Below, in pieces: positions 1 to 64,000 of a stretch of DNA of 64,000 bases. Within the stretch, counting starts at the first letter, position 1; each line of letters opens with the position of its first letter. The notes beneath the pieces are model-generated. The model saw nothing but the letters and a program-made list of their open reading frames with translations. It was not told the DNA's origin and searched no databases. The stretch comes from Firmicutes bacterium HGW-Firmicutes-14 (GTDB taxonomy: Bacteria; Bacillota; Thermincolia; Thermincolales; UBA2595). The stretch spans positions 1 through 64,000 of the forward strand of contig PHAB01000020.1 of NCBI GenBank assembly GCA_002840275.1, written 5' to 3'. Both the position numbers and the translations under genes were made by a program.

Positions 1-2
1 CT

Positions 3-722
3 GCCCGGGGACGGGCTGATGGCACAGCCCTGAACTTGGGGTCATACTCCGATACCAGAAATGGACTTCGGTTTAATCACCCAGGAATCCCCTGCCTTTT
101 AGGCATGGGAAGTGTCAACATTGGTTCAAGGACTGCGTATATTAACAATGTTGCCTTAACTTTGGACGTTCCGGCAGAAATAAAGAATGACAGGACCTTC
201 ATACCCCTGCGGTTCGTCAGTGAGGCCCTGGGGGCCAATGTGGACTACGAGGCGGAAACTCAGACCGTAACAGTCCTTTTGATAGATACTGACGGCTGGA
301 ATGAATTTAATGACCCCAATGGCGGTCACATAATATACCCGGCTGACTGGACCAAAAGCGGTGACACTGACAGTGAACTGGTACTGACCGGCCCGACAGG
401 TTCTGAGATCCGTGTTAGGGTTGTTCAGGATGAAATTGAAGAAATAGCCGATAACCTGTGGTCAGACTACGATTCAAGAGGTTTTGAGCTTTTTTCGGAA
501 GACCTTTTGAATTCTGAAAATCCTGATGAAGGATTATTCCTGTCTTTTATAGATACCGATGGTTCCAATATGGCATTTGTCATCATTTCAGCAGAATCGG
601 ACGGCACTTATGTTTATGAAATAGAATCCGACATCTCCATCATACTGATAGACCTGGAATTGCTTGACAAAATTTTCTTAACTGAAGAAGATTATACTGA
701 ATGGAAAGCCGGACAATCTTAA
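3..722 (+). CDS. Copper-amine-oxidase-N-like stalk domain protein, 5' end uncertain
   Basis: The frame is open from the first bases of the window, so the true start probably lies upstream. Internal candidates are TTG 36 and ATG 105, neither with a convincing ribosome site. The recognisable part is the second half of a copper amine oxidase N-terminal (stalk) repeat: GSRTAYINN, DVPAEIKNDRTFIPLRFVSE and ALGANVDY, roughly residues 40-90. This domain is common on surface proteins of clostridia. The remaining ~140 residues are acidic and not recognised. The residues before the repeat do not resemble the usual first half of the domain and no signal peptide is visible, so a 5' truncation or an old frameshift is possible. 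Wall or surface location is inferred from the family. Confidence 0.6.
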   Translation, partial: ARGRADGTALNLGSYSDTRNGLRFNHPGIPCLLGMGSVNIGSRTAYINNVALTLDVPAEIKNDRTFIPLRFVSEALGANVDYEAETQTVTVLLIDTDGWNEFNDPNGGHIIYPADWTKSGDTDSELVLTGPTGSEIRVRVVQDEIEEIADNLWSDYDSRGFELFSEDLLNSENPDEGLFLSFIDTDGSNMAFVIISAESDGTYVYEIESDISIILIDLELLDKIFLTEEDYTEWKAGQS

Positions 723-777
723 CCGGTACTTCATATTCACCGGTGGCCGGTCCCGCTGACCGGCAGCAAAAAATAAG

Positions 778-839
778 GCTGCAACTGTATTACCCTGTGT
801 TATATAAAGCCAGGATTGCCACAGTGCAGTCTTTTTTTT
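778..839 (+). terminator. Probable intrinsic terminator after the stalk-domain gene
   Basis: CTGCAACTGT at about 779-788 pairs, with one bulge, with ACAGTGCAG at 821-829 and is followed by a run of T. A shorter GC-rich hairpin (GCCGGTC 746-752 with GACCGGC 758-764) lies upstream without a T-run. The rest of 723-967 holds no convincing gene. Confidence 0.5.
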
Positions 840-967
840 ACCCATTTACATCAGGTCACATTAAAAAACATTGGGAAATTATTGCGAAAAAAGAAACATA
901 TTGCCCTGGGCTGAATATATTTTAATGATAATCCGGGAATTTATTAAATCAATAGGGGGGCATTACA

Positions 968-1294
968 TTGCATGACGGTCAGTTGGGTAAGCTTCTGCAG
1001 CAGGCACAGAAATTACAGGAAGATATGCAAAAGGCTCAGGCGGAACTTAAAAATAAACGGGTTGAAGCGGTTGTTGATGCAGGGTCGGTAAAAGTGGTTG
1101 CTAATGGCAGGCAGGAAATAATTGATATAGTTATGGACCCCGGGATAATACATCCGGCAAATTCCAAGGTGCTCAGAGAGCTTCTTTTGGATGCCGTAAA
1201 TAAGGCCCTGGAAAAATCGAGACAGCTGGCCAATTCGGAAATGAGCAGGGTTACCGGGGGATTGAAAATTCCCAATATACCGGGGATGATGTAG
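968..1294 (+). CDS. ybaB: YbaB/EbfC family nucleoid-associated protein
   Basis: This 108-residue protein matches the YbaB/EbfC family along its length. The N-terminal helix (LLQQAQKLQEDMQKAQAEL) is followed by the beta section (VEAVVDAGSVKVVANGRQEI), the DPG motif and a C-terminal helix ending in GGLKIPNIPGM. Family members are small dimeric DNA-binding proteins that coat the nucleoid. The start is TTG, preceded by AATAGGGGGG about 8 bases upstream. In most Bacillota ybaB sits between dnaX and recR. Neither is here, so this may be a second, relocated paralogue. The gene for an unknown protein follows 19 bases after the stop and is probably co-transcribed. Confidence 0.9.
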   Translation: MHDGQLGKLLQQAQKLQEDMQKAQAELKNKRVEAVVDAGSVKVVANGRQEIIDIVMDPGIIHPANSKVLRELLLDAVNKALEKSRQLANSEMSRVTGGLKIPNIPGMM

Positions 1295-1313
1295 AAAGGA
1301 AGGAGGTCTCGGA

Positions 1314-1889
1314 TTGGAGGAACTGAAGAATTTACTGGAGCCACAGGCTAAGGACACTGATCTGGTCGACAGGCTTCTCAGCCTGTTAGACAGGCAGACT
1401 GACCACAGGCTGAGCCCCCATATGCTTATGGGGTTCCTGGGATTATTTAATATGTTAAGTATCATGAGCCTCATAAGGGGAAATCAGGATACCGGAATAA
1501 AACAGATCGGTTCATCCGGAGCAGGGGAGGGGGAAGAACAGGGCCTTTCAGCGGTAGAGAATCTGGCCAACATGCTGTCCGCTCCGGGAGGAGGGCAGCC
1601 GGACCTGATGGGCATCCTGGGGAACGTGGCCTCAAAGAAGAAAATAAACCCGGGATTGCTGTTATCCCTGATGAGTATGTTAAATAGCCAGGGTAGTACG
1701 TCTTCTTCCCAGGAAAATACAGGAACTGCTGCTGTGGCTGAAGGCGGGGGCTCTGCCGGACAGCATGGGGAGGCTGCCCCGGAGCCGGCCGTGATTAACC
1801 ATGCCGGGGAGAGGGAACCGGAAAAAAAAACTACTATTGACGAGCCGGGAGGAAAAAACAGGTACGACAGGAAAAGAGGCAGCGGTTAA
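1314..1889 (+). CDS. Hypothetical protein, low-complexity C-terminal half
   Basis: This 191-residue protein starts at TTG behind a strong AAGGAGGT. It was not recognised. The N-terminal half alternates hydrophobic helices (LVDRLLSLLD, LMGFLGLFNMLSIMSLIRG, NLANMLSAPGG, LLLSLMSML). The C-terminal third is Gly/Glu/Ala-rich and probably disordered. There is no signal peptide. The LL..VDRLLSLLD..SPH arrangement at its start is loosely like that of the hypothetical protein at 9746-10120, but the match is too weak to claim homology. It probably forms an operon with the upstream YbaB gene. A strong hairpin overlaps its stop codon. Confidence 0.7.
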   Translation: MEELKNLLEPQAKDTDLVDRLLSLLDRQTDHRLSPHMLMGFLGLFNMLSIMSLIRGNQDTGIKQIGSSGAGEGEEQGLSAVENLANMLSAPGGGQPDLMGILGNVASKKKINPGLLLSLMSMLNSQGSTSSSQENTGTAAVAEGGGSAGQHGEAAPEPAVINHAGEREPEKKTTIDEPGGKNRYDRKRGSG

Positions 1890-1910
1890 TGCTGCACTGC
1901 TGCCTCTTTT
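1872..1910 (+). terminator. Intrinsic terminator, 12-bp perfect stem
   Basis: AAAAGAGGCAGC (1872-1883) pairs perfectly with GCTGCCTCTTTT (1899-1910). The stop codon of the preceding gene lies in the loop. The T-run is short and partly inside the stem, so termination may be incomplete. Confidence 0.75.
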
Positions 1911-1963
1911 ATTAATAATTCTCAGCCTCCTGGACAAGTGAAAAAAGGAATCTTTCGCATTTT

Positions 1964-1970
1964 TGTCGAA
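1964..1970 (+). promoter_or_regulatory. Possible Spo0A box
   Basis: TGTCGAA matches the 0A-box core and lies about 45 bases before the sigma54 activator gene, within TTTTTGTCGAAAAC. A 7-mer like this is expected several times by chance in a window this size, so support is weak. Confidence 0.25.
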
Positions 1971-2012
1971 AACTACAACCCTAAAAGCTAAAAAGGTTAA
2001 TGGGGTGTTTTT

Positions 2013-4214
2013 ATGGGGGCTGTTGTGACAATTTCGGAAAAGTGCCAGACGTGTTATTCCTGTGTCCGGGACTGTCCGGCTAAGGCTATCAAGGTTGAGG
2101 ACGGGCAGGCGAAGATTGTTGAAGAGCGGTGTGTCAGCTGTGGCAACTGTGTCAGGGTGTGTGCCCAGAAAGCCAAACAATTGGACACCCATGACCTGGA
2201 TACCGTCAGGATATTTTTAAAGACCCAGCACACGGTTGCTATTGTGGCCCCCTCCTTTCCGGCGGCTTTTCCCGGAATAGAAGCCGCAGAGATTTTTGAG
2301 GCCCTTTTAAAACTCGGTTTCAGTTCTGTGGAAGAAGTGACCCAGGGAATAAGGCTGACCGTTCCCAAATACCGGGAGTACCTGAATGAAACATGGGGGA
2401 CAGTAATATCATCATACTGCCCGGCGGTAGTGGGTTTAATTGAAAAACATTATCCCGTTCTCATCCCCATGCTGGCCCCTATTGATTCAGCTGTCATGGC
2501 CACTGCAAAATATGTGAGGCATAAAAACGGATTTGCCCAGGTTGTTTTTATTGGTCCGTGTGTGGCAAAAAAAGAAGAATCAAGAAATGATGAGCGCCAC
2601 CTGGTAAATGCTGTTCTGACTTTTAGGGAACTAAAAGCTCTGTTTGGGGAAAACGATATAATACTGGATGTTAAAAAAACGTACAAAGAGGAGCCGGACC
2701 GGTTTTTGCCAAGGGTGTTTCCTGTATCCGGAGGCCTTTTGAAGAACCTGGGTATTGATGAAGAACTGGTCCCCGAACTGTCCATTGTTGAGGGGAAAGA
2801 TGACTGTGTGGAAGTTATCCGGAACCTCAGTGAAGGTAAAATTGCCCCGAGGTTTCTGGATATCCTTTTTTGTAAAGGCTGTGTGGACGGGCCCGAAATT
2901 GATACTGAAATTGACTTTTTTACCCGTAAGGAGCTGGTGCTCAATTACGTGGAACAATCGATGGAACGGCATATCCAGCCTCTTCCGGAACTAGACCTCG
3001 GCCGCTGTTATTCCGACCGGTCGGTTCCGCTGTCTGTCCCCACGGAAAACGAAATCAAGGAAATACTGAAACACACTTATAAAATACACCCGGAAGATGA
3101 ACTTAATTGCGGGGCGTGTGGTTACAATACCTGCCGGGATAAAGCGGTGGCTGTTTACCAGGGGCTGGCTGAGATCGATATGTGTCTTCCCTACCTTCTG
3201 GCAAAATCCAGGGGAGAGATTGAGTATTACCGGGACAGGCTCAACCTCCCGAAGGCGAGTAAGTACATTCTTGACACCATCATCGGAGAGAGCCCTATTA
3301 TTATAAGTCTTAAGCGTATTATTGAAAAAGCTGCTGCCTCTGATTCCACTGTACTGATTCAGGGTGAAAGCGGAGTCGGCAAAGAGATTGTGGCCCAGGC
3401 CATTCACAATATCAGTCCCCGGAACAGAAAGCCCTTTATCGCCATAAACTGTGCGGCACTGCCGGAGTTACTGCTTGAATCCGAGCTCTTCGGGTATGAG
3501 GAAGGCGCTTTTACCGGGGCCAGAAAAGGCGGAAAACCGGGGAAATTTGAATTAGCTGAAGGGGGGACCCTGCTTCTGGACGAAATCGGGGACCTGCCTC
3601 TCGCCATGCAGGCAAAACTGCTCCGGGTCATACAGGAGAGGGAATTTGAACGGGTAGGCGGTACCCGGGTAATAAAATTTGATGTGAGGGTCATTGCCGC
3701 AACCAATAAAGACCTCAGGAAGCTCACGGCTGAAGGGAAGTTCCGTATTGATCTCTTTTACCGGCTTAATGTCCTGCCCTTATATGTGCCTCCCCTCAGG
3801 GAAAGAAGACAGGACGTACCCCTGCTGATAGGCCATTTCATTGAGAAAATATCAAGGGAGAAAAACGTTTCTCCCAAAATAATGTCTGACGGGACTATGG
3901 AACTGCTGTTAAAATATTCGTGGCCCGGGAATGTCCGGGAACTGGAAAATATTATTGAACGAGCCCTGTTTCTGACGGAGGGGAATGTTGCCCGGGCAGA
4001 GAGCCTTCCTGCCCATATCCAGGCCCTGGGTATAAACCGGCAGGGCAGTGAGCTGAAGCCCCTGAAAGATGCTGTCCGGGAAATCGAAAGGGAACTGGTA
4101 TCAGAGGCGCTGCGCAGGGCTGGCAACAATAAGGTGGCCGCTGCCAAGATGCTTGGTATTACCAGGGTCACCTTATATCAGAAGCTCAGGGAATATAACT
4201 TGCTAAACCAATAA
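2013..4214 (+). CDS. Sigma54-dependent activator with ferredoxin and [FeFe]-hydrogenase-like sensor domains
   Basis: This 733-residue protein has the following layout. A 2x[4Fe-4S] ferredoxin domain with two CxxCxxC sets lies at 11-55. An [FeFe]-hydrogenase large-subunit-like domain lies at ~65-330. A CGxCG..C..C Fe-S domain starts at residue 366. A sigma54 AAA+ domain at ~425-660 has Walker A GESGVGKE near 452 and GAFTGA near 498. A Fis-type HTH lies at ~685-730. The hydrogenase-like part keeps SSYCP (Cys136), PCVAKKEE (Cys183) and FCKGC (287, 290). The residue before the L1 ligand, the proton-relay Cys in catalytic enzymes, is Tyr, and the L3 cysteines are CxxC rather than CxxxC. This suggests sensing rather than catalysis. 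It lies directly before a -24/-12 promoter and a [NiFe] hydrogenase operon, so a redox- or H2-responsive activator of that operon is the natural inference. Confidence 0.9.
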   Translation: MGAVVTISEKCQTCYSCVRDCPAKAIKVEDGQAKIVEERCVSCGNCVRVCAQKAKQLDTHDLDTVRIFLKTQHTVAIVAPSFPAAFPGIEAAEIFEALLKLGFSSVEEVTQGIRLTVPKYREYLNETWGTVISSYCPAVVGLIEKHYPVLIPMLAPIDSAVMATAKYVRHKNGFAQVVFIGPCVAKKEESRNDERHLVNAVLTFRELKALFGENDIILDVKKTYKEEPDRFLPRVFPVSGGLLKNLGIDEELVPELSIVEGKDDCVEVIRNLSEGKIAPRFLDILFCKGCVDGPEIDTEIDFFTRKELVLNYVEQSMERHIQPLPELDLGRCYSDRSVPLSVPTENEIKEILKHTYKIHPEDELNCGACGYNTCRDKAVAVYQGLAEIDMCLPYLLAKSRGEIEYYRDRLNLPKASKYILDTIIGESPIIISLKRIIEKAAASDSTVLIQGESGVGKEIVAQAIHNISPRNRKPFIAINCAALPELLLESELFGYEEGAFTGARKGGKPGKFELAEGGTLLLDEIGDLPLAMQAKLLRVIQEREFERVGGTRVIKFDVRVIAATNKDLRKLTAEGKFRIDLFYRLNVLPLYVPPLRERRQDVPLLIGHFIEKISREKNVSPKIMSDGTMELLLKYSWPGNVRELENIIERALFLTEGNVARAESLPAHIQALGINRQGSELKPLKDAVREIERELVSEALRRAGNNKVAAAKMLGITRVTLYQKLREYNLLNQ

Positions 4215-4241
4215 TACTACAGGTGTAAGATTATTATTACA

Positions 4242-4258
4242 TGTAAAGAAACTATACA
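4242..4258 (+). promoter_or_regulatory. Upstream activator dyad 1
   Basis: TGTAAAGAAACTATACA is a 17-base imperfect dyad (TGTA-N9-TACA). Its exact reverse complement recurs at 4316-4332. The centres are 74 bp apart, about seven helical turns, and both lie upstream of the -24/-12 promoter. This is the expected arrangement for enhancer sites of a sigma54 activator, most simply the one encoded just upstream. Confidence 0.65.
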
Positions 4259-4315
4259 GACAGGGCTCGCCATCCTTTGGTGACAGCGTTTGATTAACCT
4301 GGGGCTGTGCGGGGG

Positions 4316-4332
4316 TGTATAGTTTCTTTACA
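4316..4332 (-). promoter_or_regulatory. Upstream activator dyad 2
   Basis: This is the exact reverse complement of the dyad at 4242-4258 (17 of 17 bases). It is centred about 40 bp upstream of the -24 element, which is close for an enhancer site but compatible with one. Confidence 0.65.
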
Positions 4333-4362
4333 AAATATGTATAAAAAACCCCGTTTTTTGCT

Positions 4363-4378
4363 TGGCACAAATCTTGCA
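4363..4378 (+). promoter_or_regulatory. Sigma54 (-24/-12) promoter of the hydrogenase operon
   Basis: TGGCAC (4363-4368), 5 bases, TTGCA (4374-4378) matches the RpoN consensus, with GG and GC correctly spaced. The predicted transcription start is near 4389, about 178 bases before the small-subunit start codon. Confidence 0.88.
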
Positions 4379-4416
4379 TATATAAACTAATAATTATTAT
4401 TAGTTTATATATGCAA
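4374..4416. repeat. 43-bp perfect palindrome over the -12 element and start site
   Basis: Two 21-base arms, perfectly complementary around a single central base at 4395, begin at the TTGCA of the -12 element and end at TGCAA 4412-4416. Transcription would begin inside the left arm, so a complete RNA hairpin cannot form from this promoter. The symmetry more likely acts at DNA level, as an operator or cruciform. Confidence 0.8.
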
Positions 4417-4454
4417 CCAGAGGCCAAGATTGGGGATATACAGAGCCCGGCATT

Positions 4455-4527
4455 GGGGTTAATTCTCCCGCACCGCAGTCTTGTGCCCGAAAGGTGGTGT
4501 GAGCGGAGAATTCACCTCAATTTTTTT
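4455..4527 (+). ncRNA. Structured leader / terminator-like element before the hydrogenase operon
   Basis: The segment 4455-4468 pairs with 4505-4518 (13 of 14 positions, one G-U) and is followed by AA and seven T (4521-4527), the form of an intrinsic terminator. The 36-base apical part can fold further (GCAC 4470-4473 with GUGC 4482-4485; CC-GAAA-GG). It lies between the sigma54 start and the first gene, so it could attenuate the operon or release a short RNA. It did not match any riboswitch class I could recall. Confidence 0.6.
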
Positions 4528-4566
4528 GGCCTGTATAATTACAATTTAGGGGGTGTATAAAAAAGT

Positions 4567-5664
4567 ATGTTTGATTTGGAAAAGATGTTTGGAAAAAAGT
4601 TCAGCAGGAGAGATTTTATCAAGTATAGCAGCAGCCTGGCTGTTTTGCTGGGACTTTCAGAGATGTATGTGCCCCGGATCGCCAGCGCTCTGGAACTGGT
4701 TGTCTCCCAAAAGCAGCCGGTCATATGGCTGCATGGCGCTGAATGTACTGGATGTACGGTTTCTTTCGCCAATACCCATTATCCGCCGGTTGCCGAATTA
4801 GTCCTTGATACCCTCTCTGTACAATACCATGAGACCCTGATGGCTGCCAGCGGGCACCAGGCTGAGCAGGCGCTGAAAGATGCGGTCAGGCAGTTTGCCG
4901 GAAAATATATCATGGTGGTCGAAGGGGCCATTCCCACAAAGGATGACGGCATATACTGCAAGATAGGCGGCAGGACCTTTATTGAGATTGTAAATGAAGT
5001 GGCTAAGGACGCTGCTTATAAGGTTGCCCTGGGGACTTGTGCATCCTTTGGCGGCATACCGGCCGCCGGTCCTAACCCAACAGGGGCTAAAGGCCTGCAG
5101 GATGTGATTGGCGGGACTGTTGTCAATATACCCGGGTGCCCGGCCCATCCGGACTGGTTGGTGGGTACTATTGTAAGTGTACTGATGTTTGGCAAGGTTC
5201 CCGACCTGGATAACTATGGCAGACCAAAACTCTTTTACGGGAAACTGATCCATGAGAATTGTCCCCGGCGGGGTGGATATGAACAGGGGCAGTTTATAAG
5301 AAGTCTTGGGGAAGAACTCCCGGATATCGAAGGGTGTCTTGGCGCCAAGGGATGCAGGGGTCCGGTTGCTTCAGCGGATTGCCCGCACCGGCTGTGGAAT
5401 TCCGGGACAAGCTTCTGTATAGCTGCCGGGGCTCCCTGTGCGGGTTGTGTGGAACCGACCTTCCCGCAAACACCTCTGTATGAAGCCATTCCTGAGGTGG
5501 CAAAGGTTGCTGAGGCCGAAGAAACTGACAAGCGGGAACAGGCCATCGGCACCTTCGGAGCCAGTCTTGGCGGGGCTGTGGCAGGAGCTGCGGCTGCGGC
5601 CGGAGGCATATATTTCGCTATGGAAAAGGCCAAAAACGGCAAAAACGGCAATGAGGAGGTGTAA
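4567..5664 (+). CDS. hybO: [NiFe] hydrogenase small subunit, Tat-exported
   Basis: This 365-residue protein has a twin-arginine signal (SRRDFIK at residues 13-19, then a hydrophobic stretch) and the Fe-S ligands of group 1 [NiFe] hydrogenase small subunits: CTGC at residue 60, GTCASFGG, NIPGCPAHPDW, HENCPRRG, and a C-terminal Cys cluster through PCAGCVEPTFP. This subunit passes electrons from the active site through three Fe-S clusters. The C-terminus has an Ala/Gly-rich hydrophobic stretch (about residues 325-350) likely to anchor it in the membrane. AGGGGGTG lies 11 bases before ATG. It is the first gene of a five-gene operon. The symbol is by analogy with the Hyb complex. Confidence 0.95.
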   Translation: MFDLEKMFGKKFSRRDFIKYSSSLAVLLGLSEMYVPRIASALELVVSQKQPVIWLHGAECTGCTVSFANTHYPPVAELVLDTLSVQYHETLMAASGHQAEQALKDAVRQFAGKYIMVVEGAIPTKDDGIYCKIGGRTFIEIVNEVAKDAAYKVALGTCASFGGIPAAGPNPTGAKGLQDVIGGTVVNIPGCPAHPDWLVGTIVSVLMFGKVPDLDNYGRPKLFYGKLIHENCPRRGGYEQGQFIRSLGEELPDIEGCLGAKGCRGPVASADCPHRLWNSGTSFCIAAGAPCAGCVEPTFPQTPLYEAIPEVAKVAEAEETDKREQAIGTFGASLGGAVAGAAAAAGGIYFAMEKAKNGKNGNEEV

Positions 5665-5667
5665 AAT

Positions 5668-7215
5668 ATGGCCCAAAAAATTGTTATAGACCCAATCACC
5701 AGAATAGAGGGACATCTGAGGATTGAAGTGGAAGTTGAGGGAGGAAAGGTAGTGGATGCCCGGGCCGCAGGCACACTGTGGCGGGGATTTGAAGTAATCC
5801 TTCAGGGCAGGGACCCCAGGGATGCGGGTGTAATCACCCAGAGAATCTGTGGCGTATGCCCGGCCGAACATGCCCATGCATCGGTCCAGAACCTGGATGC
5901 GGCTTTTGGCGCTGAGGTTCCCGATAACGGCAGGATTATCCGCAACCTGGTGGCCGGGAGCAATTTTGTCGCTTCCCACATACTGCATTTTTATCACCTG
6001 GCAGCCCTGGATTACCTGGATATAATGGCTGTGGCCGCTTATAACGGTTCAAATAAAGACCTCCTCAAAGTGAAGGAAAAAATAGTAGGCCTGGTCAAGG
6101 CCGGAGACACCTCACCCCTGACCCCCCGGTATACTCCGGACCAGTTCTGTGTAAGCGATCCCGAGATAGTGACTTCAGCTGTACATCATTATATTCAGGC
6201 CCTTGATATGCGGAAAAAGGCCCAGGAAATGCTGGCCATATTTGGCGGGAAGATGCCCCATCATGCCACCTTTGTGGCCGGAGGGGTTACGGTCCAGCCG
6301 ACTCCCGACAGGGTAGGGGCCTTCAGGAGCCGCCTGCTGGAACTGATTGATTTTATTAATAATATCTATCTTAAAGATGTCCTGCTTTTTGGCACCGGGC
6401 CGCTTAAACCTATTCATGATGCAAAAATAGGTTTCGGCTGCGGGAATTTCCTGGCCTACGGCAATTTTGATTTAGGTAAGTCAGGTGACTATAAAAACCG
6501 TTTCCTGAAGTCCGGCGCCATCTTTGGCGGGGATATAAGCAAGGTAAATGACCTTGACCCCGGTAAAATAGCTGAATACGTAAGATATTCATGGTACGGG
6601 GAAAGTACGACCGGCAAACACCCATCTGAAGGGGAGACCGAACCTGAACCCAACAAGCCTGACGCATATTCCTGGCTGAAGGCGCCCAGGTATGACGGCA
6701 AGCCAATGGAAGTCGGGCCTTTAGCCCGCATGCTGGTAACCCAGGACAAGGGCTTTATGAACCTGGTGAGCAGTATCGGGGCCTGGCCTTCAGCCGTTGC
6801 CCGGCATGCTGCCAGGGCCTATGAATGTAAAATGGTGGCTGAAGGCATGCTCAAGTGGCTGGAAGAGCTCAAACCCGGTGAACCGGTGTGTGACGAAAAA
6901 CCGGTTCCCACGACCGGAAAAGGGATGGGCCTGGTGGAAGCGGCCAGGGGAGCGCTGGGCCACTTCGTGGAAATCGAAAATGCCAAAAGCAAACGCTACC
7001 AGTGTGTTGTCCCGACTACATGGAACTGTTCCCCGAGAGATGACGGCGGTGTAAGAGGTCCTGTTGAGGAAGCCTTAATCGGCGCACCGGTGCCTGACCC
7101 CAATAACCCCCTTAACGTAGTACGGATTGTCCGTTCCTTTGACCCGTGTATTGCCTGTGCTGTCCACCTGATTCATCCGGAGAGTAATGAGATTTTAAAA
7201 TTCAGGGTTATCTGA
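5668..7215 (+). CDS. hybC: [NiFe] hydrogenase large subunit
   Basis: This 515-residue catalytic subunit binds the NiFe(CN)2CO centre through two CxxC motifs: RICGVC (Cys61, Cys64) and DPCIACAVH (Cys494, Cys497, His500). Fifteen residues follow His500. This matches the tail removed after the conserved His by the maturation endopeptidase encoded next. It has no signal peptide and would be co-exported with the Tat-tagged small subunit. It starts 3 bases after the small-subunit stop, so translation is probably coupled. Both nickel-binding motifs carry cysteine rather than selenocysteine, although a tRNA-Sec exists elsewhere in the window. Physiological direction (H2 uptake) is inferred from the group 1-type architecture. 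Confidence 0.96.
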   Translation: MAQKIVIDPITRIEGHLRIEVEVEGGKVVDARAAGTLWRGFEVILQGRDPRDAGVITQRICGVCPAEHAHASVQNLDAAFGAEVPDNGRIIRNLVAGSNFVASHILHFYHLAALDYLDIMAVAAYNGSNKDLLKVKEKIVGLVKAGDTSPLTPRYTPDQFCVSDPEIVTSAVHHYIQALDMRKKAQEMLAIFGGKMPHHATFVAGGVTVQPTPDRVGAFRSRLLELIDFINNIYLKDVLLFGTGPLKPIHDAKIGFGCGNFLAYGNFDLGKSGDYKNRFLKSGAIFGGDISKVNDLDPGKIAEYVRYSWYGESTTGKHPSEGETEPEPNKPDAYSWLKAPRYDGKPMEVGPLARMLVTQDKGFMNLVSSIGAWPSAVARHAARAYECKMVAEGMLKWLEELKPGEPVCDEKPVPTTGKGMGLVEAARGALGHFVEIENAKSKRYQCVVPTTWNCSPRDDGGVRGPVEEALIGAPVPDPNNPLNVVRIVRSFDPCIACAVHLIHPESNEILKFRVI

Positions 7216-7216
7216 T

Positions 7217-7723
7217 ATGGATAATACAAGCGCTGTGATGACCACCGGTTCCGGCAGGGTTACTGTCATCGGTGCCGGTAACGACCTGCTAAAAGATGAG
7301 GGCATAGGGGTCCATGTGGTAAAAACCATGGAGGGACTTAAGCTTCCGGAGGATGTTGTCCTGGTGATTGGCGGAGTTTCAGGGATAGATATGCTTGAAC
7401 ACTTCGAGAGTTCAGACCGGGTAATTATCGTGGATGCCGTTGATGCAGGGGATACTCCGGGCGCTGTTTACAGGTTCGGGCCCGAACAGGTTGGGGTTCT
7501 GGTTGATGAACATAAGACCTCACTGCACCAGGTGGACCTGTTTGATACCATCAAAATGGCCAGGTTTCTTGGACACTGCCCGGAAACGGTTATTATCGGA
7601 GTTCAGCCCCATGATATCTCATGGGGGACAGAACCCACTACAGTCCTAGTTTCAAGGATTCCGGAGATAATTCAGGTGGTAATGGGTGAAATCGGGGTCT
7701 TGGAAAGTTCAGACCAATGTTGA
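7217..7723 (+). CDS. hybD: Hydrogenase maturation endopeptidase (HyaD/HybD/HycI family)
   Basis: This 168-residue protein shows the family start VIGAGNDLLKDEGIGVHVV, with an Asp placed to sense nickel, and a later DAVDAGDTPG motif with the second metal-ligand acid. The family clips the C-terminal tail of the large subunit once nickel is inserted, locking the active site closed. Its substrate is most simply the upstream large subunit, whose DPCIACAVH is followed by a 15-residue tail. It starts one base after that gene's stop. The hypABCDEF accessory genes needed for nickel and cyanide chemistry are not in this window. Confidence 0.93.
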   Translation: MDNTSAVMTTGSGRVTVIGAGNDLLKDEGIGVHVVKTMEGLKLPEDVVLVIGGVSGIDMLEHFESSDRVIIVDAVDAGDTPGAVYRFGPEQVGVLVDEHKTSLHQVDLFDTIKMARFLGHCPETVIIGVQPHDISWGTEPTTVLVSRIPEIIQVVMGEIGVLESSDQC

Positions 7724-7737
7724 AGGGAGTGAAAAAT

Positions 7738-8631
7738 ATGGGTGTCAACCGGAGGACTTTTCTGAAACTGTCCGGCTTGGTAGCTGCCGGTGCAGCAGCA
7801 GGCGGGATGGCCGGTCCGGCTGCCGCCGGGGGTTCGGTGCCGGAAGGCATACCGGGTGTGGAACACAAGGCTATGCTGAATGATGTTTCCAGGTGTATCG
7901 GCTGTCTCAGTTGTGCCGTTGCCTGCAAAAAAGCGAATAAATTACCCGGCGTTTTTGAATATTCCCCTGCTACCGGCGGGGAAACATGGACAACTGTAAA
8001 GTTTCTTGAGCAGGACAGTGAAGCTCCGAAGAAGAGGATTAACTTAAAAGTACAATGTATGCACTGCGGCCAGGCCAGTTGTGCTGCTGTCTGCCCCACA
8101 GGGGCAGCTCATAAAAGGAATGACGGAATTACTGTTATTGACCAGAATGTCTGTATAGGGTGCAAATACTGTGTTATGGCCTGCCCGTTCAACGTCCCCG
8201 GTTATTCCGAAGAAACAGGCACAGTAAGGAAGTGCAACCTCTGTGAATCAAGGCTGGGGGAAGGCAATATCCCGGCCTGTGCGGAAGCTTGTCCCGCAGG
8301 GGCCGTGGAATTTGGCAATTATGAAGAATTGCTGGCCAAGGCCGGGGCCAGGGTTGATTACCTTAAAGCCAATGGTAATCCTGATGCGGTTATTTATGGA
8401 CAGAAAGAACTTAACGGGCTGAAGACATTGTATGTTCTGCCTGCTGCAGCGAAGGACAGCGGCCTCCCTGGAGATCCCAGGATGGCTACGGGTGATTCTC
8501 TGACCAAATGGACTGCCGGTCTGCTGACAGCCGGATTGTTGGTGACCATTCCCCTGAGGTCGGTCTTCAATGATATAGAAGGTCAGGACAACACCACAGA
8601 CAGGGAAAAAGGGGGGAACAAAGATGATTAA
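7738..8631 (+). CDS. hybA: HybA-like four-cluster ferredoxin subunit, Tat signal
   Basis: This 297-residue protein begins with a Tat motif (NRRTFLK, then an Ala/Gly-rich hydrophobic core). Four cysteine sets follow: CIGCLSCAVAC, CMHCGQASCAAVC, CIGCKYCVMAC, and a C-terminal CNLC...CAEAC, enough for four [4Fe-4S] clusters. A hydrophobic helix near the C-terminus (WTAGLLTAGLLVTIPL) should anchor it. HybA-type subunits link the small subunit to the membrane quinone module. An in-frame ATG lies 21 bases upstream, but AAGGGAGTG is spaced correctly only for the ATG at 7738. The gene overlaps the next one by 8 bases. Confidence 0.92.
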   Translation: MGVNRRTFLKLSGLVAAGAAAGGMAGPAAAGGSVPEGIPGVEHKAMLNDVSRCIGCLSCAVACKKANKLPGVFEYSPATGGETWTTVKFLEQDSEAPKKRINLKVQCMHCGQASCAAVCPTGAAHKRNDGITVIDQNVCIGCKYCVMACPFNVPGYSEETGTVRKCNLCESRLGEGNIPACAEACPAGAVEFGNYEELLAKAGARVDYLKANGNPDAVIYGQKELNGLKTLYVLPAAAKDSGLPGDPRMATGDSLTKWTAGLLTAGLLVTIPLRSVFNDIEGQDNTTDREKGGNKDD

Positions 8632-9523
8632 TGAGGGTTGGGGGCTGCCGGTTGCGATTTACCTGTTTCTGGGAGGGCTTGCCGCTGCGGCGTATTATAT
8701 CGGAGTGACTGCCGATATCGTGAGTAAGGGAAGGTTTAGCAACCTGGCCAGGCTGGGTTCTTATATTGTTGTTGTACCTATAGCCTTAGGATTGTTGATG
8801 CTCCTGCTGGATTTAGGGAAGCCATTGAAGTTCTGGCACCTGATGATTCAAAATGGACCGCTGAATGACGGACTGATTTTCCGGCCGTCCTCGGCGATGT
8901 CCCTGGGTGTATGGCTGCTTAACGGTTTTTCACTGTTCTGCGGGTTGGTATATCCGCTGTTGTGGCTGGCTCACGACCGAAAAATCCCCGGGATATTCGG
9001 GAAGGACAGTTTTAGGCAGCTTATAGGGATAATGGGCCTGCCTTTTGCCGTAATGGTTGCAGTCTATACTGGGGTTCTTCTGTCTGTGACAACCCAGCCC
9101 ATATGGGCTGACACACCGCTGCTGCCCGTCCTGTTTGTTATTTCTGCGACTTCTACGGGTTTGGCCGCTATTTCCCTGGCGCTCCTGTTTTTCAGGAATG
9201 ATGATGCGGAAGCCATGTTAAGACTTGAACGAGGGGACAGGATACTTATTATCCTGGAACTGGCCGTGGTGGCAGTGTTGTTTATCTGGCTGCTTTTCTC
9301 ACCCGCGGCGGGAGGCCCGGTCAGAGACCTGCTCATCGGCAGGTATGCGGTGTTCTTCTGGATCGGATTTATAATTCCGGGACTTCTCCTGCCATTATAT
9401 GTACAGCTGTACATTAAGAGGAACCGCGGTCTGGTGCTGAAAAACCTGGCCATAACCTCTTCACTGCTGGTGCTGGTCGGAGGATTTTACCTGAGATATA
9501 TTATGATTCTCGCGGCAGGCTAA
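8624..9523 (+). CDS. hybB: HybB/NrfD-like integral membrane subunit
   Basis: This 299-residue, strongly hydrophobic protein has about eight to nine transmembrane helices in the NrfD/PsrC arrangement, opening with GLPVAIYLFLGGLAAAAYYIG. NrfD-family subunits bind quinone and contain no heme. With the HybA-like ferredoxin it should pass electrons between the exported hydrogenase and menaquinone. The start codon lies inside the end of the preceding gene, giving tight coupling. It is the last gene of the hydrogenase operon, and a hairpin follows. Confidence 0.9.
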   Translation: MINEGWGLPVAIYLFLGGLAAAAYYIGVTADIVSKGRFSNLARLGSYIVVVPIALGLLMLLLDLGKPLKFWHLMIQNGPLNDGLIFRPSSAMSLGVWLLNGFSLFCGLVYPLLWLAHDRKIPGIFGKDSFRQLIGIMGLPFAVMVAVYTGVLLSVTTQPIWADTPLLPVLFVISATSTGLAAISLALLFFRNDDAEAMLRLERGDRILIILELAVVAVLFIWLLFSPAAGGPVRDLLIGRYAVFFWIGFIIPGLLLPLYVQLYIKRNRGLVLKNLAITSSLLVLVGGFYLRYIMILAAG

Positions 9524-9539
9524 TTCACCATAGAAACAG

Positions 9540-9590
9540 AGAGTGACAGATATTGTCCGGAAGACGGTCTGATGTCACTCTTAATGTTTT
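9540..9590 (+). terminator. Likely terminator of the hydrogenase operon
   Basis: AGAGTGACA (9540-9548) pairs with TGTCACTCT (9573-9581), with a T-rich but interrupted tail. No gene is seen in the rest of 9591-9745. Confidence 0.55.
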
Positions 9591-9745
9591 CTTGGATAGA
9601 ATTAACCTGCTGGTTTATTTTCGCCCTTGGGAAACACAACCTCCCCTTACTCTTTTTTCCCCTGCAACCTGTAACTTATTATTTATTTAATCATAATATG
9701 TAATAGATTATCTGAAAAAAAATTCTTCGGCAGGAGGCAGAGGAT

Positions 9746-10120
9746 ATGAGTAATCTACCTATTGACCCCAATCTTATCCCATTGCTCAGGGGGGTGCATC
9801 CTTACCTTGGTTCAAAAGGGAAGGTTGTCACTGACAGTATCCTGAGTTTGGTTGATGTTGTGACAAGCCCGCACGGGCAGAACGCGGCAGAAACAATAAG
9901 CAGGGCTTTTACAACCTATGGGGTAAATGACCGTATGATTACGGTGAATACCCGCAAAGGTCCGGTAACATTATCCCTCAATAACGCTTTTACCCTTTTT
10001 CTTATTCTGATTCTCCTGATATTATCAGGAAACCTGCTGGCATTCAGTGAATCTATGTATAGCGCATCACCAGACAGTGCTGAGGAGCCGGATTCCGGTT
10101 ATGAAAACCTCGCTGTATAA
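9746..10120 (+). CDS. Hypothetical protein with one C-terminal transmembrane helix
   Basis: This 124-residue protein starts at ATG after CAGGAGG. It was not recognised. The N-terminal 75 residues are soluble and helical (LIPLLRGVHPYL, VTDSILSLVDVV). A single strong membrane helix follows (FTLFLILILLILSGNLLAF, about 88-106), then a short acidic tail. It sits 12 bases before murF, so the two may be co-transcribed. That is the only hint of function. Confidence 0.65.
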   Translation: MSNLPIDPNLIPLLRGVHPYLGSKGKVVTDSILSLVDVVTSPHGQNAAETISRAFTTYGVNDRMITVNTRKGPVTLSLNNAFTLFLILILLILSGNLLAFSESMYSASPDSAEEPDSGYENLAV

Positions 10121-10132
10121 GAAGGTGGTCCT

Positions 10133-11536
10133 GTGCTCAGGTTAACTGCCGGCGAATTAGCTGAAATTATGGGAGGGACCCTGATAAAGGGAGAAGCCGA
10201 TACAAAAATTAAAGGCATCATGGCGAAATGTGCCCGGGTACAGCCCGGATTTCTGTATTTTGATGTTGTGGGAGGTAAGGGTGGTAATGAGAATATCCTA
10301 ACCGCCCTCGAGAATGGCGCTGCAAGTTTTGTGATATCGAAACACAAGAAACAGCTTCCCTTTGAAGACCCGAATATTCCGGTTATTTCCGCGCCCAGGG
10401 TTTGGGATGCGTTTTGGGCTGTCGTTAAATATTACCGGGACCAGTATGACATTCCGGTTGTCGGGGTAACAGGTACTTCGGGGAAGACAACCACTAAAGA
10501 AATGATTACCGCTGTTTTTCGTCAGAGATGGAAGGTATTAAAAACAGTGGGGAATATGAACCTGCCGGATTTTGTTCCATCCCACCTTTTGCGGCTGCAT
10601 TACGGTTACCAGGCGGCGGTTTTTGAAATGGGAATGAACAGGCCGGGGCATATTGCCAAACAAGCAAGGATAATACGGCCACAGGTTGGGGTAATTACCC
10701 ACATCGGGGCCGGGCATGTGGAACATCTTGGCAGTCTGGAAAAAGTAATAGAGGAAAAGGCGGGCATTATTGAAGGGATTCCGGAAAACGGGTACCTGGT
10801 GCTTAATGCCGATGATATTAACACCGGCAAAGTGGATATTTCCGGTTTTAAAGGCAGGGTTATCTATTACGGCCTGGATAACAAGGCCGATTATATGGCC
10901 CGGGACATTATACACAGGGGGCGGTGGACAACATTTAATGTTCTGATCGATGGTCAAAACTACCGTTTTTCCATCCCGGCGCTGGGGAGGCATAATGTAT
11001 ACAACGCCCTGGCAGCCATTGCCGTTGCCCGGATCTATGATTTTGAGCCTGAAATGATAAAAAAAGGCTTGACCCGGTATTTAAAACCAAAAATGCGGCT
11101 GCAGTTTGTCAAGGGAAGAAATAACTGTGTCCTGATTAATGATTCATATAATGCCAATCCTGATTCAATGATGGCCGGGCTGGAAGTACTTTCCGGATGT
11201 AAGGAGGGCAGGACAAAGGTAGCTGTTTTGGGCAACATGCTGGAACAGGGTCGGGAGACTGTTATAAACCACCGCCGTGTGGGGCAGAAAGCTGCCCAGC
11301 TAAAAATTGACTGGCTTGTCACAGTCGGTGCTCTGGCCAGGGAGATTGCCAGTGGAGCTGCCATGACCTCAAAGGATATGAAAATATGGTCTTTTCGATT
11401 GAAACAGCAAGCCATAAAGTTTTTGAAAAACAACCTGCCTCCCGAATCTGTCGTATTTGTTAAAGGCTCCAGGGGAGCTTACATGGAAAGAGTCGTTAGG
11501 GAATTAAGAGACCGGGAGGGAGAAATTACCCGGTAA
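10133..11536 (+). CDS. murF: UDP-N-acetylmuramoyl-tripeptide--D-alanyl-D-alanine ligase (MurF-like)
   Basis: This 467-residue Mur ligase has all three family domains. The N-terminal UDP-binding domain contains LTAGELAEIMGG. The central ATPase has the P-loop GVTGTSGKTTTKEM (about residue 109), GMNRPGHI and the carbamylated-Lys region. The C-terminal ligase domain contains NDSYNANPDSMMAGLE and LGNMLEQG. MurF adds D-Ala-D-Ala to the peptidoglycan precursor in the cytoplasm. The NANPDSM motif and HIGxGHVEHLGS support MurF over MurC/D/E. The GTG start follows AAGGTGG. The gene stands outside a dcw cluster, so a second paralogue used in sporulation or in a special context is possible. Confidence 0.88.
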   Translation: MLRLTAGELAEIMGGTLIKGEADTKIKGIMAKCARVQPGFLYFDVVGGKGGNENILTALENGAASFVISKHKKQLPFEDPNIPVISAPRVWDAFWAVVKYYRDQYDIPVVGVTGTSGKTTTKEMITAVFRQRWKVLKTVGNMNLPDFVPSHLLRLHYGYQAAVFEMGMNRPGHIAKQARIIRPQVGVITHIGAGHVEHLGSLEKVIEEKAGIIEGIPENGYLVLNADDINTGKVDISGFKGRVIYYGLDNKADYMARDIIHRGRWTTFNVLIDGQNYRFSIPALGRHNVYNALAAIAVARIYDFEPEMIKKGLTRYLKPKMRLQFVKGRNNCVLINDSYNANPDSMMAGLEVLSGCKEGRTKVAVLGNMLEQGRETVINHRRVGQKAAQLKIDWLVTVGALAREIASGAAMTSKDMKIWSFRLKQQAIKFLKNNLPPESVVFVKGSRGAYMERVVRELRDREGEITR

Positions 11537-11543
11537 GCAAGAA

Positions 11544-11580
11544 AAAACAGCGCTCCGGAAGGAGTGCTGTTTTTTTTTTT
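11544..11580. terminator. Bidirectional terminator between murF and the coat-protein gene
   Basis: CAGCGCTCC-GGAA-GGAGTGCTG is flanked by A6 on the left and T12 on the right, so it forms a hairpin with a T-run on both strands. It serves murF from the left and the minus-strand gene ending at 11588 from the right. Confidence 0.9.
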
Positions 11581-11587
11581 AATGTTC

Positions 11588-12016
11588 TTAGAAAAACGGA
11601 AAGAACAGGAAGGGGAAGAAGAATGGGAAAAACCTTCGACGCCTGAACCCAAAGAAAAAGCCGCCGAACGGATTGCCGAACGGATTACCGAACGGATTGC
11701 CGAATTCAGGGTCATTGCCAAATGAGGGCCCAAAATCAAAACCCAGGTGAGAACCATCGCAAGGATTGACAGGCCCACACGGCATTTGCATTCCCGGCAT
11801 ATGCATCCCGGGCATCATTCCGGGCATCATTCCGGGCATCATCCCGGGCATCATTCCGGGCATCATATCGGGCATCATCCCGGGCATCATATCGGGCATC
11901 ATCATGGTTTCATCCATAACTCCCCCGAGCATGAGGGGCATCTCCATTGGAATCATGTAATTATAGTTACAGTTGACATTATAGTTTACTTTTGGTTTTC
12001 TTCTGCGTCTATCCAT
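11588..12016 (-). CDS. Met-Met-Pro-Gly repeat protein, putative spore-coat component
   Basis: This 142-residue protein has an unusual composition. A basic, Asn/Tyr-rich start (MDRRRRK, NYNVNCNYNY) is followed by eight MMP(G/D) tetrapeptides, GMHMPGMQMPCGPVNPC, an FG-rich stretch with three NPFG units, and an extremely aromatic tail (RRRRFFPFFFPF...). The repeats are encoded by perfect or near-perfect 12-base units. The ribosome site is GGAAAGGAGG, and a sigmaK-like promoter lies about 45 bases upstream. It is the last gene on the minus strand after the CotE/YheCD/amidoligase genes. A structural coat role, perhaps as a substrate of the neighbouring ligases, is inferred. The family was not recognised. 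Confidence 0.75.
   Translation of the reverse strand: MDRRRRKPKVNYNVNCNYNYMIPMEMPLMLGGVMDETMMMPDMMPGMMPDMMPGMMPGMMPGMMPGMMPGMHMPGMQMPCGPVNPCDGSHLGFDFGPSFGNDPEFGNPFGNPFGNPFGGFFFGFRRRRFFPFFFPFLFFPFF
11809..11912. repeat. Eight copies of a 12-bp direct repeat (GGGCATCAT core)
   Basis: Units such as GGGCATCATTCC and GGGCATCATCCC repeat without spacers and encode MMPG/MMPD on the minus strand. A second 12-bp repeat (three units of GAACGGATTRCC, about 11664-11700) encodes NPFG. Both look like slippage-prone coding repeats. Confidence 0.9.
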
Positions 12017-12061
12017 GATATATTGCTCCTCCTTTCCTTTGTCATATTAATTGCTTCACAA

Positions 12062-12088
12062 TATTATATGAATACATTTGCATATGGT
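12062..12088 (-). promoter_or_regulatory. SigmaK-type promoter for the repeat protein
   Basis: On the minus strand, AC (12088-12087), 16 bases, then CATATAATA (12070-12062) fits the sigmaK consensus AC-N16-CATANNNTA exactly. The implied start is about 40 bases before the ATG at 12016. Mother-cell expression late in sporulation is inferred. Confidence 0.6.
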
Positions 12089-12106
12089 TACAATTCTACA
12101 GTTATG

Positions 12107-13702
12107 TTAATCCTGGCCCGGCAGACCCCATGATTTACGCAGGTCTGTCTTTTCATTCCAATGGGACCGGGTTTTGATGAGGTTGACCAGTGAGGCCATG
12201 TGTGGGGCATATTTGCTGTGCTGCGGGGTCAGGGTGATATCTTCCCAGAGCTCATTGAAGATATCATAAAAGTACGATTTCTTTGCCAGGTAAAAGGCTT
12301 TTTGCATCTCCACATCAGTAAAGCAGTCTCTGGGTAAGGCCATATAATTTGCAGCCACGATTTTTGCCAGGCACAGGCAGCCTGAAGTAAGTTCCGGGGA
12401 AATAAGCCAGCTTCCCGGGGTCCGGTACTCAAAACCTCCGTGGGGTTTGAGCCTTATACTCCCCAGCCAGCCATATTGTTTCCTTCGCCGGGCTGATGTG
12501 GCCGGGTCTTCAGCCAGCATTACCGGTATGGCCAGGTAATTATCAAGGGCTCTCAGAAGCCTGGAACAGAGCGGCACATTACTGAAGTGGATATGTCCCC
12601 CTATCTGATAACGATCAAAATGCAGGCTCCCGGCGAGCCATTCAATATGTGGAGGAATGATTTTCTGGGCTTCTTTCAAACCATCCCGGATTTTCTCTGT
12701 AAGCTTCAGGGGACAAAAATCGGGAGCGGGCCTTACCTCTGCCAGGGGGAAAAACCGTCCTTCCCGGTGTTCACTCCGCTCGTCATACCCGATCAGCCCT
12801 TCCCTGTCCATATATTCAGAGGCATATACCATCCGGCCGGACAGGGTGTCTCTGAGCATAAACTCAGGGTCGGCGCCCAGGAGGACATCTTCTTTTTTTG
12901 TTATTTCATTCGAAGCCTGTTCAGAAAACAGTTCTGTCTGGACAAAACCATGGCGGGCAGATAACGGCTGCCGGTTGCTTTCAGCCGGGATGGAACAGTG
13001 TTTCTGTATGGCCTGCCGGAAGAGGCTGAGGGCCTTGGGCGGCAGGAACGGTACGGGGGTGACATCCAGTACTGTCGCGCGTCCGCGGGCATCGATACAG
13101 GTATGAACAGCACCGAAATCAAGGCCCAAAACATGCATCGCCCTCTGGGCCAGAAGGCACACTTTGCGGGTATCCATATCCAGGTCGGCCGGAATCTCCT
13201 CATATTCCCACAAAAGGTCTGCCCGGTGTACTTTGCTGTTGGTCTTGACAGGTATTTTTTTGGTTAACAGTAAGCAGTTCAGGTCAAAAAAATAAACATT
13301 ATACTTTTTTACAGCATCAATATATTCAACAAAAAAATCAGCCCCGGAACTGCCTGCCTGTCTGAAATCCGAAACCGGTTTCTCCTGCTGCAGGTTCACC
13401 GCGAAGTCAAACTTCTTTCCAATCATCGGGTAACGGGAATCGGGTCTTGGCATGACGATACGGGGTCTGCGTATCCTGTTCAGCCCCAATATCCTGAATA
13501 AATTTTCCTTGTCAAGGCAGTTTTTAAGAGGTTCTTTCCTGTTTAATACAATGGCTGCGTTATCATCAGGACCGTCCGGATTGCCCCAGCGGAGAAGGAT
13601 TTGGCAGCCTTTAACCGGTTTTGTTGTCTGGGTGAAGTTTTTAAAAGCTGTGAGCAGCTCCGGCTGAGTGAACCTGCTGTCATAAAGAAAAGCCAGTTTC
13701 AT
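12107..13702 (-). CDS. ATP-grasp / COOH-NH2 amidoligase fusion protein
   Basis: This 531-residue protein has two parts. Residues 1-240 look like a divergent RimK/ATP-grasp fold (LLRWGNPDGPDDNAAIVLNRKE, FFVEYIDAVKKYNVY, HTCIDARGRATVLDVTPVP). Residues ~270-515 carry the glutamine-synthetase-like amidoligase signatures GADPEFML, GGHIHFS (near 367) and FEYRTPGSW (near 425), as in the phage-type COOH-NH2 ligase-type 2 family. Such enzymes are predicted to form amide bonds with amino groups using ATP. ATG follows AAGGAGG. It lies directly downstream of four YheC/YheD ATP-grasp genes and upstream of the MMPG-repeat gene, which suggests peptide ligation or protein modification during spore-coat assembly. 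Substrate unknown. Confidence 0.78.
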   Translation of the reverse strand: MKLAFLYDSRFTQPELLTAFKNFTQTTKPVKGCQILLRWGNPDGPDDNAAIVLNRKEPLKNCLDKENLFRILGLNRIRRPRIVMPRPDSRYPMIGKKFDFAVNLQQEKPVSDFRQAGSSGADFFVEYIDAVKKYNVYFFDLNCLLLTKKIPVKTNSKVHRADLLWEYEEIPADLDMDTRKVCLLAQRAMHVLGLDFGAVHTCIDARGRATVLDVTPVPFLPPKALSLFRQAIQKHCSIPAESNRQPLSARHGFVQTELFSEQASNEITKKEDVLLGADPEFMLRDTLSGRMVYASEYMDREGLIGYDERSEHREGRFFPLAEVRPAPDFCPLKLTEKIRDGLKEAQKIIPPHIEWLAGSLHFDRYQIGGHIHFSNVPLCSRLLRALDNYLAIPVMLAEDPATSARRRKQYGWLGSIRLKPHGGFEYRTPGSWLISPELTSGCLCLAKIVAANYMALPRDCFTDVEMQKAFYLAKKSYFYDIFNELWEDITLTPQHSKYAPHMASLVNLIKTRSHWNEKTDLRKSWGLPGQD

Positions 13703-13738
13703 TTGGTAACCTCCTTGACCGGCCGGTGTAACCGCCGG

Positions 13739-14845
13739 TTACGGATAGAATTTGGAGTCAAGATAATGGACATAATGAATGAGCCGGACCAGTGATTTGG
13801 CTCTGATCAGTTTTTCGTCAAACCGGAAAGGTTTCGAATTGGCTTCAAAGAACCAGACCCTGCCTGTTTTATCTATACCTACATCCATTTCCAGTTCCCC
13901 AAATGATGCCCTGTATCCCTTTTCAATTGCCCTTGGGACAGACACCTGTATTTCCTGCAGTTTGTTAAGTACGTGACTGGAGGAGAAACCATGGGTATTT
14001 GAGGATTCCATGATCACCTGCTCTGCCGGGAGGCGGGTACCCCCGTAAAGGACATGGGTGGTAATGCTTCTGTCTCCGGCGATTCTCGCAGCAATACCGG
14101 TCTTTTGCCATTTGCCGGCACGGTTTTTTTGCATAAGCAGCCTCAGGTCAAAGGGACGGTCCCTGAACCTGGCCAGGGTAATAAACTGTTGTACCAGGTA
14201 ACCTGTCGTATCCTCCGGTGAAGGCAGTTCCGATACCAGCTGGCTGCACCGGGACACCAGGCCCTCTCTTTGTTCCTGGTTGAGGGTTTGATGGATGAAG
14301 TGAAATGTCCTGTTCCCCTTCTTTGAAACTTTAAACATTTCATTACCCAGGCTATTGGCAGAGGGTTTAAGAAAAACTGAACGGTGTTTGCCGAGCATCC
14401 CGGCTATTGTTTCGGGACTGCTTAACAGCCGGGTTTCCGGTAAAAAATGCTTTGTCCCGTCATTACCGGATAATATTTTGTGAGTTTTCCACTTGTCAAG
14501 AAAACAGGGATTGAAAATCCGGGGACCGTATTTTTGCCTGAGAAGGGCCAGGACTTCTGCTGTGTCTGCCCTGTTCTCCAGGGTCCGGTTGGGAATCCGG
14601 TTGTATATTACGGTAGGCAGGGGGCAGGCCCGGCGTTCCCATTCATCTGTGTTGCGGTTAAAGTGATATCCCATTACCGCACTTTTTGACCAGTCAATAT
14701 CAAAAGGGCTGAAAACAAATGCTATGCAATCCATTCGTTCGGCATATTCAATTATCTCAGTAAATGATTCATTCTGACCTCCTACGAACGGATTGGAGTT
14801 GGCTCTGGCCATACTTAGAATGCCGAGGATAGGACCAATTTTCAA
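13739..14845 (-). CDS. YheC/YheD family ATP-grasp protein (short form)
   Basis: This 368-residue protein has the family core: GPILGILSMARANSNPF at the start, VIYNRIPNR, FNPCFLDKWKTHKIL, VFLKPSANSLG, PFDLRLLMQKN, and the metal-binding end MDVGIDKTGRVWFFEANSKPFRF. YheC/YheD proteins in Bacillus are linked to the spore, and the fold predicts ATP-dependent carboxylate-amine ligation. Unlike its three upstream relatives it lacks the ~100-residue N-terminal beta domain and begins directly with the GPLIGI-type segment. The start is TTG after GGAGGCGG. It is 13 bases from the upstream paralogue, clearly in the same operon. Confidence 0.85.
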   Translation of the reverse strand: MKIGPILGILSMARANSNPFVGGQNESFTEIIEYAERMDCIAFVFSPFDIDWSKSAVMGYHFNRNTDEWERRACPLPTVIYNRIPNRTLENRADTAEVLALLRQKYGPRIFNPCFLDKWKTHKILSGNDGTKHFLPETRLLSSPETIAGMLGKHRSVFLKPSANSLGNEMFKVSKKGNRTFHFIHQTLNQEQREGLVSRCSQLVSELPSPEDTTGYLVQQFITLARFRDRPFDLRLLMQKNRAGKWQKTGIAARIAGDRSITTHVLYGGTRLPAEQVIMESSNTHGFSSSHVLNKLQEIQVSVPRAIEKGYRASFGELEMDVGIDKTGRVWFFEANSKPFRFDEKLIRAKSLVRLIHYVHYLDSKFYP

Positions 14846-14858
14846 GCATGCCGCCTCC

Positions 14859-16322
14859 TTATGGAATCAGGTCCCCGTGGTGCCGGTAAAACCCTGCCAG
14901 CAGTTTGGCGAATTCGAGAGGACGCATCAGGGAACGCTCTATAATTTTTGAGGTGCTGTTTTTCGATACCAGGACCCTGAAAGGTTTAGAATTTATTTCG
15001 ATCAGCCATACCTTGCCTTCGCGATCAATCCCCAAATCCAGGCCAAGTTCACCCCAGGTCAGTCCTGTGCCCTTTTCAAGAGCAGAAGGTATTAACTGAA
15101 TGACCCTGCGTATTTCTTCTCCCAGACCGTCCCTGGCACGAAAATCAGTGTTGAATACCTTTTCCAGGACAGTAGAGATAGGCAGAGCTTTTCCACCGTC
15201 ACTGATATTGGAAAGAAAATTTCCTGTATCTGCTTTTCGGACATAAATTTTTGTCCGCCGCCAATTTCCCCACTTGTCTTTTTGGGCCAAAACCCTTATA
15301 TCGAAGGGGCAGTCTTCATATTCCGCCAGGTGCAGGTCTTTCTGGACGATGAAGGTCTTTTTACCCATTACAGGTTTCAAAACATCGACAAGCGCCTTGA
15401 AATCACATACTATACCTTCAACGGTCTCTCTTTCCCTGGACCGGTACCGGAATTTATAGTGGCCGGCGCCAATGGTCCTGATATTGATTATCCGGCGTCC
15501 AAGGCTGCCTGATGATGGTTTAAGAAAAACTGAGCCATAAAAATCAAGGTAGTGCCTGATATGATCCGGAGTTTCTACAAGTCTTGTTGGAGGCAGGTAG
15601 CATGCTACTTCGGGACATTTTTCCAGGATTTGATGGGTTTCCCATTTATCAAGAAACATAGGGTTAAAATAAGGTATTCCCAACCGCACTGCCAGTCCGG
15701 TCTTTGCTTCTGTTACCTCCGGTCTTGCCTCTGCAGACCTGGTAGGGATGCGGTCATAAATAACGTCCGGCATCGGCATCCTCAGAGGAACCCATACAGG
15801 AGCGCCGGATTCAGGGTCCGGGTCGGGAGCAGGAACATAACCGGTTATACAGGACATGTCCCAATCTATGTCTTCAGGGCAGAAGACATAGATGAATCCG
15901 TAAATTCCGGGGGCGGAATTAACCAGCGCTGTCAGCAGCGGTTCCTGACTGCCAAACTGGGATTCAGGGAATATGTTCCTGACAGTCAGCAGGCCTATCA
16001 GCGGACCGGCAGACAATATGCCGTCTGTTTCGCAGTATTTAAGTACCAAACCGGCAGCGACCGGAAACCGGGGAATGTCATTCAGGTCAGGGGAAATAAA
16101 GATGACAGGCTGAGATGAGGCGCTGCCTGAACACTGGACCGGACTGACTGTCACTGCCCGGCGAAGGCTGCCGGTCCTGAAGAGGATGGTATTACCAGGT
16201 TTCAACCCCAGTATTTTAATTAACTGTACGGAAAGGTAGATACTGTTTTCCTGTTCACCCAGGACCCCTCCCCATTGGACCCTGGCGAACCTGCATTTTG
16301 GTCTGGTAATGTCTGTGCTCAA
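14859..16322 (-). CDS. YheC/YheD family ATP-grasp protein
   Basis: This 487-residue, full-length family member has an N-terminal beta-rich domain (1-~110, with LSVQLIKILGLKPGNTILF), then AGPLIGLLTV, VIYDRIPTR, FNPMFLDKWETHQIL, VFLKPSSGSLGRRI, CPFDIRVLAQKD and GLDLGIDREGKVWLIEINSKPFRV, whose E-N pair should bind Mg-ATP. The TTG start overlaps the stop codon of the upstream paralogue by four bases, so the two are translationally coupled. Function is inferred from the fold and the coat-gene context: ATP-dependent peptide-bond or amide formation in the mother cell. No substrate can be read from the sequence. Confidence 0.87.
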   Translation of the reverse strand: MSTDITRPKCRFARVQWGGVLGEQENSIYLSVQLIKILGLKPGNTILFRTGSLRRAVTVSPVQCSGSASSQPVIFISPDLNDIPRFPVAAGLVLKYCETDGILSAGPLIGLLTVRNIFPESQFGSQEPLLTALVNSAPGIYGFIYVFCPEDIDWDMSCITGYVPAPDPDPESGAPVWVPLRMPMPDVIYDRIPTRSAEARPEVTEAKTGLAVRLGIPYFNPMFLDKWETHQILEKCPEVACYLPPTRLVETPDHIRHYLDFYGSVFLKPSSGSLGRRIINIRTIGAGHYKFRYRSRERETVEGIVCDFKALVDVLKPVMGKKTFIVQKDLHLAEYEDCPFDIRVLAQKDKWGNWRRTKIYVRKADTGNFLSNISDGGKALPISTVLEKVFNTDFRARDGLGEEIRRVIQLIPSALEKGTGLTWGELGLDLGIDREGKVWLIEINSKPFRVLVSKNSTSKIIERSLMRPLEFAKLLAGFYRHHGDLIP

Positions 16323-17698
16323 CTGGGATCGTACTCCCCTTGAGACGAAAAACCGGCCATGTGAGCGGCGAAATCAATAGGAAGCGTGATTGACAGGTTC
16401 TTGAGATTTAGCTGGTCTTTGGGGAATACTTTTCTGGAGGGTTTGGAATTAACCTCAATTATCCAAACATTGCCAGAATTATCAATACCAATATCCAGGC
16501 CGATTTCCCCAAATGTCCCCAGCGCCCTTTCCAGGGTATCGGCGGCGACAAGGCTGATTTTTTCCGTAAGCTGGCAATCAGCGCTCTCAGCCCAGGCACA
16601 AGAGGTGAGTTCTTTCCATAAGGTATCGATATTCCTGGGTTCTCCCCCAGCAGCAACGTTTGGGAAGATACCTCCCTCCGGCGCCACTCTGGCCACTGTG
16701 GCCGAATTAACCCAGTGTCCGTCACCGTTCTTCTGCATAAGGACACGAATATCAAAAACCCTGTCTTCAAATTTAATCAGGTTCAAACCCTGTTGCATAA
16801 TGTACGGCCTTTTAGATAAAAATTTACCAAGCCCTTTTTCCATCTCATCAACTGTTTGCCATACACCGTTAACGGTTTTTTTTCCATGGCGGTACTTGAA
16901 ACTGATACCGGTATTAACCAGGTCAATTCTGATTATGTTCTGCCCAAGACTCCCGTTCACAGGTTTAAGATATACCGTTTCATATCCGGCCAGAAAATCA
17001 GCCAGGCCGGTGATATCCCTATATAGCCTGGTGTCAGGCAGATGCCGGTTAAGGGCCTCGTTTTTACTGAGGATGGAGTGAGTTTCCCACTTGTTTAGGA
17101 ATTTGGGGTTAAAATACCTGATGTGCTTTTCTTTCGTCAGAAAGGAGGTAATATTTCTTGTTAGTATCCTCTTTTCCGCTGTCCGGAACAGGATCCTGTC
17201 ATAAACAATGTCAGGCAGCGGGAAATGATGCCATTTCCATATGACTGTCCCCGTTTCATCCCGGGTCAGGTATAATCCGTGAATTTTATTATTTATGGTA
17301 TCCACGTTATTTGGCGCAAAAACAAAAACAAGGGAGCCTGTGGATAAACCGTAGCCGGCGAACTTTCTAAGCAGTACCCCCTGGGAAGAATATGGCGGAA
17401 TCCTGCGGTTTTTCCCCTGGGTTATCATTATTCCGATCAGGGGACCGATTTGCACGCCCCGGTTATCTTTCTTTACCAGTCTCAGCCGGTCTGTTTCCGG
17501 AAGTTCCAATGCTTTTAATGTTCCGGAAGATACAAAGTTTCCTGCGGCGCTGAGCTCTAACCCGGCTTCTGTAACTGATGAGCCGGCCCTTACTGTTATT
17601 ACTTCACCTGGTCTAAAACCAAGGATATCCAGTCCCTGGTCGGTTAAGAAAATCTTTTTCAAAGGTTCTCCAATAGGAACGATATTTAACAAGGGCAT
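16319..17698 (-). CDS. YheC/YheD family ATP-grasp protein
   Basis: This 459-residue member has the same architecture: an N-terminal beta domain (LNIVPIGEPLKKIFLTDQGL, LGFRPGEVITVRAG), QIGPLIGIMI, VYDRILFR, FNPKFLNKWETHSIL, VYLKPVNGSLGQNI, VFDIRVLMQKN and GLDIGIDNSGNVWIIEVNSKPSR. The N-terminal segment reads like a small DPBB or barrel domain placed before the ligase. The catalytic segments are all present, so it should be active. ATG start. It lies 20 bases after the upstream paralogue and overlaps the next gene by 4 bases. Confidence 0.87.
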   Translation of the reverse strand: MPLLNIVPIGEPLKKIFLTDQGLDILGFRPGEVITVRAGSSVTEAGLELSAAGNFVSSGTLKALELPETDRLRLVKKDNRGVQIGPLIGIMITQGKNRRIPPYSSQGVLLRKFAGYGLSTGSLVFVFAPNNVDTINNKIHGLYLTRDETGTVIWKWHHFPLPDIVYDRILFRTAEKRILTRNITSFLTKEKHIRYFNPKFLNKWETHSILSKNEALNRHLPDTRLYRDITGLADFLAGYETVYLKPVNGSLGQNIIRIDLVNTGISFKYRHGKKTVNGVWQTVDEMEKGLGKFLSKRPYIMQQGLNLIKFEDRVFDIRVLMQKNGDGHWVNSATVARVAPEGGIFPNVAAGGEPRNIDTLWKELTSCAWAESADCQLTEKISLVAADTLERALGTFGEIGLDIGIDNSGNVWIIEVNSKPSRKVFPKDQLNLKNLSITLPIDFAAHMAGFSSQGEYDPS

Positions 17699-17718
17699 CA
17701 GCTTGATTCCTCCTCAAT

Positions 17719-19137
17719 TCATTTTCCCTGTCCTGGTCCGAAACCGGAGAGGTAACAGGCATACTCCATGGGGCGGGAAATCGCCCTGGACAGCGCATTT
17801 AAGGCCTTTATGCGTCTGAAAACGCTTCTGCCGGGAACGGCATTCAGCTCAATGAACCATACTTTGCCGGATTTATCTATTCCCAGGTCAACGGCAATTT
17901 CACCGAACAGAGGGTTCATTTCTGTTGAGACAAAGGCCACGGCCAGGCTGCTGAGTCTTCTTATATCACCGATGACCTTTTGGGCCTGTGTTTCCTGGGG
18001 AAAAACCCTGATTATGATGGAACTGATCTGTTCAGCGCGTCCCCCGGCATGAATATTACTTAAAAAACTGCCGCCGGCCGCAACCCTGGCTGCCATTCCT
18101 GTCAGTTTCCAGGATCCATGCAGATTTTTCTGCATCAGCACACGGATATCAAAAGGGCTTCCGTCAATTCCGGCCAAATCAAGACCCTGCTGGACAATAT
18201 ACCTTCTCCCGCCAATCAGTGATCTGAGGGTGGTTTCCAGCTGGCCCGGTCCGGTTATCTTTTCCGTAATAATTTTTCCGGCTTTCCTGTATCTAAGAGT
18301 ACGGCCAGCCGTCCCGGAGGTAATACAGATTATACCTTTTCCGGAACTGCCCCCGCTGGGCTTAAGGTATATAGCTGCATGCCTTTTGAGCATTGCCTGA
18401 ATATCAGACATGGAAGAAACCAGCTTAGTTTCCGGCAGGTGGTGATAGAGGTCTTCATGTTTTGCCAGCAGTTTATGGGTTTTCCATTTACCGAAAAATG
18501 CGGGATTAAAAATTTTAATAACAGGATGACGGCGAAGAATCTTTCTTGTCTCAGTCGCAGCCTGTCTCTTTTCCCCTTTTGGGAAGAGTCCCCGGTCATA
18601 GACGACATCAGGCATAGGGAGTACCCGGGTCTGCCATCCGGTAGTCTTGTCATCAGGCAGGGGAGGAACTGAACCACGGACTGTGTTGTTTTCCCACCTT
18701 ATATCCCACGGACTGAAGGCATAGCAGAAACCATGCAGGGTTTGAGCCTCCCGCCTGAGCTTGCGAAAAAATGAAGTCTGTTCCCCAAAGGGCCTGCCGC
18801 TGTTTTCGTAACGGTTAGCCAGTATTCCAATCAGCGGGCCCAGGCGAATTACCTTCTGCTTTTTTTCCACCGCCATATTTATTGTCAGAGGAGCCGGAAG
18901 CATCAATCTTTGACCGGTTTCTGCGGATATACACAGAACCGGATCATGCCCTTTATTCAAAGCAGCTGAAAACGAACCTCCCGAAAGACGTACAGTGACA
19001 CTGCTGCTTCCGGCTCTTAATGTAAATTCCTCACCCTTTATAAACTTCAGACGGTTAAGAATGTCTTCAGATAATGTCATTTCACCTTTCGAAAGGGAGG
19101 AAGAACAGGTCAGGGTCACCGTATACAGTTCGTGCAA
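17719..19137 (-). CDS. YheC/YheD family ATP-grasp protein, first of the ligase cluster
   Basis: This 472-residue protein has an N-terminal beta domain (TVTLTCSSSLSKGEMTLSEDI), RLGPLIGILANRY, VVYDRGLFPKG, FNPAFFGKWKTHKLL, YLKPSGGSSGKGI, FDIRVLMQKN and AVDLGIDKSGKVWFIELNAVPGR. The glycine-rich GGSSGKG loop is closer to the canonical ATP-grasp loop than in its sister proteins. The start is TTG after GAGGCGG. It is the first of four tandem paralogues followed by the amidoligase fusion. A terminator and a sporulation-type promoter lie between it and the CotE genes, so the ligase genes form their own unit. Confidence 0.87.
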   Translation of the reverse strand: MHELYTVTLTCSSSLSKGEMTLSEDILNRLKFIKGEEFTLRAGSSSVTVRLSGGSFSAALNKGHDPVLCISAETGQRLMLPAPLTINMAVEKKQKVIRLGPLIGILANRYENSGRPFGEQTSFFRKLRREAQTLHGFCYAFSPWDIRWENNTVRGSVPPLPDDKTTGWQTRVLPMPDVVYDRGLFPKGEKRQAATETRKILRRHPVIKIFNPAFFGKWKTHKLLAKHEDLYHHLPETKLVSSMSDIQAMLKRHAAIYLKPSGGSSGKGIICITSGTAGRTLRYRKAGKIITEKITGPGQLETTLRSLIGGRRYIVQQGLDLAGIDGSPFDIRVLMQKNLHGSWKLTGMAARVAAGGSFLSNIHAGGRAEQISSIIIRVFPQETQAQKVIGDIRRLSSLAVAFVSTEMNPLFGEIAVDLGIDKSGKVWFIELNAVPGRSVFRRIKALNALSRAISRPMEYACYLSGFGPGQGK

Positions 19138-19177
19138 GTTTTCCGCCTCTTTTCAAAGTAGAAATCAGGTTATTATC

Positions 19178-19202
19178 ATTGTATGTATCTGGCCCCAAAG
19201 GT
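19178..19202 (-). promoter_or_regulatory. Mother-cell (sigmaE/sigmaK-type) promoter of the YheCD operon
   Basis: On the minus strand, CATACAAT (19185-19178) is a perfect sigmaE -10 core. An AC lies 15 bases upstream (19202-19201), as in sigmaK promoters. No good sigmaE -35 is seen, so the sigma assignment is open. It sits about 40 bases before the TTG start. Confidence 0.5.
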
Positions 19203-19208
19203 GCTAAC

Positions 19209-19256
19209 TGCAAAAAAAAAAGCGCCGTTCAACGCGGGAACCGTCACGCTTTATTA
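19209..19256 (-). terminator. Terminator after the second cotE gene
   Basis: On the minus strand AAAGCG...GGUUC pairs with GAAC...CGCUUU across a short loop, and a run of T follows (A10 at 19212-19221 on the plus strand). It separates the CotE genes from the ATP-grasp genes. Confidence 0.75.
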
Positions 19257-19260
19257 ATTG

Positions 19261-19917
19261 CTAAAAACTATAATCATCCAGGTAGTCATCAAAATCTTCA
19301 TCATCATCCGGCAGGTCTTCCTCGCATTTTAAATCAAAGTAATTACCCTGAACAGGACTTAAGCTGCCCGGGACAGGTTTTGGGGGTGGCAATAGCTCCC
19401 GGCCTTTGACGGTCGCGACAGATGCCGAAACCGGCTGCATAACACCTACCTTTACCTTTGTTGTCCCAATTACCTCTGCTGCCAGCAGCTGTTCTATTTC
19501 AACTCTTATTACCGCTGTATCCCCTTTGTTTTTTACATAGGCTTTTCGGCACTTTGGTTTTTCGAGGATTTTTGCCACGGCCTGCATGTTGGCGGCACTC
19601 TCTTTTCCCAGTGTTTTCACGGGAATATGTTCAATAAAATTAACGGTTGTTTTGGCTGCACAGGTCTCCTGGTCGTATGCATACCAGACATGGACATTAT
19701 AATGTCCCTTAACCTGGACCACTTTGCCTGATACGGGAGGTTTGCTTATAACGGCGGCATCATCAAGGGCCGCGCTGGAAATAAAATTGCCCAATACCTG
19801 GATGGATTTATGGTCAGACGGGATTTCAAGGTCAATACTTCTCTGGTACTTGTAGGTGCCTTGTCCGCAAACCGCCTTGGTTATGATTTCCCGGATTTCG
19901 GGACGGTCGGTGGTCAT
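19261..19917 (-). CDS. cotE: CotE family outer spore-coat protein
   Basis: This 218-residue protein matches CotE of Bacillus. It has the opening EIREIITKAVCGQGTYKY, VLGNFISSAALDDA, VKGHYNVHVWYAYDQET, FIEHIPVKTLG, CRKAYVKNKGDTAVIRVE and AEVIGTTKVKV. CotE directs assembly of the outer coat on the forespore surface, acting from the mother cell. Compared with B. subtilis CotE (about 180 residues) it has an added Pro-rich linker and a very acidic tail (DLPDDDEDFDDYLDDY). It is the second of two tandem CotE genes, 30 bases after the first, and is followed by a terminator. Confidence 0.92.
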   Translation of the reverse strand: MTTDRPEIREIITKAVCGQGTYKYQRSIDLEIPSDHKSIQVLGNFISSAALDDAAVISKPPVSGKVVQVKGHYNVHVWYAYDQETCAAKTTVNFIEHIPVKTLGKESAANMQAVAKILEKPKCRKAYVKNKGDTAVIRVEIEQLLAAEVIGTTKVKVGVMQPVSASVATVKGRELLPPPKPVPGSLSPVQGNYFDLKCEEDLPDDDEDFDDYLDDYSF

Positions 19918-19947
19918 ATACCAATCCTCCCTTCCATATATAGTCTC

Positions 19948-20481
19948 CTATTCGTCTTCGGTTTCGGAATAAACCTGCACAAAAACCTTTGTTTCCCCGA
20001 CGATTTCTGCATATATGCCAAGTTCAATATCTGCCTGTATCTGGTTATTAACGGTGATTACGGTTTTGTGGCACTGGGGAGATTTGATCAGTACAGCCCT
20101 GGCATCCACTTGACCGAGAATGTTTTCACTGACATTGGAGATTGGAATAACTTCTGTAAATTTCACGGTTTCCTTGGCGACATCAGTTGCCTGGTCGTCA
20201 TTATAGGCATACCATACGTTTATGTCGAAGGTGCCGCTGACACGGACATTTTTTGTTCCGTCACCGGCTGTCTCCGTGATAAGAGGTTCCGTAAGCTTAA
20301 GTCTGGTTACCGATGAACCCAGGATACTTGAAGGTGTGCGCCCAACCGGGATAGCCAGGACTTCAGTATATTTGAAATAGTTTTTCCCTGTCCCGCAGAC
20401 GGCTTTAGTAATGATTTCCCTGAAAGAGTTGGTCAGAGGAGCAGCCGCGTCATGCTCCAGTTTGCCGGTGATATCGGCCAT
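19948..20481 (-). CDS. cotE: CotE family outer spore-coat protein (paralogue)
   Basis: This 177-residue protein, the usual CotE length, has the family motifs SFREIITKAVCGTGKNYFKYTE, PSSILGSSVTRLKL, VSGTFDINVWYAYNDDQAT, VIPISNVSENILG, CHKTVITV and AEIVGETKVFVQVYSE, the last almost identical to the end of Bacillus CotE. ATG follows AGGAGGGG. It heads the two-gene CotE unit and is divergent from the gene starting at 20717. Having two CotE copies suggests division of labour in coat layers or partners, which is an inference. Confidence 0.93.
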   Translation of the reverse strand: MADITGKLEHDAAAPLTNSFREIITKAVCGTGKNYFKYTEVLAIPVGRTPSSILGSSVTRLKLTEPLITETAGDGTKNVRVSGTFDINVWYAYNDDQATDVAKETVKFTEVIPISNVSENILGQVDARAVLIKSPQCHKTVITVNNQIQADIELGIYAEIVGETKVFVQVYSETEDE

Positions 20482-20716
20482 TAACGATCCCCTCCTGCTT
20501 TAGATTTATTAATTCTCAAGGTGCGTTTATGTGATGGAAGCGAAGGTCTTCCTCAGGACATCAGCTCCCTTCGAGCCATTTAATACTACTTCATCATATG
20601 AAACGGGGTTGGATATGGTGACACCACTGTCGTCCTTTTTTTCGGAGTGTTGTACAATCTTTTAGGAATAAACCGGACATCTTCCCAATAGATTTTTCTT
20701 GCGAGGGGGTGTCGGG

Positions 20717-21910
20717 TTGAGGATTGTATATTTGTTGTTTGGCAGATCCAGGACAAGGACTGCATTGACGGTTATGGTTCTTTGTTTATTTATATTCTTT
20801 CTGATCAGAGGAGTTCACAATCTTGATAAAAAAGTCTTGTCGGCGGAACTTTTTTCTCCGGATTACCCGGGAAGGGTTATTATGAAAGAGGAGGCAGTAC
20901 TGAAAAACCTGGAAAAACAGGTTGCAGAAGCGAAAATTATCCAACGGGAATCAGGAATTATCAAAGGGGAGCAAGAAATAAACAACGGTTACAGGCTTTT
21001 ATTAAGGACGAAAAAGGAAACCCGGACCTTTGTTTTTGAAGGGCCGGAAAGGCTGCTGGAAATGAGGACCGGACAACTATTGCTTCTGAGGGACAGGGGG
21101 GAATGCCTGAAAAAGGCATTGGAAGAGCTGGAAAAGAAAAACCCCTACGGGGAATTCCTGTCCTGGGTCGAAGCGGACAAGGTGTTCCGTAAATTTGACC
21201 AGGCCCGGATAACAGATTTTGAGACGGGCATGTCATTTATGGTCCAGAGGAGGGAAGGGCGGTTTCATGCTGATGTCCAGCCCCTGACCGCAGAAGACAG
21301 TGCGGTGATGAAGACCATTTACGGTGGCCGGTGGAGTTGGAAAAGGAGGGCCGTTATAGTTGAAGTCAAAGGGCGCCGGATAGCGGCTTCCATGAATGGA
21401 ATGCCTCATGGTGCGGGGGCTATAGAGGGAAATGATTTTAACGGCCATTTCTGTATACACTTTAAAGACTCCAGGCTTCATTCCGGGAAAGTCAACCTGG
21501 CTCACCAGCTGATGACCTGGAAAGCTGCCGGGAAGGTGGAAGAAATGGTTCAGGGGTATGGACCGGAAAACATTATCAATGTGATGCTGACTGCGGCAGA
21601 ACAGGGAGATATGGATCTTGCAGCCCGGTTTGTCCGGCCGGCCAAGGGACTTGGGAACAGGGAGGTTCTTGATACCCTGAAAACAATGAAATGGTTCACG
21701 GTTGCCGACATAAGGCCTGGGAATCATCAACCGGGGGATATCCGGGTTTTCGAGGTTAAATATTCATATGGCCTCACCGGTGGGGAACAGGTTTTGAACC
21801 GGGAAACGGTTGTTGAGGTAATCAAAGTGCCAGGCAGGATACCCTGGAAGGTCAGGTCAGAGAGTGTGGCAGAGATGCTGAAAAAAGAGGACGAAAACCC
21901 AATTTTGTAA
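20717..21910 (+). CDS. Membrane-anchored protein with a conserved WSW/GMPH/GHF domain
   Basis: This 397-residue protein has a membrane anchor near the N-terminus (ALTVMVLCLFIFFLI). A charged coiled stretch follows (~45-140), then a conserved domain at about 155-275 with ITDFETGMSF, HADVQPLTAEDS, YGGRWSWKRRAV (Trp206), ASMNGMPHGAG and NDFNGHFCIHFKDS. A C-terminal part of ~120 residues was not recognised. The same domain ends the LysM protein at 29904-31211, so it probably acts at the cell wall. Its conserved Asp/His residues could bind a metal, which is an inference. GAGGGGGT is spaced for TTG 20717 rather than TTG 20699. It is divergent from the cotE genes. Confidence 0.75.
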   Translation: MRIVYLLFGRSRTRTALTVMVLCLFIFFLIRGVHNLDKKVLSAELFSPDYPGRVIMKEEAVLKNLEKQVAEAKIIQRESGIIKGEQEINNGYRLLLRTKKETRTFVFEGPERLLEMRTGQLLLLRDRGECLKKALEELEKKNPYGEFLSWVEADKVFRKFDQARITDFETGMSFMVQRREGRFHADVQPLTAEDSAVMKTIYGGRWSWKRRAVIVEVKGRRIAASMNGMPHGAGAIEGNDFNGHFCIHFKDSRLHSGKVNLAHQLMTWKAAGKVEEMVQGYGPENIINVMLTAAEQGDMDLAARFVRPAKGLGNREVLDTLKTMKWFTVADIRPGNHQPGDIRVFEVKYSYGLTGGEQVLNRETVVEVIKVPGRIPWKVRSESVAEMLKKEDENPIL

Positions 21911-21993
21911 TGACAAAGGAGGCGGGGTGTGCTAGAATAAATAAAAAACCGGAACAGGCTGGTTTTACATAATCCGGTCATGGAGAGAATATT

Positions 21994-22200
21994 ATGTTTC
22001 TCGTTATTGAAGAAATTGACGGCCCGTGGGCCATAATCGAATGGGGCAAAGATACTTTCAGACTTCCCAAATACCTGTTGCCCGGCAGCGCCAAACAGGG
22101 TGACCGGGTCACTATCAAAGTTCTTCTGTATAGTGATAGTGATACTTCCAGGCTGCGAAGAGAAGGCAGTTCCAAGGTTGTTGAAGAAATTATTGAATGA
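21994..22200 (+). CDS. DUF3006 family protein
   Basis: This 68-residue protein has the DUF3006 pattern: VIEEIDGPWAIIEWGKDTFRLPKYLLPGSAKQGD, a small beta barrel-like unit of unknown function common in Bacillota. ATG follows GGAGAG. It overlaps or abuts the small Cys-rich ORF that follows and probably shares its transcript. In other species DUF3006 genes often lie beside metallo-beta-lactamase or competence-type genes. No such neighbour is present here. Confidence 0.85.
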   Translation: MFLVIEEIDGPWAIIEWGKDTFRLPKYLLPGSAKQGDRVTIKVLLYSDSDTSRLRREGSSKVVEEIIE

Positions 22201-22223
22201 TGCTTCTCCGGGGGGGAGGACCA

Positions 22224-22379
22224 ATGAACAAACTTTGCCGGTTTTGCCTTAATGACTGTAAACAATCGGAGCGGGCTAAGATTATTGAATGCAGGCGTTA
22301 TCACCCAGCCCCTGTTCAACTGGAACTGAAGTTTAAAAATAAAAAGACCGCTCCGGTCAGGAGCGGTGTCAAAAGATAA
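22224..22379 (+). CDS. Small Cys-rich hypothetical protein
   Basis: This 51-residue ORF starts at ATG after GGGGGGGAGGA. CRFCLNDCKQ and a later IIEC place four cysteines as for a small zinc site, and the rest is basic. The family was not recognised. Support comes from the strong ribosome site, its position right after the DUF3006 gene and the terminator directly after its stop. Confidence 0.55.
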   Translation: MNKLCRFCLNDCKQSERAKIIECRRYHPAPVQLELKFKNKKTAPVRSGVKR

Positions 22380-22380
22380 G

Positions 22381-22405
22381 AAGACCGCGAATTCGCGGTC
22401 TTTTT
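22381..22405 (+). terminator. Intrinsic terminator
   Basis: The perfect palindrome AAGACCGCGAA/TTCGCGGTCTT is followed by TTTTT. A second GC-rich hairpin (GACCGCTCC/GGAGCGGTGTC, about 22345-22370) lies just before it inside the small ORF. Confidence 0.85.
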
Positions 22406-22488
22406 GGGTTTATCATATATGTAATGGAATTATAAATATTACTTAGCCAATAGGAGGCCAATTTATTATAAAAAATATATATTAATTT

Positions 22489-22707
22489 TTACTTATGTCC
22501 CTGTTTCCTGGAATCCGAAATGCCAACTTTATTCAGACGGCTGCCTGCTGTTGTAAGCATTTTCATCCCTTTGGCATAATCAGCAATAGTTGGAGTACTC
22601 AGAGCATATTTGACTGAAAGCTCAGACATTCCTGATACCTTCTGTGCTGGATTACTTAGTGTTCTTAGTTTTCTACGAGACCCTCCTTTAACTTTCCGTT
22701 TGGTCAT
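22489..22707 (-). CDS. Small basic hypothetical protein
   Basis: This 72-residue, Lys/Arg-rich protein (MTKRKVKGGSRRKLRTL...) was not recognised. GGAAGGAGG is spaced for the ATG at 22707, which lies inside the 3' end of the GAF-domain gene, so the two are translationally coupled. A middle segment (SELSVKYALSTPTIADYAKGMKML) looks helical. The pair is more AT-rich than its surroundings, which may indicate a separate origin. Confidence 0.6.
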   Translation of the reverse strand: MTKRKVKGGSRRKLRTLSNPAQKVSGMSELSVKYALSTPTIADYAKGMKMLTTAGSRLNKVGISDSRKQGHK

Positions 22708-23500
22708 CTGGTGCAACCTCCTTCCAAGCTTCAGCTGATGATGCGGAAACAATCTGCATCATTCTGATCAGTGTCACAATCTTCCCGTATGTTTCTACTG
22801 CCTCAACATCTTCTTCGACAAAGGCATGAACTTCCTTACCGTCAACAGTTATAATTCCCAGGCATGAGTTACCAAAAACCAATGGTACACAAATCAGTGA
22901 ATTATAAGGTGTCTGAGAAGAATTTGATTTAAAATCCCTATCCAGATTAATATTTGAACTATATATAGACTTTTTTGTCCGATAACACCTTCCGGCGATT
23001 GAACCGTCGATTGGCAGTGTTCTCTGGTTTCTGTAATGATCTGCGTAACCTGAACTAGCTGCTACCATTCCTAAGGTGACATTATTAATTGGAAACCAAA
23101 CTGCACATCTATGAATTTCACCAGCGGAATATTTCAGGTCTGCTGATATTCTGTCCGTAATAGAGCGAAGCAAGTCATCTCCTAATCCTTTGATATCCTG
23201 TCCGGAAGCAAGCAGAGACATTAAATAACTTGTTTCTGTGAAAGTGCTTTTAATTCCTGCCAGAATTACTCTGGACTGGTTATATTTTTTACCTAAGTCA
23301 TCTGATTTGTTTTTTAATTCATTATATTTATTTTGTAATTCTATAAGTTTGCTGGCAGTTTCATAAGCTGTAACATTAACTTTCAGAGTTTTTATCGCAC
23401 TATATATCCAGATGAGAACCAATACACCGATGACAATGACTAAAAAGTTTATGACTGCAGGGTGAGCTTTAGTTATGAGTAATTCTAAAGCTTTTTCCAT
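22688..23500 (-). CDS. Membrane-anchored GAF-domain protein
   Basis: This 270-residue protein has one N-terminal membrane helix (NFLVIVIGVLVLIWIYSAI), a coiled-coil (LIELQNKYNELKNKSDDLGKKYNQ, about 55-85), and a C-terminal GAF domain (about 100-250) with GMVAASSGYADHYRNQRTLP, GSIAGRCYRTKKSIYSSNI, LICVPLVFGNSCLGIITVDG and EEDVEAVETYGKIVTLI. GAF domains bind small ligands. No output domain is present, so it may signal through a partner, possibly the small basic protein encoded next. GGAGG precedes ATG 23500. It has low GC content relative to its neighbours. Confidence 0.8.
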   Translation of the reverse strand: MEKALELLITKAHPAVINFLVIVIGVLVLIWIYSAIKTLKVNVTAYETASKLIELQNKYNELKNKSDDLGKKYNQSRVILAGIKSTFTETSYLMSLLASGQDIKGLGDDLLRSITDRISADLKYSAGEIHRCAVWFPINNVTLGMVAASSGYADHYRNQRTLPIDGSIAGRCYRTKKSIYSSNINLDRDFKSNSSQTPYNSLICVPLVFGNSCLGIITVDGKEVHAFVEEDVEAVETYGKIVTLIRMMQIVSASSAEAWKEVAPDDQTES

Positions 23501-23628
23501 GTATCGGCCTCCGACAATAATTAAATAAATCAATTATACCAAATAAAACCAATTCTGTCAAATAATAATGGCTCATAAAGCCATGTCAACTAACTTATTA
23601 AAAGAAATAAAGATAGATAGCTGGTTTG

Positions 23629-23733
23629 TTATTTGGGAATAATGACAAAGGCCCTGACCAGATTCCTGAAAATCAGGCCCTCAACCTTAAGAATCTTCAC
23701 AAGTAATTGAAGATAATGGTTATATCTCTTCAT
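23629..23733 (-). CDS. Candidate 34-residue small protein
   Basis: This minus-strand ORF starts at ATG 23733 after GGGGGGAAATATTT and ends with TAA. It would encode a basic amphipathic helix (MKRYNHYLQLLVKILKVEG, then LIFRNLVRAFVIIPK). It lies upstream of the GAF gene in the same direction. The rest of 23501-23885 shows no other gene. The evidence is only the ribosome site and the peptide character. Confidence 0.35.
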   Translation of the reverse strand: MKRYNHYLQLLVKILKVEGLIFRNLVRAFVIIPK

Positions 23734-23885
23734 AAATATTTCCCCCCAAAATAATTATAACATATAAAAGGTGAAAATGTAACATTATGCCAAAAATTCT
23801 GTAAAATTCATGAACCGGCCTTTTGAATATAATGAAGTTTTTCTGCTTAATATAATGCTAAAATAAATTGCAAAGGGGAAGCTAA

Positions 23886-24512
23886 ATGAAAGTTCTGATT
23901 GTCTTTTCTCATCCAAATCCCAATAGCTTTAACGGGGCTGTGCTAAAGGTTGTCAATGAAACCCTCAAAAGTAATAATCATGAGATTAAGGTCAAAGACC
24001 TTTATAGGACAAACTGGGACCCCAGGCTGACTGTCGGCGACCTGGAGAAACTTTATTCAGGCACGGTTCCGGAGGATATTAAAAAAGAACAGGAAACTGT
24101 TGAATGGGCGGATATGGTTGTTTTTATTTACCCGATATGGTGGTTTGAACAACCGGCAATGCTTAAAGGCTGGATAGACAGGGTATTCAGTCACGGCTTT
24201 GCTTACAGGCAGACAGACCAGGGCATGGTCGAAGGCCTGCTGAAAGGGAAGAAGGCTGTTGTCATCACCACCTCGGGGGCCAATGAGGAAAACATGAGGC
24301 AAAATGGGATCCTTGACGCCATAATGACCTGTATGGTCAACGGGACCCTGGGTTTCTGCGGCTTTCAGGATATTGTTTATAAAAATCTGTATTCGGTGCC
24401 CTCTGTCTCGGACAGTGAACGACAGGAAATGCTGGAGGAAGTAAAAAATATCTTGGAAGGTATTGGAGGAAAACTGCGTCAGGAAACTGCGGCTGTGCCC
24501 GGGCGCGGGTAA
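23886..24512 (+). CDS. NAD(P)H dehydrogenase (quinone)-like flavodoxin-fold protein
   Basis: This 208-residue protein opens MKVLIVFSHPNPNSFNGAVL, the FMN phosphate loop of the KefF/MdaB/NQO family. VVFIYPIWWFEQPAMLKGWIDRVF, the quinone-reductase core, follows, then VVITTSGANEENM. Members reduce quinones or similar acceptors by two electrons from NAD(P)H in the cytoplasm and bind FMN or FAD. ATG follows AAAGGGGAAG. It appears to be a single-gene unit ending at a terminator. The substrate cannot be told from sequence. Confidence 0.88.
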   Translation: MKVLIVFSHPNPNSFNGAVLKVVNETLKSNNHEIKVKDLYRTNWDPRLTVGDLEKLYSGTVPEDIKKEQETVEWADMVVFIYPIWWFEQPAMLKGWIDRVFSHGFAYRQTDQGMVEGLLKGKKAVVITTSGANEENMRQNGILDAIMTCMVNGTLGFCGFQDIVYKNLYSVPSVSDSERQEMLEEVKNILEGIGGKLRQETAAVPGRG

Positions 24513-24531
24513 TCAGTTATACGAAGAAAAA

Positions 24532-24595
24532 TGGGGTCAAATGATTCCCGGGGGATGATAACATTACGCTCAGGGAAACATTTAACCCCTTTTTT
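24532..24595 (+). terminator. Terminator after the flavodoxin-fold gene
   Basis: GGGGTCAAATG (24533-24543) pairs with CATTTAACCCC (24579-24589), with one mismatch, and is followed by TTTTTT. Confidence 0.75.
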
Positions 24596-24677
24596 GCTTT
24601 AAACCGGTAAGGAGGATTTTGCCTGTCACATGTTTAATTACTTGGAATTGAAGAATTGCGGCGGAGGTAGAAACTCA

Positions 24678-25520
24678 ATGGCACTGATAGAAGCCCGGGG
24701 GCTGACAAAAGAATTCAGGATTTTTCGCAGGCGCGAAGGTGTTCTGGGTGCCTTCAAAGACTTGTTCCACCGAAATTACCGGACACTTAAGGCGGTTGAC
24801 GGGATAGATTTTATAGTAGAGAAGGGTGAAATGGTCGGTTACATAGGGGCGAACGGCGCCGGAAAATCGACAACCATTAAAATGCTGACAGGAATACTTG
24901 TCCCTACGGCAGGGACTATGCAGGTCAACGGCTATGTTCCTTACCGGGACCGAGAGGTATATACCCGGGGCATTGGTGTGGTTTTCGGCCAGCGCAGCCA
25001 GCTCTGGTGGGATATTGCCGTTATCGAGTCCTTTAAACTCCTGCGCAGGATATATGATGTTTCCATTGATGACTTTAACTGGAGGCTGAAGAGGTTTAAT
25101 GATATCCTGGAACTTGATAAGCTTCTTTACCTCCCGGTCCGCAAACTGAGCCTTGGTCAGAGGATGAGGTGTGACCTGGCCGCCGCCTTAATACATAACC
25201 CGGCTATCCTGTTCCTTGATGAGCCTACCATCGGGCTTGATGTGCTGGCCAAGTCCAGGATAAGGGATTTCCTGAAGGAGATAAACAGGGAGTACCGGAC
25301 AACGGTTATTTTGACTACCCATGACCTGGGAGACATTGAGGCCCTGTGCCCGAGAGTGGCTATTATTGACAAAGGTAAAATGCTTTATGACGGGTCTGTG
25401 GAAAGCCTGTATTCCCATTGGGGGCAGGATAAGCTTGAGGATATAGTCAAACGTATATATCAGGGTCATAGACCGGGGAGTGTGAAAGGGGTAAAAAAGG
25501 GAGGGGTCGGCCTTGCATGA
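24678..25520 (+). CDS. ABC-2 type exporter ATP-binding protein
   Basis: This 280-residue protein has Walker A GANGAGKSTT, a Q-loop region around GVVFGQRSQLWW, signature LSLGQRMRCD, Walker B AILFLDEPTIGLD and H-loop TTHDLGD. The QLWWD segment after the Q-loop is typical of the ABC-2 subfamily that works with two separate six-helix permeases, as in the viologen/antibiotic exporter group. GGAGG precedes ATG 24678. The upstream in-frame ATG at 24630 has no ribosome site. Its stop overlaps the start of the first permease by 8 bases. Cargo unknown. Confidence 0.92.
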   Translation: MALIEARGLTKEFRIFRRREGVLGAFKDLFHRNYRTLKAVDGIDFIVEKGEMVGYIGANGAGKSTTIKMLTGILVPTAGTMQVNGYVPYRDREVYTRGIGVVFGQRSQLWWDIAVIESFKLLRRIYDVSIDDFNWRLKRFNDILELDKLLYLPVRKLSLGQRMRCDLAAALIHNPAILFLDEPTIGLDVLAKSRIRDFLKEINREYRTTVILTTHDLGDIEALCPRVAIIDKGKMLYDGSVESLYSHWGQDKLEDIVKRIYQGHRPGSVKGVKKGGVGLA

Positions 25521-26358
25521 AGGGAATTCTCTTAAGCCTGCACCTCAAACACATTTCATGAACCGGCTTTTGCTGTACCTCGAACTGGTACGGATGGAGT
25601 TTGTCAATAACCTGGCCTACAGGGCGTCATATTTTACGGGGATATTTAATTATTCCATCCAGATAGGGGCATATTTTTTCCTGTGGGATGCCGTTTATTC
25701 CGGCCAACGCGTCATCGGCGGGCTAAACAAAGAAGAAATGCTCACATATGTAATTGTGGCATGGGTGGTGCGTTCATTTTATTTTAGCAACCTGGATCGC
25801 CGTGTCGGTACAGACATCAGGGACGGGAAAATCGCCCTGGAACTTATCAGGCCGTATAGTTACCAGATGGTCAAATTCGCCAGGGCTTTTGGAGAAGCAA
25901 TATTCCGCATGATATTTTTTGCCCTGCCTGCCGGGATTTTTATTTACCTGATCAGGCCTTTCGGGCTGCCGCCCGGATGGCATAATACCCTGGTTTTTCT
26001 GATTAGCCTTTTGGGGAGTTTTGTAATTTACGCCCAGGTAAGTATGCTGGCAGGTTTTGTCGTGTTCTTTACCAAGAGCCCCAGCGGTGTTTACAAGGCA
26101 AAACGTGTGGTTATGGACCTTTTTTCGGGTCTTTTACTGCCCATCAGTTTTTATCCCGACTGGGCAGTAAAAGTAATTAAACTGTTTCCTTTTCAGACAG
26201 TCAGTTATATGCCCAACCTGATTTATCTCGGGAAAATCAGCGGTGCGGCGGCATTCAATGTCATTGGGCTGCAGTGGTTCTGGATCGCCGTCCTGGCGCT
26301 TTTCAGCGCCTTGTTCTGGGAGTTTGCCGTCAAACATGTTGTAATTCAGGGAGGCTGA
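25513..26358 (+). CDS. ABC-2 family permease
   Basis: This 281-residue membrane protein has six predicted helices and the ABC-2 family opening MEFVNNLAYRASYFTGIFNYSIQIGAYFFLWDAV. The motif YAQVSMLAGFVVFFTKSPSGVYKAKRVVMDLFSGLLLPISFYPDWA (quoted in part for recognition; positions ~175-220) is typical. TTG 25513 is spaced for AAGGGAGGGG and lies inside the ATPase gene; ATG 25558 is the alternative. It forms a heterodimeric channel with the next permease. Confidence 0.88.
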   Translation: MHEGNSLKPAPQTHFMNRLLLYLELVRMEFVNNLAYRASYFTGIFNYSIQIGAYFFLWDAVYSGQRVIGGLNKEEMLTYVIVAWVVRSFYFSNLDRRVGTDIRDGKIALELIRPYSYQMVKFARAFGEAIFRMIFFALPAGIFIYLIRPFGLPPGWHNTLVFLISLLGSFVIYAQVSMLAGFVVFFTKSPSGVYKAKRVVMDLFSGLLLPISFYPDWAVKVIKLFPFQTVSYMPNLIYLGKISGAAAFNVIGLQWFWIAVLALFSALFWEFAVKHVVIQGG

Positions 26359-26360
26359 GA

Positions 26361-27185
26361 TTGGTGGAAGAGAGGTTATTGTTCAGGCAGCGGGCTGCCA
26401 GGTATTTTGTTATCCTGAAAAGCTACATGGCCCAGTATTTAAAGACAAAAATGGCATACCGCACGGATTTCTTTGTCCAGGTCTTTTCAGATGTACTCCA
26501 GCAAGCGGTGAACCTTATTTTTATCCTGGTGGTTTTCAGCAAAGTACCTGAGATAAAGGGCTGGACAAGGGATGAGGTACTTTTTATTTACGGGTTTTTC
26601 CTGGTCCCTTTTGGGATTTACAGCGGGTTTTTTAATCACCTTTTTGACGTACCGGAAAAATATGTGCTGCAGGGGGAGTTCGACAGGATTTTAATCCGCC
26701 CCATTAACGCCTGGTACCAGGTGGTTGTTGAAACCATGAAACCTGAACTGATGGTGGATATCGTAATAGGCATAGTTATCATGGTTTATTCGGGCCGGGC
26801 TATGAACCTGTCCCCGGTATGGTGGGACCTCCCCCTGGCCTTGGCGCTCATTTTCGGAGCAACCCTCATATATGCCGGAGTGTATACCGCCCTGGCCAGC
26901 CTTGGTTTCTGGACCGAGGGTAATATCGGCCTTATGCCGATGGTCTATAACCTGTCCCAGTATGGCAGATTCCCAATGACTATTTATCGCGGTCCGGTTA
27001 AGTTTATCCTGACCTGGATTCTGCCCTTTGCTTTTGTCGGGTTTTACCCGGCAGCCCTGCTTATGCACAGGTACGAATTTACCGGATACGCATTACTTAC
27101 ACCGGCAGTGGGAATAATCTGTTTTACCGTTGCCTACCGGATATGGACAGCGGGAATCAGAAGGTACCGGGGAACCGGGAGCTGA
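26361..27185 (+). CDS. ABC-2 family permease, second subunit
   Basis: This 274-residue protein has six predicted helices and a family pattern: YLKTKMAYRTDFFVQVFSD near the start, EVLFIYGFFLVPFG, a FDRILIRPIN segment, and ILPFAFVGFYPAALLM near the end. The last matches the conserved Pro-containing helix of this ABC-2 group (FAFVSFYPA). CAGGGAGG is placed for TTG 26361, two bases after the previous stop. With the upstream ATPase and permease it completes a three-gene exporter. Confidence 0.88.
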   Translation: MVEERLLFRQRAARYFVILKSYMAQYLKTKMAYRTDFFVQVFSDVLQQAVNLIFILVVFSKVPEIKGWTRDEVLFIYGFFLVPFGIYSGFFNHLFDVPEKYVLQGEFDRILIRPINAWYQVVVETMKPELMVDIVIGIVIMVYSGRAMNLSPVWWDLPLALALIFGATLIYAGVYTALASLGFWTEGNIGLMPMVYNLSQYGRFPMTIYRGPVKFILTWILPFAFVGFYPAALLMHRYEFTGYALLTPAVGIICFTVAYRIWTAGIRRYRGTGS

Positions 27186-27223
27186 CAGGGGCATATTATA
27201 AATAGAGAAAGAAGGAATCAAAA

Positions 27224-27658
27224 GTGGCATTGGCATTTTACATCCTGGTAGCAGTGGTGGTAGGTCTGGCAGCCGGTCTGCAGGTTGTGGTCAACAGCAA
27301 TCTCAACAAATCTGCCGACCTGCCCCTGACAACCCTGATGGTTAATATTATAGCCCTGGTTACTGTACTGGTTATATACCTGGCATTCAGCCGGCAGAAT
27401 CCTGCTGTCCTCAAAAATGCTGACTGGTATGCATTCACGGGAGGCCTTCTGGGTGTAATTATCGTTATGGGCAGTACCTTCCTTATCCCTCGACTGGGAG
27501 TGACTATCACCACGGGAATCATTATTGTTACCCAGTTAACTTTCGCCCTGCTGGCTGACCATCTGGGTCTTTTGGGTATCCGGCACATATCCCTCGATCC
27601 CACGAGAATCGGGGGGTTACTCCTGATGGTGGCAGGGATTTATCTTTTCTTTCGCTAA
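27224..27658 (+). CDS. DMT family transporter (YdcZ/DUF606 type)
   Basis: This 144-residue protein with five helices is the typical size of the YdcZ (PF04657) half-transporters. The motifs GLAAGLQVVVNSNLNK and GGLLGVIIVMGSTFLIPRLG, with TTGIIIVTQLTFALLADHLG, fit the family. Members often work as pairs, but only one copy is present here. The start is GTG after AGAAGGAA. It lies 38 bases after the ABC exporter genes and may be read with them. Substrate unknown. Confidence 0.85.
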   Translation: MALAFYILVAVVVGLAAGLQVVVNSNLNKSADLPLTTLMVNIIALVTVLVIYLAFSRQNPAVLKNADWYAFTGGLLGVIIVMGSTFLIPRLGVTITTGIIIVTQLTFALLADHLGLLGIRHISLDPTRIGGLLLMVAGIYLFFR

Positions 27659-27701
27659 GGTAATACATGTGTTATGATAAGAACAAAAGGGGGGATAAAT
27701 T

Positions 27702-29069
27702 ATGCCGGAACCCCGGGGGAATCTGCCCGAAAAATGGTACATATGGCTGGAAGGTGAAATAGCGGACTGGAAGAAAGAAGGCATAATCAATGACAGCCAG
27801 GCAGGAACGATTTTGCAGAGGTATGAGGCTGCCCGCCGGGAAGGGGAAACAGAACGGGGCGGCAGGCTGGTAACGGTTCTTGCCATTATGGGTGCCGTAC
27901 TTCTGGGTGTAGGGGTAATCCTCTTTTTTGCCGCCAACTGGCAGGGGATGTCCAAGGCCCTGAAGGTAGCAGTTATCCTGGGAAGCATAATCATCGCTTA
28001 TGGGACGGGATATTACCTGGCATTTGAAAAACAGAATTACCCCAGGGTTGGCCGGACAGTGATTTTCCTGGGCACCATCCTGTACGGGGCCGGGATCTGG
28101 TTGATAGCCCAGGTCTTCCATATCAATTCCCACTATCCCAATGGGGTCCTTATATGGATTTTAGGAATCATACCGGTTATTTACATATGTGGTTCCCTGT
28201 CGGTGCTTATAGAGGCATCCCTGCTGACGATAATGTGGACTTTTATGGAACAGACAGGGTTTCAGACTAGCAACTGGCTTTACCTGCCTGTAATGGCTGT
28301 TATGCTGGTGATGGCATACCGGATGAAATCAGGCCTCGCAGCAGGAATTACCCTGGCCGGCGCTTCTGTCTGGGCGGCAGTGGCCAGTTTTGTTTCATAC
28401 CATGGTTCTAGAGGGATTTTATTGACTTTTACCCTCACTGCAATGATTGGATTGTTCTATTATGTTATCGGGAGCATCTGCAAGCCCGGCGGCAGATTTA
28501 AATTTATGAAAACCCCCTCTTATATTGCCGGTTCAGTGCTGTTTTTCCTTTCGGTTTTTATCATTAGTTTCAGGGACCTGGTGAGGATCGGCAGTTATGC
28601 CGGCGACACCCGTTATACTACGTTTTTCCTGGTTTGGTTTATCGGCATGTTTCTCTGCATCTGGGCGGCAGCGGTTCTGGGTATAATTAAAGGCCGGCTT
28701 GGACCGGAAAGCAGAAAAAGCGCACTTTTTATCATGGTTTTATCGGTGCTGTTAGCGGTATTGTCCTTCACATTCGGCCTGCTGGACGAAACTGCCGTTA
28801 TCTTGATTAACAATATCCTCCTGTTTATTTCTGTCATTGCTGTAGTGATAATAGGATATTCAGAACGGGAACCGGTACTGATAAATACCGGCCTGGCATT
28901 TTTCGTCCTTGGTGTAATCGCCCGCTACTTTGATTTCTTCTGGGATATGCTTCCCAAATCTGTTTTCTTTATGGCCGGCGGACTGGTCCTGTTGGTGGGA
29001 GGCACTCTCCTGGAACGGAACAGGAGAAAAATTGTCCGGGAAATGAAGGTGAACAGCCATGCGGCATAG
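27702..29069 (+). CDS. DUF2157 family membrane protein
   Basis: This 455-residue protein has a soluble N-terminal helical region (WLEGEIADWKKEGIINDSQAGTIL, about 10-45). About twelve to thirteen membrane helices follow, starting GAVLLGVGVILFFAANW, a DUF2157 hallmark. Its function is unknown across the family. ATG follows AAAGGGGGG. It overlaps the GDYXXLXY gene by 11 bases; this pair occurs together in many bacteria, so the products probably act as one membrane system. Confidence 0.87.
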   Translation: MPEPRGNLPEKWYIWLEGEIADWKKEGIINDSQAGTILQRYEAARREGETERGGRLVTVLAIMGAVLLGVGVILFFAANWQGMSKALKVAVILGSIIIAYGTGYYLAFEKQNYPRVGRTVIFLGTILYGAGIWLIAQVFHINSHYPNGVLIWILGIIPVIYICGSLSVLIEASLLTIMWTFMEQTGFQTSNWLYLPVMAVMLVMAYRMKSGLAAGITLAGASVWAAVASFVSYHGSRGILLTFTLTAMIGLFYYVIGSICKPGGRFKFMKTPSYIAGSVLFFLSVFIISFRDLVRIGSYAGDTRYTTFFLVWFIGMFLCIWAAAVLGIIKGRLGPESRKSALFIMVLSVLLAVLSFTFGLLDETAVILINNILLFISVIAVVIIGYSEREPVLINTGLAFFVLGVIARYFDFFWDMLPKSVFFMAGGLVLLVGGTLLERNRRKIVREMKVNSHAA

Positions 29070-29586
29070 GTATAAGTTTATCCTGGTGGTGGTCCTGCAG
29101 ATTGTTATTCTCCTGGTAATGATCGGGATGAAATGGTCAACCCTGGCTTTTGGCACAAAAATCCTGCTCAAGACAGCTCCTGTGGACCCATGGGACCTGT
29201 TCAGGGGGGATTATGTCATCCTTAATTATGAAATAACAAATTTGAACCTTGATGCTATCCCTGCTGATAAGGATGAATACAGGAACAATGAAACCATCTA
29301 TGTCACCCTGAAAAAACAGGGCAAGTACTGGAATGCGGTCTCGGTTTCCTCAAAAAGGCCGGATGACGGGAGTTTAGCCATAAAAGGGATTGTTCGTTAT
29401 CATTTCCGCCCAGATGCGAACCTGCAGGTTGATTACGGTATTCACAGTTATTATGTTCCCCAGCATGAGGGGCGGAGGATTGAAGATGCCCGGGGTTCCA
29501 TGGACGTGGAAATTAGTGTGGACAAATGGGGAAATGCCGCCGTATCGAAGCTGTTTATTGACGGCAAGGAAGTGGAATTTCAGTAG
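29059..29586 (+). CDS. GDYXXLXY domain protein, partner of DUF2157
   Basis: This 175-residue protein has an N-terminal membrane helix (FILVVVLQIVILLVMIG) and the name-giving motif FRGDYVILNYEI (about residues 48-59). A beta-rich external domain follows. PVDPWDLFRGDY fits the family precisely. Function is unknown. The start codon lies within the upstream DUF2157 gene, giving translational coupling. No terminator follows closely; a T-rich hairpin lies about 100 bases downstream. Confidence 0.88.
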   Translation: MRHRYKFILVVVLQIVILLVMIGMKWSTLAFGTKILLKTAPVDPWDLFRGDYVILNYEITNLNLDAIPADKDEYRNNETIYVTLKKQGKYWNAVSVSSKRPDDGSLAIKGIVRYHFRPDANLQVDYGIHSYYVPQHEGRRIEDARGSMDVEISVDKWGNAAVSKLFIDGKEVEFQ

Positions 29587-29669
29587 TACTTTTGTGTTTC
29601 GCTGAAGACCTAAAAACTTCAAAATTAAAACAGGTCAATGTTGCCTAAAGGGGCACTAGGATTACTGAC

Positions 29670-29742
29670 TAAGTGAGAGGCATATATGTTCCGGAACGAC
29701 GATGTCGTGGAGGAATTTATATTCCTCTCATTTGCTTTCATT
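29670..29742 (+). other. Hairpin-rich leader before the LysM gene
   Basis: TGAGAGG (~29673) can pair with CCTCTCA (~29730), or GAGGAAT with ATTCCTC (a 7-bp local hairpin). Both are followed by a T-rich but broken tail. The two folds exclude each other. It may be a terminator for the DUF2157 pair or an attenuator. No c-di-AMP (ydaO) riboswitch core was found, although those often precede LysM genes. Confidence 0.35.
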
Positions 29743-29767
29743 TTGGCTGAATTTACCAGAAGGAAAC

Positions 29768-29784
29768 AGTCGAATAATGTCGAA
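29768..29784 (+). promoter_or_regulatory. Tandem Spo0A-like boxes
   Basis: AGTCGAA (29768-29774) and TGTCGAA (29778-29784) lie in the same orientation with starts 10 bp apart, about 120 bases before the LysM gene. Same-face tandem spacing is typical of Spo0A sites. Functional assignment is inferred. Confidence 0.4.
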
Positions 29785-29903
29785 AACTTTTACCATTCCC
29801 CACCATATTTGAGGAGGTGTTGGCAGGTAAGCTAAGAAAAACCAGGATTACCACAGTAATGATTACTACAAATGTGGAAACAGACCCAAAAAGGAGGGAA
29901 TTA

Positions 29904-31211
29904 ATGTCCGGCAAAAGGTACCGGTCAAGTTTAGCAATTTTGGTTGCCATTGCCATGTTCCTTGCTTCTGTGATTCTATTTGCCCCCACTAACGCCCTGG
30001 CCGCTGTTGAACCGGATTTTATTTACTACAGAATCCAGGCCGGTGATTCCCTGTGGCTTATCAGCTGGAGGTTTGACACAACTATCGGGGAAGTCAAAAA
30101 TCTTAACGGATTGCAGTCCGATGGGATTATTCCCGGACAGGTCCTTAAACTGAATATACCCAAAGTCCCTGTCCGGCAACTGCCGGAATCAGCGGCTTAT
30201 ACGGTAAAACGGGGTGACAGCCTGTATCTGACTGGACAGAGATTTGGTGTATCTGTCACAAATCTCATGACATCCAACGGATTAAAAGATAATGTTATTT
30301 ACGCGGGACAGGTATTAAACATTCCCATCCCTGCCCAACAGTATTACTATGTTAAAGGTGGGGATACCCTGTATGTACTGGCCGGAAAATTTGGTACTAC
30401 AGTTGATATGCTTACAATTGTTAACCGGATGACTTCCCCGGCGCTTTGGGTAGGACAGATACTGTTCGTACCAGGCAGCGGTGCTGAGCAGCCAGACAGC
30501 AGCGGCCAGCAGCCAGACAGCAGCGGCCAGGAGCCAGACCAGGGCGGCACGCCGCCGGGCCAGGGTGATACACCTGAGGATATCCCGCCCGGCGGGAAGT
30601 GGGGAGACCTGCCTTCCGGGGTTGTTCTTTACCACGTGAAGTCCGGTGAAAACCTCTGGACCCTGGCCAAGAAATTCAATACGACTCAAACAGCCATCAC
30701 GGAAACCAACCACCTTCACACAGACCTGCTCATGGTTGATCAGCCCCTGTTCATCCCGCAGGACAGCAGCCTGCCTGTCACGATACCTTATCCTTATGCC
30801 GCCCGGAAACCCGGGTATGGTGAGCTCCTTGACTGGAAGTACGTTTCATGGGTATTGGATACCCGGAATACAGCTGTAATCACTGACCTGGATACAGGCA
30901 AGTCTTTTACGGCCCACAGGCTGGGAGGGTCAAATCATTCTGATATGGAGCCCCTCACCATAGCTGACACCCAGATAATGAAAGCGGTTTTCGGCGGGGA
31001 ATGGAGCTGGAACCGCAGGGCTGTTTTGGTGAAAGTGGGAGATAAGGTTATTGCCGGGTCAATGGCCGGAATGCCCCACGACATCCAGACAATTACCGAC
31101 AATAATTTTCCGGGGCATTTCGATCTTCATTTCTTAAACAGCAAGACCCATAATACCAACACAATAGACTCTGAGCACCAGAAAATGGTGCAGAAAGCGG
31201 CGGGGAACTGA
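29904..31211 (+). CDS. LysM-repeat wall protein with conserved C-terminal WSW/GMPH/GHF domain
   Basis: This 435-residue protein has a signal peptide (SLAILVAIAMFLASVILF...NALAA) and three LysM domains (about 38-85, 95-140, 150-195). A Gln/Pro/Asp/Gly linker with repeated PDSSGQ follows, then a fourth LysM (about 245-290) and a C-terminal domain (~310-430) with ITDLDTGKSF, HSDMEPLTIADT, FGGEWSWNRRAV, GSMAGMPHD and NNFPGHFDLHFLNS. LysM binds peptidoglycan. The C-terminal domain is shared with the protein at 20717-21910. AAAAGGAGGG precedes ATG 29904; an upstream in-frame ATG has no signal. A strong terminator follows. Confidence 0.88.
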   Translation: MSGKRYRSSLAILVAIAMFLASVILFAPTNALAAVEPDFIYYRIQAGDSLWLISWRFDTTIGEVKNLNGLQSDGIIPGQVLKLNIPKVPVRQLPESAAYTVKRGDSLYLTGQRFGVSVTNLMTSNGLKDNVIYAGQVLNIPIPAQQYYYVKGGDTLYVLAGKFGTTVDMLTIVNRMTSPALWVGQILFVPGSGAEQPDSSGQQPDSSGQEPDQGGTPPGQGDTPEDIPPGGKWGDLPSGVVLYHVKSGENLWTLAKKFNTTQTAITETNHLHTDLLMVDQPLFIPQDSSLPVTIPYPYAARKPGYGELLDWKYVSWVLDTRNTAVITDLDTGKSFTAHRLGGSNHSDMEPLTIADTQIMKAVFGGEWSWNRRAVLVKVGDKVIAGSMAGMPHDIQTITDNNFPGHFDLHFLNSKTHNTNTIDSEHQKMVQKAAGN

Positions 31212-31216
31212 ATATT

Positions 31217-31262
31217 ACCGGTTAATGAGGGGTTTAAAAGAAACTCATTAACCGGTTTTTTT
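31217..31262 (+). terminator. Strong intrinsic terminator
   Basis: ACCGGTTAATGAG (31217-31229) pairs perfectly with CTCATTAACCGGT (31244-31256), followed by T7. Confidence 0.93.
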
Positions 31263-31322
31263 CGTCTATCGATACATGACTAAAGCTAATTTTTGTTGTA
31301 TTATTAAGCCGTACCCCTGGAT

Positions 31323-31658
31323 TCAACTATCACTTCCCTGGAAGACCTCAAGGACAAAGTAGTAGCTGTTCAGGAAGGGACCACAGGAGACATAATCCTG
31401 ACAGAATTCCTGGGTAAAGACTATAAGGGTATCAAGCGGTTCAAGGGCACACCGGAAGCGTTCCTGGAGCTGAGGAACGGCGAGGCGGATGCAGCTGTGG
31501 CAGATTCCGGAGTTGTATAAAACTTCCCGAAAGAATTCTATGGTATTGCAGTTGCCAAGGGCGATACAGAAATGCTGGAGAAGATTAACAGCGGTCTGAA
31601 GAAGATTCAGGAAGACGGAACATATGACAGTATCTACAGCAAGTGGTTCAGTGAATAA
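31323..31658 (+). pseudogene. Remnant of a polar amino acid ABC substrate-binding protein
   Basis: One frame reads SLEDLKDKVVAVQEGTTGDIIL, KRFKGTPEAFLELRNGEADAAVAD, then an in-frame TAA at 31518. In the same frame after the stop come FYGIAVAKGD, ...INSGLKKIQEDGTYDSIYSKWFSE. These are the second lobe and the C-terminus of a GlnH-type binding protein. The whole first half (signal peptide, first lobe) is missing, and the segment between VVAD and FYGIAVAKGD is shortened. It is therefore a 5'-truncated, internally deleted and interrupted gene. Confidence 0.88.
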
Positions 31659-31752
31659 AAAGCATTCATTGAACAATTACAAATTCTAAAACGTAGGCCC
31701 GGCGTAATGCTTAAGCGGCATTGCGCCTTTCTGTGAAGAACACTACAGAAAG

Positions 31753-32269
31753 GTGATTAACCACACCATGTTCACTATCGGTCAGATCAGATGGGATGTA
31801 ATTGCTGATTACATGCCGATGTTAATCAAAATAGGAGCTAAGACAACTATTCAGCTTACCGTAATATCAGTAAGCATCGGGACGCTTTTGGGCCTTGTCA
31901 TCAGTTTGCTCAGGCTGTCCAGGTACAGGATCATTTCATTTCTCAGCAGGGTCTATGTGGATTTTTTCCGCGGCACACCCCTGCTGGTGCAGATACTGAT
32001 GTCTGCCCAGCTTTCCGGCGGTCAGCAGCAGAGGGTGGCCATTGCCAGGGCGCTGGCTATGAAGCCCAAGGTTATGTTATTTGATGAACCCACATCGGAC
32101 TCTTGACCCGGAAATGGTCGGTGAGGTCCTGGCGGTAATGAAGGAACTGGCCAAAGAGGGGATGACCATGGTTGTTGTGTCCCACGAAATGGGTTTTGCC
32201 AAGGAAGTGGGGGACCGGGTCATATTCATGGATGAGGGTGTAATTGTCATATTAGATTGCCCGGTTTGA
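31753..32269 (+). pseudogene. Fused remnant of amino-acid ABC permease and ATPase
   Basis: The frame starts as a GlnP-type permease ([22 protein letters not shown]...[14 protein letters not shown]). Near 32003-32008 it jumps straight into the signature of a GlnQ-type ATPase ([16 protein letters not shown]...VMLFDEPTS). A frameshift near 32095 then breaks it, and the ATPase continues in another frame ([46 protein letters not shown]) until 32269 with an abnormal end. The deletion took most of the permease and the N-terminal half of the ATPase. Together with the upstream remnant it is a collapsed glnHPQ-like operon. Confidence 0.9.
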
Positions 32270-32551
32270 GGTTCAGTCTGATGGACTCCCTCAGAAGTCC
32301 GGGCATCTTATTATTTAGGGATTTCCTTCAATCATTACCATAATTTTTTTAAGATAATGAGAAATTAAGGATTTTAGTTAAATTAATTCTCTTTTTCAGA
32401 GGAAATATGTAGAAATGTGTTGAATTAAAAAAAAGAAAACTTAAACAAAATATCCAAAATTATCGATGATATTAATAGTGAAAGTCATTACAAGGTGGCG
32501 CCCTCATTAAATCAGGTGGGCTGTAGTCATACAGGAATTGGGGATGATAAA
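32270..32551 (+). other. AT-rich intergenic region before the cytochrome cluster
   Basis: No gene is seen. The middle is very AT-rich, as expected for a promoter region. No clear sigmaA, sigma54 or c-di-GMP/cGAMP (GEMM) riboswitch sequence could be recognised. A GTG at 32495 opens the same frame as the next gene but lacks a ribosome site. Confidence 0.4.
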
Positions 32552-33187
32552 ATGGCCGGAGAATACAATCAGGAGATACCTTTGACCAAAGCGGCAGCTA
32601 TCTTTACCGCCGCTGCGGCAGTGGTAGTAATCCTTTGTATAGCCATTGGCGAAGCATTTTTCTGGGACCGGTACGACACCATTGACCCGGTTGACAAAGA
32701 TATTGCCTATTACAGCAGAATATCAGCGGAGCAGCCGGATAATGACAATGCCCTGGTAGAGCTGGGGTGGCGTTATTACAGGAAAGGCAATTTTCAGGAA
32801 GCTGTCAAAGCCCTGGAAAAAGCCGCCGAACTAAATAGAAGCAATGTTGCGGCTCACTTTAACCTGGCCTTGAGTTACAAAGAAATGGGCCTGCTGGGTA
32901 AAGCCGAAGAGGAATTCAACCGTGTCATTACCTTAGAAGAGGACCATAAACTGGTACCTTTTTACATGGGTAAGATGTACCTTGAACAGCGCCGGTATGA
33001 TGATGCCATCAAGCATCTGCAAAGGGCCGTGCAATTGGACCCTGTATCGGCAGACGGCCATTATCTTCTGGGCAGCGCTTATGCAGCGAAAGGACACAAT
33101 GAGGAGGCTTTGGCGGCCTTCGAAAGATGCCTTCAGCTGGCGCCCGGCCATGAGGAAGCCCGGGCAGCAGCAAACGGACTTGAATAG
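32552..33187 (+). CDS. Membrane-anchored TPR-repeat protein
   Basis: This 211-residue protein has a membrane helix (AAIFTAAAAVVVILCIAIGEAFFW, about 12-38). Four TPR units follow (about 60-200): ALVELGWRYYRKGNFQEAV, AAHFNLALSYKEMGLLGKA, PFYMGKMYLEQRRYDDAI and GHYLLGSAYAAKGHNEEAL. TPRs mediate protein contacts. As the first gene before NHL and multiheme proteins it may help assemble or present them outside the membrane, which is an inference. ATG 32552 follows GGGGAT. Confidence 0.87.
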   Translation: MAGEYNQEIPLTKAAAIFTAAAAVVVILCIAIGEAFFWDRYDTIDPVDKDIAYYSRISAEQPDNDNALVELGWRYYRKGNFQEAVKALEKAAELNRSNVAAHFNLALSYKEMGLLGKAEEEFNRVITLEEDHKLVPFYMGKMYLEQRRYDDAIKHLQRAVQLDPVSADGHYLLGSAYAAKGHNEEALAAFERCLQLAPGHEEARAAANGLE

Positions 33188-33234
33188 GTCTTGTTAAGAC
33201 TTTTTGACTGAACAGCTGTGGAGGATTGTATAAA

Positions 33235-34191
33235 ATGCATAAAAAATATATGCTGAAATTCCCCGGCAGACTGGCAGTACCGGCTGTTGTGGCCGTGGCA
33301 GTGTTGGCGGCAATATTATTGTGGCCGGCAGACACGGAGAATCAGAACATTCCCGGAATGCAGGTTTTCAATGTCATATTCGGTCATGGCGGCGCTCCCC
33401 TGCAAGACCCATCGGTTGTGGCAGTGGGCCTCAAGGGAGAAGTTATTGTGGCTGATTCAGGGAGCAAACGAATTTTGGTTTTTGCTGACAACGGGGAGTA
33501 CCTTTACAGTTTTAGCGGACCCGGCTCCGGCCTGGCTGAATTGGAACAGCCCATTGCTCTGGCTGTAGGCCCGGACGGGGATATATATGTGGCTGACAGT
33601 TCCAAAGAGGCAGTAATAGTGTTCAGCAGTGCGGGTGAATACAGGTATAGGATTACAGGTCCGGAAGGGTTTATACCTTCCGGAGTGGTTGTGGCAGAAG
33701 ACGGAATTCCTATTATATTCAATGAAGCTGACCTTAAACTTTATGCTTACTCCCCGGAAACGAAGGAACTGCAGAGTGTTTTCGGGGAAACCGAAAAGAA
33801 ATCGCCATCAATGCTGCTGGGGAATATGTTCTGGGATCCCGGCAGTGAGAAAATATTCGCCATTGACAGGAAAATGAAGCAGGTGGCAGTAATAAAAAAG
33901 GGCATGGTTGTAGATTCCTGGGGCTGGGATTACCTGGATATCCCAGGCGGGATAGCCTATGACCGGTCCAATAACCTGGTTTTTGTCAGTGATACAGCCA
34001 GGTCCCGCATAGTGGTGTTCAGCTCTGACGGCAGCTATGTGGGTGAGTTTGGCTCCGGGGGAGAAGGAAAGGAAAGCTTTAATTCCCCCGGCGGGCTGGC
34101 CATGGACCAGCGAGGCAGGCTTTATGTGGCAGACAGGGGAAATGACAGGGTAGTTATTTACAGCTCAAAGGGACTCTCTGAACAACAGTAA
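33235..34191 (+). CDS. NHL-repeat beta-propeller protein, membrane-anchored
   Basis: This 318-residue protein has an N-terminal membrane helix (LAVPAVVAVAVLAAILLW). About six NHL blades follow with the repeated pattern (x)PxxVAVxxxGxIxVADSxxxRIxVF, for instance VIVADSGSKRILVF, IYVADSSKEAVIVF, VFVSDTARSRIVVF and LYVADRGNDRVVIY. The propeller should sit outside the membrane. NHL proteins recur next to multiheme cytochromes in metal-reducing bacteria, but their job there is not settled. GGAGG precedes ATG 33235. It has two relatives in this window (35470-36471 and 50138-51067). Confidence 0.9.
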   Translation: MHKKYMLKFPGRLAVPAVVAVAVLAAILLWPADTENQNIPGMQVFNVIFGHGGAPLQDPSVVAVGLKGEVIVADSGSKRILVFADNGEYLYSFSGPGSGLAELEQPIALAVGPDGDIYVADSSKEAVIVFSSAGEYRYRITGPEGFIPSGVVVAEDGIPIIFNEADLKLYAYSPETKELQSVFGETEKKSPSMLLGNMFWDPGSEKIFAIDRKMKQVAVIKKGMVVDSWGWDYLDIPGGIAYDRSNNLVFVSDTARSRIVVFSSDGSYVGEFGSGGEGKESFNSPGGLAMDQRGRLYVADRGNDRVVIYSSKGLSEQQ

Positions 34192-34233
34192 CCCGGTAGT
34201 TACAAATTAGTTACCAGTTAGAGGGGTGACAGT

Positions 34234-35451
34234 ATGGCCAAACAAAAAATAACAGTTTTGTTTACAGCTCTATTGATGTTTGCTGCCGCGTTACCCGTTT
34301 GGGCGGCTGTCACAATTGAAGGTGTTTACACGAACTATGAATCACCCTCCACCAGCAGTGCAACGGTATATTACCAGGGGACTCCCCCCTTCACCATCTA
34401 CAGCAGCCCGGACGGTCAGGACTGGGTTCTGCGGGCTTCAGGAGTTAATGTCTATTCCTATATTTATACCGGGTGTACCAACTACGTAAATTACTACTTC
34501 AAGATTCAGGATAACCTGGGCAGTACTGCTTTGGCCCTTGCTTTTCCGCCAGACAACAACCCTCACGGGTCCTTCAAGTTTAACACGAGCTATTGCGCGG
34601 CCTGCCATGTAACCCATGCGGGGTCGGGGATATACCTGATGAAGTCTCCAAATGCCGTAGCCTTGTGTACCACTTGTCATGACGGGACCCAGAGCAAATA
34701 TGATGTCATGAACGGAAAAGTTAAACTGCCGGGGGGTGACTGGGGAGAAACTTCAGGCGGGCCTTTTGGGGCTTTACGGACAGAAGCGGACCTTCCGGCG
34801 GGTGAGTCAGTTGAATCCGCCGTTTATACAGGGTACACGTCAGAAAGTACCCAGCCTGTTACCAACAGTCCCACTTCCATTCACAACCTTGGAAGGGCTT
34901 TTAACACCGCGCCCGGAGGCGTCAGTGACAAAGAGGCCGGCATGGGCTGTGAAAGCTGTCATGACCCCCACGGTAACAGCCGGAATTTCCGTAATCTGAA
35001 AAACACCATAAAGGTAACAGATACATTATCAGTTGACATCAATTTTCAGGCCTTCGCAGAGACGGACCCGGCCAAATCCAGCGGGTATGGAGAGAACGTT
35101 ACATACAATACAGGCAGTATCTATTTCTGTTCCGCCTGCCACAGTGATTATAACCAGGCTTCCGGCAGCGGAAGTACTGCGGCGACAAGTACTAATCAGC
35201 CGGGATTCCCTCTTACTGCGTCTTCCATGAATAAGTTTATACATGCGGTAAATACACCCCTTTATTTTGAAGGGGAATACCTGACTACTTCCCTGCCGGT
35301 TGAGGTTGGGACCGGAATTAACACTGTTGTCTGCCTTTCCTGCCACCATTCCCACGGTACCGCCAGGACAGGTGCCAGTCAGCTGACCGGTTCAACGGCC
35401 CTTATAAGGATAGATGATCAGGGTGTCTGCCAGGAGTGTCACAAAAAATAA
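34234..35451 (+). CDS. Secreted 6-heme c-type cytochrome
   Basis: This 405-residue protein has a signal peptide (ITVLFTALLMFAAALPVWA), then an N-terminal beta domain of ~85 residues and six CXXCH heme sites: CAACH, CTTCH, CESCH, CSACH, CLSCH, CQECH. Several sit in the doubled-CXXCH pattern (CxxCHxxH; CxxCHDPHG). A CHDGTQSKYDV motif is shared with the other two FN3/heme proteins of the cluster. It is exported unfolded through Sec and matured by the ResB/CcsA system encoded downstream. It may be a short-range electron carrier in the wall zone. GAGGGG precedes ATG. Confidence 0.93.
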   Translation: MAKQKITVLFTALLMFAAALPVWAAVTIEGVYTNYESPSTSSATVYYQGTPPFTIYSSPDGQDWVLRASGVNVYSYIYTGCTNYVNYYFKIQDNLGSTALALAFPPDNNPHGSFKFNTSYCAACHVTHAGSGIYLMKSPNAVALCTTCHDGTQSKYDVMNGKVKLPGGDWGETSGGPFGALRTEADLPAGESVESAVYTGYTSESTQPVTNSPTSIHNLGRAFNTAPGGVSDKEAGMGCESCHDPHGNSRNFRNLKNTIKVTDTLSVDINFQAFAETDPAKSSGYGENVTYNTGSIYFCSACHSDYNQASGSGSTAATSTNQPGFPLTASSMNKFIHAVNTPLYFEGEYLTTSLPVEVGTGINTVVCLSCHHSHGTARTGASQLTGSTALIRIDDQGVCQECHKK

Positions 35452-35469
35452 AATCTGCGGGGGATAGAA

Positions 35470-36471
35470 ATGCAGGCCGGTACAGTGATAGAAAAAATCA
35501 GAAACAAAAAAGTAAATAAGAAAGACCTGGTCATAGTTATACTGTTATTTATAATCGCCGCCCTTATTTTCTTCGGCTGGAACTATTTTCGCACTAAACA
35601 GAATCCCATCAGCATAGACATTGCCCCGTCAGCCAAAGCGCATAAATACCTGTTCAGCATATATGAACCCGGGGTTTTAAGCAGGCCCCTGGGAGTTGCT
35701 GTCAGCCAGTGGGGTGACATAATTGTCGCCGATAGCGCTAACCATAGGATAGCAATTTTTGATGCAAACGGCAAATTTACCAAATTCATTGGTAAAATGG
35801 GCCAGGGTCCCGGAGAATTTAATTATCCAACGTCAGTAGCTGTTCACGGCGGGAAAATCTATGTGGCTGATTTTTACAACCAACGTGTACAGGCGCTTAA
35901 TTTTAACGGAGAACAATTAAGTGTGCTGCCTAATAGCAGGGATACCAGAGAAATTGGTTCCGGCATAATGCCGGTGACCCTGGCGGTTGATAAAAACGGA
36001 AAATTATATGTATCTGATGTAAGCCAGCAGAAAATTTTGATATTCGATGATAAAGGGAGATTCACCGGCTCTATTGGAAACGGAGGAAGCGGAGATGGCC
36101 AGATTTCATATGTTAACGGTATTGCCGTAAATGTTGACAGCGGAGAGGTCTGCCTTTCCAATTCCAATAATTCCAGGATTGATGTTTTTACCCTGGAAGG
36201 GAAATACATGGGACAGCGGCTTGGACCCAAACAAGTAGCCAACCCAAAGGGTATAGCTTTTGAAGAAAGTACAGGAATGCTTTATGTTGCCGATACCCTG
36301 GCCCATAGAATCCTGGTGAGCGACAGGGAAGGGAAGATCGTGGAATACATAGGCCGGAGAGGCCTGGATTCCGGGCAGTTTAATTTTCCGACAGCCGTGG
36401 CCATAGACAAAAGAGGACGGTTATATGTTGCGGACAGGGAAAACAACAGGATCCAGGTTTTTGACAGGTAA
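35470..36471 (+). CDS. NHL-repeat beta-propeller protein, membrane-anchored
   Basis: This 333-residue protein has one membrane helix (LVIVILLFIIAALIFFGW, about 20-38) and six NHL blades: IIVADSANHRIAIFD, IYVADFYNQRVQAL, LYVSDVSQQKILIFD, VCLSNSNNSRIDVF, LYVADTLAHRILV, LYVADRENNRIQVFD. The even spacing of about 48 residues fits a closed six-bladed propeller. It lies 18 bases after the 6-heme cytochrome and 25 bases before the next cytochrome, so it is clearly in the same operon. An external binding or scaffold role is inferred. Confidence 0.92.
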   Translation: MQAGTVIEKIRNKKVNKKDLVIVILLFIIAALIFFGWNYFRTKQNPISIDIAPSAKAHKYLFSIYEPGVLSRPLGVAVSQWGDIIVADSANHRIAIFDANGKFTKFIGKMGQGPGEFNYPTSVAVHGGKIYVADFYNQRVQALNFNGEQLSVLPNSRDTREIGSGIMPVTLAVDKNGKLYVSDVSQQKILIFDDKGRFTGSIGNGGSGDGQISYVNGIAVNVDSGEVCLSNSNNSRIDVFTLEGKYMGQRLGPKQVANPKGIAFEESTGMLYVADTLAHRILVSDREGKIVEYIGRRGLDSGQFNFPTAVAIDKRGRLYVADRENNRIQVFDR

Positions 36472-36496
36472 GGGATTTGCGTCAGGGGGAGAATCT

Positions 36497-38974
36497 ATGC
36501 ATATACTTTACAGGCACATGAAAAAAAAGCCGGTTCTTCTAGCTGCTGTTACAGTTATATTTGCGGCAGCCGTTTTTGCCGGTTATTTCACCTCTCCCGC
36601 CATATCCCAGCAGGGTTCCTATTTTAGCGACCAGTTTGACCTGGGGAGTTATGACTGGACAGTAGTCAGGGGGGACTGGGCGGTAATTGACGGCCGGTAT
36701 ACGGAGAGGACTAAACCTGATACCGATATCACCTGGTCCGCGGCAGGTTCTTCCAGTTGGGTGGATTATTCTGTGGAAGCCAAGGTTTATTCTGATGATG
36801 CTTCAGTGGGAAAGATTTACCTGGCAGGCCGCTGGGTGGATGAGAATAACCATTACGGCCTGGAATACAGTGATAACGGATCTGGCGCTGCAGGCGCCGG
36901 TACGGCCTCGTTGATTTTATATAAAAAAAAGAACGGAGTCCGTACCAACCTTCTGACAATGCCGCGGTCCAATGATACAAAAGTGCCTTACATAGGGGAA
37001 GGGGCTTCGGCTGTAGCGGACAATCCTTATCCTGCCGTGTTAAAGCTGAAATTTGACGGGTCCAATATAACGGTATACTGTAACAGCCAGCAAATAGGTT
37101 TTAGTGCCGATACTTCTCTGTACTATGGACAGATTGCTTTGGGGGAATATAACAGGAACGTCTATTTTGATGATGTCTGCGTCTGGGATGTAACCCCGCC
37201 TAAACTTTATCCCCCTTCTGTTACGGAAGTAACGGGCACAGCGGCTTCCATCAGTTTCAGCACTGATGAGCTTACTTCTTATACAGTGGAATATGGGACT
37301 ACTGATTCATACGGTTCAAGTGTTACCCAGACGACCCGGGGAACGACCCATTCTGTGGACCTGACAGGTTTAAGCCTCAATACCGCCTACCACTACAGGG
37401 TCACTGTGACAGATGCCGCCGGTAACCAGACTGTCAGCACCGACCAGACATTTTCTACCTTAAGCGAGTTAGATACAGTAGCTCCAACTGTATATGATAT
37501 ATCTGCCGGTGATATTACAGCAACGACTGCAACCGTCAGCTGGAAGTCCGATGAACCGGCTAATTCCCTGGTCGAATGGGGTACCCAACCGGGAGTATAC
37601 AGGTGGTCCCTTTCATATGATTCCAGGACCGTTGATCATGCCGTTTTCTTAAAAGGGTTAGACGGACTGACCACTTACTACTATCGTGTCAAATCCAGGG
37701 ACTTGAGCGGCAACATAGGTTTGTCAGGAGAGTATTCCTTTACCACCCTTAAGGACTTACGGCCCAAGGTAACTGCCATAAAGACAGGCACAGACCCGGA
37801 ACCTGCCACGACTGTCAATTTTTCTGTTTACTGGCAGGATGTTCCTACGGCTGTCAGCTATAAAGTATATGTGTCTGCATCCAATGCCTGGGGTATACCG
37901 GTTAATGTGGCCGATACAGCGGGTAAGGAAGAGTATGTTTATACCAAAGATTCTTTAACACCATATACAAACTATTTTGTGCGTATTTATTCCGAAGATG
38001 CCGGGGGTGAGACAGGTTATTCAACAGTACGTGTTTTCCCGCCCAGCTTAAACCCCCACGGCAACCCCCACGGTTTTTATAATAAAAATGCCATTTTATG
38101 CGGGGATTGTCACTATACCCACTCAGCTTTAGGCCCGCGTCTTATTTCTGAAGTAAATGCCGATAGGATGTGTGTGACGTGCCACGACGGGACCCAGAGC
38201 AAGTACGATGTCCTGCGGGGTAAGGTTTTAGGGCCGACTTCCAGTACAACAAAAGACGAGAACGGGGTCTGGACGGATGTGTACCGGGCCACCTGGTATG
38301 AATCTATAGCGGGACCTTATGGGACCGTCGAAGGTTTTACAGTAAAGCAGAGTGCATATGTTCCCACATCCAGGCATGACCTTAATATTTACAACTATGC
38401 GGCCCCCGGTAACAATATTGAAAATGTGGAGACCTCTGATACACGTTTGTCCTGTGCTTCCTGCCACGACCCCCACGGTTCCGATAACTACCGGAACCTG
38501 CGTCCAAACATGAAGGTATGGAATGATGCAAATCCACCGTTAATTATTATGGAGGCCTATGCGGTAACAGACTCGGCCAACAAGAAGGAAGAGACTATTT
38601 ACGTCAGTGGGGCGGTAGAATTCTGCGGAGCCTGCCACAGTGATTTTAACCAGGGGGCCGGGGCCAGCCGGAATGCAATCAGTACTACGGCGCAGCCGGG
38701 GCTGACCCTGTCCAAGTCTTCAACACACATGTATATGCACCCCGTAAATGTTACCGCACAATATGTCACCAAGACAGCTTATGCTGTCCCAACCCCGGAT
38801 TATTTGCCTTATGAGAATGGAAAAATTATCTGCCAGACCTGCCATTTTACCCATGGTACAACTAACACCGGCACTCATGTCCGGAGAGACGGGTTTAACT
38901 CAACGTGCCTGAAGCGATTTGATAAAACCACCGGCTGTGAAGACTGTCATGATAAGACCAACCACCCGGACTAA
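36497..38974 (+). CDS. Jelly-roll/FN3/6-heme c-type cytochrome
   Basis: This 825-residue protein has a signal/anchor (VLLAAVTVIFAAAVFAGYF). A concanavalin-like jelly-roll of about 190 residues follows (YFSDQFDLGSYDWTVVRGDW...IALGEYNRNVYFDDVCVWDV; partial motif), then three FN3 domains (about 235-325, 330-420, 425-520). Six heme sites end the protein: CGDCH, CVTCH, CASCH, CGACH, CQTCH, CEDCH. The jelly-roll resembles the LamG/DUF1080 class that binds glycans or other surfaces, so this may tether hemes to the wall or a solid. The heme part is a close parallel to that of the 405-residue protein. AGGGGGAG precedes ATG 36497. Confidence 0.92.
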   Translation: MHILYRHMKKKPVLLAAVTVIFAAAVFAGYFTSPAISQQGSYFSDQFDLGSYDWTVVRGDWAVIDGRYTERTKPDTDITWSAAGSSSWVDYSVEAKVYSDDASVGKIYLAGRWVDENNHYGLEYSDNGSGAAGAGTASLILYKKKNGVRTNLLTMPRSNDTKVPYIGEGASAVADNPYPAVLKLKFDGSNITVYCNSQQIGFSADTSLYYGQIALGEYNRNVYFDDVCVWDVTPPKLYPPSVTEVTGTAASISFSTDELTSYTVEYGTTDSYGSSVTQTTRGTTHSVDLTGLSLNTAYHYRVTVTDAAGNQTVSTDQTFSTLSELDTVAPTVYDISAGDITATTATVSWKSDEPANSLVEWGTQPGVYRWSLSYDSRTVDHAVFLKGLDGLTTYYYRVKSRDLSGNIGLSGEYSFTTLKDLRPKVTAIKTGTDPEPATTVNFSVYWQDVPTAVSYKVYVSASNAWGIPVNVADTAGKEEYVYTKDSLTPYTNYFVRIYSEDAGGETGYSTVRVFPPSLNPHGNPHGFYNKNAILCGDCHYTHSALGPRLISEVNADRMCVTCHDGTQSKYDVLRGKVLGPTSSTTKDENGVWTDVYRATWYESIAGPYGTVEGFTVKQSAYVPTSRHDLNIYNYAAPGNNIENVETSDTRLSCASCHDPHGSDNYRNLRPNMKVWNDANPPLIIMEAYAVTDSANKKEETIYVSGAVEFCGACHSDFNQGAGASRNAISTTAQPGLTLSKSSTHMYMHPVNVTAQYVTKTAYAVPTPDYLPYENGKIICQTCHFTHGTTNTGTHVRRDGFNSTCLKRFDKTTGCEDCHDKTNHPD

Positions 38975-38986
38975 AAGGTGAGGACC

Positions 38987-41900
38987 ATGAAAATTATCAA
39001 CATGGGAAAATCATATAAGAAAAGACTGCGGAGGTGGCTGCCTGCCATTATGGCAATTGCCGCATGCCTTATTATTCCTGCGGTGGCTTTCGGGTGGCCC
39101 AGCAACCATGTGGACAGTTCGGCCACCGGCGACCTTCCGTACTGTACTTCCTGCCACACCTACGAGGCGGGCTACCTTACCATTGAGTCAATTAACGGGA
39201 AAGCACCCCGGTCAAACAGTGTCACAATTACCCAGACAGGTACTTTTGACATGACATTCCGGACTGTGGGATTAGGCTATGGGCGTTTTACCGTGGCCGG
39301 AAGCATACAGGTACCGGATACTTCCAAATGGGCCCTGTCCCAGACAGGAGGCGGGGATACGCCCTGGTTTATTGCCCAGCAGTCAACTATCTACGGAGCG
39401 CCTGCCGAAAGCCCTTATATGTGGTCAACGGCTTTTCCTGCTGTGGATAATCCCAATTCACAGAAAGGGGTCACAATTGATGACGGATCAAGTTCAGGCG
39501 CATATATTGACCGGAACCTGACTGCCCATGATGAACAGTTTACAGTACATGTGGATGTGTATGACCAGCTTCCCCTTGGCACATACACCCTTAAAATATG
39601 GGGAGTAGGTACTTCCAGCGCCGGTAAGCTGTCATATAACGAGCAGATTTTAAGCGTTAATGTCACCAATGATACTACTAAACCGGATACACCGACGGGC
39701 CTCAGCGCTTCTCCGGCATCTGCTTCCAGTATCGGCTTAAGCTGGAATGCCTCCAGTGACCCGGAGCCGAATTCGACCGGTATTGACGGGTATGAGGTTT
39801 ACCGGGCTCCCGATGAGAGCGGCAGTCCCGGGGCATATGAATATGTGGGATACACATCCTCTGCTTCATATACGGATGATGAACTTAAATCAGGTACCAA
39901 GTATCATTATATAATAACGGCTGTGGATAACGCCGGTAATATCTCTGACTACAGCGCCCCCGCTTCCGCCACCACCGGCACCGGCGCCCGGGAAGACGGG
40001 GCACCCTCCGCCCCGACAGGGGTAAAGGCTTTTATGGTTGACCAGGAAAACGGTTCCAATAAGGTTGTCCGGATTCAGTGGAATAACAATACAGAGGGTG
40101 ACATTGTCGGTTACAAGGTCTATCGGGCCACGGAACTGGCCGGTTCATATGCCCTGATAACCCAGTCCCTGGTCACAACCATGACCGCTGTGGAAATCAA
40201 TGCCTCTCCCAGGGTTGTGGTTAATTCGGTGTATTATGTTGACACTGTTTTTAAATACGGGACAACTTATTACTACAAGGTTGTTGCCGTGGATGTTGAC
40301 GGTAAAGCATCGGTTATGAGCAGCTACACGGCTATCACACCGGCCGTTGACCAGGGGGCCGTTAACCCCCACGGCGGTTATGATGACCCGGCCAATGCCG
40401 GATTGTGTGGTAATTGTCATTCCACCCACTCGGCCAGGGGATCGGAACTTATTTACTACAGTTCAATCACTGATTCATGCTATACCTGTCATGACGGTTC
40501 CCAAAGTAAATATAATACCAAGGCTGCTTTTGACCCTGTCAGCAACCCTTCCCATCATAAGGTGCCTGAGGGCAGGTATTCCTGTGATGTGTGCCATAAC
40601 CCCCATTACAGTTCACCCATCACAATAAAAGTGGATGGGGATACTGTCAATGAAACTGTTTACCGTTTGCTGTCCGCCGTTTCGAAGGAGGACGGCCTGA
40701 TTAAAAGGCGGGGCAATGAGTTCTGCTGGGCCTGCCACGGTGTCAATTCCGACCTTCCAAACCCCTTTGGGCAGGACCATAAGACAGCCTTTATAAATTC
40801 TAAACATAATACAGTGGCCCCAACATCAGAGGAAACACAGATAATTTGCCTTAACTGCCACGCCCCGCATGGTTCTAAGGATTACCCTTTGATTATTACG
40901 GCTAATTCAGCCAATTTCTGCATAACCTGCCACCAGGACAACGGGTTCACAGAGACAAAATTATATGATGACAGTGATACCTTTACCGGACTATATCTTG
41001 ATAACCTGTCAAATAAGTATCTGGGAACTATCCATGAACAGAATTTTTATGGACGGAATACCTGTACTATGTGCCATGAACCGCACGGTCACATTACTAA
41101 CCGGTATATGCTCAGGGATCCATATAATGACCATTACAATAACAGTGGCAATGGTAATAATGTTAACGGTTATCCCTATGGACCGGTTGATTGGAGTGCG
41201 GATTGGAATACAGAAAGCAAGACCATATGCTTTAGGTGTCACGATTCCCAGTATTATGTAGGGATAAACGGAGCTGGAAGCTCCACGGTAGGCAGTAATT
41301 TTGGCAACGGAAACGGCAAGAATTATCACGACCATTCGACAAAGCTAAAGGTTAGCTGCCGGGCCTGCCATGACCCCCATTCAGGCCAGAGCAGGTTTCA
41401 AAATTCCAGCCCCGGTTGGCAGTTGGATAATGCCCATTACATAAACTTTGACTGGGCCTACCGGACAGGAATTGCCGCTGAGAGTGTTTATGAAAACACA
41501 CTGGCGTTTATCCCGGCATATGGGGTCAACCTGGAGGAAACGGGGTATTCCTGTGCTGTCACCTGTCATAACCTGGATCACCATATCTCCGGCGGTACTT
41601 TTAAATCCTATATCCGTACCGGAAATTCACCGGCCCTCAAGTGTGCGGCCTGTCATGATTTTGATACCTTTGACAGGAACTCACGCCATCCTGTTCTGGA
41701 AAATGGTGATGAAAGTAACGTTATGGTCACCTGTGAGCAGTGCCATATTGAAGACCATACCAAGCATGACGAATCAAATCCTTATGGTCTCAGGGCAACC
41801 CTGACAAGCAATTGGGCATATACACCGGATTCAACCACATTGGGTACAGTTATTGACCCCGATACAGGCGAGGAAGTTCCTGCATATGGGGAGTTCTGCT

Positions 41901-44900
41901 GGCACTGCCATGGGGCCGGACCTGACAACAGGACTATATTAAGTGACCAGTACACCAAGTTTATCAACAAACCCCACTCTTTACTGGAGAGGGATGGTTC
42001 CAAGAATCCTTACGGACCCGGCATTGATAACCCGTGTATGAAATGTCATGAACACCATTCATCAACTAATGTCAGGTTGATAAGGACGGTCCTGGACGGT
42101 GTCGCTATTGACGCTGCCAGCGATACGGGAAAAATTAATGCCTGCATGGCCTGCCATGACGGCTCGCCGGGAGATGTGGACATCTCTGCCAAGTACAACG
42201 CTGCCAGCCATGGAGGACACTATATAAAGAGCGATCCGACCAAGAAATTGCTGTGTACCGAGTGTCATGACCCCCATGGTTCTGTTAACGTTTCCTATTT
42301 GCTGGATACCAGCAACAAGTATAATACGGGGATTACTTTCCCCACTGATATCCTGGTCAAAGGGCAGTCCCGGGACTTTTGCCTGGCCTGTCATCCCACA
42401 TCAGAGGAACCGGAGAGGGTATATAATACTGTTTATACCATCAAGGTCAATGAATCCGTCAACTATAAAGTATATATTCAGCCCCTGCCTTATCCTGACA
42501 GGATAGCCGACCATAAGTCAGCGGGCGCCCGGGAGTGTGTTGTCTGTCATGATGCCCACAAGCCCTGGCCGCCCACGGGCGGGGAGGACAGGTGTTATGA
42601 CTGCCACAGTTCGGACGGAGAAGCATATGACATCAGAGCACTGGCCGGCCTGGATTCTGAAACGGAGGGGTACTATCCCGGCCTGAATTCCCACCACAGG
42701 ATAACTGATGCCAGCACAACAAGCAACACCTGTGTTGAACGGTGTCACACCCCGCACCCCCACAGTCCCCGGGCAGACTTGATTAAGACAGATCATCTGA
42801 TAGGGGACGAAAAATCAATGTGCCTGAAATGCCATTCCACAGTGGCCGAAGAAACGTACAAGTCACCCTACACCATAGATGCAGCCCAATATGCCCTGGG
42901 GCCCCATGATTATGTGATACCTATCAGGATATTCTCTGACAATAGTACTTTCAAGGGTAACTGTGACAAGTGCCATGTACCTCATGGTTCTACCTTTGCA
43001 CCCTTGCTGAAACTGCGGAAGGACGAGCTTTGCGTTGACTGCCATAACGGTGTGACCAGAGACGGGTCCGGAAACATTATCAGGGACATCAAGACCCAGT
43101 ATGAGGCCCAGGGGCACAAATACACCGAATACCCCACTGCCAAGATGTATTGTGACGAATGTCATGTGCCTCACGGTTCCACCAATGACAACTACCTGCG
43201 GGATGCAGACACATATGCGCCTACCCAGACCGTTACTCTGGTTTCCGACGGGGTATACCAGCAGCAGCAGTTCCCGGAGGGAATTTCGGGTGTTGATTAC
43301 AGTCCCCGTAAATTCTGCATTGTATGTCATATAGAATACCGGGAGGGAGTAACTTCATACGTTTACTATTCCAGTGAGACATCTCCCGGGTCCTATGTTG
43401 CCATTCCCGGTATCCGCAAGGTGCTGGACCACGTGACAATTAATGAACACGTATATGGTGACACAACTGAGTGTACGATATGTCACAATGCCCATGACCC
43501 GGAACCTGTGGGCAGTGATTATGACTGCTTCAACTGCCATGGAAAAGACGGTTACGCCACCAGGATAGAACCCCTGACCGGCTACGGCGGTTATGGTGGG
43601 GGATATGAGTGGCCGACGGTGGCCAAAGCGACATATCACCCGATCTATGATGCCAACAGCAAAGGCACTAATGACTGTATGGTTATGTGCCACAAGCCCC
43701 ATATGCATGACCCGCGGGCCAACATGCTTCTTGACAAGCGGGCAACGGCGGGTGATACAACCGCTCCGGCAGCGCCTGCAAGCCTGGATGTAAATGCCTC
43801 CAGCGCTGTCCAGGCCGACCTGTCATGGCCGGCATCAGAATCACCGGATGTTTTTGGCTATTTTGTATACCGCAAGATTGGCGCCGCCGGGACCTGGCAA
43901 AAATACGGTGCAGTGAACAATACGGTCTATAATGATGAAGGACAGACATCGGTTACCGTCTGGTTCTATGACGGGGGTCTGAAACCGGGTACAACCTATT
44001 ATTACAAAGTGTCAGCCAAGGACCGGAATGAGAATGAATCGGGACAAACAGCTGAAGTGAGTGTGACACCTTCCCTGGCTTCTGATTCGACATCACCCGC
44101 CACACCGGCTAACCTGAAAGCCACGGTGCCGACCACAGCTGGCAGTACCCGGCTTTCCCTGAGCTGGAGCGCGGCCACTGATAACTACAGGGTTGTTCAA
44201 TACTATGTCTACAGGGGCGATGCGGAAGATTTTATCCCGTCAGCAAGCAACCTGGTTGCCAAGACTGGTCTGACCAGTGTCACCGATTCCGGGTTAACCC
44301 CGGAGACGGGGTACTACTACAGGGTTTCGGCTGTTGACGAAAACGGAAATGTCTCATCTGCGGCCGCGCCTGTTTATGCAAAGACCGATTCCGCCGATAA
44401 GTATGCTGCCAGGGGGCTTTATTCCGAAGACGGTGATATCCTTGAAATCAGGGATATAGATGGCAATTACACCACAGATTTTGCCCTGGGCTCAAATATA
44501 ATCGTGAAAGTCAAGAGTGACGATGGGTTAGACAATGCTCAGACTAAGAGAATATACTTTAAAGATCACCTGAATAACATAATTGCCACCTATGAAACTG
44601 CTATGTACTCTACAGACGGCATTTATGAAGTTTTCACCTTTAATATCCAGCTGCCCACCCAAACCGCTGACGGAATGTCGTTGTACAGCGGCGCCTATAT
44701 GCTGCAGGCGGATGTTTATACAAAAACAGCAGTACATCTTACCCCATACCAGGTTATCAGGTACGGAGCGACTGCCAAAGGTTTCCGCTTTTACAAGGAT
44801 TCGGCCAGGACCCAGGAGGCCTTTTCATTCCCCCCAAATACTACTGTCTATGCCAAAGTGTTCACTGATTATCCCGGTGGTACAACTTATGTTTCCCCAT

Positions 44901-47900
44901 CCCTGACCACGTGGAAGTTTAACGGTTCCCAGCTGAGTTATACTAACAACCTAACCTGGGAGAGCCCGGCCTATGAATACGGTTTCGCCAGGTTCAGGTT
45001 TACGACCCCCAGCATTGCCAGTGGAGCCCAGGAGGGCTGGTGGTACATGTTCCGGCTGTACGCCGAGAGCAGTGCCAAGCGGAACCCTACAGTTGCCGAC
45101 TATGGGGCCATGTTGATGGTCAAGTCCAATGACACCACACCCCCCGAAGCCCCCTCTTCAGGTCCTGCCCTGACACCGGGCAAAACTGATATGAAACTGG
45201 CCTGGGGTGCTTCGGCCAACAGCGCCGGGGATTTAGGAGCTTATAGTATTTATCGTTCCGAAGACGGGACCAATTATCACCTGATAGGTTCTACCGCTTC
45301 CACCGGGTTTATGGATTACGGACTCAAGCCGGGAATAACCTATTATTACAGGGTCGCTTCTGTGGACCTGCATGGAAACATTTCCGCACCGGTTTCCGCC
45401 AGTGCGGCGACCCAGGCTTACAGTATCCTCAGTGATACTGTACCGCCCAACCGGCCGGAAAAACTGACTCTTGGCACCCCCGAACGTTCCCAGGTATTGC
45501 TGACCTGGACCCACGGCTCGGCTGAAACTGACGGGGTGGTCGGATATGCCGTGTACCGCAGCAGAAATAATGTAGAATACCTCCGGGTAGGAAACAGCTT
45601 CGACCTGTCCCTGACGGATATGGGCCTGCGCGGAAATACCCTTTATTATTACAAGGTCGGAGCCTATGACCAGACAGGCAATTTATCTGACCTGACCGCA
45701 CCGGTTTCCACAATTACCGGCAGGACCGGTGACGATTCAGTGGAAGGAACACTCTGCCTGTCATGCCACGAAGAAGGACGGACGCCCCCGGACGGTTATA
45801 CCGTGGACCACAGGATATCTTCGGCTTACCGGAAGAGCAAACACAACGTGGATTTCCCTGTATACACCATGAAGGACGGAAGCCAGTTTGAAAGCAACTG
45901 TACCAAGTGTCACGTGCCCCACGGCTCAGATTATCCGTATTTACTCAGGGCTCCTGACAACAATGAACTGTGTGCCATCTGCCATACTGACCCGTCAGGG
46001 GGTGGAAGGTATTCCGGTATTACCGAATTCAACAAGACCGCCCACGGCCAGCCGGCCACCGGGTTCAGTTACGAGTTCCAGTCTGACACACCCCGGTACT
46101 GGGTCAGTGAGAGGGTTTATGCCGACGCGGGCAGGTGCTATAACTGTCACGACCCCCATGGCAGGTTTGTGCCGGGGACAGAGAATACTACCCAGGAATA
46201 CATTAAGAGCTCCGCGGTGGCCGGGACCGGTGACAACCTGAACGAACTCTGTTACGGCTGCCACGGGGACAGCTATACCTATAATGAATACGGTGGTGAG
46301 ACTGTTTATAAGGAGACTTATCACGGCAAGACAGATACTAATCCTGAGACAGGGCTGCCCTATAATGACAAGATGTGGCTGAGTGACTACGGAAACGGGG
46401 AGTGCATAAACTGCCACGAACCCCACAAGGACGCCGAAGGGGCCATGCTTCGCTACCCGGTTAACGTGACTGATGCTGATAAAAACAAGCTGTGCCTTAC
46501 CTGTCATGATCGGGAAGATATTCTTGTTGACACCGGTTTGTTCGATGGCTCAGGAGTCTATAACAATTCCAAGCACGCCCTTAATGCCCAGTGGCTGGAG
46601 GACTTTAATACCGTCGGCGGCCAGGTCTATAACAAGACCACGTGGAATAAGGGAGTCTGCCTTGTATGCCATAACTCCCACGGCCGCACAACAGACGGCA
46701 GTACCAGCGCAGATAAAGTAATACCAAAGATGCTGGTAGTCAATGACGGCCCCAACAGCGAAATCTGCAATAAGTGCCACGAATATCCGTCTATCGCCGA
46801 CATAACTGTGGGTTACCCGGGTTTCTCCACCTTCAGCCAGGGTGTCCATAAAAGCAAGGCCCAGTGGCCCGGGGGCAGGTATTATCCGGAACCTGCTTCA
46901 GCCGAAGTCAAAGGGAAATGCATCAACTGCCATGACCCCCATGGGACAGCCGTGATAGATGCCTGGGGCAATGTCACAAACATTGTGGGCAACGTCTTTG
47001 ACTGGGAAGAAAAGGTCTGCTATGAATGTCATGACGGGATAACGGCCGCCAGCAACCTGAAATTCTGGGAAGAACAGGGTATCGGCCACCTGCCGGGGGC
47101 CTCTTACCTGGTGCATTCCTTTGATGAAGACATTAAAACCGCGGAACGGCACGTGGAGTGCCTGGATTGCCACAATGTCCACGCTGTTCAGGATTTTGAC
47201 GCCACAGAAGACCTGACCACCAGGTTGTCCAAGGCCTTTAAAGGAGTCAGCGGTGTTAAGGTAACAGGTTCGCCTTCGGTTAATACGCCGGATCCCACCA
47301 GCCAGACATGGAAGGATAATCCTTACGCCGTAAGCGGATACAGTTACCTGTTTCTTGAAAATGTAGATACAGAGCCTGCAGAATTGAGAGAATACATGGT
47401 CTGCTTTAAATGCCATTCCAGTTATTCAGGAGCGACAACGGGTGGAAAGCGGATAATTGCTTATTTGAATCCGAATAATGTTTCAACTCACGGCTTCAGT
47501 TTTACTGAAAAGACATCTTTCATTAACACTAAAATCAATTCGATTCCTGATAAGCTGTTTCCCAATGATACGTCTAAACCGGGTTATGCCTTCCATCCCA
47601 GTAACCCTAATCAGCGTTTTAACCTGACATGCTCTGATTGTCACGGAAATCCGGATACCACCGGCGGCAAACCAAGGGGGCCTCATGGTTCGAACTGGGA
47701 GTACATATTGAAGGGTAATCCCCGAAGTTCCAGCTTCTGCAATGAGTGCCATCCGGCAACACAATATGGAAGTGATTCTGCAGCTGCAACATTGTCTGAC
47801 AGTGACCCGGGAGGCGCATATCACCGGAAGTCAAACCATTATGGTGATTTGCAGAGCAAGATCGATACAAATGCCGCTGAAGCATTTATGTCCACCTTCG

Positions 47901-48151
47901 GCACAAATGTCTGTCGCTACTGCCACTTTGCCGGCTATATGCAGAACAGCACCAAATATGTCTCTGTCCATGGCGAAAATGCGGCGTTTTCCACTGCATC
48001 AAACGGCAGTTACAGGGCCGAAAAGGGACTCAACGGTTACTTCATCAAGACGGTTGACGTGGTAGGCGGACAAGGGCAAAGGTCGTGTGATACAATGGCT
48101 GTAACGGGAATATCATCTTATTCCTGCAGCCACGGATCTAAATCATATTAA
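38987..48151 (+). CDS. Giant FN3/multiheme c-type cytochrome (3054 residues, ~45 heme sites)
   Basis: It has a signal peptide (residues ~18-38) and a first heme site at Cys53 (CTSCH). A beta domain runs to ~225, then FN3 domains at ~229-330 and ~335-454. Heme block A (474-1569) holds 25 CXXCH and three CX3CH sites (Cys856, Cys1249, Cys1564). FN3 domains at ~1590-1805, a non-heme beta region (~1805-2045) and two more FN3 (~2048-2247) follow. Heme block B (2257-2980) holds 16 CXXCH. Total: 42 CXXCH plus 3 CX3CH. Many sites have the CHxPHG doubled-CXXCH form. AGGTGAGG is spaced for ATG 38987. Large secreted multiheme proteins of this type serve long-range extracellular electron transfer; that role here is inferred. 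The frame is intact over 9.2 kb. Confidence 0.95.
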   Translation: MKIINMGKSYKKRLRRWLPAIMAIAACLIIPAVAFGWPSNHVDSSATGDLPYCTSCHTYEAGYLTIESINGKAPRSNSVTITQTGTFDMTFRTVGLGYGRFTVAGSIQVPDTSKWALSQTGGGDTPWFIAQQSTIYGAPAESPYMWSTAFPAVDNPNSQKGVTIDDGSSSGAYIDRNLTAHDEQFTVHVDVYDQLPLGTYTLKIWGVGTSSAGKLSYNEQILSVNVTNDTTKPDTPTGLSASPASASSIGLSWNASSDPEPNSTGIDGYEVYRAPDESGSPGAYEYVGYTSSASYTDDELKSGTKYHYIITAVDNAGNISDYSAPASATTGTGAREDGAPSAPTGVKAFMVDQENGSNKVVRIQWNNNTEGDIVGYKVYRATELAGSYALITQSLVTTMTAVEINASPRVVVNSVYYVDTVFKYGTTYYYKVVAVDVDGKASVMSSYTAITPAVDQGAVNPHGGYDDPANAGLCGNCHSTHSARGSELIYYSSITDSCYTCHDGSQSKYNTKAAFDPVSNPSHHKVPEGRYSCDVCHNPHYSSPITIKVDGDTVNETVYRLLSAVSKEDGLIKRRGNEFCWACHGVNSDLPNPFGQDHKTAFINSKHNTVAPTSEETQIICLNCHAPHGSKDYPLIITANSANFCITCHQDNGFTETKLYDDSDTFTGLYLDNLSNKYLGTIHEQNFYGRNTCTMCHEPHGHITNRYMLRDPYNDHYNNSGNGNNVNGYPYGPVDWSADWNTESKTICFRCHDSQYYVGINGAGSSTVGSNFGNGNGKNYHDHSTKLKVSCRACHDPHSGQSRFQNSSPGWQLDNAHYINFDWAYRTGIAAESVYENTLAFIPAYGVNLEETGYSCAVTCHNLDHHISGGTFKSYIRTGNSPALKCAACHDFDTFDRNSRHPVLENGDESNVMVTCEQCHIEDHTKHDESNPYGLRATLTSNWAYTPDSTTLGTVIDPDTGEEVPAYGEFCWHCHGAGPDNRTILSDQYTKFINKPHSLLERDGSKNPYGPGIDNPCMKCHEHHSSTNVRLIRTVLDGVAIDAASDTGKINACMACHDGSPGDVDISAKYNAASHGGHYIKSDPTKKLLCTECHDPHGSVNVSYLLDTSNKYNTGITFPTDILVKGQSRDFCLACHPTSEEPERVYNTVYTIKVNESVNYKVYIQPLPYPDRIADHKSAGARECVVCHDAHKPWPPTGGEDRCYDCHSSDGEAYDIRALAGLDSETEGYYPGLNSHHRITDASTTSNTCVERCHTPHPHSPRADLIKTDHLIGDEKSMCLKCHSTVAEETYKSPYTIDAAQYALGPHDYVIPIRIFSDNSTFKGNCDKCHVPHGSTFAPLLKLRKDELCVDCHNGVTRDGSGNIIRDIKTQYEAQGHKYTEYPTAKMYCDECHVPHGSTNDNYLRDADTYAPTQTVTLVSDGVYQQQQFPEGISGVDYSPRKFCIVCHIEYREGVTSYVYYSSETSPGSYVAIPGIRKVLDHVTINEHVYGDTTECTICHNAHDPEPVGSDYDCFNCHGKDGYATRIEPLTGYGGYGGGYEWPTVAKATYHPIYDANSKGTNDCMVMCHKPHMHDPRANMLLDKRATAGDTTAPAAPASLDVNASSAVQADLSWPASESPDVFGYFVYRKIGAAGTWQKYGAVNNTVYNDEGQTSVTVWFYDGGLKPGTTYYYKVSAKDRNENESGQTAEVSVTPSLASDSTSPATPANLKATVPTTAGSTRLSLSWSAATDNYRVVQYYVYRGDAEDFIPSASNLVAKTGLTSVTDSGLTPETGYYYRVSAVDENGNVSSAAAPVYAKTDSADKYAARGLYSEDGDILEIRDIDGNYTTDFALGSNIIVKVKSDDGLDNAQTKRIYFKDHLNNIIATYETAMYSTDGIYEVFTFNIQLPTQTADGMSLYSGAYMLQADVYTKTAVHLTPYQVIRYGATAKGFRFYKDSARTQEAFSFPPNTTVYAKVFTDYPGGTTYVSPSLTTWKFNGSQLSYTNNLTWESPAYEYGFARFRFTTPSIASGAQEGWWYMFRLYAESSAKRNPTVADYGAMLMVKSNDTTPPEAPSSGPALTPGKTDMKLAWGASANSAGDLGAYSIYRSEDGTNYHLIGSTASTGFMDYGLKPGITYYYRVASVDLHGNISAPVSASAATQAYSILSDTVPPNRPEKLTLGTPERSQVLLTWTHGSAETDGVVGYAVYRSRNNVEYLRVGNSFDLSLTDMGLRGNTLYYYKVGAYDQTGNLSDLTAPVSTITGRTGDDSVEGTLCLSCHEEGRTPPDGYTVDHRISSAYRKSKHNVDFPVYTMKDGSQFESNCTKCHVPHGSDYPYLLRAPDNNELCAICHTDPSGGGRYSGITEFNKTAHGQPATGFSYEFQSDTPRYWVSERVYADAGRCYNCHDPHGRFVPGTENTTQEYIKSSAVAGTGDNLNELCYGCHGDSYTYNEYGGETVYKETYHGKTDTNPETGLPYNDKMWLSDYGNGECINCHEPHKDAEGAMLRYPVNVTDADKNKLCLTCHDREDILVDTGLFDGSGVYNNSKHALNAQWLEDFNTVGGQVYNKTTWNKGVCLVCHNSHGRTTDGSTSADKVIPKMLVVNDGPNSEICNKCHEYPSIADITVGYPGFSTFSQGVHKSKAQWPGGRYYPEPASAEVKGKCINCHDPHGTAVIDAWGNVTNIVGNVFDWEEKVCYECHDGITAASNLKFWEEQGIGHLPGASYLVHSFDEDIKTAERHVECLDCHNVHAVQDFDATEDLTTRLSKAFKGVSGVKVTGSPSVNTPDPTSQTWKDNPYAVSGYSYLFLENVDTEPAELREYMVCFKCHSSYSGATTGGKRIIAYLNPNNVSTHGFSFTEKTSFINTKINSIPDKLFPNDTSKPGYAFHPSNPNQRFNLTCSDCHGNPDTTGGKPRGPHGSNWEYILKGNPRSSSFCNECHPATQYGSDSAAATLSDSDPGGAYHRKSNHYGDLQSKIDTNAAEAFMSTFGTNVCRYCHFAGYMQNSTKYVSVHGENAAFSTASNGSYRAEKGLNGYFIKTVDVVGGQGQRSCDTMAVTGISSYSCSHGSKSY

Positions 48152-48159
48152 AGCCCGGT

Positions 48160-48184
48160 GACAGGTGGTACCAAGCCACCTGTC
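48160..48184 (+). terminator. Hairpin after the giant cytochrome gene, possible partial terminator
   Basis: GACAGGTGG (48160-48168) pairs perfectly with CCACCTGTC (48176-48184) across a 7-base loop. Only a weak T tract (CTGTTATTG) follows. It may lower, rather than stop, transcription into resB/ccsA or protect the upstream mRNA. Confidence 0.55.
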
Positions 48185-48224
48185 CTGTTATTGCAAATAA
48201 TTTCTTTGTATAAAGGAGTTTAAC

Positions 48225-49217
48225 ATGAAAACCGGCAACCTTGCCAAATTGGCCCTGGGATTGATGCTGGCCCTGCTTTTCGGTATATTGACTGATTTCT
48301 ATATTTTCCCCGGAAAAAATCAGGCCAGGTTGTTTTTCCGCTCAGGTCTGATGGTGGCGCTGTTGTTTGGCCTGGCGGCGAGTCTGCTTGCCTGTAACCT
48401 GACCAGGGTTTCAGTAATGTCCAGGCAGGCCAAAATTACCGGTTCAAACACCGCCAAACGGGGTTCAGTCATTTTTCACCTGGGGCTTGTACTGATTCTT
48501 TTTGGCTTTGGCATTTCCGCCCTCTTTGGCATGAAGGGACGGGTGATGATCCCGGAGGGGGTTGCGGTCAGGTTCCCTTCCGAAATAAGCAGTGTGGAAA
48601 CAGGAAAATTGCATAGTTTTGAGGAATACACCGTGGGTTTAAATGAAATGGAACTGGTCAGGGAAGGTGAAAACATCGGACAGGTGCGAAGCCATGTGGA
48701 TTTTATAACCAATGGCCAATCCGGCCGTCGTGTTATTGAGATTAACCGCCCGGCAAAGTTCAGGGGTTATTACTGGCGCTCAATGAACTGGGGATATTCC
48801 GTTCATTTAATAATAAAAAGCGAAGATATGACAGTATTAGACAATTTCTTAAATATTGCCACCCACAGGGACGGGTTATATTACGACAGGTACTCTGTTC
48901 CTGACCTGGGTGAATTCCAGGTGCGTTTTTACGCCAATATGCCGGTTCAGGGCAAGCCGGCGGAAAAAGCCGTTTTCCCTGACAGGCCCGCAGTGGAAAT
49001 AAAGTTATTAAGTTCCGATACCTCCGGTGCGGAACCCGGGGGCCCAATAATACCTCTGGGTCAGACAGGGAAACTGGGCAATTACACGGTTTCATTTTCG
49101 GAGCACCGGTTTTGGGAAGAATTTGATGTTTCCAGTGACCCCGGTGAATCCTTTATCTTCCTGGGGAGTATTCTGGCAGTTGCGGGGTTGTTTTTGAGGG
49201 TTGTTTTTAGGGGTTGA
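48225..49217 (+). CDS. resB: ResB/Ccs1-like cytochrome c biogenesis protein
   Basis: This 330-residue protein has membrane helices at ~8-30, ~38-60 and ~82-105, a large external beta domain, and the family end DVSSDPGESFIFLGSILAVAGLFLRVVF. ResB with CcsA/ResC forms the System II heme lyase that attaches heme to CXXCH outside the membrane. It is placed directly after the giant cytochrome and before ccsA. Family members are often longer, and the helices are fewer than in fused forms. AAAGGAG precedes ATG. Confidence 0.9.
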   Translation: MKTGNLAKLALGLMLALLFGILTDFYIFPGKNQARLFFRSGLMVALLFGLAASLLACNLTRVSVMSRQAKITGSNTAKRGSVIFHLGLVLILFGFGISALFGMKGRVMIPEGVAVRFPSEISSVETGKLHSFEEYTVGLNEMELVREGENIGQVRSHVDFITNGQSGRRVIEINRPAKFRGYYWRSMNWGYSVHLIIKSEDMTVLDNFLNIATHRDGLYYDRYSVPDLGEFQVRFYANMPVQGKPAEKAVFPDRPAVEIKLLSSDTSGAEPGGPIIPLGQTGKLGNYTVSFSEHRFWEEFDVSSDPGESFIFLGSILAVAGLFLRVVFRG

Positions 49218-49260
49218 TTGCGAGGTTGATTTCAGGGGCAGGTAAGGAGGCAGCGGGTTT

Positions 49261-50106
49261 ATGTCTGAACCGGAAATGCTCTTTTTTTGGATTACTGTTA
49301 CCAGCTATGTCCTGGTGACCCTGCTGTATATTAACTGGATTACGGGAAGCAGGATATCTGCTGCAAAGGCTGAAAGAGCGCTGATCTGGAGTGGTTTCCT
49401 GGCCAATACTGCAGTGGTTGTAACCCGGACCGTCACTTCAGGGCACCTGCCTGTCAGGACGTTATATGAATTGAATGTTACTGTCGCCTGGCTTATAGTA
49501 GGGGTATACCTGACAGCCCGGAGGGTTTACAGCAATACATCACTGGTCGGATTAATTTCCGTTCCTTTTGCTTTCCTGGTAATGGGCTGGGGTTATGCCG
49601 AGAATCCCGCCATTGAACCCCTGACCGCCGCATACAAAAGCAGCTGGCTGGCAGTTCACGTGCTTTTTGCCCTGCTTTCCACGGCATGTTATGTTTTTGC
49701 CACCGGGACAAGCATCATGTATTTGCTGAGGAACCGGTTCACCGGGGCAGCCGGGGTAAAATACAGGTTACTGCCGGATCCGGCTGATTTGGACCGAATT
49801 TCGGTCAGGCTGGTCATGTTCGGTTTTCTGTCAGGCACCATAATGCTGCTAAGCGGTTCCATATGGGCGAAACTGCTGTGGGGCAGTTACTGGAGCTGGG
49901 ATCCGGTGGAAACATGGTCTCTGATCAGCTGGTTGGTATACGGTATTTATCTTCACCTGTATTCTACTTTTGGCTGGAGGGGAAATAAACTGGCCTGGCT
50001 GTGCCTGGGATGCCTGGCGACCAATATCATCAGTTTCTGGGCTGTAGGTATCGTCACACCCGATACCTATCATAACCTGGAACTTATTACCCGCCCTGTT
50101 GACTAA
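49261..50106 (+). CDS. ccsA: CcsA/ResC-like cytochrome c heme lyase subunit
   Basis: This 281-residue protein has eight predicted helices and the tryptophan-rich heme-binding motif WGSYWSWDPVETWSLISWLVYGIYLHLY (positions about 202-230). Flanking His residues (VHVLFALLS; LHLYSTF) are placed for heme ligation. It transports or presents heme for ligation in System II, partnered by ResB. TAAGGAGG precedes ATG. It overlaps a possible earlier start of the next NHL-type protein. A dedicated pair beside ~60 heme sites fits a high maturation demand. Confidence 0.93.
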   Translation: MSEPEMLFFWITVTSYVLVTLLYINWITGSRISAAKAERALIWSGFLANTAVVVTRTVTSGHLPVRTLYELNVTVAWLIVGVYLTARRVYSNTSLVGLISVPFAFLVMGWGYAENPAIEPLTAAYKSSWLAVHVLFALLSTACYVFATGTSIMYLLRNRFTGAAGVKYRLLPDPADLDRISVRLVMFGFLSGTIMLLSGSIWAKLLWGSYWSWDPVETWSLISWLVYGIYLHLYSTFGWRGNKLAWLCLGCLATNIISFWAVGIVTPDTYHNLELITRPVD

Positions 50107-50137
50107 AGACCGCTGGCAACGAATAGAGGGGAATCTT

Positions 50138-51067
50138 ATGGCCGCAAAAAACATGCCAAAATATACATATGGATTTTTGGTGATAGCTGCACTGGCTTTG
50201 ACGGCTGCTGTGGCCTGGATGATTTTCGGCCGGTCCGGACCGGCTGTAAAATTAAAACACAATACATTGAACGAAAAAGACCCGCCTGTTTACCTGGGTG
50301 AAATTAAAGTTCCTGATAATAAGAAACCTATTTGGGTTTATGTTTATGAAGAGAATCTTTTTGTCAGTTATACAGAAGAAGAAAACATAGATATCTTTTC
50401 TTTAACCGGTGAGAAGTTAAGAGAATTAAGGGCCAAGATTACAAAAAGCGAAGGGGCTCCCCAGGGGATGCTGAAAACCTCCAGGGGCATGCTGGTAGCT
50501 GACTATCAAAACGGGGGAATCGGGTTTTTTGCAGATAATGGCCGGTTGCTGGATGCTTATTATGTGACTGCTGACAACAGGCCGATAAAACCGGTCAGTG
50601 CCGCTGTTTACAATGACGTGCTGTATATTACCGATGTAAATATTAACGGTTGGCTGGCTGTTTTGCAGGATGGAGAAATGATCATGGAAATTAAGGGCGA
50701 TGACGAAAAAAAGAGAATGGAATTTCCCTACGGTATTGCTGTAACCGGTGATGGCCGGGTCATAGTCACCGACCCGGCGGGAGGACGGGTTAAGGTTTTT
50801 AACTGTGCCGGGTGGTATGCCTTTGATTTACCCGCTTCCGAGTTAGGCATGAAGAACCCCCAGGGTGTTATCATAGACGGCCTGGGCCGGATACACTTAG
50901 TCGATAACGGCTCCGGGTATGTATTTGTGTTTGATAATTCCGGCAATTACCTGTTTAAGTACGGAGAGGGGTTAAAAAACCCCTCAAATATAGCTGCCGA
51001 CCGGGAGAACAGGGTTATTTACATAGCCAATACAGAGGATGAGAGTATTTCAATCTGGGGGTACTGA
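50138..51067 (+). CDS. NHL-like beta-propeller protein, membrane-anchored
   Basis: This 309-residue protein has an N-terminal membrane helix (YGFLVIAALALTAAVAWMIF). A divergent propeller follows with blades such as VFVSYTEEENIDIFSLTG-like, MLVADYQNGGIGFF, LYITDVNINGWLAVL, VIVTDPAGGRVKVF, IHLVDNGSGYVFVFD and IYIANTEDESISIW. It is related to the two NHL proteins upstream but less regular. GAGGGGAATCTT is placed for ATG 50138 rather than TTG 50099. It is the last gene of the cytochrome cluster on this strand before an unrelated radical SAM gene. Confidence 0.88.
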   Translation: MAAKNMPKYTYGFLVIAALALTAAVAWMIFGRSGPAVKLKHNTLNEKDPPVYLGEIKVPDNKKPIWVYVYEENLFVSYTEEENIDIFSLTGEKLRELRAKITKSEGAPQGMLKTSRGMLVADYQNGGIGFFADNGRLLDAYYVTADNRPIKPVSAAVYNDVLYITDVNINGWLAVLQDGEMIMEIKGDDEKKRMEFPYGIAVTGDGRVIVTDPAGGRVKVFNCAGWYAFDLPASELGMKNPQGVIIDGLGRIHLVDNGSGYVFVFDNSGNYLFKYGEGLKNPSNIAADRENRVIYIANTEDESISIWGY

Positions 51068-51162
51068 TGAAATAATTCAATTAAAGAAAATGTCGTTATA
51101 AGAAGGAAAAACAGACAATATGTCCGAAAACAAACCCTATACTGCTTTTTGGAGGAGAACTT

Positions 51163-52605
51163 ATGGCAAGGGTTATATTAGTTACCCCCGACTACCACTG
51201 TGGAGTGGTTGAATCGGCAGGACGCTGGCCTCATATTGGCTTTGTATATATAGCAGGAGAGTTGCGTAAGTACGGGCATGAGGTAAAAATATATGATGCC
51301 ATGGCCAAAAATCATAATTTGGATCAAATTCTGGCCAACATTATAAATTATGACCCTGATGTGGTAGCCACTACCGCGTATACAGCGACTGTACCGGCGG
51401 CGATTGAATTACTGCGCAGGGTGAAAGAATGGAAAAACCAAGCATTTACAGTAATGGGAGGGGTACACCCCACCTTTTGTTATAACGAAATTTTAACTGA
51501 GTCCCCTTTTATCGATGTAATAGTACGTTATGAAGGGGAATTTACTTTTCCCGAACTTATTGCTGCCTGGGAAAAAGGAGAGGATTTCAAAAAAATTGAT
51601 GGGATTGCGTTCCGGCGAAAAGGCAGGGTGACAGCTACTACTGCCAGACCATTTATAACGGACCTTGATAGTCTAAATCCTGCCTGGGATTTACTTGACT
51701 GGAATGACTACACCTTTTATATTCAGCCGGGTTCGCGTTTAGCAATTATTTCCACTTCCCGGGGCTGTCTTCATAATTGTGCCTTTTGTTCCCAGCAAAA
51801 GTTTTGGAACCGGACGTGGCGGGCCCGCAGTGCGGAAAGCGTTGCCGCTGAAATTGAACTGCTGGTCCAAAAATACGGGGTAGAAGTGTTTTTCATTTCC
51901 GACGAGTATCCTACTGCCGACCGTGAACGCTGGGAGGCAATCCTGGACCGGCTGATTCAAAAAGACCTTGGGGCCATGTTCCTTATCGAAACCAGGGTGG
52001 ATGACATAGTGCGGGACAAGGATATCATTGATAAATACAGGCAGGCGGGCATAATTCATATTTACGTGGGGATTGAAGCAACTTCCCAGGATACCCTGGA
52101 TACTTTTAAGAAGGGTTTCGGTGCCAATGATTCAAAAAGAGCCCTTGATATTATCCACAGCGCCGGCATAGTCAGTGAAACCTCGTTTATTTTGGGCACT
52201 CCTTCCGACACAAAGGACAGTATTAACGAAACTTTGGCCCTGGCCCAGGCTTACAACCCTGATTTTGCCCATTTTCTGCTGCTGGCCCCATGGCCGTATG
52301 CTGATATGTATGACGAACTTGCACCTCATATCTGTACAAGGGACTATGCAAAGTATAACCTCGTCGAGCCGGTAATCAAACCCGGTAAAATGACTACTGA
52401 TGAGCTGTTCTCCGAAGTATTAAACTGTTATAAAAAATTTTACTTTAGAAAGATACCTGAATGGGTCAAATTAAAGAATGATTTCAAACGGCGGTATGCC
52501 ATTCAATCCATGAAAGCTATCATGGATAACTCTTTTCTTAAAGACCATGTTCTGAAACTTGGAACTATGCCAAAAACCGTGGAAAAGCTCCTTAAGTCTG
52601 ATTGA
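51163..52605 (+). CDS. Cobalamin-binding radical SAM protein
   Basis: This 480-residue protein has an N-terminal B12-binding-type domain (~1-135, VILVTPDYHCGV...HIGFVYIAGELRKYGHEVKIYDA, MGGVHPTFCYNEIL). A radical SAM domain follows with CLHNCAFC (Cys202, 206, 209 bind the [4Fe-4S] cluster), then FFISDEYPTADRERW and YVGIEATSQDTLDTFKKGF. This is the BchE/P-methyltransferase-like group, which performs methylations, cyclisations or ring changes. The real substrate is unknown. GGAGGAG precedes ATG. Its stop codon overlaps the -35 box of the RND-pump promoter. Confidence 0.9.
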   Translation: MARVILVTPDYHCGVVESAGRWPHIGFVYIAGELRKYGHEVKIYDAMAKNHNLDQILANIINYDPDVVATTAYTATVPAAIELLRRVKEWKNQAFTVMGGVHPTFCYNEILTESPFIDVIVRYEGEFTFPELIAAWEKGEDFKKIDGIAFRRKGRVTATTARPFITDLDSLNPAWDLLDWNDYTFYIQPGSRLAIISTSRGCLHNCAFCSQQKFWNRTWRARSAESVAAEIELLVQKYGVEVFFISDEYPTADRERWEAILDRLIQKDLGAMFLIETRVDDIVRDKDIIDKYRQAGIIHIYVGIEATSQDTLDTFKKGFGANDSKRALDIIHSAGIVSETSFILGTPSDTKDSINETLALAQAYNPDFAHFLLLAPWPYADMYDELAPHICTRDYAKYNLVEPVIKPGKMTTDELFSEVLNCYKKFYFRKIPEWVKLKNDFKRRYAIQSMKAIMDNSFLKDHVLKLGTMPKTVEKLLKSD

Positions 52606-52630
52606 CAGGGTTTGGACAGTATGGTAAAAT
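52602..52630 (+). promoter_or_regulatory. SigmaA promoter of the RND pump
   Basis: TTGACA (52602-52607), 17 bases, TAAAAT (52625-52630): near-consensus. The expected start is about 52637, right at the edge of the palindromic operator. Confidence 0.8.
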
Positions 52631-52637
52631 CGTATCA

Positions 52638-52653
52638 GACCGACTAGTCGGTC
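52638..52653. promoter_or_regulatory. TetR-type operator
   Basis: GACCGACTAGTCGGTC is a perfect 16-bp palindrome lying on the predicted transcription start. It is the common form of operator bound by TetR/AcrR repressors of efflux genes. No tetR gene is in this window. Confidence 0.75.
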
Positions 52654-52687
52654 GGAAATACTCTGTTGATCATGGGGGGAGTCCTAA

Positions 52688-55600
52688 TTGAATCTGACTA
52701 AGCTTGCTATTAAGCGCCCGGCTATGATGACCATGGTAATCATGGTTTTTGTGGTGTTGGGGGTATATACCTATAATAAAATAGGAGTAGAGCTTTTCCC
52801 GGCGGTTAATATGCCCTTTGTAACTGTTGTGACGACATACCCGGGCGCCGGGGCTGAGGAAATCGAAACCCAGATTACAAAACCCCTTGAAGATGAACTT
52901 TCTTCTCTTAACCAGCTGAAGAGGATACAATCCCAGGCTTCTGAAGGGTTTACCTTTACTGTACTGGAGTTTGAAATGACTGCAGATGCAGACCAGGCGG
53001 CTATGGATGTCCAGAAAAAGGTGGATTCATTCAAGGGATGGCTGCCTGATGATGCGTCTGACCCTGTTATTTACAGGGTAGATATGAATGACCAGCCGGT
53101 CCTGATTATGGCTATGCAGAGTGAACGGCCCCAATATGAAACCAAACAGATGGCTGAAGATTACATACAGGACAGGATACAGAAAGTTGCGGGTGTGGCG
53201 CGGGTATCTGTTGTCGGAGGCCAGGAGCGGGAAATCACTGTTTCTGTTGATAAGGCAAAACTTGCGGGTTACGGTCTTTCTATTAATCAGGTTATCCAAC
53301 GCCTCAGGATGGAAAACCTGAACCAGCCCAGTGGGCGTTTAGACCGGCCTGAGGCAGAATATAATGTGCGGATTTTGGGGGAATTTGAAAGCCTTGATGA
53401 AATAAGGAACCTGGAGATCCCGTTGGGTAATGGCAGTAATATACCCCTTGGCGCTGTGGCCACTGTTACAGACGGGTTCTCAGAATTGCGCGAGTACAGC
53501 CGGTTGAATGGGATCAGCGCAGTTTCACTTATGGTATTCAAACAGAGTGATGCTTCTATAGTGGAAGTCGGGGAACGGGTAAAGAAAGAGATAGAAGAAA
53601 TTCAAAAAGAACTGCCTGAAGATGTTAAACTCTTGGTATCCCGTGATACTTCCCATTTTATCAGGGTATCCCTGGATGATACCAGGAACTCAATTATTGA
53701 AGGCATTATTACCGTTGCCCTGGCTCTTTACCTTTTCCTAAGGGAGTGGCGGTCAACGGTTATTGTTGCTCTGGCCATCCCCACTTCACTTCTGGCAGCC
53801 CTGATGATGATGTTTTTCGCCGGTTTTACCTTTAACATGCTTTCCCTCATGGGGCTTGCCTTGTGTATCGGAATCCTTGTTGATGACTCGATAGTAGTTC
53901 TGGAAAATATCCACCGGCACCTGAAAATGGGCAAAGACCCGGAAACGGCCGCCTATGACGGCAGGATGGAAATAGGTATGGCGGCAATAGCTATAACCCT
54001 TTCCGACATAGTGGTCTTCGCTCCCATAGCATTTATGCAGGGGATGATTGGACAGTTTTTCCGCCAGTTCGGGCTTACCGTTGTTTTTGCCACTCTGTTC
54101 TCCCTTTTTATATCATTTACTCTCACTCCAATGCTGGCAGCCAAACTGTTTAAAAAGGAAAAGGAAAAGAGCGATCCGAGCGGTCCGGAAGAGGGGGAAA
54201 CCATCTCTGGCCGCAAATCCTTGTTCGGCTGGCTTTGGAAGAAGACGGCCCCTGTCGGGAAGCAGGTAAAGGAACGGTATATATCGGTACTAAGCTGGTC
54301 CCTGGGGCACAGGAAAACTGTTTTGCTGGCAGTAGCCATCACCTTTTTTGCAGCCCTTTCCCTGCCGGCCCTGAACATGATTGGGACAGAACAAATGCCT
54401 AAGATAGACCAGGGAGAGATGACAGTTAACCTGGAAATGCCAATCGGCACACCAATCGGGAAGACGGATGCTGCCCTGAGGGAGATGGAAAAGTTTCTGG
54501 CCACGGTTCCGGAAATAAAATATTACCATGCCACCCTCGGTTCGGCAGGCGGGATGGGATTTTCCTCGGGTTCGCACCTGGGCAGGTTCGGGGTACAGCT
54601 ATATGATAAAAAGGACCGCGACCGGAGTGTTTGGGAAGTTGGCGACCAAATCCGTAATTGGGGATCGGAGTTTGTCAAAGGCAGGGTTACCGTTGTGGAG
54701 GGTGATACAATGGGACCTCCCGGCGGTGATATTGAGATTGAGGTCACAGGACCTGACATGAACAAACTGATAGAGTTGTCTGAAAAAGTAAAAGGCCTTG
54801 TTGCTGCTGTCGACGGCGCCCGGGATGTGGATACCGACTGGCGGCTGGGACAGCCGGAAATCCAGGTCAGTATCGACAGGCGAAAGGCTGCCGATGCCGG
54901 GCTGTCGGTGGATGATATTGCCAGGTCTGTCAGGGCAGGCTTAAATGGTGATACTGCGGGGAAATACCGTGGGGACAATGAGGAGACAGATATTGTGGTC
55001 CGCCTGGAAGGGCTGAACAAATCTGATTTAAACAGTATCAGGACCCTTCCGGTTGCCACAATGTCCGGTTCAGCCGTCCAGCTGCAGCAGATGGCCGATA
55101 TCAAAATGGACAGCGGACCTACGGAAATCAAGAGAATAGACAGGCAGAGGGTAATTGTGGTCAAAGGGGCCCTCAGGGGCAGGAGCCTGGGGGATTTTTC
55201 CCGGGAAGTTCAGGCGAAGATTGACCAATTGCGTCTCGATCCCGGTTACCATGTTAAGATGGGCGGGCAGACCCTGGGGATGCAGGAAACCTTTGCTGAC
55301 CTTATTGCTGCCCTGATCCTTTCTATTATACTGGTATACATGGTTCTGGTCATGCTTTATGAATCCTTTATGACCCCCTTTATCAGGATGATGGCCCTGC
55401 CTCTTGGTATTGTAGGGGCTTTCCTGGCCCTGGCAATTACCGGAAACACCCTGAATCTCTTTTCTATGATCGGCCTGATAATGATGGATGGGTTGGTGGC
55501 CAAGAACGGCACACTCCTGATAGATTACACTCACACTATGATGGACCGCGGGCTTTCCCTGAGAGAAGCCCTGGTTGAAGCCGGAAGGACCAGGCTAAGG

Positions 55601-55846
55601 CCTATAATAATGACTACCTTTACTATGATTTTCGGTATGCTGCCTACTGCCCTGGCGCTGGGGGAAGGGGCGGAATCAAGGTCCGGTATGGCCTGGGTAT
55701 TGATTGGCGGGCTTTTAACTTCAACCCTGTTTACCCTTGTCGTAATTCCGGTTATATACACGATAATGGATGATTTTAAAGCATGGTTAAGGCGCAAATT
55801 CAGAAGAGAACATGCAGAAAAGCCGGAAACGGTGTCAAATATATGA
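52688..55846 (+). CDS. RND-family (AcrB/MexB-like) efflux permease
   Basis: This 1052-residue protein has 12 helices in the RND arrangement and two large external loops. The opening LTKLAIKRPAMMTMVIMVFVVLGVYTY, FPAVNMPFVTVVTTYPGAGAEE, GILVDDSIVVLENIHRHL in TM4 (the paired Asp of the proton relay), and the second-half copy GLIMMDGLVAKNGTLLIDY are typical. It would expel drugs or lipids using proton force. No membrane-fusion or outer-membrane partner gene is adjacent, as usual in Gram-positives. The start is TTG after GGGGGGAG. Expression is probably held by a TetR-type repressor. Confidence 0.95.
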   Translation: MNLTKLAIKRPAMMTMVIMVFVVLGVYTYNKIGVELFPAVNMPFVTVVTTYPGAGAEEIETQITKPLEDELSSLNQLKRIQSQASEGFTFTVLEFEMTADADQAAMDVQKKVDSFKGWLPDDASDPVIYRVDMNDQPVLIMAMQSERPQYETKQMAEDYIQDRIQKVAGVARVSVVGGQEREITVSVDKAKLAGYGLSINQVIQRLRMENLNQPSGRLDRPEAEYNVRILGEFESLDEIRNLEIPLGNGSNIPLGAVATVTDGFSELREYSRLNGISAVSLMVFKQSDASIVEVGERVKKEIEEIQKELPEDVKLLVSRDTSHFIRVSLDDTRNSIIEGIITVALALYLFLREWRSTVIVALAIPTSLLAALMMMFFAGFTFNMLSLMGLALCIGILVDDSIVVLENIHRHLKMGKDPETAAYDGRMEIGMAAIAITLSDIVVFAPIAFMQGMIGQFFRQFGLTVVFATLFSLFISFTLTPMLAAKLFKKEKEKSDPSGPEEGETISGRKSLFGWLWKKTAPVGKQVKERYISVLSWSLGHRKTVLLAVAITFFAALSLPALNMIGTEQMPKIDQGEMTVNLEMPIGTPIGKTDAALREMEKFLATVPEIKYYHATLGSAGGMGFSSGSHLGRFGVQLYDKKDRDRSVWEVGDQIRNWGSEFVKGRVTVVEGDTMGPPGGDIEIEVTGPDMNKLIELSEKVKGLVAAVDGARDVDTDWRLGQPEIQVSIDRRKAADAGLSVDDIARSVRAGLNGDTAGKYRGDNEETDIVVRLEGLNKSDLNSIRTLPVATMSGSAVQLQQMADIKMDSGPTEIKRIDRQRVIVVKGALRGRSLGDFSREVQAKIDQLRLDPGYHVKMGGQTLGMQETFADLIAALILSIILVYMVLVMLYESFMTPFIRMMALPLGIVGAFLALAITGNTLNLFSMIGLIMMDGLVAKNGTLLIDYTHTMMDRGLSLREALVEAGRTRLRPIIMTTFTMIFGMLPTALALGEGAESRSGMAWVLIGGLLTSTLFTLVVIPVIYTIMDDFKAWLRRKFRREHAEKPETVSNI

Positions 55847-55887
55847 TAGAATATCGTTGCACAAAATGGAGTGAATCCTTGGGGTTT

Positions 55888-56039
55888 GTTGACAAGTTAG
55901 CGAGTTGATAAATGAGGATGGGCATGTTCCAAGAGGGCGAGTCTGTCATCCGTCCGGCCGGCAACCCGCATAGCGGGAGCCGTACGTTGCCGCCCGTTGG
56001 AACGTGTCCATTCCCTTATTAGACTGGTAATTTGTCAAC
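55888..56039. repeat. 152-bp inverted-repeat element (MITE-like or structured)
   Basis: Outer ends GTTGACAA (55888) and TTGTCAAC (ends 56039) are complementary. The ~45-base arms match imperfectly and become exact again at GTTCCAA (55926-55932)/TTGGAAC (55997-56003). The centre folds into nested hairpins (GGCAAC...GTTGCC; CCCGC-ATA-GCGGG). No ORF is inside. It occupies the gene-free stretch between the RND pump and the GGDEF/HD-GYP gene. Confidence 0.6.
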
Positions 56040-56183
56040 AGTTAGCTATGAGATTCTCCCTTGTAATGTGGATTTTGAGAGGAATTACGGAATTAATGTC
56101 AAATCTCATTTTACACCGGTAAATACGGGACAAGTTCGTATTTAGATCAGGTTTTGCCAAACCTAAAAAGGCAGGTTATGATT

Positions 56184-58415
56184 ATGAGGTTCCTATTAAA
56201 GGGACTGAACAGGCAAATACTGACCATTACCCTGACCATAACCATGGGTGCTTCAATCATAATTGGGATGATAGCGCTAATGGTGTTTTACCAGTATTCC
56301 AAAGAACAGGTTCTGGCCAGGAACCTGGAAATTGCCGGTTCTATTTGTAATGATATTGATAGAATGATGTCAAAGGCACAGCTTGTGGGGAACGCATTAG
56401 CTGCTGACCCTGAGATAAGAAAACTAGACCCTGAACTGGTCCAGGGGAACCTGGAAAGGCTTTTTAATGCCACAGAGGTTTTTGACGGAATATCTATTAT
56501 TGACAAAAACGGAAAAATAATTGCCTTCATGCCTGAGACTCCCGGGGTTGTAGGACTTGACCTTTCAGCCAGGGGCTATTTCCAGCAGGTTATGGCTACC
56601 GGTACACAGGTAGTCTCTGATCCTTATAAGGCTGCAACGGGAAACAACTTAGTTGTGGTAGCCAGCCCGGTCAGGGACCAAAATGGAAAGATTGCCGGGG
56701 TTTTGTCGGGAAGTATTAACCTTAAAAAGGAGCGCCGGTTTTCAACAATTATAGACAGCCACAGTCATAACCCGGGAATGGTTATCCAGTTAATCGATAA
56801 ACAGGGGAAAATAATATATCATCCCGACAGGGATTTGATTATGAAAAACGCTGACCATAATTTAGCTGTACAGGCACTTCTTCGGGGAGAATCAGGAGCC
56901 AAAGACATTAATATCCAAAATAACCGGGTTTTTACCGGGTATTCATCTTCCAGTAAACTGGGTTGGGGAGTGTTGGTAGAGTATCCCGCTGACAAAGCCC
57001 TTTATTCTGCCATGCGATTAAGGAACCTGATGATCTTTTTCACTGTTTTAATCTGCCTGTTGGTGTTTTTGGTGGCCCTGATTGTATCACGGGCCATTTC
57101 AAAACCCTTACAAATGCTTGTGGCCGGGGTCCAAAGGGTATCCGAGGGTGACTATCACATTAACCTGGATATAAAATCCCCGAATGAAATCGGAGTCCTG
57201 GCAGATTCCTTTAACTCTATGGTAGAACGAATAAAGGTGATGACAGAAGATATTCTGAACAAGCAGGAAGACCTGGAGAAAGCCAATATCGAACTCCAGG
57301 TCATGGCAATAACGGATGGTCTGACCAAGCTGTATAACCACAGGTATTTCCAGGACTGTCTGGAGAAAGCCGTCACCCTTGCCCAGCAGGAAAATAAATC
57401 AGTAACCCTGATGATACTTGATATTGACCACTTCAAATACTACAACGACCTGTTTGGACACCAGGCCGGAGACAAACTGCTGGAAGAACTTGCCCAGTTA
57501 CTGATAAGGGAACTGGGACCCAATGATATGGTGGCCCGGTATGGGGGTGAAGAGTTTACAGTAATACTCTATGATTCGGGCAGCGAAAATGGTGTGAATG
57601 TGGCCGAAAAAGTAAGGGCTGCCGTTGAGGCCTTCCCATTCCCCGGCAGGGACCAGCAGCCGGATGGTAAGATTACCGTTTCCATCGGTGTGGCATCTTA
57701 TCCTGAGAATGCCAGGGCCAAGGAGGAACTGATAAGGCTTGCCGATGAAGCGCTGTATAAAGCCAAGTGCTGTTCCCGCAATAAGGTTGAACTCTACTTC
57801 TCTGTCCTGGATGACCTCATACAGGACCTTAACCAGTCGGAACTGGAACTTATTAACTCGATTAAAATGCTGATTCGTATTATTAATGCTAAAGACAAGT
57901 ATACTTACGGGCATTCGGAACGGGTAGGAAGGTATGCGGTAGCCATTGCCCGGGCCCTGGGGCTGAATGAAGAAGATATCCGAACCATCAGAATGGGGGC
58001 CTTCCTGCACGATGTGGGGAAGATAGAAATCAGCAGGAGTATCCTGATGAAAAAGGGGCCGCTGACCGAAGAGGAATTCTCAATTATAAAGAAACACCCC
58101 TTCTGGGGGGCCGGTATAATAAAGGCTGTTGAATCACTCAGCCCAACCCTCCCTCTTATAAAATTCCATCATGAACACTTTAACGGGAAAGGTTACCCCC
58201 TTGGATTAAAAGGCCGGCAGATTCCCCTTCATGCCCGTATCATGGCTGTTGCTGACAGTTTCGACGCTATGACCAGCAACAGGCCGTATAGTAAGAGGAA
58301 GAACATGGAGGAAGCGGTAAAGGAAATCAGACGGTGCTCCGGTACTCAGTTTGACCCCGAAATCGTAGATGCCTTTATAAGGGTCCTGGAAGAAGAATCG
58401 GTAAATGTGGGGTAA
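56184..58415 (+). CDS. dCache-HAMP-GGDEF-HD-GYP sensor protein
   Basis: This 743-residue protein has a membrane helix (~13-37) and an external dCache sensor (~40-275, with GYFQQVMATGTQVVSDPYKAATGNN). A second helix (~283-303), HAMP and a GGDEF domain with active motif GGEEF (residue ~454) follow. The HD-GYP domain has HDVGK (~609) and HHEHFNGKGYP (~660-672). It could both make and break c-di-GMP in response to an outside signal. The inhibitory RxxD site before GGEEF reads GPND, so product inhibition is probably absent. ATG 56184 gives the best spacing to AAGGCAGG; 56178 is the alternative. Confidence 0.93.
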   Translation: MRFLLKGLNRQILTITLTITMGASIIIGMIALMVFYQYSKEQVLARNLEIAGSICNDIDRMMSKAQLVGNALAADPEIRKLDPELVQGNLERLFNATEVFDGISIIDKNGKIIAFMPETPGVVGLDLSARGYFQQVMATGTQVVSDPYKAATGNNLVVVASPVRDQNGKIAGVLSGSINLKKERRFSTIIDSHSHNPGMVIQLIDKQGKIIYHPDRDLIMKNADHNLAVQALLRGESGAKDINIQNNRVFTGYSSSSKLGWGVLVEYPADKALYSAMRLRNLMIFFTVLICLLVFLVALIVSRAISKPLQMLVAGVQRVSEGDYHINLDIKSPNEIGVLADSFNSMVERIKVMTEDILNKQEDLEKANIELQVMAITDGLTKLYNHRYFQDCLEKAVTLAQQENKSVTLMILDIDHFKYYNDLFGHQAGDKLLEELAQLLIRELGPNDMVARYGGEEFTVILYDSGSENGVNVAEKVRAAVEAFPFPGRDQQPDGKITVSIGVASYPENARAKEELIRLADEALYKAKCCSRNKVELYFSVLDDLIQDLNQSELELINSIKMLIRIINAKDKYTYGHSERVGRYAVAIARALGLNEEDIRTIRMGAFLHDVGKIEISRSILMKKGPLTEEEFSIIKKHPFWGAGIIKAVESLSPTLPLIKFHHEHFNGKGYPLGLKGRQIPLHARIMAVADSFDAMTSNRPYSKRKNMEEAVKEIRRCSGTQFDPEIVDAFIRVLEEESVNVG

Positions 58416-58447
58416 AGGGCCAGACACAATCCTTTCTAAAAAAGCCT

Positions 58448-58969
58448 CTACAAATGTATAATGATATCCAGCCTGCCAAATACTTTTTTCAGAAACCTTA
58501 CCCAGGACCAGCTGTATAAGAGGGCAAAGGCTGCATAAGTGAAGATTACTGTCACTGTAGTTTTGTTATAAAGAAATTCCCGGAAAAAAGGCGCTCCCAG
58601 GACATGAGTCATAAAGACCATCGCGGCTGTCAGAGTTGCAGCCCCGGCCAGTACGACCGCCGGGGTTCCGGCCCTGTTATGAAGGCCCCAGCCAAGGACA
58701 AGGCCCAGGGGCCCGGTAAATAACAAAAAGGTGATAAGGTCGGCGGGCTGGATAACCAGTACCAGCCAGGCCGCTATTACCAGGCTTGCTGCTCCGCCGC
58801 CCGGAGCTATATAAGATGCCAGGGCCAGGGGAAGGGTGGAAAAAGCGCTTAGCACGTGCCCCGGTCCCGGGAAAAGCGTTGCTGCAACCTGAAGCAGGGC
58901 AGCAAATGAAGCCAGCAGGGAATACCGTACCAGGTCCCGGATACCGGCGGTTTTCCGCTGATTTTTCAA
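58448..58969 (-). CDS. Small integral membrane protein, ECF S-component-like
   Basis: This 173-residue protein has about five membrane helices: VRYSLLASFAALLQVAATLF, LPLALASYIAPGGGAASLVIAAWLVLVI, LITFLLFTGPLGLVLGWGL, VLAGAATLTAAMVFMTHVLG and VTVIFTYAAFALLYSWSWVRFL (partial lengths). The glycine-rich start and topology recall ECF-transporter S components or DUF2232 proteins, but no specific signature was found. GGAGG is spaced for TTG 58969. Longer in-frame starts would run into the tRNA-Sec gene. It is convergent with the GGDEF/HD-GYP gene. Confidence 0.7.
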   Translation of the reverse strand: MKNQRKTAGIRDLVRYSLLASFAALLQVAATLFPGPGHVLSAFSTLPLALASYIAPGGGAASLVIAAWLVLVIQPADLITFLLFTGPLGLVLGWGLHNRAGTPAVVLAGAATLTAAMVFMTHVLGAPFFREFLYNKTTVTVIFTYAAFALLYSWSWVRFLKKVFGRLDIIIHL

Positions 58970-59075
58970 ATGATAAGTCCTCCGTTCCAAATGTATTATT
59001 ATATATATATTAAAAAACGAAGCAAACTGCTTCGTTTTAGTTAAAGAATTTTTTAAGTTAGAAAAATGTAAAAAT

Positions 59076-59173
59076 TGGCGGGAACGTGTGGGAATCGAAC
59101 CCACCACGGACAGGATCACTGCCCGTCAACTGGTTTTGAAGACCAGGCGGGCCACCAGGCCCAATCCGCTCCC
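59076..59173 (-). tRNA. selC: tRNA-Sec (anticodon TCA)
   Basis: The minus strand reads GGGAGCGG..., an extended D stem (GGGCC...GGCCC), anticodon arm CTGGT-CTTCAAA-ACCAG with anticodon TCA, a long variable arm, T arm GTGGG-TTCGATT-CCCAC, and an encoded CCA end. The length of 98 bases and the long extra arm identify a selenocysteine tRNA. No selA, selB or selD is in the window. Confidence 0.95.
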
Positions 59174-59327
59174 GTAAACAGATAATATTATAACACAACA
59201 ATTATGTCAAAGCAAACAAGAATAGAAGTTTACTTTTATAACAAGTTATGAGATAATTATAATAACATAGCCTATCATAAGACTGGACAACATTAAGCTT
59301 ATTCAGAGGATTATTGGGGGTGTAAGT

Positions 59328-59510
59328 ATGTTCAATCTGGGTTTTGGCGAACTGGCGCTGATACTTGTTATTGCCCTGGTGGTTTTTGGTCCCAGAAAAC
59401 TGCCTGAGGTTGGAAAGGCGATGGGCAGGGCTATCAATGAGTTTAGGAATGCATCAAGGGATATTCAGAATGAACTGACTGAAGCTGCCAAAGAGCCGGA
59501 AAAAAACTAG
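59328..59510 (+). CDS. tatA: Twin-arginine translocase TatA/TatE subunit
   Basis: This 60-residue protein has the classic form. A short N-terminal membrane helix (ELALILVIALVVFGP) is followed by the FGPRKLPEVGKAMGRAINEFR hinge/amphipathic helix and a charged tail. TatA oligomers form the pore for folded Tat substrates. In this window those are the hydrogenase small subunit and the HybA-like protein. ATG follows TTGGGGGTG. No tatC is adjacent, and a terminator follows directly. Confidence 0.94.
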   Translation: MFNLGFGELALILVIALVVFGPRKLPEVGKAMGRAINEFRNASRDIQNELTEAAKEPEKN

Positions 59511-59522
59511 CGAATAATTTTT

Positions 59523-59549
59523 GGAGCAGGACTAAGCTGCTCCTTTTTT
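59523..59549 (+). terminator. Intrinsic terminator after tatA
   Basis: GGAGCAG (59523-59529) pairs with CTGCTCC (59537-59543) across 7 bases, followed by TTTTTT. Confidence 0.9.
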
Positions 59550-59669
59550 GCGAACACTTATTTTTGCCACGGTGCAGGAATTTTATCGGATTTATCGAAT
59601 ATATTGCAATTGAGTAAGCTGGTCTAATTATTTACAAAATCGGCCTTATTACGACAAGCAGGTGGAATA

Positions 59670-60638
59670 ATGAAAGGGCTCGAACTATTTAACGTAATAA
59701 AAAACGACATGGAAATTGTGGAAAGAGAACTTAAGAAAATTGTCAAAACCCATGACCCTTTACTCACTGAAACCTCCGCCCATTTGCTCAATGCCGGCGG
59801 GAAACGCCTGAGACCGGCCTTTGCCCTGGTTGCCGGCAGGACGTGTGAAGCCAAATCAGACAAAATCATCTGCCTGGCCGTGGCCCTTGAATTAATCCAT
59901 ATGGCCAGTCTGGTGCATGATGATGTGGTTGATGCCTCATATACAAGGAGAGGGATGCCCACCGTTAAGGCCAACTGGGGGGACCAGGTTTCCATTTATA
60001 CAGGTACATACCTGTTTGCCAGATCACTGGACCTTATCGCCAGGTGCGATAACCCTGTTATAAGCAGAATACTTGCCGATATTAGTGTCAGGATGTGTGA
60101 AGGGGAAATCCGGCAAATAGCGACAAGTTATGATTCTGACCAGACGGTTAAGGATTATTTTTTCAGAATTAAAAGCAAGACGGCATTATTGATATCGGCT
60201 AGTTGTGAGTTGGGAGCAGTTGCCTGCGGGGCGCAGGAACGACAGGTAAAGGCGCTTTCCAGGTATGGATATTATTTGGGTATGGCCTTCCAAATCACTG
60301 ATGATATCCTGGATTTTACTGCAAGCCAGCAGGAATTGGGGAAACCCGTGGGAAGTGACCTGAGGCAGGGCATTGTGACTCTACCGGTTATATTCGCCCT
60401 GACTCTGTCACCGGACCGGGAAAGACTGGCAGGGATTGTGAAGATTAAAGATAAAAAGGAGGGTGAAGTCCTAGAGGCTATTAGTATCGTGAAACAATGC
60501 GGAGCCATCGAAAAAGCATATGGAGTAGCAAACCGGTATATTGAAAAAGCAAAAAACGAGCTAAAATACCTGCCTTCAGGCAGAGCAACGGACAGCCTGG
60601 CATTTATCGCTGATTTTATCAGCAAACGAAGGTATTGA
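59670..60638 (+). CDS. hepT: Polyprenyl (heptaprenyl-type) diphosphate synthase
   Basis: This 322-residue all-helical prenyltransferase has the first Asp-rich motif LVHDDVVDASYTRRG and the second DDILDF. GGKRLRPAF binds the isopentenyl diphosphate. The residues just before the first DDxxD (MASLVH) are small, as in long-chain synthases that make the menaquinone tail. This would supply the quinone used by the hydrogenase and anchored cytochromes. The exact chain length cannot be told. ATG follows GCAGGTGG. Confidence 0.9.
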   Translation: MKGLELFNVIKNDMEIVERELKKIVKTHDPLLTETSAHLLNAGGKRLRPAFALVAGRTCEAKSDKIICLAVALELIHMASLVHDDVVDASYTRRGMPTVKANWGDQVSIYTGTYLFARSLDLIARCDNPVISRILADISVRMCEGEIRQIATSYDSDQTVKDYFFRIKSKTALLISASCELGAVACGAQERQVKALSRYGYYLGMAFQITDDILDFTASQQELGKPVGSDLRQGIVTLPVIFALTLSPDRERLAGIVKIKDKKEGEVLEAISIVKQCGAIEKAYGVANRYIEKAKNELKYLPSGRATDSLAFIADFISKRRY

Positions 60639-60841
60639 AAACCTTGCATATAACGGGCATCCGGAAATTATGAGAATTTATTTACGAATCAAAAAATTCC
60701 AAACAAAAAAAGGGATTTACTCATTGGACGTAGAATAGAATGTCAGAATAAAGAAGAAATTTTATTATTTTCTTTTTATTTTTTAACCAAATGTGATTTG
60801 TGGCGCAAGAAAATATACGGTTGAGGAGGCTTAAATGGAAG

Positions 60842-61912
60842 ATGGGTTTACGCGACAAGTTTAAGTTTGACCTGTCCAAAACTGAAGATAAGCTTAAATT
60901 ATTTATTCTGATTAGCGGAACACTGTTATTCCTGTTGGTAGCCACGGTTGGAGGAATTTCCCTGACAATGTCGCCGGATTTCTGCAAAATTTGCCATAAT
61001 GCTATGCAGCCGGAATACGTTACATGGAAATACTCCTCCCACAGTGCGATTGCCTGTGTAGATTGCCACATGGAACCGGGAGTTGTAAATATCATCAAGG
61101 AAAAAATAATGGCTATGGGGCACTTGAAGGATTATATTACCGCAAGTTATGAACATCACTTGCCTATCAAGATGAAGCATGAACTACCCAGTCACCTGTG
61201 TGAACAGTGCCATTCGGTTGAAACAAGGAACTTTACCTTATCCGGGGACTTGATAGTACCCCACCAACTCCACGGCGAAAAAGGAGTAAGCTGTGTTAAG
61301 TGCCATTCCGGGGTTGCCCATGGCAATATTGCCGGACGTGAGGCGACTAAAGTTGGGGATGACCTGGCAGCCTGGAGTGATGAGGAAGGCAAGAAAAATA
61401 TGGCTGCCGAATATGTACGGCCTGATATGGACACTTGTGTTGCCTGCCACCTTGACCCCGCCAGCTTTGGTGTTGAGGGTGTCGAAACTGTCACTTGGAA
61501 ATGTGAGGCTTGCCATGAAACCATCCTGACACCCAAAACCCATAAAGAGCCCAATTGGCTGGCCGTGCACGGCGTTGATGCCGCCCAGGAACTGAAAGCC
61601 TGTGTTGACTGCCATAATGTGGGGGAAAACCTGAATTTTGCGGCTGACGGTACTGTTAATAACAAAGTTAAACCTGAAGTACAGGCCAAAGACTATGCCT
61701 GGAATACCGAGTTTTGTATCAGCTGCCACAGCAAGAAGCCTGCAGACCACCAGGATAAATACAAGTGGATGCCTTTGCATAAGGTTTCTGTAAACAACAA
61801 GGGCATGAAAAACTGTGTGGCCTGTCACAGCATCCAGAAGCCGAAATCCGGCGAAACTCTTAAATCACCTGCCAAGGAAGTTGCCTGCAATAACTGCCAC
61901 TGGTTTGATTAA
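60842..61912 (+). CDS. Membrane-anchored 10-heme NapC/NirT-like cytochrome
   Basis: This 356-residue protein has an N-terminal helix (LFILISGTLLFLLVATVGGISL). A NapC/NirT-type start follows (MSPDFCKICH...EYVTWKYSSHSAIACVDCH), then further sites: CEQCH, CVKCH, CVACH, CEACH, CVDCH, CISCH, CVACH, CNNCH, ten in all. NapC-type proteins oxidise menaquinol and pass electrons to external partners. The shared motif CHSGVAHGNI links it to the next gene. GAGGAGG lies 12 bases before ATG 60842; GTG 60800 lacks a ribosome site. Confidence 0.92.
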   Translation: MGLRDKFKFDLSKTEDKLKLFILISGTLLFLLVATVGGISLTMSPDFCKICHNAMQPEYVTWKYSSHSAIACVDCHMEPGVVNIIKEKIMAMGHLKDYITASYEHHLPIKMKHELPSHLCEQCHSVETRNFTLSGDLIVPHQLHGEKGVSCVKCHSGVAHGNIAGREATKVGDDLAAWSDEEGKKNMAAEYVRPDMDTCVACHLDPASFGVEGVETVTWKCEACHETILTPKTHKEPNWLAVHGVDAAQELKACVDCHNVGENLNFAADGTVNNKVKPEVQAKDYAWNTEFCISCHSKKPADHQDKYKWMPLHKVSVNNKGMKNCVACHSIQKPKSGETLKSPAKEVACNNCHWFD

Positions 61913-61966
61913 TATATCCGGTTAAATGATTCTGTACCAACTGTGCCTGGGGAGGAGCATCGAAAC

Positions 61967-63178
61967 ATGCCTCAGTGGAGGTTATTTAGGAAGTATGACC
62001 TTTCCAAAACTGAAGACCGGTTAAAGGCCATTATTGTGGTCAGCGGACTGGTACTGGCAGCGTTCCTGTTAACTGCAGGCGCCGTTAAGACTACTATGAG
62101 CCCTGAATTCTGCGGTAAGTGCCATGTTATGGCACCTGAATATACCACATGGAAGGCTTCCTCCCACCTGAACATTGCCTGTACCGACTGTCACATCAAA
62201 CCGGGCCTGGGGAACCTTATTGTTCATAAGATGTCTGCAGTTAAAGAACTGTACTTGTATTTTACCGGTACTTATGACCGTCCGATTCAAATGAGCCATG
62301 ACCTCGAAGATGAGATCTGCATGTCATGCCATTCTGTAAACAGGGGTTTTACACCTTCCGGGGATTTAATTATCCCCCATGACAAACATGCCGCCAGGGA
62401 TGTTAAGTGTGTGGAATGCCATTCAGGAGTGGCTCATGGGAATATAGTTGCCAGGGAATTGACCAAAGACGGCAAGTATGAGGTATGGACTGCAGAATTT
62501 GGCAAGAAACAGATGACCAAGGATTATTCCGAACCAAAGATGAACACATGCCTCGATTGCCATATTAATCCTAAAAAGTACGGTGTTAAGAATGTCGATG
62601 GTGTAACCCAGGCATGTGAAGCATGCCATACCCAGATTAGCATGCCGCCGGACCACAAGGTAGCAGATTTCGGGACCAGCCACGGCAAGCTGGCTGCCCA
62701 AAACCTTGATTACTGTAATAAGTGCCACTCCTATTCCCTTGAAGCAAAGGATATACTCCTGGATGACCCAGTGGCCAGGTATGCGCGGGGAAACGTCTTC
62801 TGTTATGAATGCCACCAAAAGAGGCCTGAAGGCCATGGCGATAAATGGAGGATGACCCACAAGAAGGGTGTCACCGGTGGAGATGTTTCGGGATGTCTGA
62901 TCTGCCACAACAATGAAAAACCTACTCCCCAGCATAAGGCTGTGCCTACCTATTGTATTAAGTGCCACGGTCAGCAGGGTGAGGGGACTGAACCGGGTGA
63001 TGATGGCAAACAGGACGGTTCTTCCTCGTCAGGTAAGACCACATTCAAAAAATACCACCCCAGTGGATGGAGGACTTATCATCCCACCATCGTTAAGGAA
63101 AAAGGCGCCAGTAACGAAGGGTGCTGGAATTGCCACGAAACGAATCATTGTGCGGATTGCCACACTAATAAACTTTAG
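61967..63178 (+). CDS. Membrane-anchored 12-heme NapC/NirT-like cytochrome
   Basis: This 403-residue paralogue of the preceding protein has helix IIVVSGLVLAAFLLTAGAV, TMSPEFCGKCH, and twelve CXXCH sites in total: CGKCH, CTDCH, CMSCH, CVECH, CLDCH, CEACH, CNKCH, CYECH, CLICH, CIKCH, CWNCH, CADCH. A Ser/Gly/Asp-rich insert precedes the last two hemes. Likely role: quinol oxidation and electron transfer from the membrane. GGGGAGGAG is spaced for ATG 61967. It lies 54 bases after the 10-heme gene, in one operon ending at a terminator. Confidence 0.93.
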   Translation: MPQWRLFRKYDLSKTEDRLKAIIVVSGLVLAAFLLTAGAVKTTMSPEFCGKCHVMAPEYTTWKASSHLNIACTDCHIKPGLGNLIVHKMSAVKELYLYFTGTYDRPIQMSHDLEDEICMSCHSVNRGFTPSGDLIIPHDKHAARDVKCVECHSGVAHGNIVARELTKDGKYEVWTAEFGKKQMTKDYSEPKMNTCLDCHINPKKYGVKNVDGVTQACEACHTQISMPPDHKVADFGTSHGKLAAQNLDYCNKCHSYSLEAKDILLDDPVARYARGNVFCYECHQKRPEGHGDKWRMTHKKGVTGGDVSGCLICHNNEKPTPQHKAVPTYCIKCHGQQGEGTEPGDDGKQDGSSSSGKTTFKKYHPSGWRTYHPTIVKEKGASNEGCWNCHETNHCADCHTNKL

Positions 63179-63237
63179 AAAAAATTATTACATAATTTAA
63201 CTGGCGATTATCTCATAAGATTAAGGCTGACATGTTT

Positions 63238-63269
63238 AAAAGCAGGAGAAAGCAAAGTCTCCTGCTTTT
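63238..63269 (+). terminator. Intrinsic terminator after the anchored-cytochrome operon
   Basis: AAAAGCAGGAGA (63238-63249) pairs perfectly with TCTCCTGCTTTT (63258-63269). The following 63270-63619 is AT-rich, with a TATAAT at 63532-63537 but no convincing -35, and an isolated TGTCGAA at 63556-63562. Confidence 0.8.
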
Positions 63270-63619
63270 ACTGGGCCTTCTTTTGCTGGATTAATAATCC
63301 TGTGAATACATATTTTTACTGGTCAAAAGGAACTAAATAGTGTAAAATTGTTTTGTTGCCTTATTTTGGGTTCGGCAGGAAATATTAATGATGTTGGAAG
63401 GAACTTAAGTACTACACGTCGTATTCTATAAATTAAAAAATCTTAGGAAAATTTTGTCTAAACTATAATTTTTTTGAGAAAAATTATCGATATATTATTT
63501 AGAGAAAAAAAGTTCAATTAACAATAGCTAATATAATATGCCGAATGTAATATCCTGTCGAATAATAATTGCAAACCTGAATTGTTATATTGCAGAACGG
63601 CGAAAGGAGCCTGTTCGAA

Positions 63620-64000
63620 GTGGGACGTAATAGGATACTGGTCTTCGGCTTGCTCTTGCTGATGGTTACAGGTATACTTCTATCCCTGCCTGCCGTCCGC
63701 AAACAAATAAGCCAATGGTTACAATCATTTCAGACTCTCCCGACAGATATCGGTCCTAAGCTTCCGGACCGGGAATCCGACCAAAAGGTATGTGGTGTCT
63801 GCCATTCAGATAAGAGCAGGGATTTCAACAAGCAATTTCAGCATGCACCTTTTGTCAAATGGTACTGTCAGGACTGCCATGCACCTCATAAAGTTGGTTC
63901 GGGCAAACACGAATTTGTTGTTGATATTGACCAGTTATGCTCGACCTGCCACTTTAACAAGCTTGATGAGACAACCTATATATATCAGCATAAACCATAC
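63620..64000 (+). CDS. Multiheme cytochrome, N-terminal part (runs off the window)
   Basis: GTG at 63620, after AAAGGAG, opens a frame that stays open to the window end (127 codons). It encodes a membrane helix (ILVFGLLLLMVTGILLSL), a linker, and three heme sites so far: CGVCH, CQDCH, CSTCH. The pattern QFQHAPFVKWYCQDCHAPHK resembles cytochrome c3-type modules. It is a third anchored multiheme protein beside the 10- and 12-heme genes but separated from them by a terminator, so it is probably transcribed on its own. Confidence 0.85.
   Translation, partial: MGRNRILVFGLLLLMVTGILLSLPAVRKQISQWLQSFQTLPTDIGPKLPDRESDQKVCGVCHSDKSRDFNKQFQHAPFVKWYCQDCHAPHKVGSGKHEFVVDIDQLCSTCHFNKLDETTYIYQHKPY

Follow-up and report, generated by a model that had tools for sequence, protein, structure and literature searches.

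A repeated TPR, NHL and six-heme cytochrome cassette in a putative extracellular electron transfer locus of a Thermincola-related Firmicutes bacterium

Two six-heme cytochromes that sequence profiles and a predicted structure place as homologs of OmcS, the nanowire subunit of Geobacter, are encoded together with NHL propeller and TPR proteins in a locus of Firmicutes bacterium HGW-Firmicutes-14, and the TPR-NHL-six-heme cassette to which they belong occurs in several copies in this genome and recurs across Bacillota and Chloroflexota. The window, meaning the whole stretch of DNA that was analyzed, is 64,000 nucleotides long (assembly GCA_002840275.1, contig PHAB01000020.1, positions 1-64,000, forward strand) and comes from a Thermincola-related organism with the GTDB lineage Bacteria; Bacillota; Thermincolia; Thermincolales; UBA2595. 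We consider it somewhat better than an even chance, about 0.55, that this is an extracellular electron transfer (EET) locus of the ImdcA-CwcA type in which OmcS-fold cytochromes form a wire and membrane-bound NHL and TPR proteins act as the platform for its assembly or anchoring. Gene content, gene order, co-conservation, OmcS homology and predicted membrane anchors are the directly shown part of this explanation.

Gene content and organization of the locus

The first-pass annotation had described nine genes running in one direction from a TPR protein to a third NHL protein, and the gene coordinates, Pfam matches and heme-motif counts bear out both the genes and their order, all on the + strand (Table 1). 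The conserved locus extends one gene past the boundary drawn there, to include the BchE-like radical SAM gene. Across the locus Pfam confirmed NHL, TPR, fn3, Paired_CXXCH_1, ResB and Cytochrom_C_asm domains, with NHL repeats (PF01436) clearly above the curated cut-off of 20 bits in P0002 and P0004 and weakly so in P0009. Canonical CXXCH motifs number 6 in P0003, 6 in P0005 and 42 in P0006, the last with 3 additional CX3CH motifs. The intergenic gaps are mostly 3-95 bp and a single weak terminator-like stem (48160-48184) separates the giant cytochrome from ResB, an arrangement that, read from the sequence, is compatible with one or two operons. A plasmid search returned no match.

Table 1. Genes of the locus and start of the second cassette within the window
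Feature	Position	Strand	Remarks
TPR protein P0001	32552..33187	+	N-terminal TM anchor; cassette gene 1; Pfam TPR
NHL propeller P0002	33235..34191	+	N-terminal TM anchor; partner of first six-heme cytochrome; Pfam NHL 91.6 bits
Six-heme cytochrome P0003	34234..35451	+	Secreted; N-terminal FN3-like domain and predicted OmcS-fold hexaheme domain
Second NHL propeller P0004	35470..36471	+	Membrane-anchored; upstream of P0005; Pfam NHL 146.1 bits
Six-heme cytochrome P0005	36497..38974	+	P0003 family; fused CBM66/lectin-like jelly-roll and fn3-type domains
Giant cytochrome P0006	38987..48151	+	42 CXXCH and 3 CX3CH; fn3 between heme blocks
ResB-type cytochrome c synthesis protein P0007	48225..49217	+	PF05140 70.6 bits (cut-off 24.6)
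CcsA-type heme handling protein P0008	49261..50106	+	PF01578 123.7 bits
Third NHL-type protein P0009	50138..51067	+	Weak NHL, 27.6 bits; membrane-anchored; no cytochrome after
BchE-like B12-binding radical SAM protein P0010	51163..52605	+	Recurrent downstream of ResB-CcsA in related loci
Ten-heme membrane cytochrome, ImdcA-like	60800..61912	+	Starts second cassette
Twelve-heme membrane cytochrome	61943..63178	+	Second cassette

The entire locus is syntenic in three related genomes (L112, L113 and L115), where the orthologs of P0001 are 46-66% identical. Counterparts of the giant cytochrome (listed at 3057 aa) in three other genomes are 53-70% identical as proteins and carry precisely the same 42 CXXCH and 3 CX3CH motifs, so this motif count is not a product of chance. 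The idea that P0006 had grown in this genome alone was rejected, L112 and L113 carrying the full 42 + 3. Its shorter appearance in L015 and L016 reflects the incomplete stretch of those loci.

P0007 and P0008 together provide both predicted domains of a System II cytochrome c synthase, ResB and CcsA; P0008 scored 172.7 bits against TIGR03144, just below the cut-off of 187.6, and carries the tryptophan-rich stretch WGSYWSWDPVE. The closest curated family of P0010 is by far BchE (440 bits, the next 175), at a score under the TIGR02026 cut-off of 481, and same-phylum BchE matches above that cut-off reach about 800 bits; on these scores P0010 belongs to a BchE-related group and is not BchE. As a distinctly speculative idea, the BchE-like enzyme might act on heme either before or after it is attached, a propionate side chain being one conceivable site, giving wires with modified heme c. 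Some members of the P0010 family are fused to a LuxE-like carboxylate-activating domain, which would fit side-chain chemistry and is thus consistent with heme tailoring, and we know of no such modified heme c.

Relationship of the six-heme cytochromes to OmcS

A profile of the six-heme family (A1) placed OmcS first among all PDB chains (E 3.2e-13), and a 43-member profile matched OmcS with 78.8 bits in one collinear domain spanning all six hemes; the best of 500 CXXCH-preserving shuffles reached 31.9 bits. The link requires a profile, a single-sequence PDB search with P0003 having found no match, and it is weak when the profile is built from Chloroflexota only (20.2 bits vs <=11.0 for shuffles). 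The six CXXCH motifs of the family are collinear with those of OmcS, 12/12 heme cysteines match, and 11 of the 12 invariant histidines fall exactly on OmcS histidines, the twelfth (N-terminal HG) lying close to OmcS His2 in a different alignment column. All distal-histidine positions are retained, with an equivalent of OmcS His16, which we take to be the inter-subunit heme ligand, in 98%. OmcS itself has 12 axial histidines, one of them supplied by the neighboring subunit (PMC6584659).

The template-free AlphaFold2 model of P0003 (pLDDT 76.6, pTM 0.76) has OmcS as its best match among solved (PDB) structures (Z 13.0, rmsd 3.4, 228 residues), with model residues 86-380 aligned on OmcS 1-406 at about 27% identity, and the predicted structure shows the OmcS fold over the full OmcS length. 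Owing to the N-terminal domain of P0003, FN3 domains headed the Foldseek ranking, and OmcS surfaced in a second look with VIA. The jelly-roll of P0005 was seen in a model of low confidence (pLDDT 52) that matched CBM66, and we therefore use CBM66 as a hint of the fold and make no claim of sugar binding. OmcS paralogs in Geobacter have no known wires, and homology is no proof of a wire (PMC12977616). In one report, an OmcS-deficient strain reduced Fe(III) oxide as well as the comparison strain did (PMC11077965).

Recurrence of the cassette and roles of its NHL and TPR proteins

The three-gene cassette is also present in genomes of Desulfosporosinus, Neobacillus, Bacillus, Paenibacillus and Chloroflexota. 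An NHL gene lies directly upstream, on the same strand, of 36/48 six-heme genes compared with 11/453 other genes, and 44 of the 46 NHL genes are directly followed by a multiheme gene; the NHL genes are thus co-conserved with the cytochromes, the opposite of what the first-pass annotation had named as a refutation, and chance clustering of NHL with six-heme genes was rejected on the former ratio. TPR-NHL-six-heme triplets stand in tandem in L017 and L031. Correlations between the distance matrices of 33 cassettes were 0.89 for TPR-NHL, 0.76 for NHL-six-heme and 0.79 for TPR-six-heme, part of which is expected from gene linkage alone. Six-heme genes with no adjacent NHL or TPR gene exist (for example in L029 and L032), and P0009 has no neighboring cytochrome gene; an NHL gene also follows ResB-CcsA in L024, L025, L100, L102 and L105.

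A second cassette of this system opens within the final 3.2 kb of the window and runs past the window end, where a 17-heme gene starts and is followed, outside the window, by TPR, NHL and six-heme genes. This is the order (10h-12h-17h-TPR-NHL-6h) found in L114, a genome deposited as T. ferriacetica. The earlier assignment to Gram-positive EET gains from this sister cassette, which has the Thermincola ImdcA-CwcA layout, and from the OmcS homology of the six-heme proteins.

An N-terminal membrane segment is predicted for 48/49 NHL and 36/36 TPR proteins, and a lipobox for 1 of the 49 NHL proteins, so the NHL proteins should remain at the cell membrane unless cleaved. Invariant His or Cys residues were seen in neither the NHL nor the TPR family, and an enzymatic role for NHL was rejected on this ground. 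Because of the anchors and the lack of catalytic-looking invariant residues, we favor a membrane-side platform for assembly or anchoring over filament caps; on these predicted features NHL and TPR fit better as membrane-side partners than as caps along an extracellular polymer.

Polymerization, electron direction, topology and the NHL/TPR role in assembly or anchoring are what we infer. Each six-heme cytochrome comes with an NHL propeller of its own, whose gene lies just upstream, and each cassette with a TPR protein. ResB-CcsA would attach the hemes, after which the NHL and TPR proteins, anchored in the cell membrane and facing outward, would receive the new cytochrome, block its premature polymerization and hold the wire at its base beside the quinol-oxidizing ten- and twelve-heme cytochromes. 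By polymerizing or stacking, the two OmcS-fold cytochromes probably build a heme wire that crosses the wall or reaches beyond it; P0005 could be held to wall or exopolysaccharide by its lectin-like domain, and the 45-site giant cytochrome is probably an additional long-range electron path.

The first-pass annotation had instead pictured the propellers as binding the cytochromes along their length or at the tip, as an extracellular scaffold or cap. The position of 44/46 NHL genes directly before a multiheme gene and the lack of catalytic-looking invariant residues would suit this, propellers are commonly binding surfaces, and in Geobacter a beta-propeller protein, OscD, reportedly influences the morphology of OmcS filaments (Shen et al. 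2025); the near-universal membrane segment with a lone lipobox argues against it, as does the constant TPR partner that it leaves unexplained, and we regard it as unlikely. NrfG/CcmI-type TPR proteins deliver apocytochrome, and NHL and TPR might likewise be only maturation helpers that bring apocytochrome to ResB-CcsA, with no part in wire assembly. ResB-CcsA is present in many of the same loci and P0001 reaches 41.5 bits against PF23914 (CcmH/CycH TPR domain, cut-off 42), but generic TPR models score higher, so this match is unspecific, and the TPR-NHL pairs track the six-heme gene, with ResB-CcsA absent from the stretch covered in L009, L010, L021, L037 and L040, which leaves this reading doubtful.

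We give similarly low credence to the six-heme proteins being secreted monomeric carriers whose OmcS fold reflects shared ancestry without polymerization. Wire formation is known among G. sulfurreducens hexahemes for OmcS only (PMC12977616), but every distal-histidine position is retained, the His16 equivalent included, and CwcA of Thermincola was not kept soluble on expression (PMC7911101). The family is dispersed and frequently duplicated, as would be expected if the NHL and TPR genes were carried along neutrally within an extensive cytochrome region that duplicates often; the gene-order statistics and the NHL-multiheme adjacency make this very improbable, the order being fixed across Bacillota and Chloroflexota despite low sequence identity and the triplet having been re-duplicated in tandem.

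The repeated cassette bears on how electrons pass the thick Gram-positive wall and how a cytochrome is converted into a wire, and it suggests dedicated machinery for electron wires through or beyond that wall. With the membrane platform as the preferred reading, the compact, repeatedly duplicated unit of TPR, NHL and OmcS-fold hexaheme supplies defined candidate genes for assembly. It also extends OmcS-fold cytochromes to Desulfosporosinus, Neobacillus, Bacillus, Paenibacillus and Chloroflexota, organisms seldom considered, and the linkage of the BchE-like gene points to an unrecognized step near heme attachment.

Comparison with known systems

The first-pass annotation knew of no assembly exactly like this one, which is too strong in view of the NHL/TPR multiheme clusters of Dethiobacter alkaliphilus (PMC10376724) and the OmcS-like hexaheme of Thermincola (PMC7911101). 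New here are that the six-heme cytochromes have TPR and NHL partners of their own, that the cassette exists in several copies and is spread across Bacillota and Chloroflexota, and that a gene for a BchE-like B12 radical SAM protein is linked to it. P0010 resembles BchE (Mg-protoporphyrin IX monomethyl ester cyclase) in being a B12-binding radical SAM protein and differs in its linkage to ResB-CcsA and multiheme genes.

The P0003 family shares its fold, six hemes and 12-histidine pattern with OmcS of Geobacter sulfurreducens, whereas P0003 has an added FN3 domain and the identity is about 27% over the structural alignment. The neighborhood of omcS includes a gene for a YVTN beta-propeller (KN400_2445/GSU3586), four locus tags ahead of omcS, and one for a TPR protein (GSU2508), five locus tags behind it (PMC3495685). 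In a regulator mutant, GSU3586 and omcS drop together (PMC10599522). GSU2505, beside omcS, was rejected as an NHL gene since it is listed as hypothetical (PMC10599522). The propellers here are NHL and those of the omcS neighborhood YVTN, and the envelope here is Gram-positive, without an outer membrane.

In D. alkaliphilus, genes with NHL and TPR repeats are described as part of multiheme clusters, for which the authors suggest assembly of multiprotein complexes (PMC10376724). Most cytochromes that increase in strain AHT1 during ferrihydrite or thiosulfate respiration are products of these clusters. The passages on the clusters mention no fixed cassette, and OmcS, nanowires and hexahemes are absent from the main text.

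The nearest described protein to the six-heme cytochromes is CwcA of Thermincola, an OmcS-like hexaheme proposed to form a stacked wire through the cell wall and encoded in the ImdcA-CwcA locus (TherJR_1117 to 1122; Tfer_0070 to 0075; PMC7911101). P0003, P0005 and the six-heme proteins of L031 and L114 form one family that shares with CwcA six hemes, OmcS homology and an ImdcA-type EET locus, the six-heme gene being equated with CwcA (Tfer_0075) by locus layout. Both systems have an OmcS-homologous six-heme protein; in Thermincola, the gene of a membrane cytochrome with ten hemes precedes it by five locus tags. The paper on the Thermincola locus does not mention NHL (PMC7911101). The window locus differs in having no ten- or twelve-heme genes of its own and two six-heme genes, one of them lectin-like and fn3-extended, and it adds the 45-site giant cytochrome, ResB-CcsA and the BchE-like gene.

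Gene content and layout of the locus

Read from its genes, the system is predicted to be a wire system of the Thermincola CwcA/OmcS type. Its new part is a set of dedicated membrane-anchored TPR and NHL partners, which occur in multi-copy cassettes. The gene set claimed by the first-pass annotation is accurate; the observation was correct, and the real extent is larger than claimed.

Genes of the multiheme cytochrome locus
Feature	Position	Place and motifs
Locus as a whole	32552-51067	one strand, genes in the order below
TPR protein		first gene
NHL propeller		second gene
Six-heme cytochrome (P0003)		third gene; 6 CXXCH
Second NHL		fourth gene
Six-heme cytochrome with jelly-roll and fn3-type domains		fifth gene; 6 CXXCH
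Giant cytochrome, ~3050 residues		sixth gene; 42 CXXCH and three further CX3CH sites
ResB		seventh gene
CcsA		eighth gene
Third NHL-like protein		ninth gene, last of the locus
BchE-like radical SAM protein, B12-binding (P0010)	51163-52605	next gene; belongs to the conserved set

Most intergenic gaps within the locus are 3 to 95 bases, and the gap that separates the giant cytochrome gene from ResB has a weak terminator-like stem. Across the source genome (3.65 Mb, 67 contigs) NHL genes and genes with paired CXXCH motifs coincide, and TPR-NHL-multiheme units are found on contigs 36 (two), 27, 54, 37, 6 and 2; contig 59 and the end of contig 27 carry incomplete copies. Upstream of several cassettes are genes for cytochromes with ten or twelve hemes and a membrane segment at the N terminus. 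The first genes of a second cassette, ordered as ten-, twelve- and seventeen-heme cytochromes, TPR, NHL and six-heme cytochrome, lie at window positions 60800-64000, and the cassette continues in L001 (2800-16327), where the six-heme gene is followed by a 14-heme gene and then by a 40-heme gene that is truncated where the contig stops. Elsewhere in the window, genes at 4567-9523 resemble an operon for a [NiFe] hydrogenase, with a Tat-type small subunit, a large subunit and a maturation protease, a call made from N-terminal sequences only.

Conservation of the gene set across genomes

A scan of the genome collection with the six-heme protein alignment as sole query returned 27 loci, from Thermincola, Desulfosporosinus, other Bacillota, Neobacillus, Bacillus, Paenibacillus and Chloroflexota. 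The family is present in 27 of the 398 genomes of the phylum, in 21 genera, mostly in several copies each. When these loci were combined with those of the source genome, an NHL gene lay directly upstream on the same strand of 36/48 six-heme genes vs 11/453 other genes (Fisher P ~1e-34, which overstates independence as the genomes are related), with a TPR gene before that NHL in 31 of the 36. Conversely, 44 of 46 NHL genes are directly followed by a multiheme gene. Distance-matrix correlations between cassette partners are 0.76 to 0.89, paralogous cassettes keep their partners together, and whole triplets are repeated in tandem in L031 and L017. Synteny covers the whole window locus in L112, L113 and L115, where the giant's 42 CXXCH and 3 CX3CH sites are unchanged despite 53-70% identity. 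The co-conservation of NHL and cytochrome genes on which the first-pass reading depended is thus present, and its absence is excluded.

Clusters of ten-heme, twelve-heme, TPR, NHL and hexaheme genes occur in Neobacillus and Bacillus (L037, L038, L040, L041), and TPR-NHL-hexaheme in Paenibacillus (L027); these clusters suggest extracellular electron transfer in Bacillales. Chloroflexota loci (L030, L033, L034, L039) have TPR, and NHL where called, then tandem six- or seven-heme family members, followed by a protein of roughly 1250-1670 residues with seven hemes.

P0010 reaches 440 bits with the BchE model, below its cut-off of 481, and the next family scores 175. A scan of the 398 genomes for this family, made without reference to cytochromes, gave a 360-460-bit band in 21 genomes, separate from the BchE matches at ~800 bits. 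CcsA lies within three upstream genes of 23/30 BchE-like genes read in context, and the gene is present in 15/27 six-heme carriers vs 6/371 other genomes. Its position downstream of ResB-CcsA in multiheme loci recurs (the window, contig 58 of G000 (L087), L080-L111); in L103, L108 (65 CXXCH) and L092 (58 CXXCH) very large multiheme genes precede ResB, CcsA and the BchE-like gene. In some copies the protein is joined to a LuxE-like domain (acyl-protein synthetase) whose C-terminal repeats contain Cys and His, with AHGAPCSTVADGM in L024 and L028. A literature search for a BchE-like gene paired with CcsA gave no match. Our boldest reading is that the protein may carry out a heme- or porphyrin-directed step.

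Six-heme proteins and OmcS

The six-heme cytochromes are OmcS-type proteins. An eight-member profile from the source genome placed OmcS, its sequence verified against the PDB entry, at the top of all PDB chains (E 3.2e-13). A 43-member profile matched OmcS at 78.8 bits as a single domain over all six hemes, against a maximum of 31.9 bits for shuffled OmcS controls keeping every CXXCH (n=500); subset profiles retain the signal, the Chloroflexota subset weakly. Exactly twelve histidines are invariant or near-invariant in the family, eleven aligning with OmcS His13, 16, 51, 110, 144, 147, 243, 257, 332, 335 and 404 and the twelfth falling near His2. OmcS has twelve axial histidines, heme 5 receiving one from the neighbouring subunit (PMC6584659).

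For P0003, an AlphaFold2 model built from 45 sequences without a template (pLDDT 76.6, pTM 0.76) was matched best by OmcS in VIA-align: Z 13.0 and rmsd 3.4 over 228 residues, with residues 86-380 of the model lying on OmcS 1-406. The next matches are FN3 and other domains on model residues 1-82. The AlphaFold2 training data are older than the 2019 OmcS structure, so the OmcS-like model should not be memorised.

Partner proteins and known systems

An N-terminal membrane segment is present in 48/49 NHL and 36/36 TPR proteins. No histidine or cysteine is invariant in either family, and the conserved residues are those expected of the repeats, which makes an enzyme unlikely and a binding role likely, as judged from sequence. 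A pure maturation role and a role as extracellular cap are both possible. We favour a dedicated NHL-TPR platform at the membrane that would receive, hold or seat the cytochrome, because of the membrane anchoring, the TPR-NHL pair in each cassette and the co-duplication. Filament formation and this partner function are candidate properties.

CwcA of Thermincola ferriacetica is a hexaheme cytochrome for which OmcS, 18% identical, served as the modelling template and for which a subunit stack crossing the wall has been proposed, and the ten-heme membrane cytochrome ImdcA lies five locus tags before CwcA; the paper makes no mention of NHL (PMC7911101). The second cassette shares the layout of this locus, as seen in L114, whose genome was deposited under the name T. 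ferriacetica and where the same six genes run in order. Given that order, the canonical Thermincola locus probably has TPR and NHL genes between those of ImdcA and CwcA. In Geobacter the genes near omcS include one for a beta-propeller protein and one for a TPR protein. The beta-propeller protein OscD is reportedly part of the Geobacter machinery for OmcS maturation and secretion. An eight-gene block near omcS has been tied to these same two processes (PMC12977616).

Follow-up and report, generated by a model that had tools for sequence, protein, structure and literature searches.

A conserved operon encoding a 45-heme giant cytochrome, a probable component of extracellular electron transfer in a Thermincolia bacterium

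How electrons pass through the thick wall of Gram-positive bacteria, which measures 20–80 nm (PMC7911101), is an open question. The closest described system is the ImdcA-PdcA-CwcA-OcwA pathway of Thermincola, whose published proteins carry 6–10 hemes (PMC7911101, PMC7096707) and whose hexaheme CwcA has been modelled on OmcS at 18% identity (PMC7911101), and a 2022 comparative paper assigned transport across Gram-positive walls to proteins of 6–9 hemes only. Giant cytochromes are already known but their roles are not: a review (PMC7096707) names a 58-heme protein of T. ferriacetica, a 69-heme protein of Desulfuromonas soudanensis and an 86-heme protein as giants of undetermined role, with full heme loading unproven. 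In ANME archaea, the S-layer giants MHC-A/B combine 20–80+ hemes with non-heme domains, and the gene for MHC-B adjoins its own heme-attachment paralogue, CcmF2 (PMC9012536). The osc nanowire-assembly operon of Geobacter, to the extent that Shen et al. 2025 is described in PMC13194489 and PMC12977616, accompanies the OmcS nanowire system and comprises the prolyl isomerase OscH, OscEFG, the morphology protein OscD and the polyheme cytochromes OscI/J, of which GSU2495/OscI carries 26 hemes.

Here, we analysed a stretch of 64,000 nucleotides from Firmicutes bacterium HGW-Firmicutes-14 (contig PHAB01000020.1, positions 1 to 64,000; hereafter the window) that contains the gene of a giant multiheme cytochrome. 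At a probability of roughly two in three, we read its product as an exported polyheme cytochrome that serves this Thermincolia bacterium as the electron-carrying hub in a module for extracellular electron transfer. New in this analysis are the conserved operon, its CwcA/OmcS-related hexahemes, a gene-cluster grammar that is repeated nearby, a discordant evolutionary history and a tandem octaheme repeat. No description of the family was found in the literature searched, and supplementary tables may list the giant as an unnamed cytochrome.

The gene occupies positions 38987–48151 on the plus strand and is identified by its frame, motif count and orthologues. Translation gives one unbroken frame of 3054 residues (about 330 kDa) with zero internal stops, starting from an ATG at 38987, with AAGGTGAGG a short way 5′ of it, or from a GTG at 38978 as a slightly longer alternative. 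An assembly artefact or gene fusion as the origin of so long a frame was ruled out, because full-length orthologues occur in other, independently assembled genomes. The product carries 45 heme-attachment motifs (42 CXXCH and 3 CX3CH), compared with a mean of 0.11 and a maximum of 2 CXXCH in 300 shuffled sequences of the same composition, and these are laid out as a single site at residue 53, 28 sites between residues 474 and 1564 and 16 sites between residues 2257 and 2976; the CX3CH sites lie at residues 856, 1249 and 1564. The intact frame with its coordinates and the motif counts with their division into blocks are thus as a preliminary description had given them. Both PF09699, the family of paired or doubled CXXCH multiheme cytochromes (231.7 bits, curated cut-off 20.6), and TIGR01905 (182.7 bits, cut-off 25.2) match the protein, which with 45 motifs and a signal-peptide-like N-terminus also qualifies as a giant multiheme c-type cytochrome (one exported chain bearing over about 20 motifs). 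It is set apart from the MtrC/OmcA decahemes by its 45 hemes, by matching PF22113 only in part and by having no conserved lipobox.

Hydrophobicity predicts a Sec-type signal peptide at about residues 1–36 (38987–39094, with a cleavage site placed by prediction), which is the sole hydrophobic stretch of the protein and after which the orthologues pick up at WP[ST]NH or WPNGK. The following N-terminal domain (39095–39673), delimited by motif and alignment, carries a single heme at CTSCH (residue 53), has His181 as its only invariant non-motif histidine, and matched nothing in Pfam or NCBIfam. Pfam places FN3 domains 1 and 2 at 39674–40354, ahead of heme block 1 (40406–43696), whose 28 sites are spaced by 18–65 residues at about 40 residues per heme. 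FN3 domains 3 and 4 (43754–44401; Pfam), a heme-free beta region of 216 residues (44384–45031; alignment) and FN3 domains 5 and 6 (45029–45724; Pfam and AlphaFold) separate it from heme block 2 (45755–47926), where the motif count is 16, the density 48 residues per heme and the composition mostly one of successive CXXCH pairs. The six FN3 domains of the preliminary description all match Pfam fn3; three score over the curated cut-off, at 43.9, 29.2 and 35.5 bits, while the other three, at 21.2, 22.6 and 19.8 bits, fall short of it. The beta region between FN3-4 and FN3-5 had no match in Pfam and is the fastest-changing segment of the protein (33% identity). In the C-terminal tail (47927–48148), the non-heme cysteines 3034, which is invariant among the orthologues, and 3047 could form a disulphide.

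Within block 1, hhalign resolved two tandem octaheme units, B (residues 935–1262) and C (residues 1255–1600), together at 41789–43786, which align with E = 1.4e-47 and 34% identity over 263 columns. Each terminates in a CX3CH; unit A, located 5′ of both, has diverged further and terminates in the first CX3CH. Most other pairings of heme segments gave values of about 1e-17, where the common ground is motif bias only; the other strong pairs, D1–D2 (1e-28) and C–D1 (1e-27 over 82 columns), reflect paired-motif repeats, and the segments of pair D2–E overlap by construction. AlphaFold2 left the heme regions unmodelled (mean pLDDT 27 for block 1 and 37 for block 2 with FN3-5/6), and FN3-5/6 themselves came out as beta sandwiches at a pLDDT of about 60–80. 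Profiles of blocks 1 and 2 searched against the PDB did not retrieve OmcS, their best matches being short stretches of 6qvm, 7tfs and 6r2q.

The giant lies sixth in a same-strand series of genes separated by small gaps or overlaps: a TPR protein (32495–33187), an NHL beta-propeller protein (33226–34191), a hexaheme cytochrome (34234–35451), a second NHL beta-propeller protein (35470–36471), an FN3-extended hexaheme cytochrome (36497–38974), the giant, a ResB-like cytochrome c synthesis protein (48225–49217), a CcsA/ResC-like assembly protein (49261–50106), a third NHL-type propeller protein (50099–51067) and a B12-binding radical SAM protein (51163–52605), the last adjoining the operon in most relatives. 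A perfect 10-bp inverted repeat with a weak T tail (48160–48184, plus strand) stands between the giant gene and resB and could be an attenuator or an mRNA-stabilising hairpin. Control of the operon by a riboswitch was considered and rejected, as an Rfam scan gave no match nearby. Synteny is kept in every genome with a complete neighbourhood: the order is identical in G004, in G008 and in the examined part of the G007 contig, G009 has the same order without the radical SAM gene, and the Carboxydocella-like loci retain NHL, hexaheme, giant, ResB, CcsA and radical SAM genes. Further ResB–CcsA pairs stand beside other large multiheme cytochromes on contigs C27, C37 and C58 of this genome (G000), and one pair per large-cytochrome cluster seems, from these gene neighbourhoods, to be the rule. 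The large-cytochrome region on C37 also holds a 2420-residue, 15-heme protein with domains of the FN3-like phosphatase N-terminal type. A B12-radical-SAM gene likewise adjoins the ResB–CcsA genes of the CwcA cluster in G009, and the protein may act on cytochromes or heme.

Both hexahemes of the operon are paralogues of CwcA. The protein at 34234–35451 is 27% identical to the CwcA-position protein (E of about 1e-22 to 1e-25). A more distant paralogue is the FN3-extended protein, whose C-terminal half is 34% identical to the 34234–35451 hexaheme (23–25% identity to CwcA-position proteins, E of about 1e-12 to 1e-13). The family has six invariant CXXCH columns, and its profile matches OmcS (6ef8) with E = 1.5e-8, profile positions 137–376 aligning with chain positions 32–374, so that both proteins, having six hemes and a full-length profile match, are of the OmcS type. 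The profile was needed for this relation, a single-sequence search with the CwcA-position protein P0005 having found no match to OmcS. Matches of this kind do not identify true nanowires or prove filament formation (PMC12977616).

A cluster of the ImdcA–CwcA type starts 10 kb 3′ of the giant operon, from 60800 into the rest of the contig. It opens with a 10-heme NapC/NrfH-type membrane cytochrome (60800–61912, plus strand), an orthologue of ImdcA and the probable electron entry of this separate cluster, and a 12-heme NapC/NrfH-type cytochrome (61943–63178, plus strand), followed by a 17-heme protein, TPR, NHL, a hexaheme, a 15-heme protein and a protein of at least 40 hemes that reaches the contig end; in G009 the cluster runs on into ResB, CcsA and radical SAM genes. 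The giant operon repeats the grammar of this cluster, since the order TPR, NHL, hexaheme, large multiheme cytochrome, ResB, CcsA and radical SAM is common to both, but it has no NapC-type gene of its own, that gene standing 10 kb away within the ImdcA–CwcA cluster itself. The incomplete protein, a second giant just past the window (G000:C36:70464-74327, or L026:15465-19328), packs at least 40 hemes into 1288 residues and has homologues of 58 hemes in G009 (2119 residues) and 73 hemes in G007 (2602 residues); contig C58 carries a fragment with 14 hemes that may represent the missing end. In the genome regions examined, the multiheme ORFs number at least about 32 and together hold about 377 motifs.

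Compared with the Thermincola pathway, the giant operon stands as a paralogous module of its own, probably from the same bacterial class. It shares with that pathway two CwcA paralogues and the gene order of the CwcA cluster, and a 45-heme orthologue of the giant (72% identity) is present in G009, but the giant is not among the published 6–10-heme proteins (PMC7911101, PMC7096707). Like the other giants it would carry dozens of hemes on one exported chain, yet it has no full-length homology to the 58-heme T. ferriacetica protein (about 23% over 499 residues), and it differs from the known giants in its FN3 spacers, its two heme blocks and a family that could be traced over seven other genomes. 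Its gene resembles that of ANME MHC-B in adjoining heme-attachment genes, here ResB–CcsA; judged by the descriptions of MHC-A/B, it differs in having neither an S-layer domain nor a C-terminal transmembrane helix and in using System II rather than Ccm. OscD of the osc operon is beta-propeller-like, and the giant operon likewise combines propellers, OmcS-type hexahemes and a large polyheme cytochrome, a likeness drawn from descriptions of osc. The differences are the size of the giant, about 330 kDa with FN3 domains as against about 70 kDa for OscI, and a prolyl isomerase, which was not found among the giant-operon proteins scanned.

Orthologues were sought in a 399-genome sample of the phylum and by a scan of one genome per species, the latter using six peptide patterns and thus reaching close relatives only. 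The preliminary description had proposed a search for full-length homologues, and four other Thermincolia genomes proved to carry them with 45 of 45 sites: G009 (71–72% identity) and G004, G007 and G008 (56–57%). G005 has a partial giant orthologue at a contig end, G013 and G059 encode Carboxydocella-like versions of 2792–2799 residues at about 40–41% identity, and within the phylum sample the giant was confined to these seven genomes (G004, G008 and G005 duplicate the records L002, L003 and L004, and each was counted once). The one-genome-per-species scan recovered part of this set and, in addition, a Coriobacteriaceae homologue (L005), which was set aside as weak, with only 25% identity over parts. 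G009 is probably Thermincola ferriacetica/potens, judging by its 58-heme protein and by a cluster on its first contig in which a decaheme fits Tfer_0070 and the sixth gene, a hexaheme, fits Tfer_0075; G059 is probably Carboxydocella, having a frame of 1476 residues, close to the 1486 of a published 17-heme protein. Should G009 be correctly identified, an orthologue exists in a cultured, electrode-respiring Thermincola, which would make the family amenable to practical testing. The class Thermincolia was represented by ten genomes in the comparison, and because the complete genome G002, from the same family, has an ImdcA homologue and no giant, the giant is an accessory rather than a core component.

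All 45 motif columns are filled in the four other full-length Thermincolia proteins, and all three CX3CH remain CX3CH. The Carboxydocella-like pair keeps 44 of 45 sites, one of the three CX3CH having become CX3CK; in L022 and L024 this change reads GYACYLNCK at alignment column 962, and the locus has an extra CcsA-like gene. Non-motif histidines are invariant in 72% of cases, as against 16–48% for the other tabulated residues except cysteine, and the invariant ones, 33 per 28 hemes in block 1 and 14 (20 within Thermincolia) per 16 hemes in block 2, fit the expectation for bis-His ligation. Identity is 57–62% in the heme blocks and 33–52% in the linkers. Between G004 and G008 the giant has a dN of 0.053, a dS of 0.72 and a dN/dS of about 0.07, lowest in the heme blocks (about 0.06) and 0.18 in FN3-1/2. 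Such a pattern looks like the signature of a protein that uses its full heme set, and the retention of position and motif type at 45 of 45 sites, with purifying selection so strong, is an argument that complete loading is important. That every motif and the distal histidines are kept also favours covalent heme attachment, if indirectly.

The history of the operon departs from that of its host. Percent identities from the window to G004 and to G009 are 90.8 and 89.0 for rpoB, 76 and 65 for the ImdcA homologue and 76 and 66 for the adjacent polyprenyl synthase, in agreement with family membership, whereas the giant leans the opposite way (56 and 71), as does every operon gene compared. Two histories would account for this: transfer of the complete operon between the lineages, or differential loss of two old copies.

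Because all sites are kept in relatives and CwcA/OmcS-type hexahemes and dedicated heme-attachment genes stand beside it, the giant probably takes an active part in moving electrons out of the cell, and the operon names the hexahemes and the ResB–CcsA pair as candidate partners. From this arrangement we infer heme occupancy and the direction and partners of electron flow. The giant would be exported, receive about 45 hemes from the ResB–CcsA pair of its operon, and act outside the membrane with the two hexahemes and the NHL and TPR assembly proteins. Blocks 1 and 2 would form two separate short wires of 28 and 16 hemes, with the FN3 and beta stretches as non-conducting spacers or binding surfaces. 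Electrons would enter from the quinol-oxidising NapC-type cytochromes of the neighbouring ImdcA–CwcA cluster and exit to the hexahemes or to an outside acceptor.

The preliminary description went further and saw a surface protein spanning the wall, its heme beads spaced by FN3 domains so as to suit the crossing; a single molecule would then thread the peptidoglycan and conduct alone from membrane to surface. Blocks of 28 and 16 hemes in a 330-kDa protein have the right scale for this, and 40 and 48 residues per heme should be dense enough for continuous chains within each block. Nevertheless, heme-free gaps divide the protein, one of 421 residues separating the first heme from block 1 and one of 693 residues separating the two blocks, and the latter, at a conserved 670–693 residues in every full-length orthologue, would leave a single extended chain with a gap far beyond tunnelling distance; this argues against one continuous intramolecular wire and against the FN3-spaced bead design, and FN3 domains 1 and 2 are missing altogether from the Carboxydocella-like orthologues. 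Nor does the protein show how it would be held in the wall: scans found no SLH, other S-layer domain, LPXTG, conserved lipobox or second transmembrane stretch, so that the surface and wall-spanning placement is not supported beyond the Sec-type signal peptide, and a position in or on the wall is a presumption. A lipoprotein was also considered and rejected, since the lipobox-like IAAC (residues 24–27) is not conserved in orthologues. The wall-crossing role has, moreover, already been proposed in Thermincola for a polymer of the hexaheme CwcA, whose paralogues lie in the giant operon. We therefore consider the single-molecule wire unlikely; what survives of the earlier proposal is an extracytoplasmic polyheme conduit, made likely by the operon and the constraint on heme sites.

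Two dense, separate heme pools with heme-free domains between them could serve for storage no less than for transport, and the hemes could buffer electrons outside the membrane instead of conducting them over distance, but retention of every motif position and much of the spacing at 40% identity suggests an ordered geometry beyond what storage needs, and the linkage with OmcS-type hexahemes also points elsewhere; we give a capacitor little credence. A terminal reductase for a specific substrate, such as a metal or an oxyanion, acting through special hemes, would draw on the three CX3CH conserved as such and on the CX3CK of the Carboxydocella-like proteins, reminiscent of the lysine-ligated CXXCK of the active-site heme of NrfA. 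However, CX3CH is present in other multiheme cytochromes without a catalytic role, the supply of invariant histidines indicates mostly six-coordinate hemes, and domain and PDB profile searches matched no reductase catalytic domain known so far, which makes this the least probable explanation. A tentative and rather doubtful extension of the electron-transfer hub would make the operon a Gram-positive nanowire module, complete in itself and horizontally transferable, in which the hexahemes polymerise into wires, the giant is a dedicated wall-embedded base or connector, and the operon's own CcsBA is adapted to CX3CH.

The host is presumably Gram-positive, and the spore-forming habit supposed in the preliminary description is supported by two CotE genes in the window, which lie adjacent at 19261–20481 (minus strand) as spore coat genes of the CotE type with a YheC/D ATP-grasp gene alongside. 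Rfam also identified a tRNA-Sec gene at 59080–59173 (minus strand; 75 bits), from which the organism probably uses selenocysteine.
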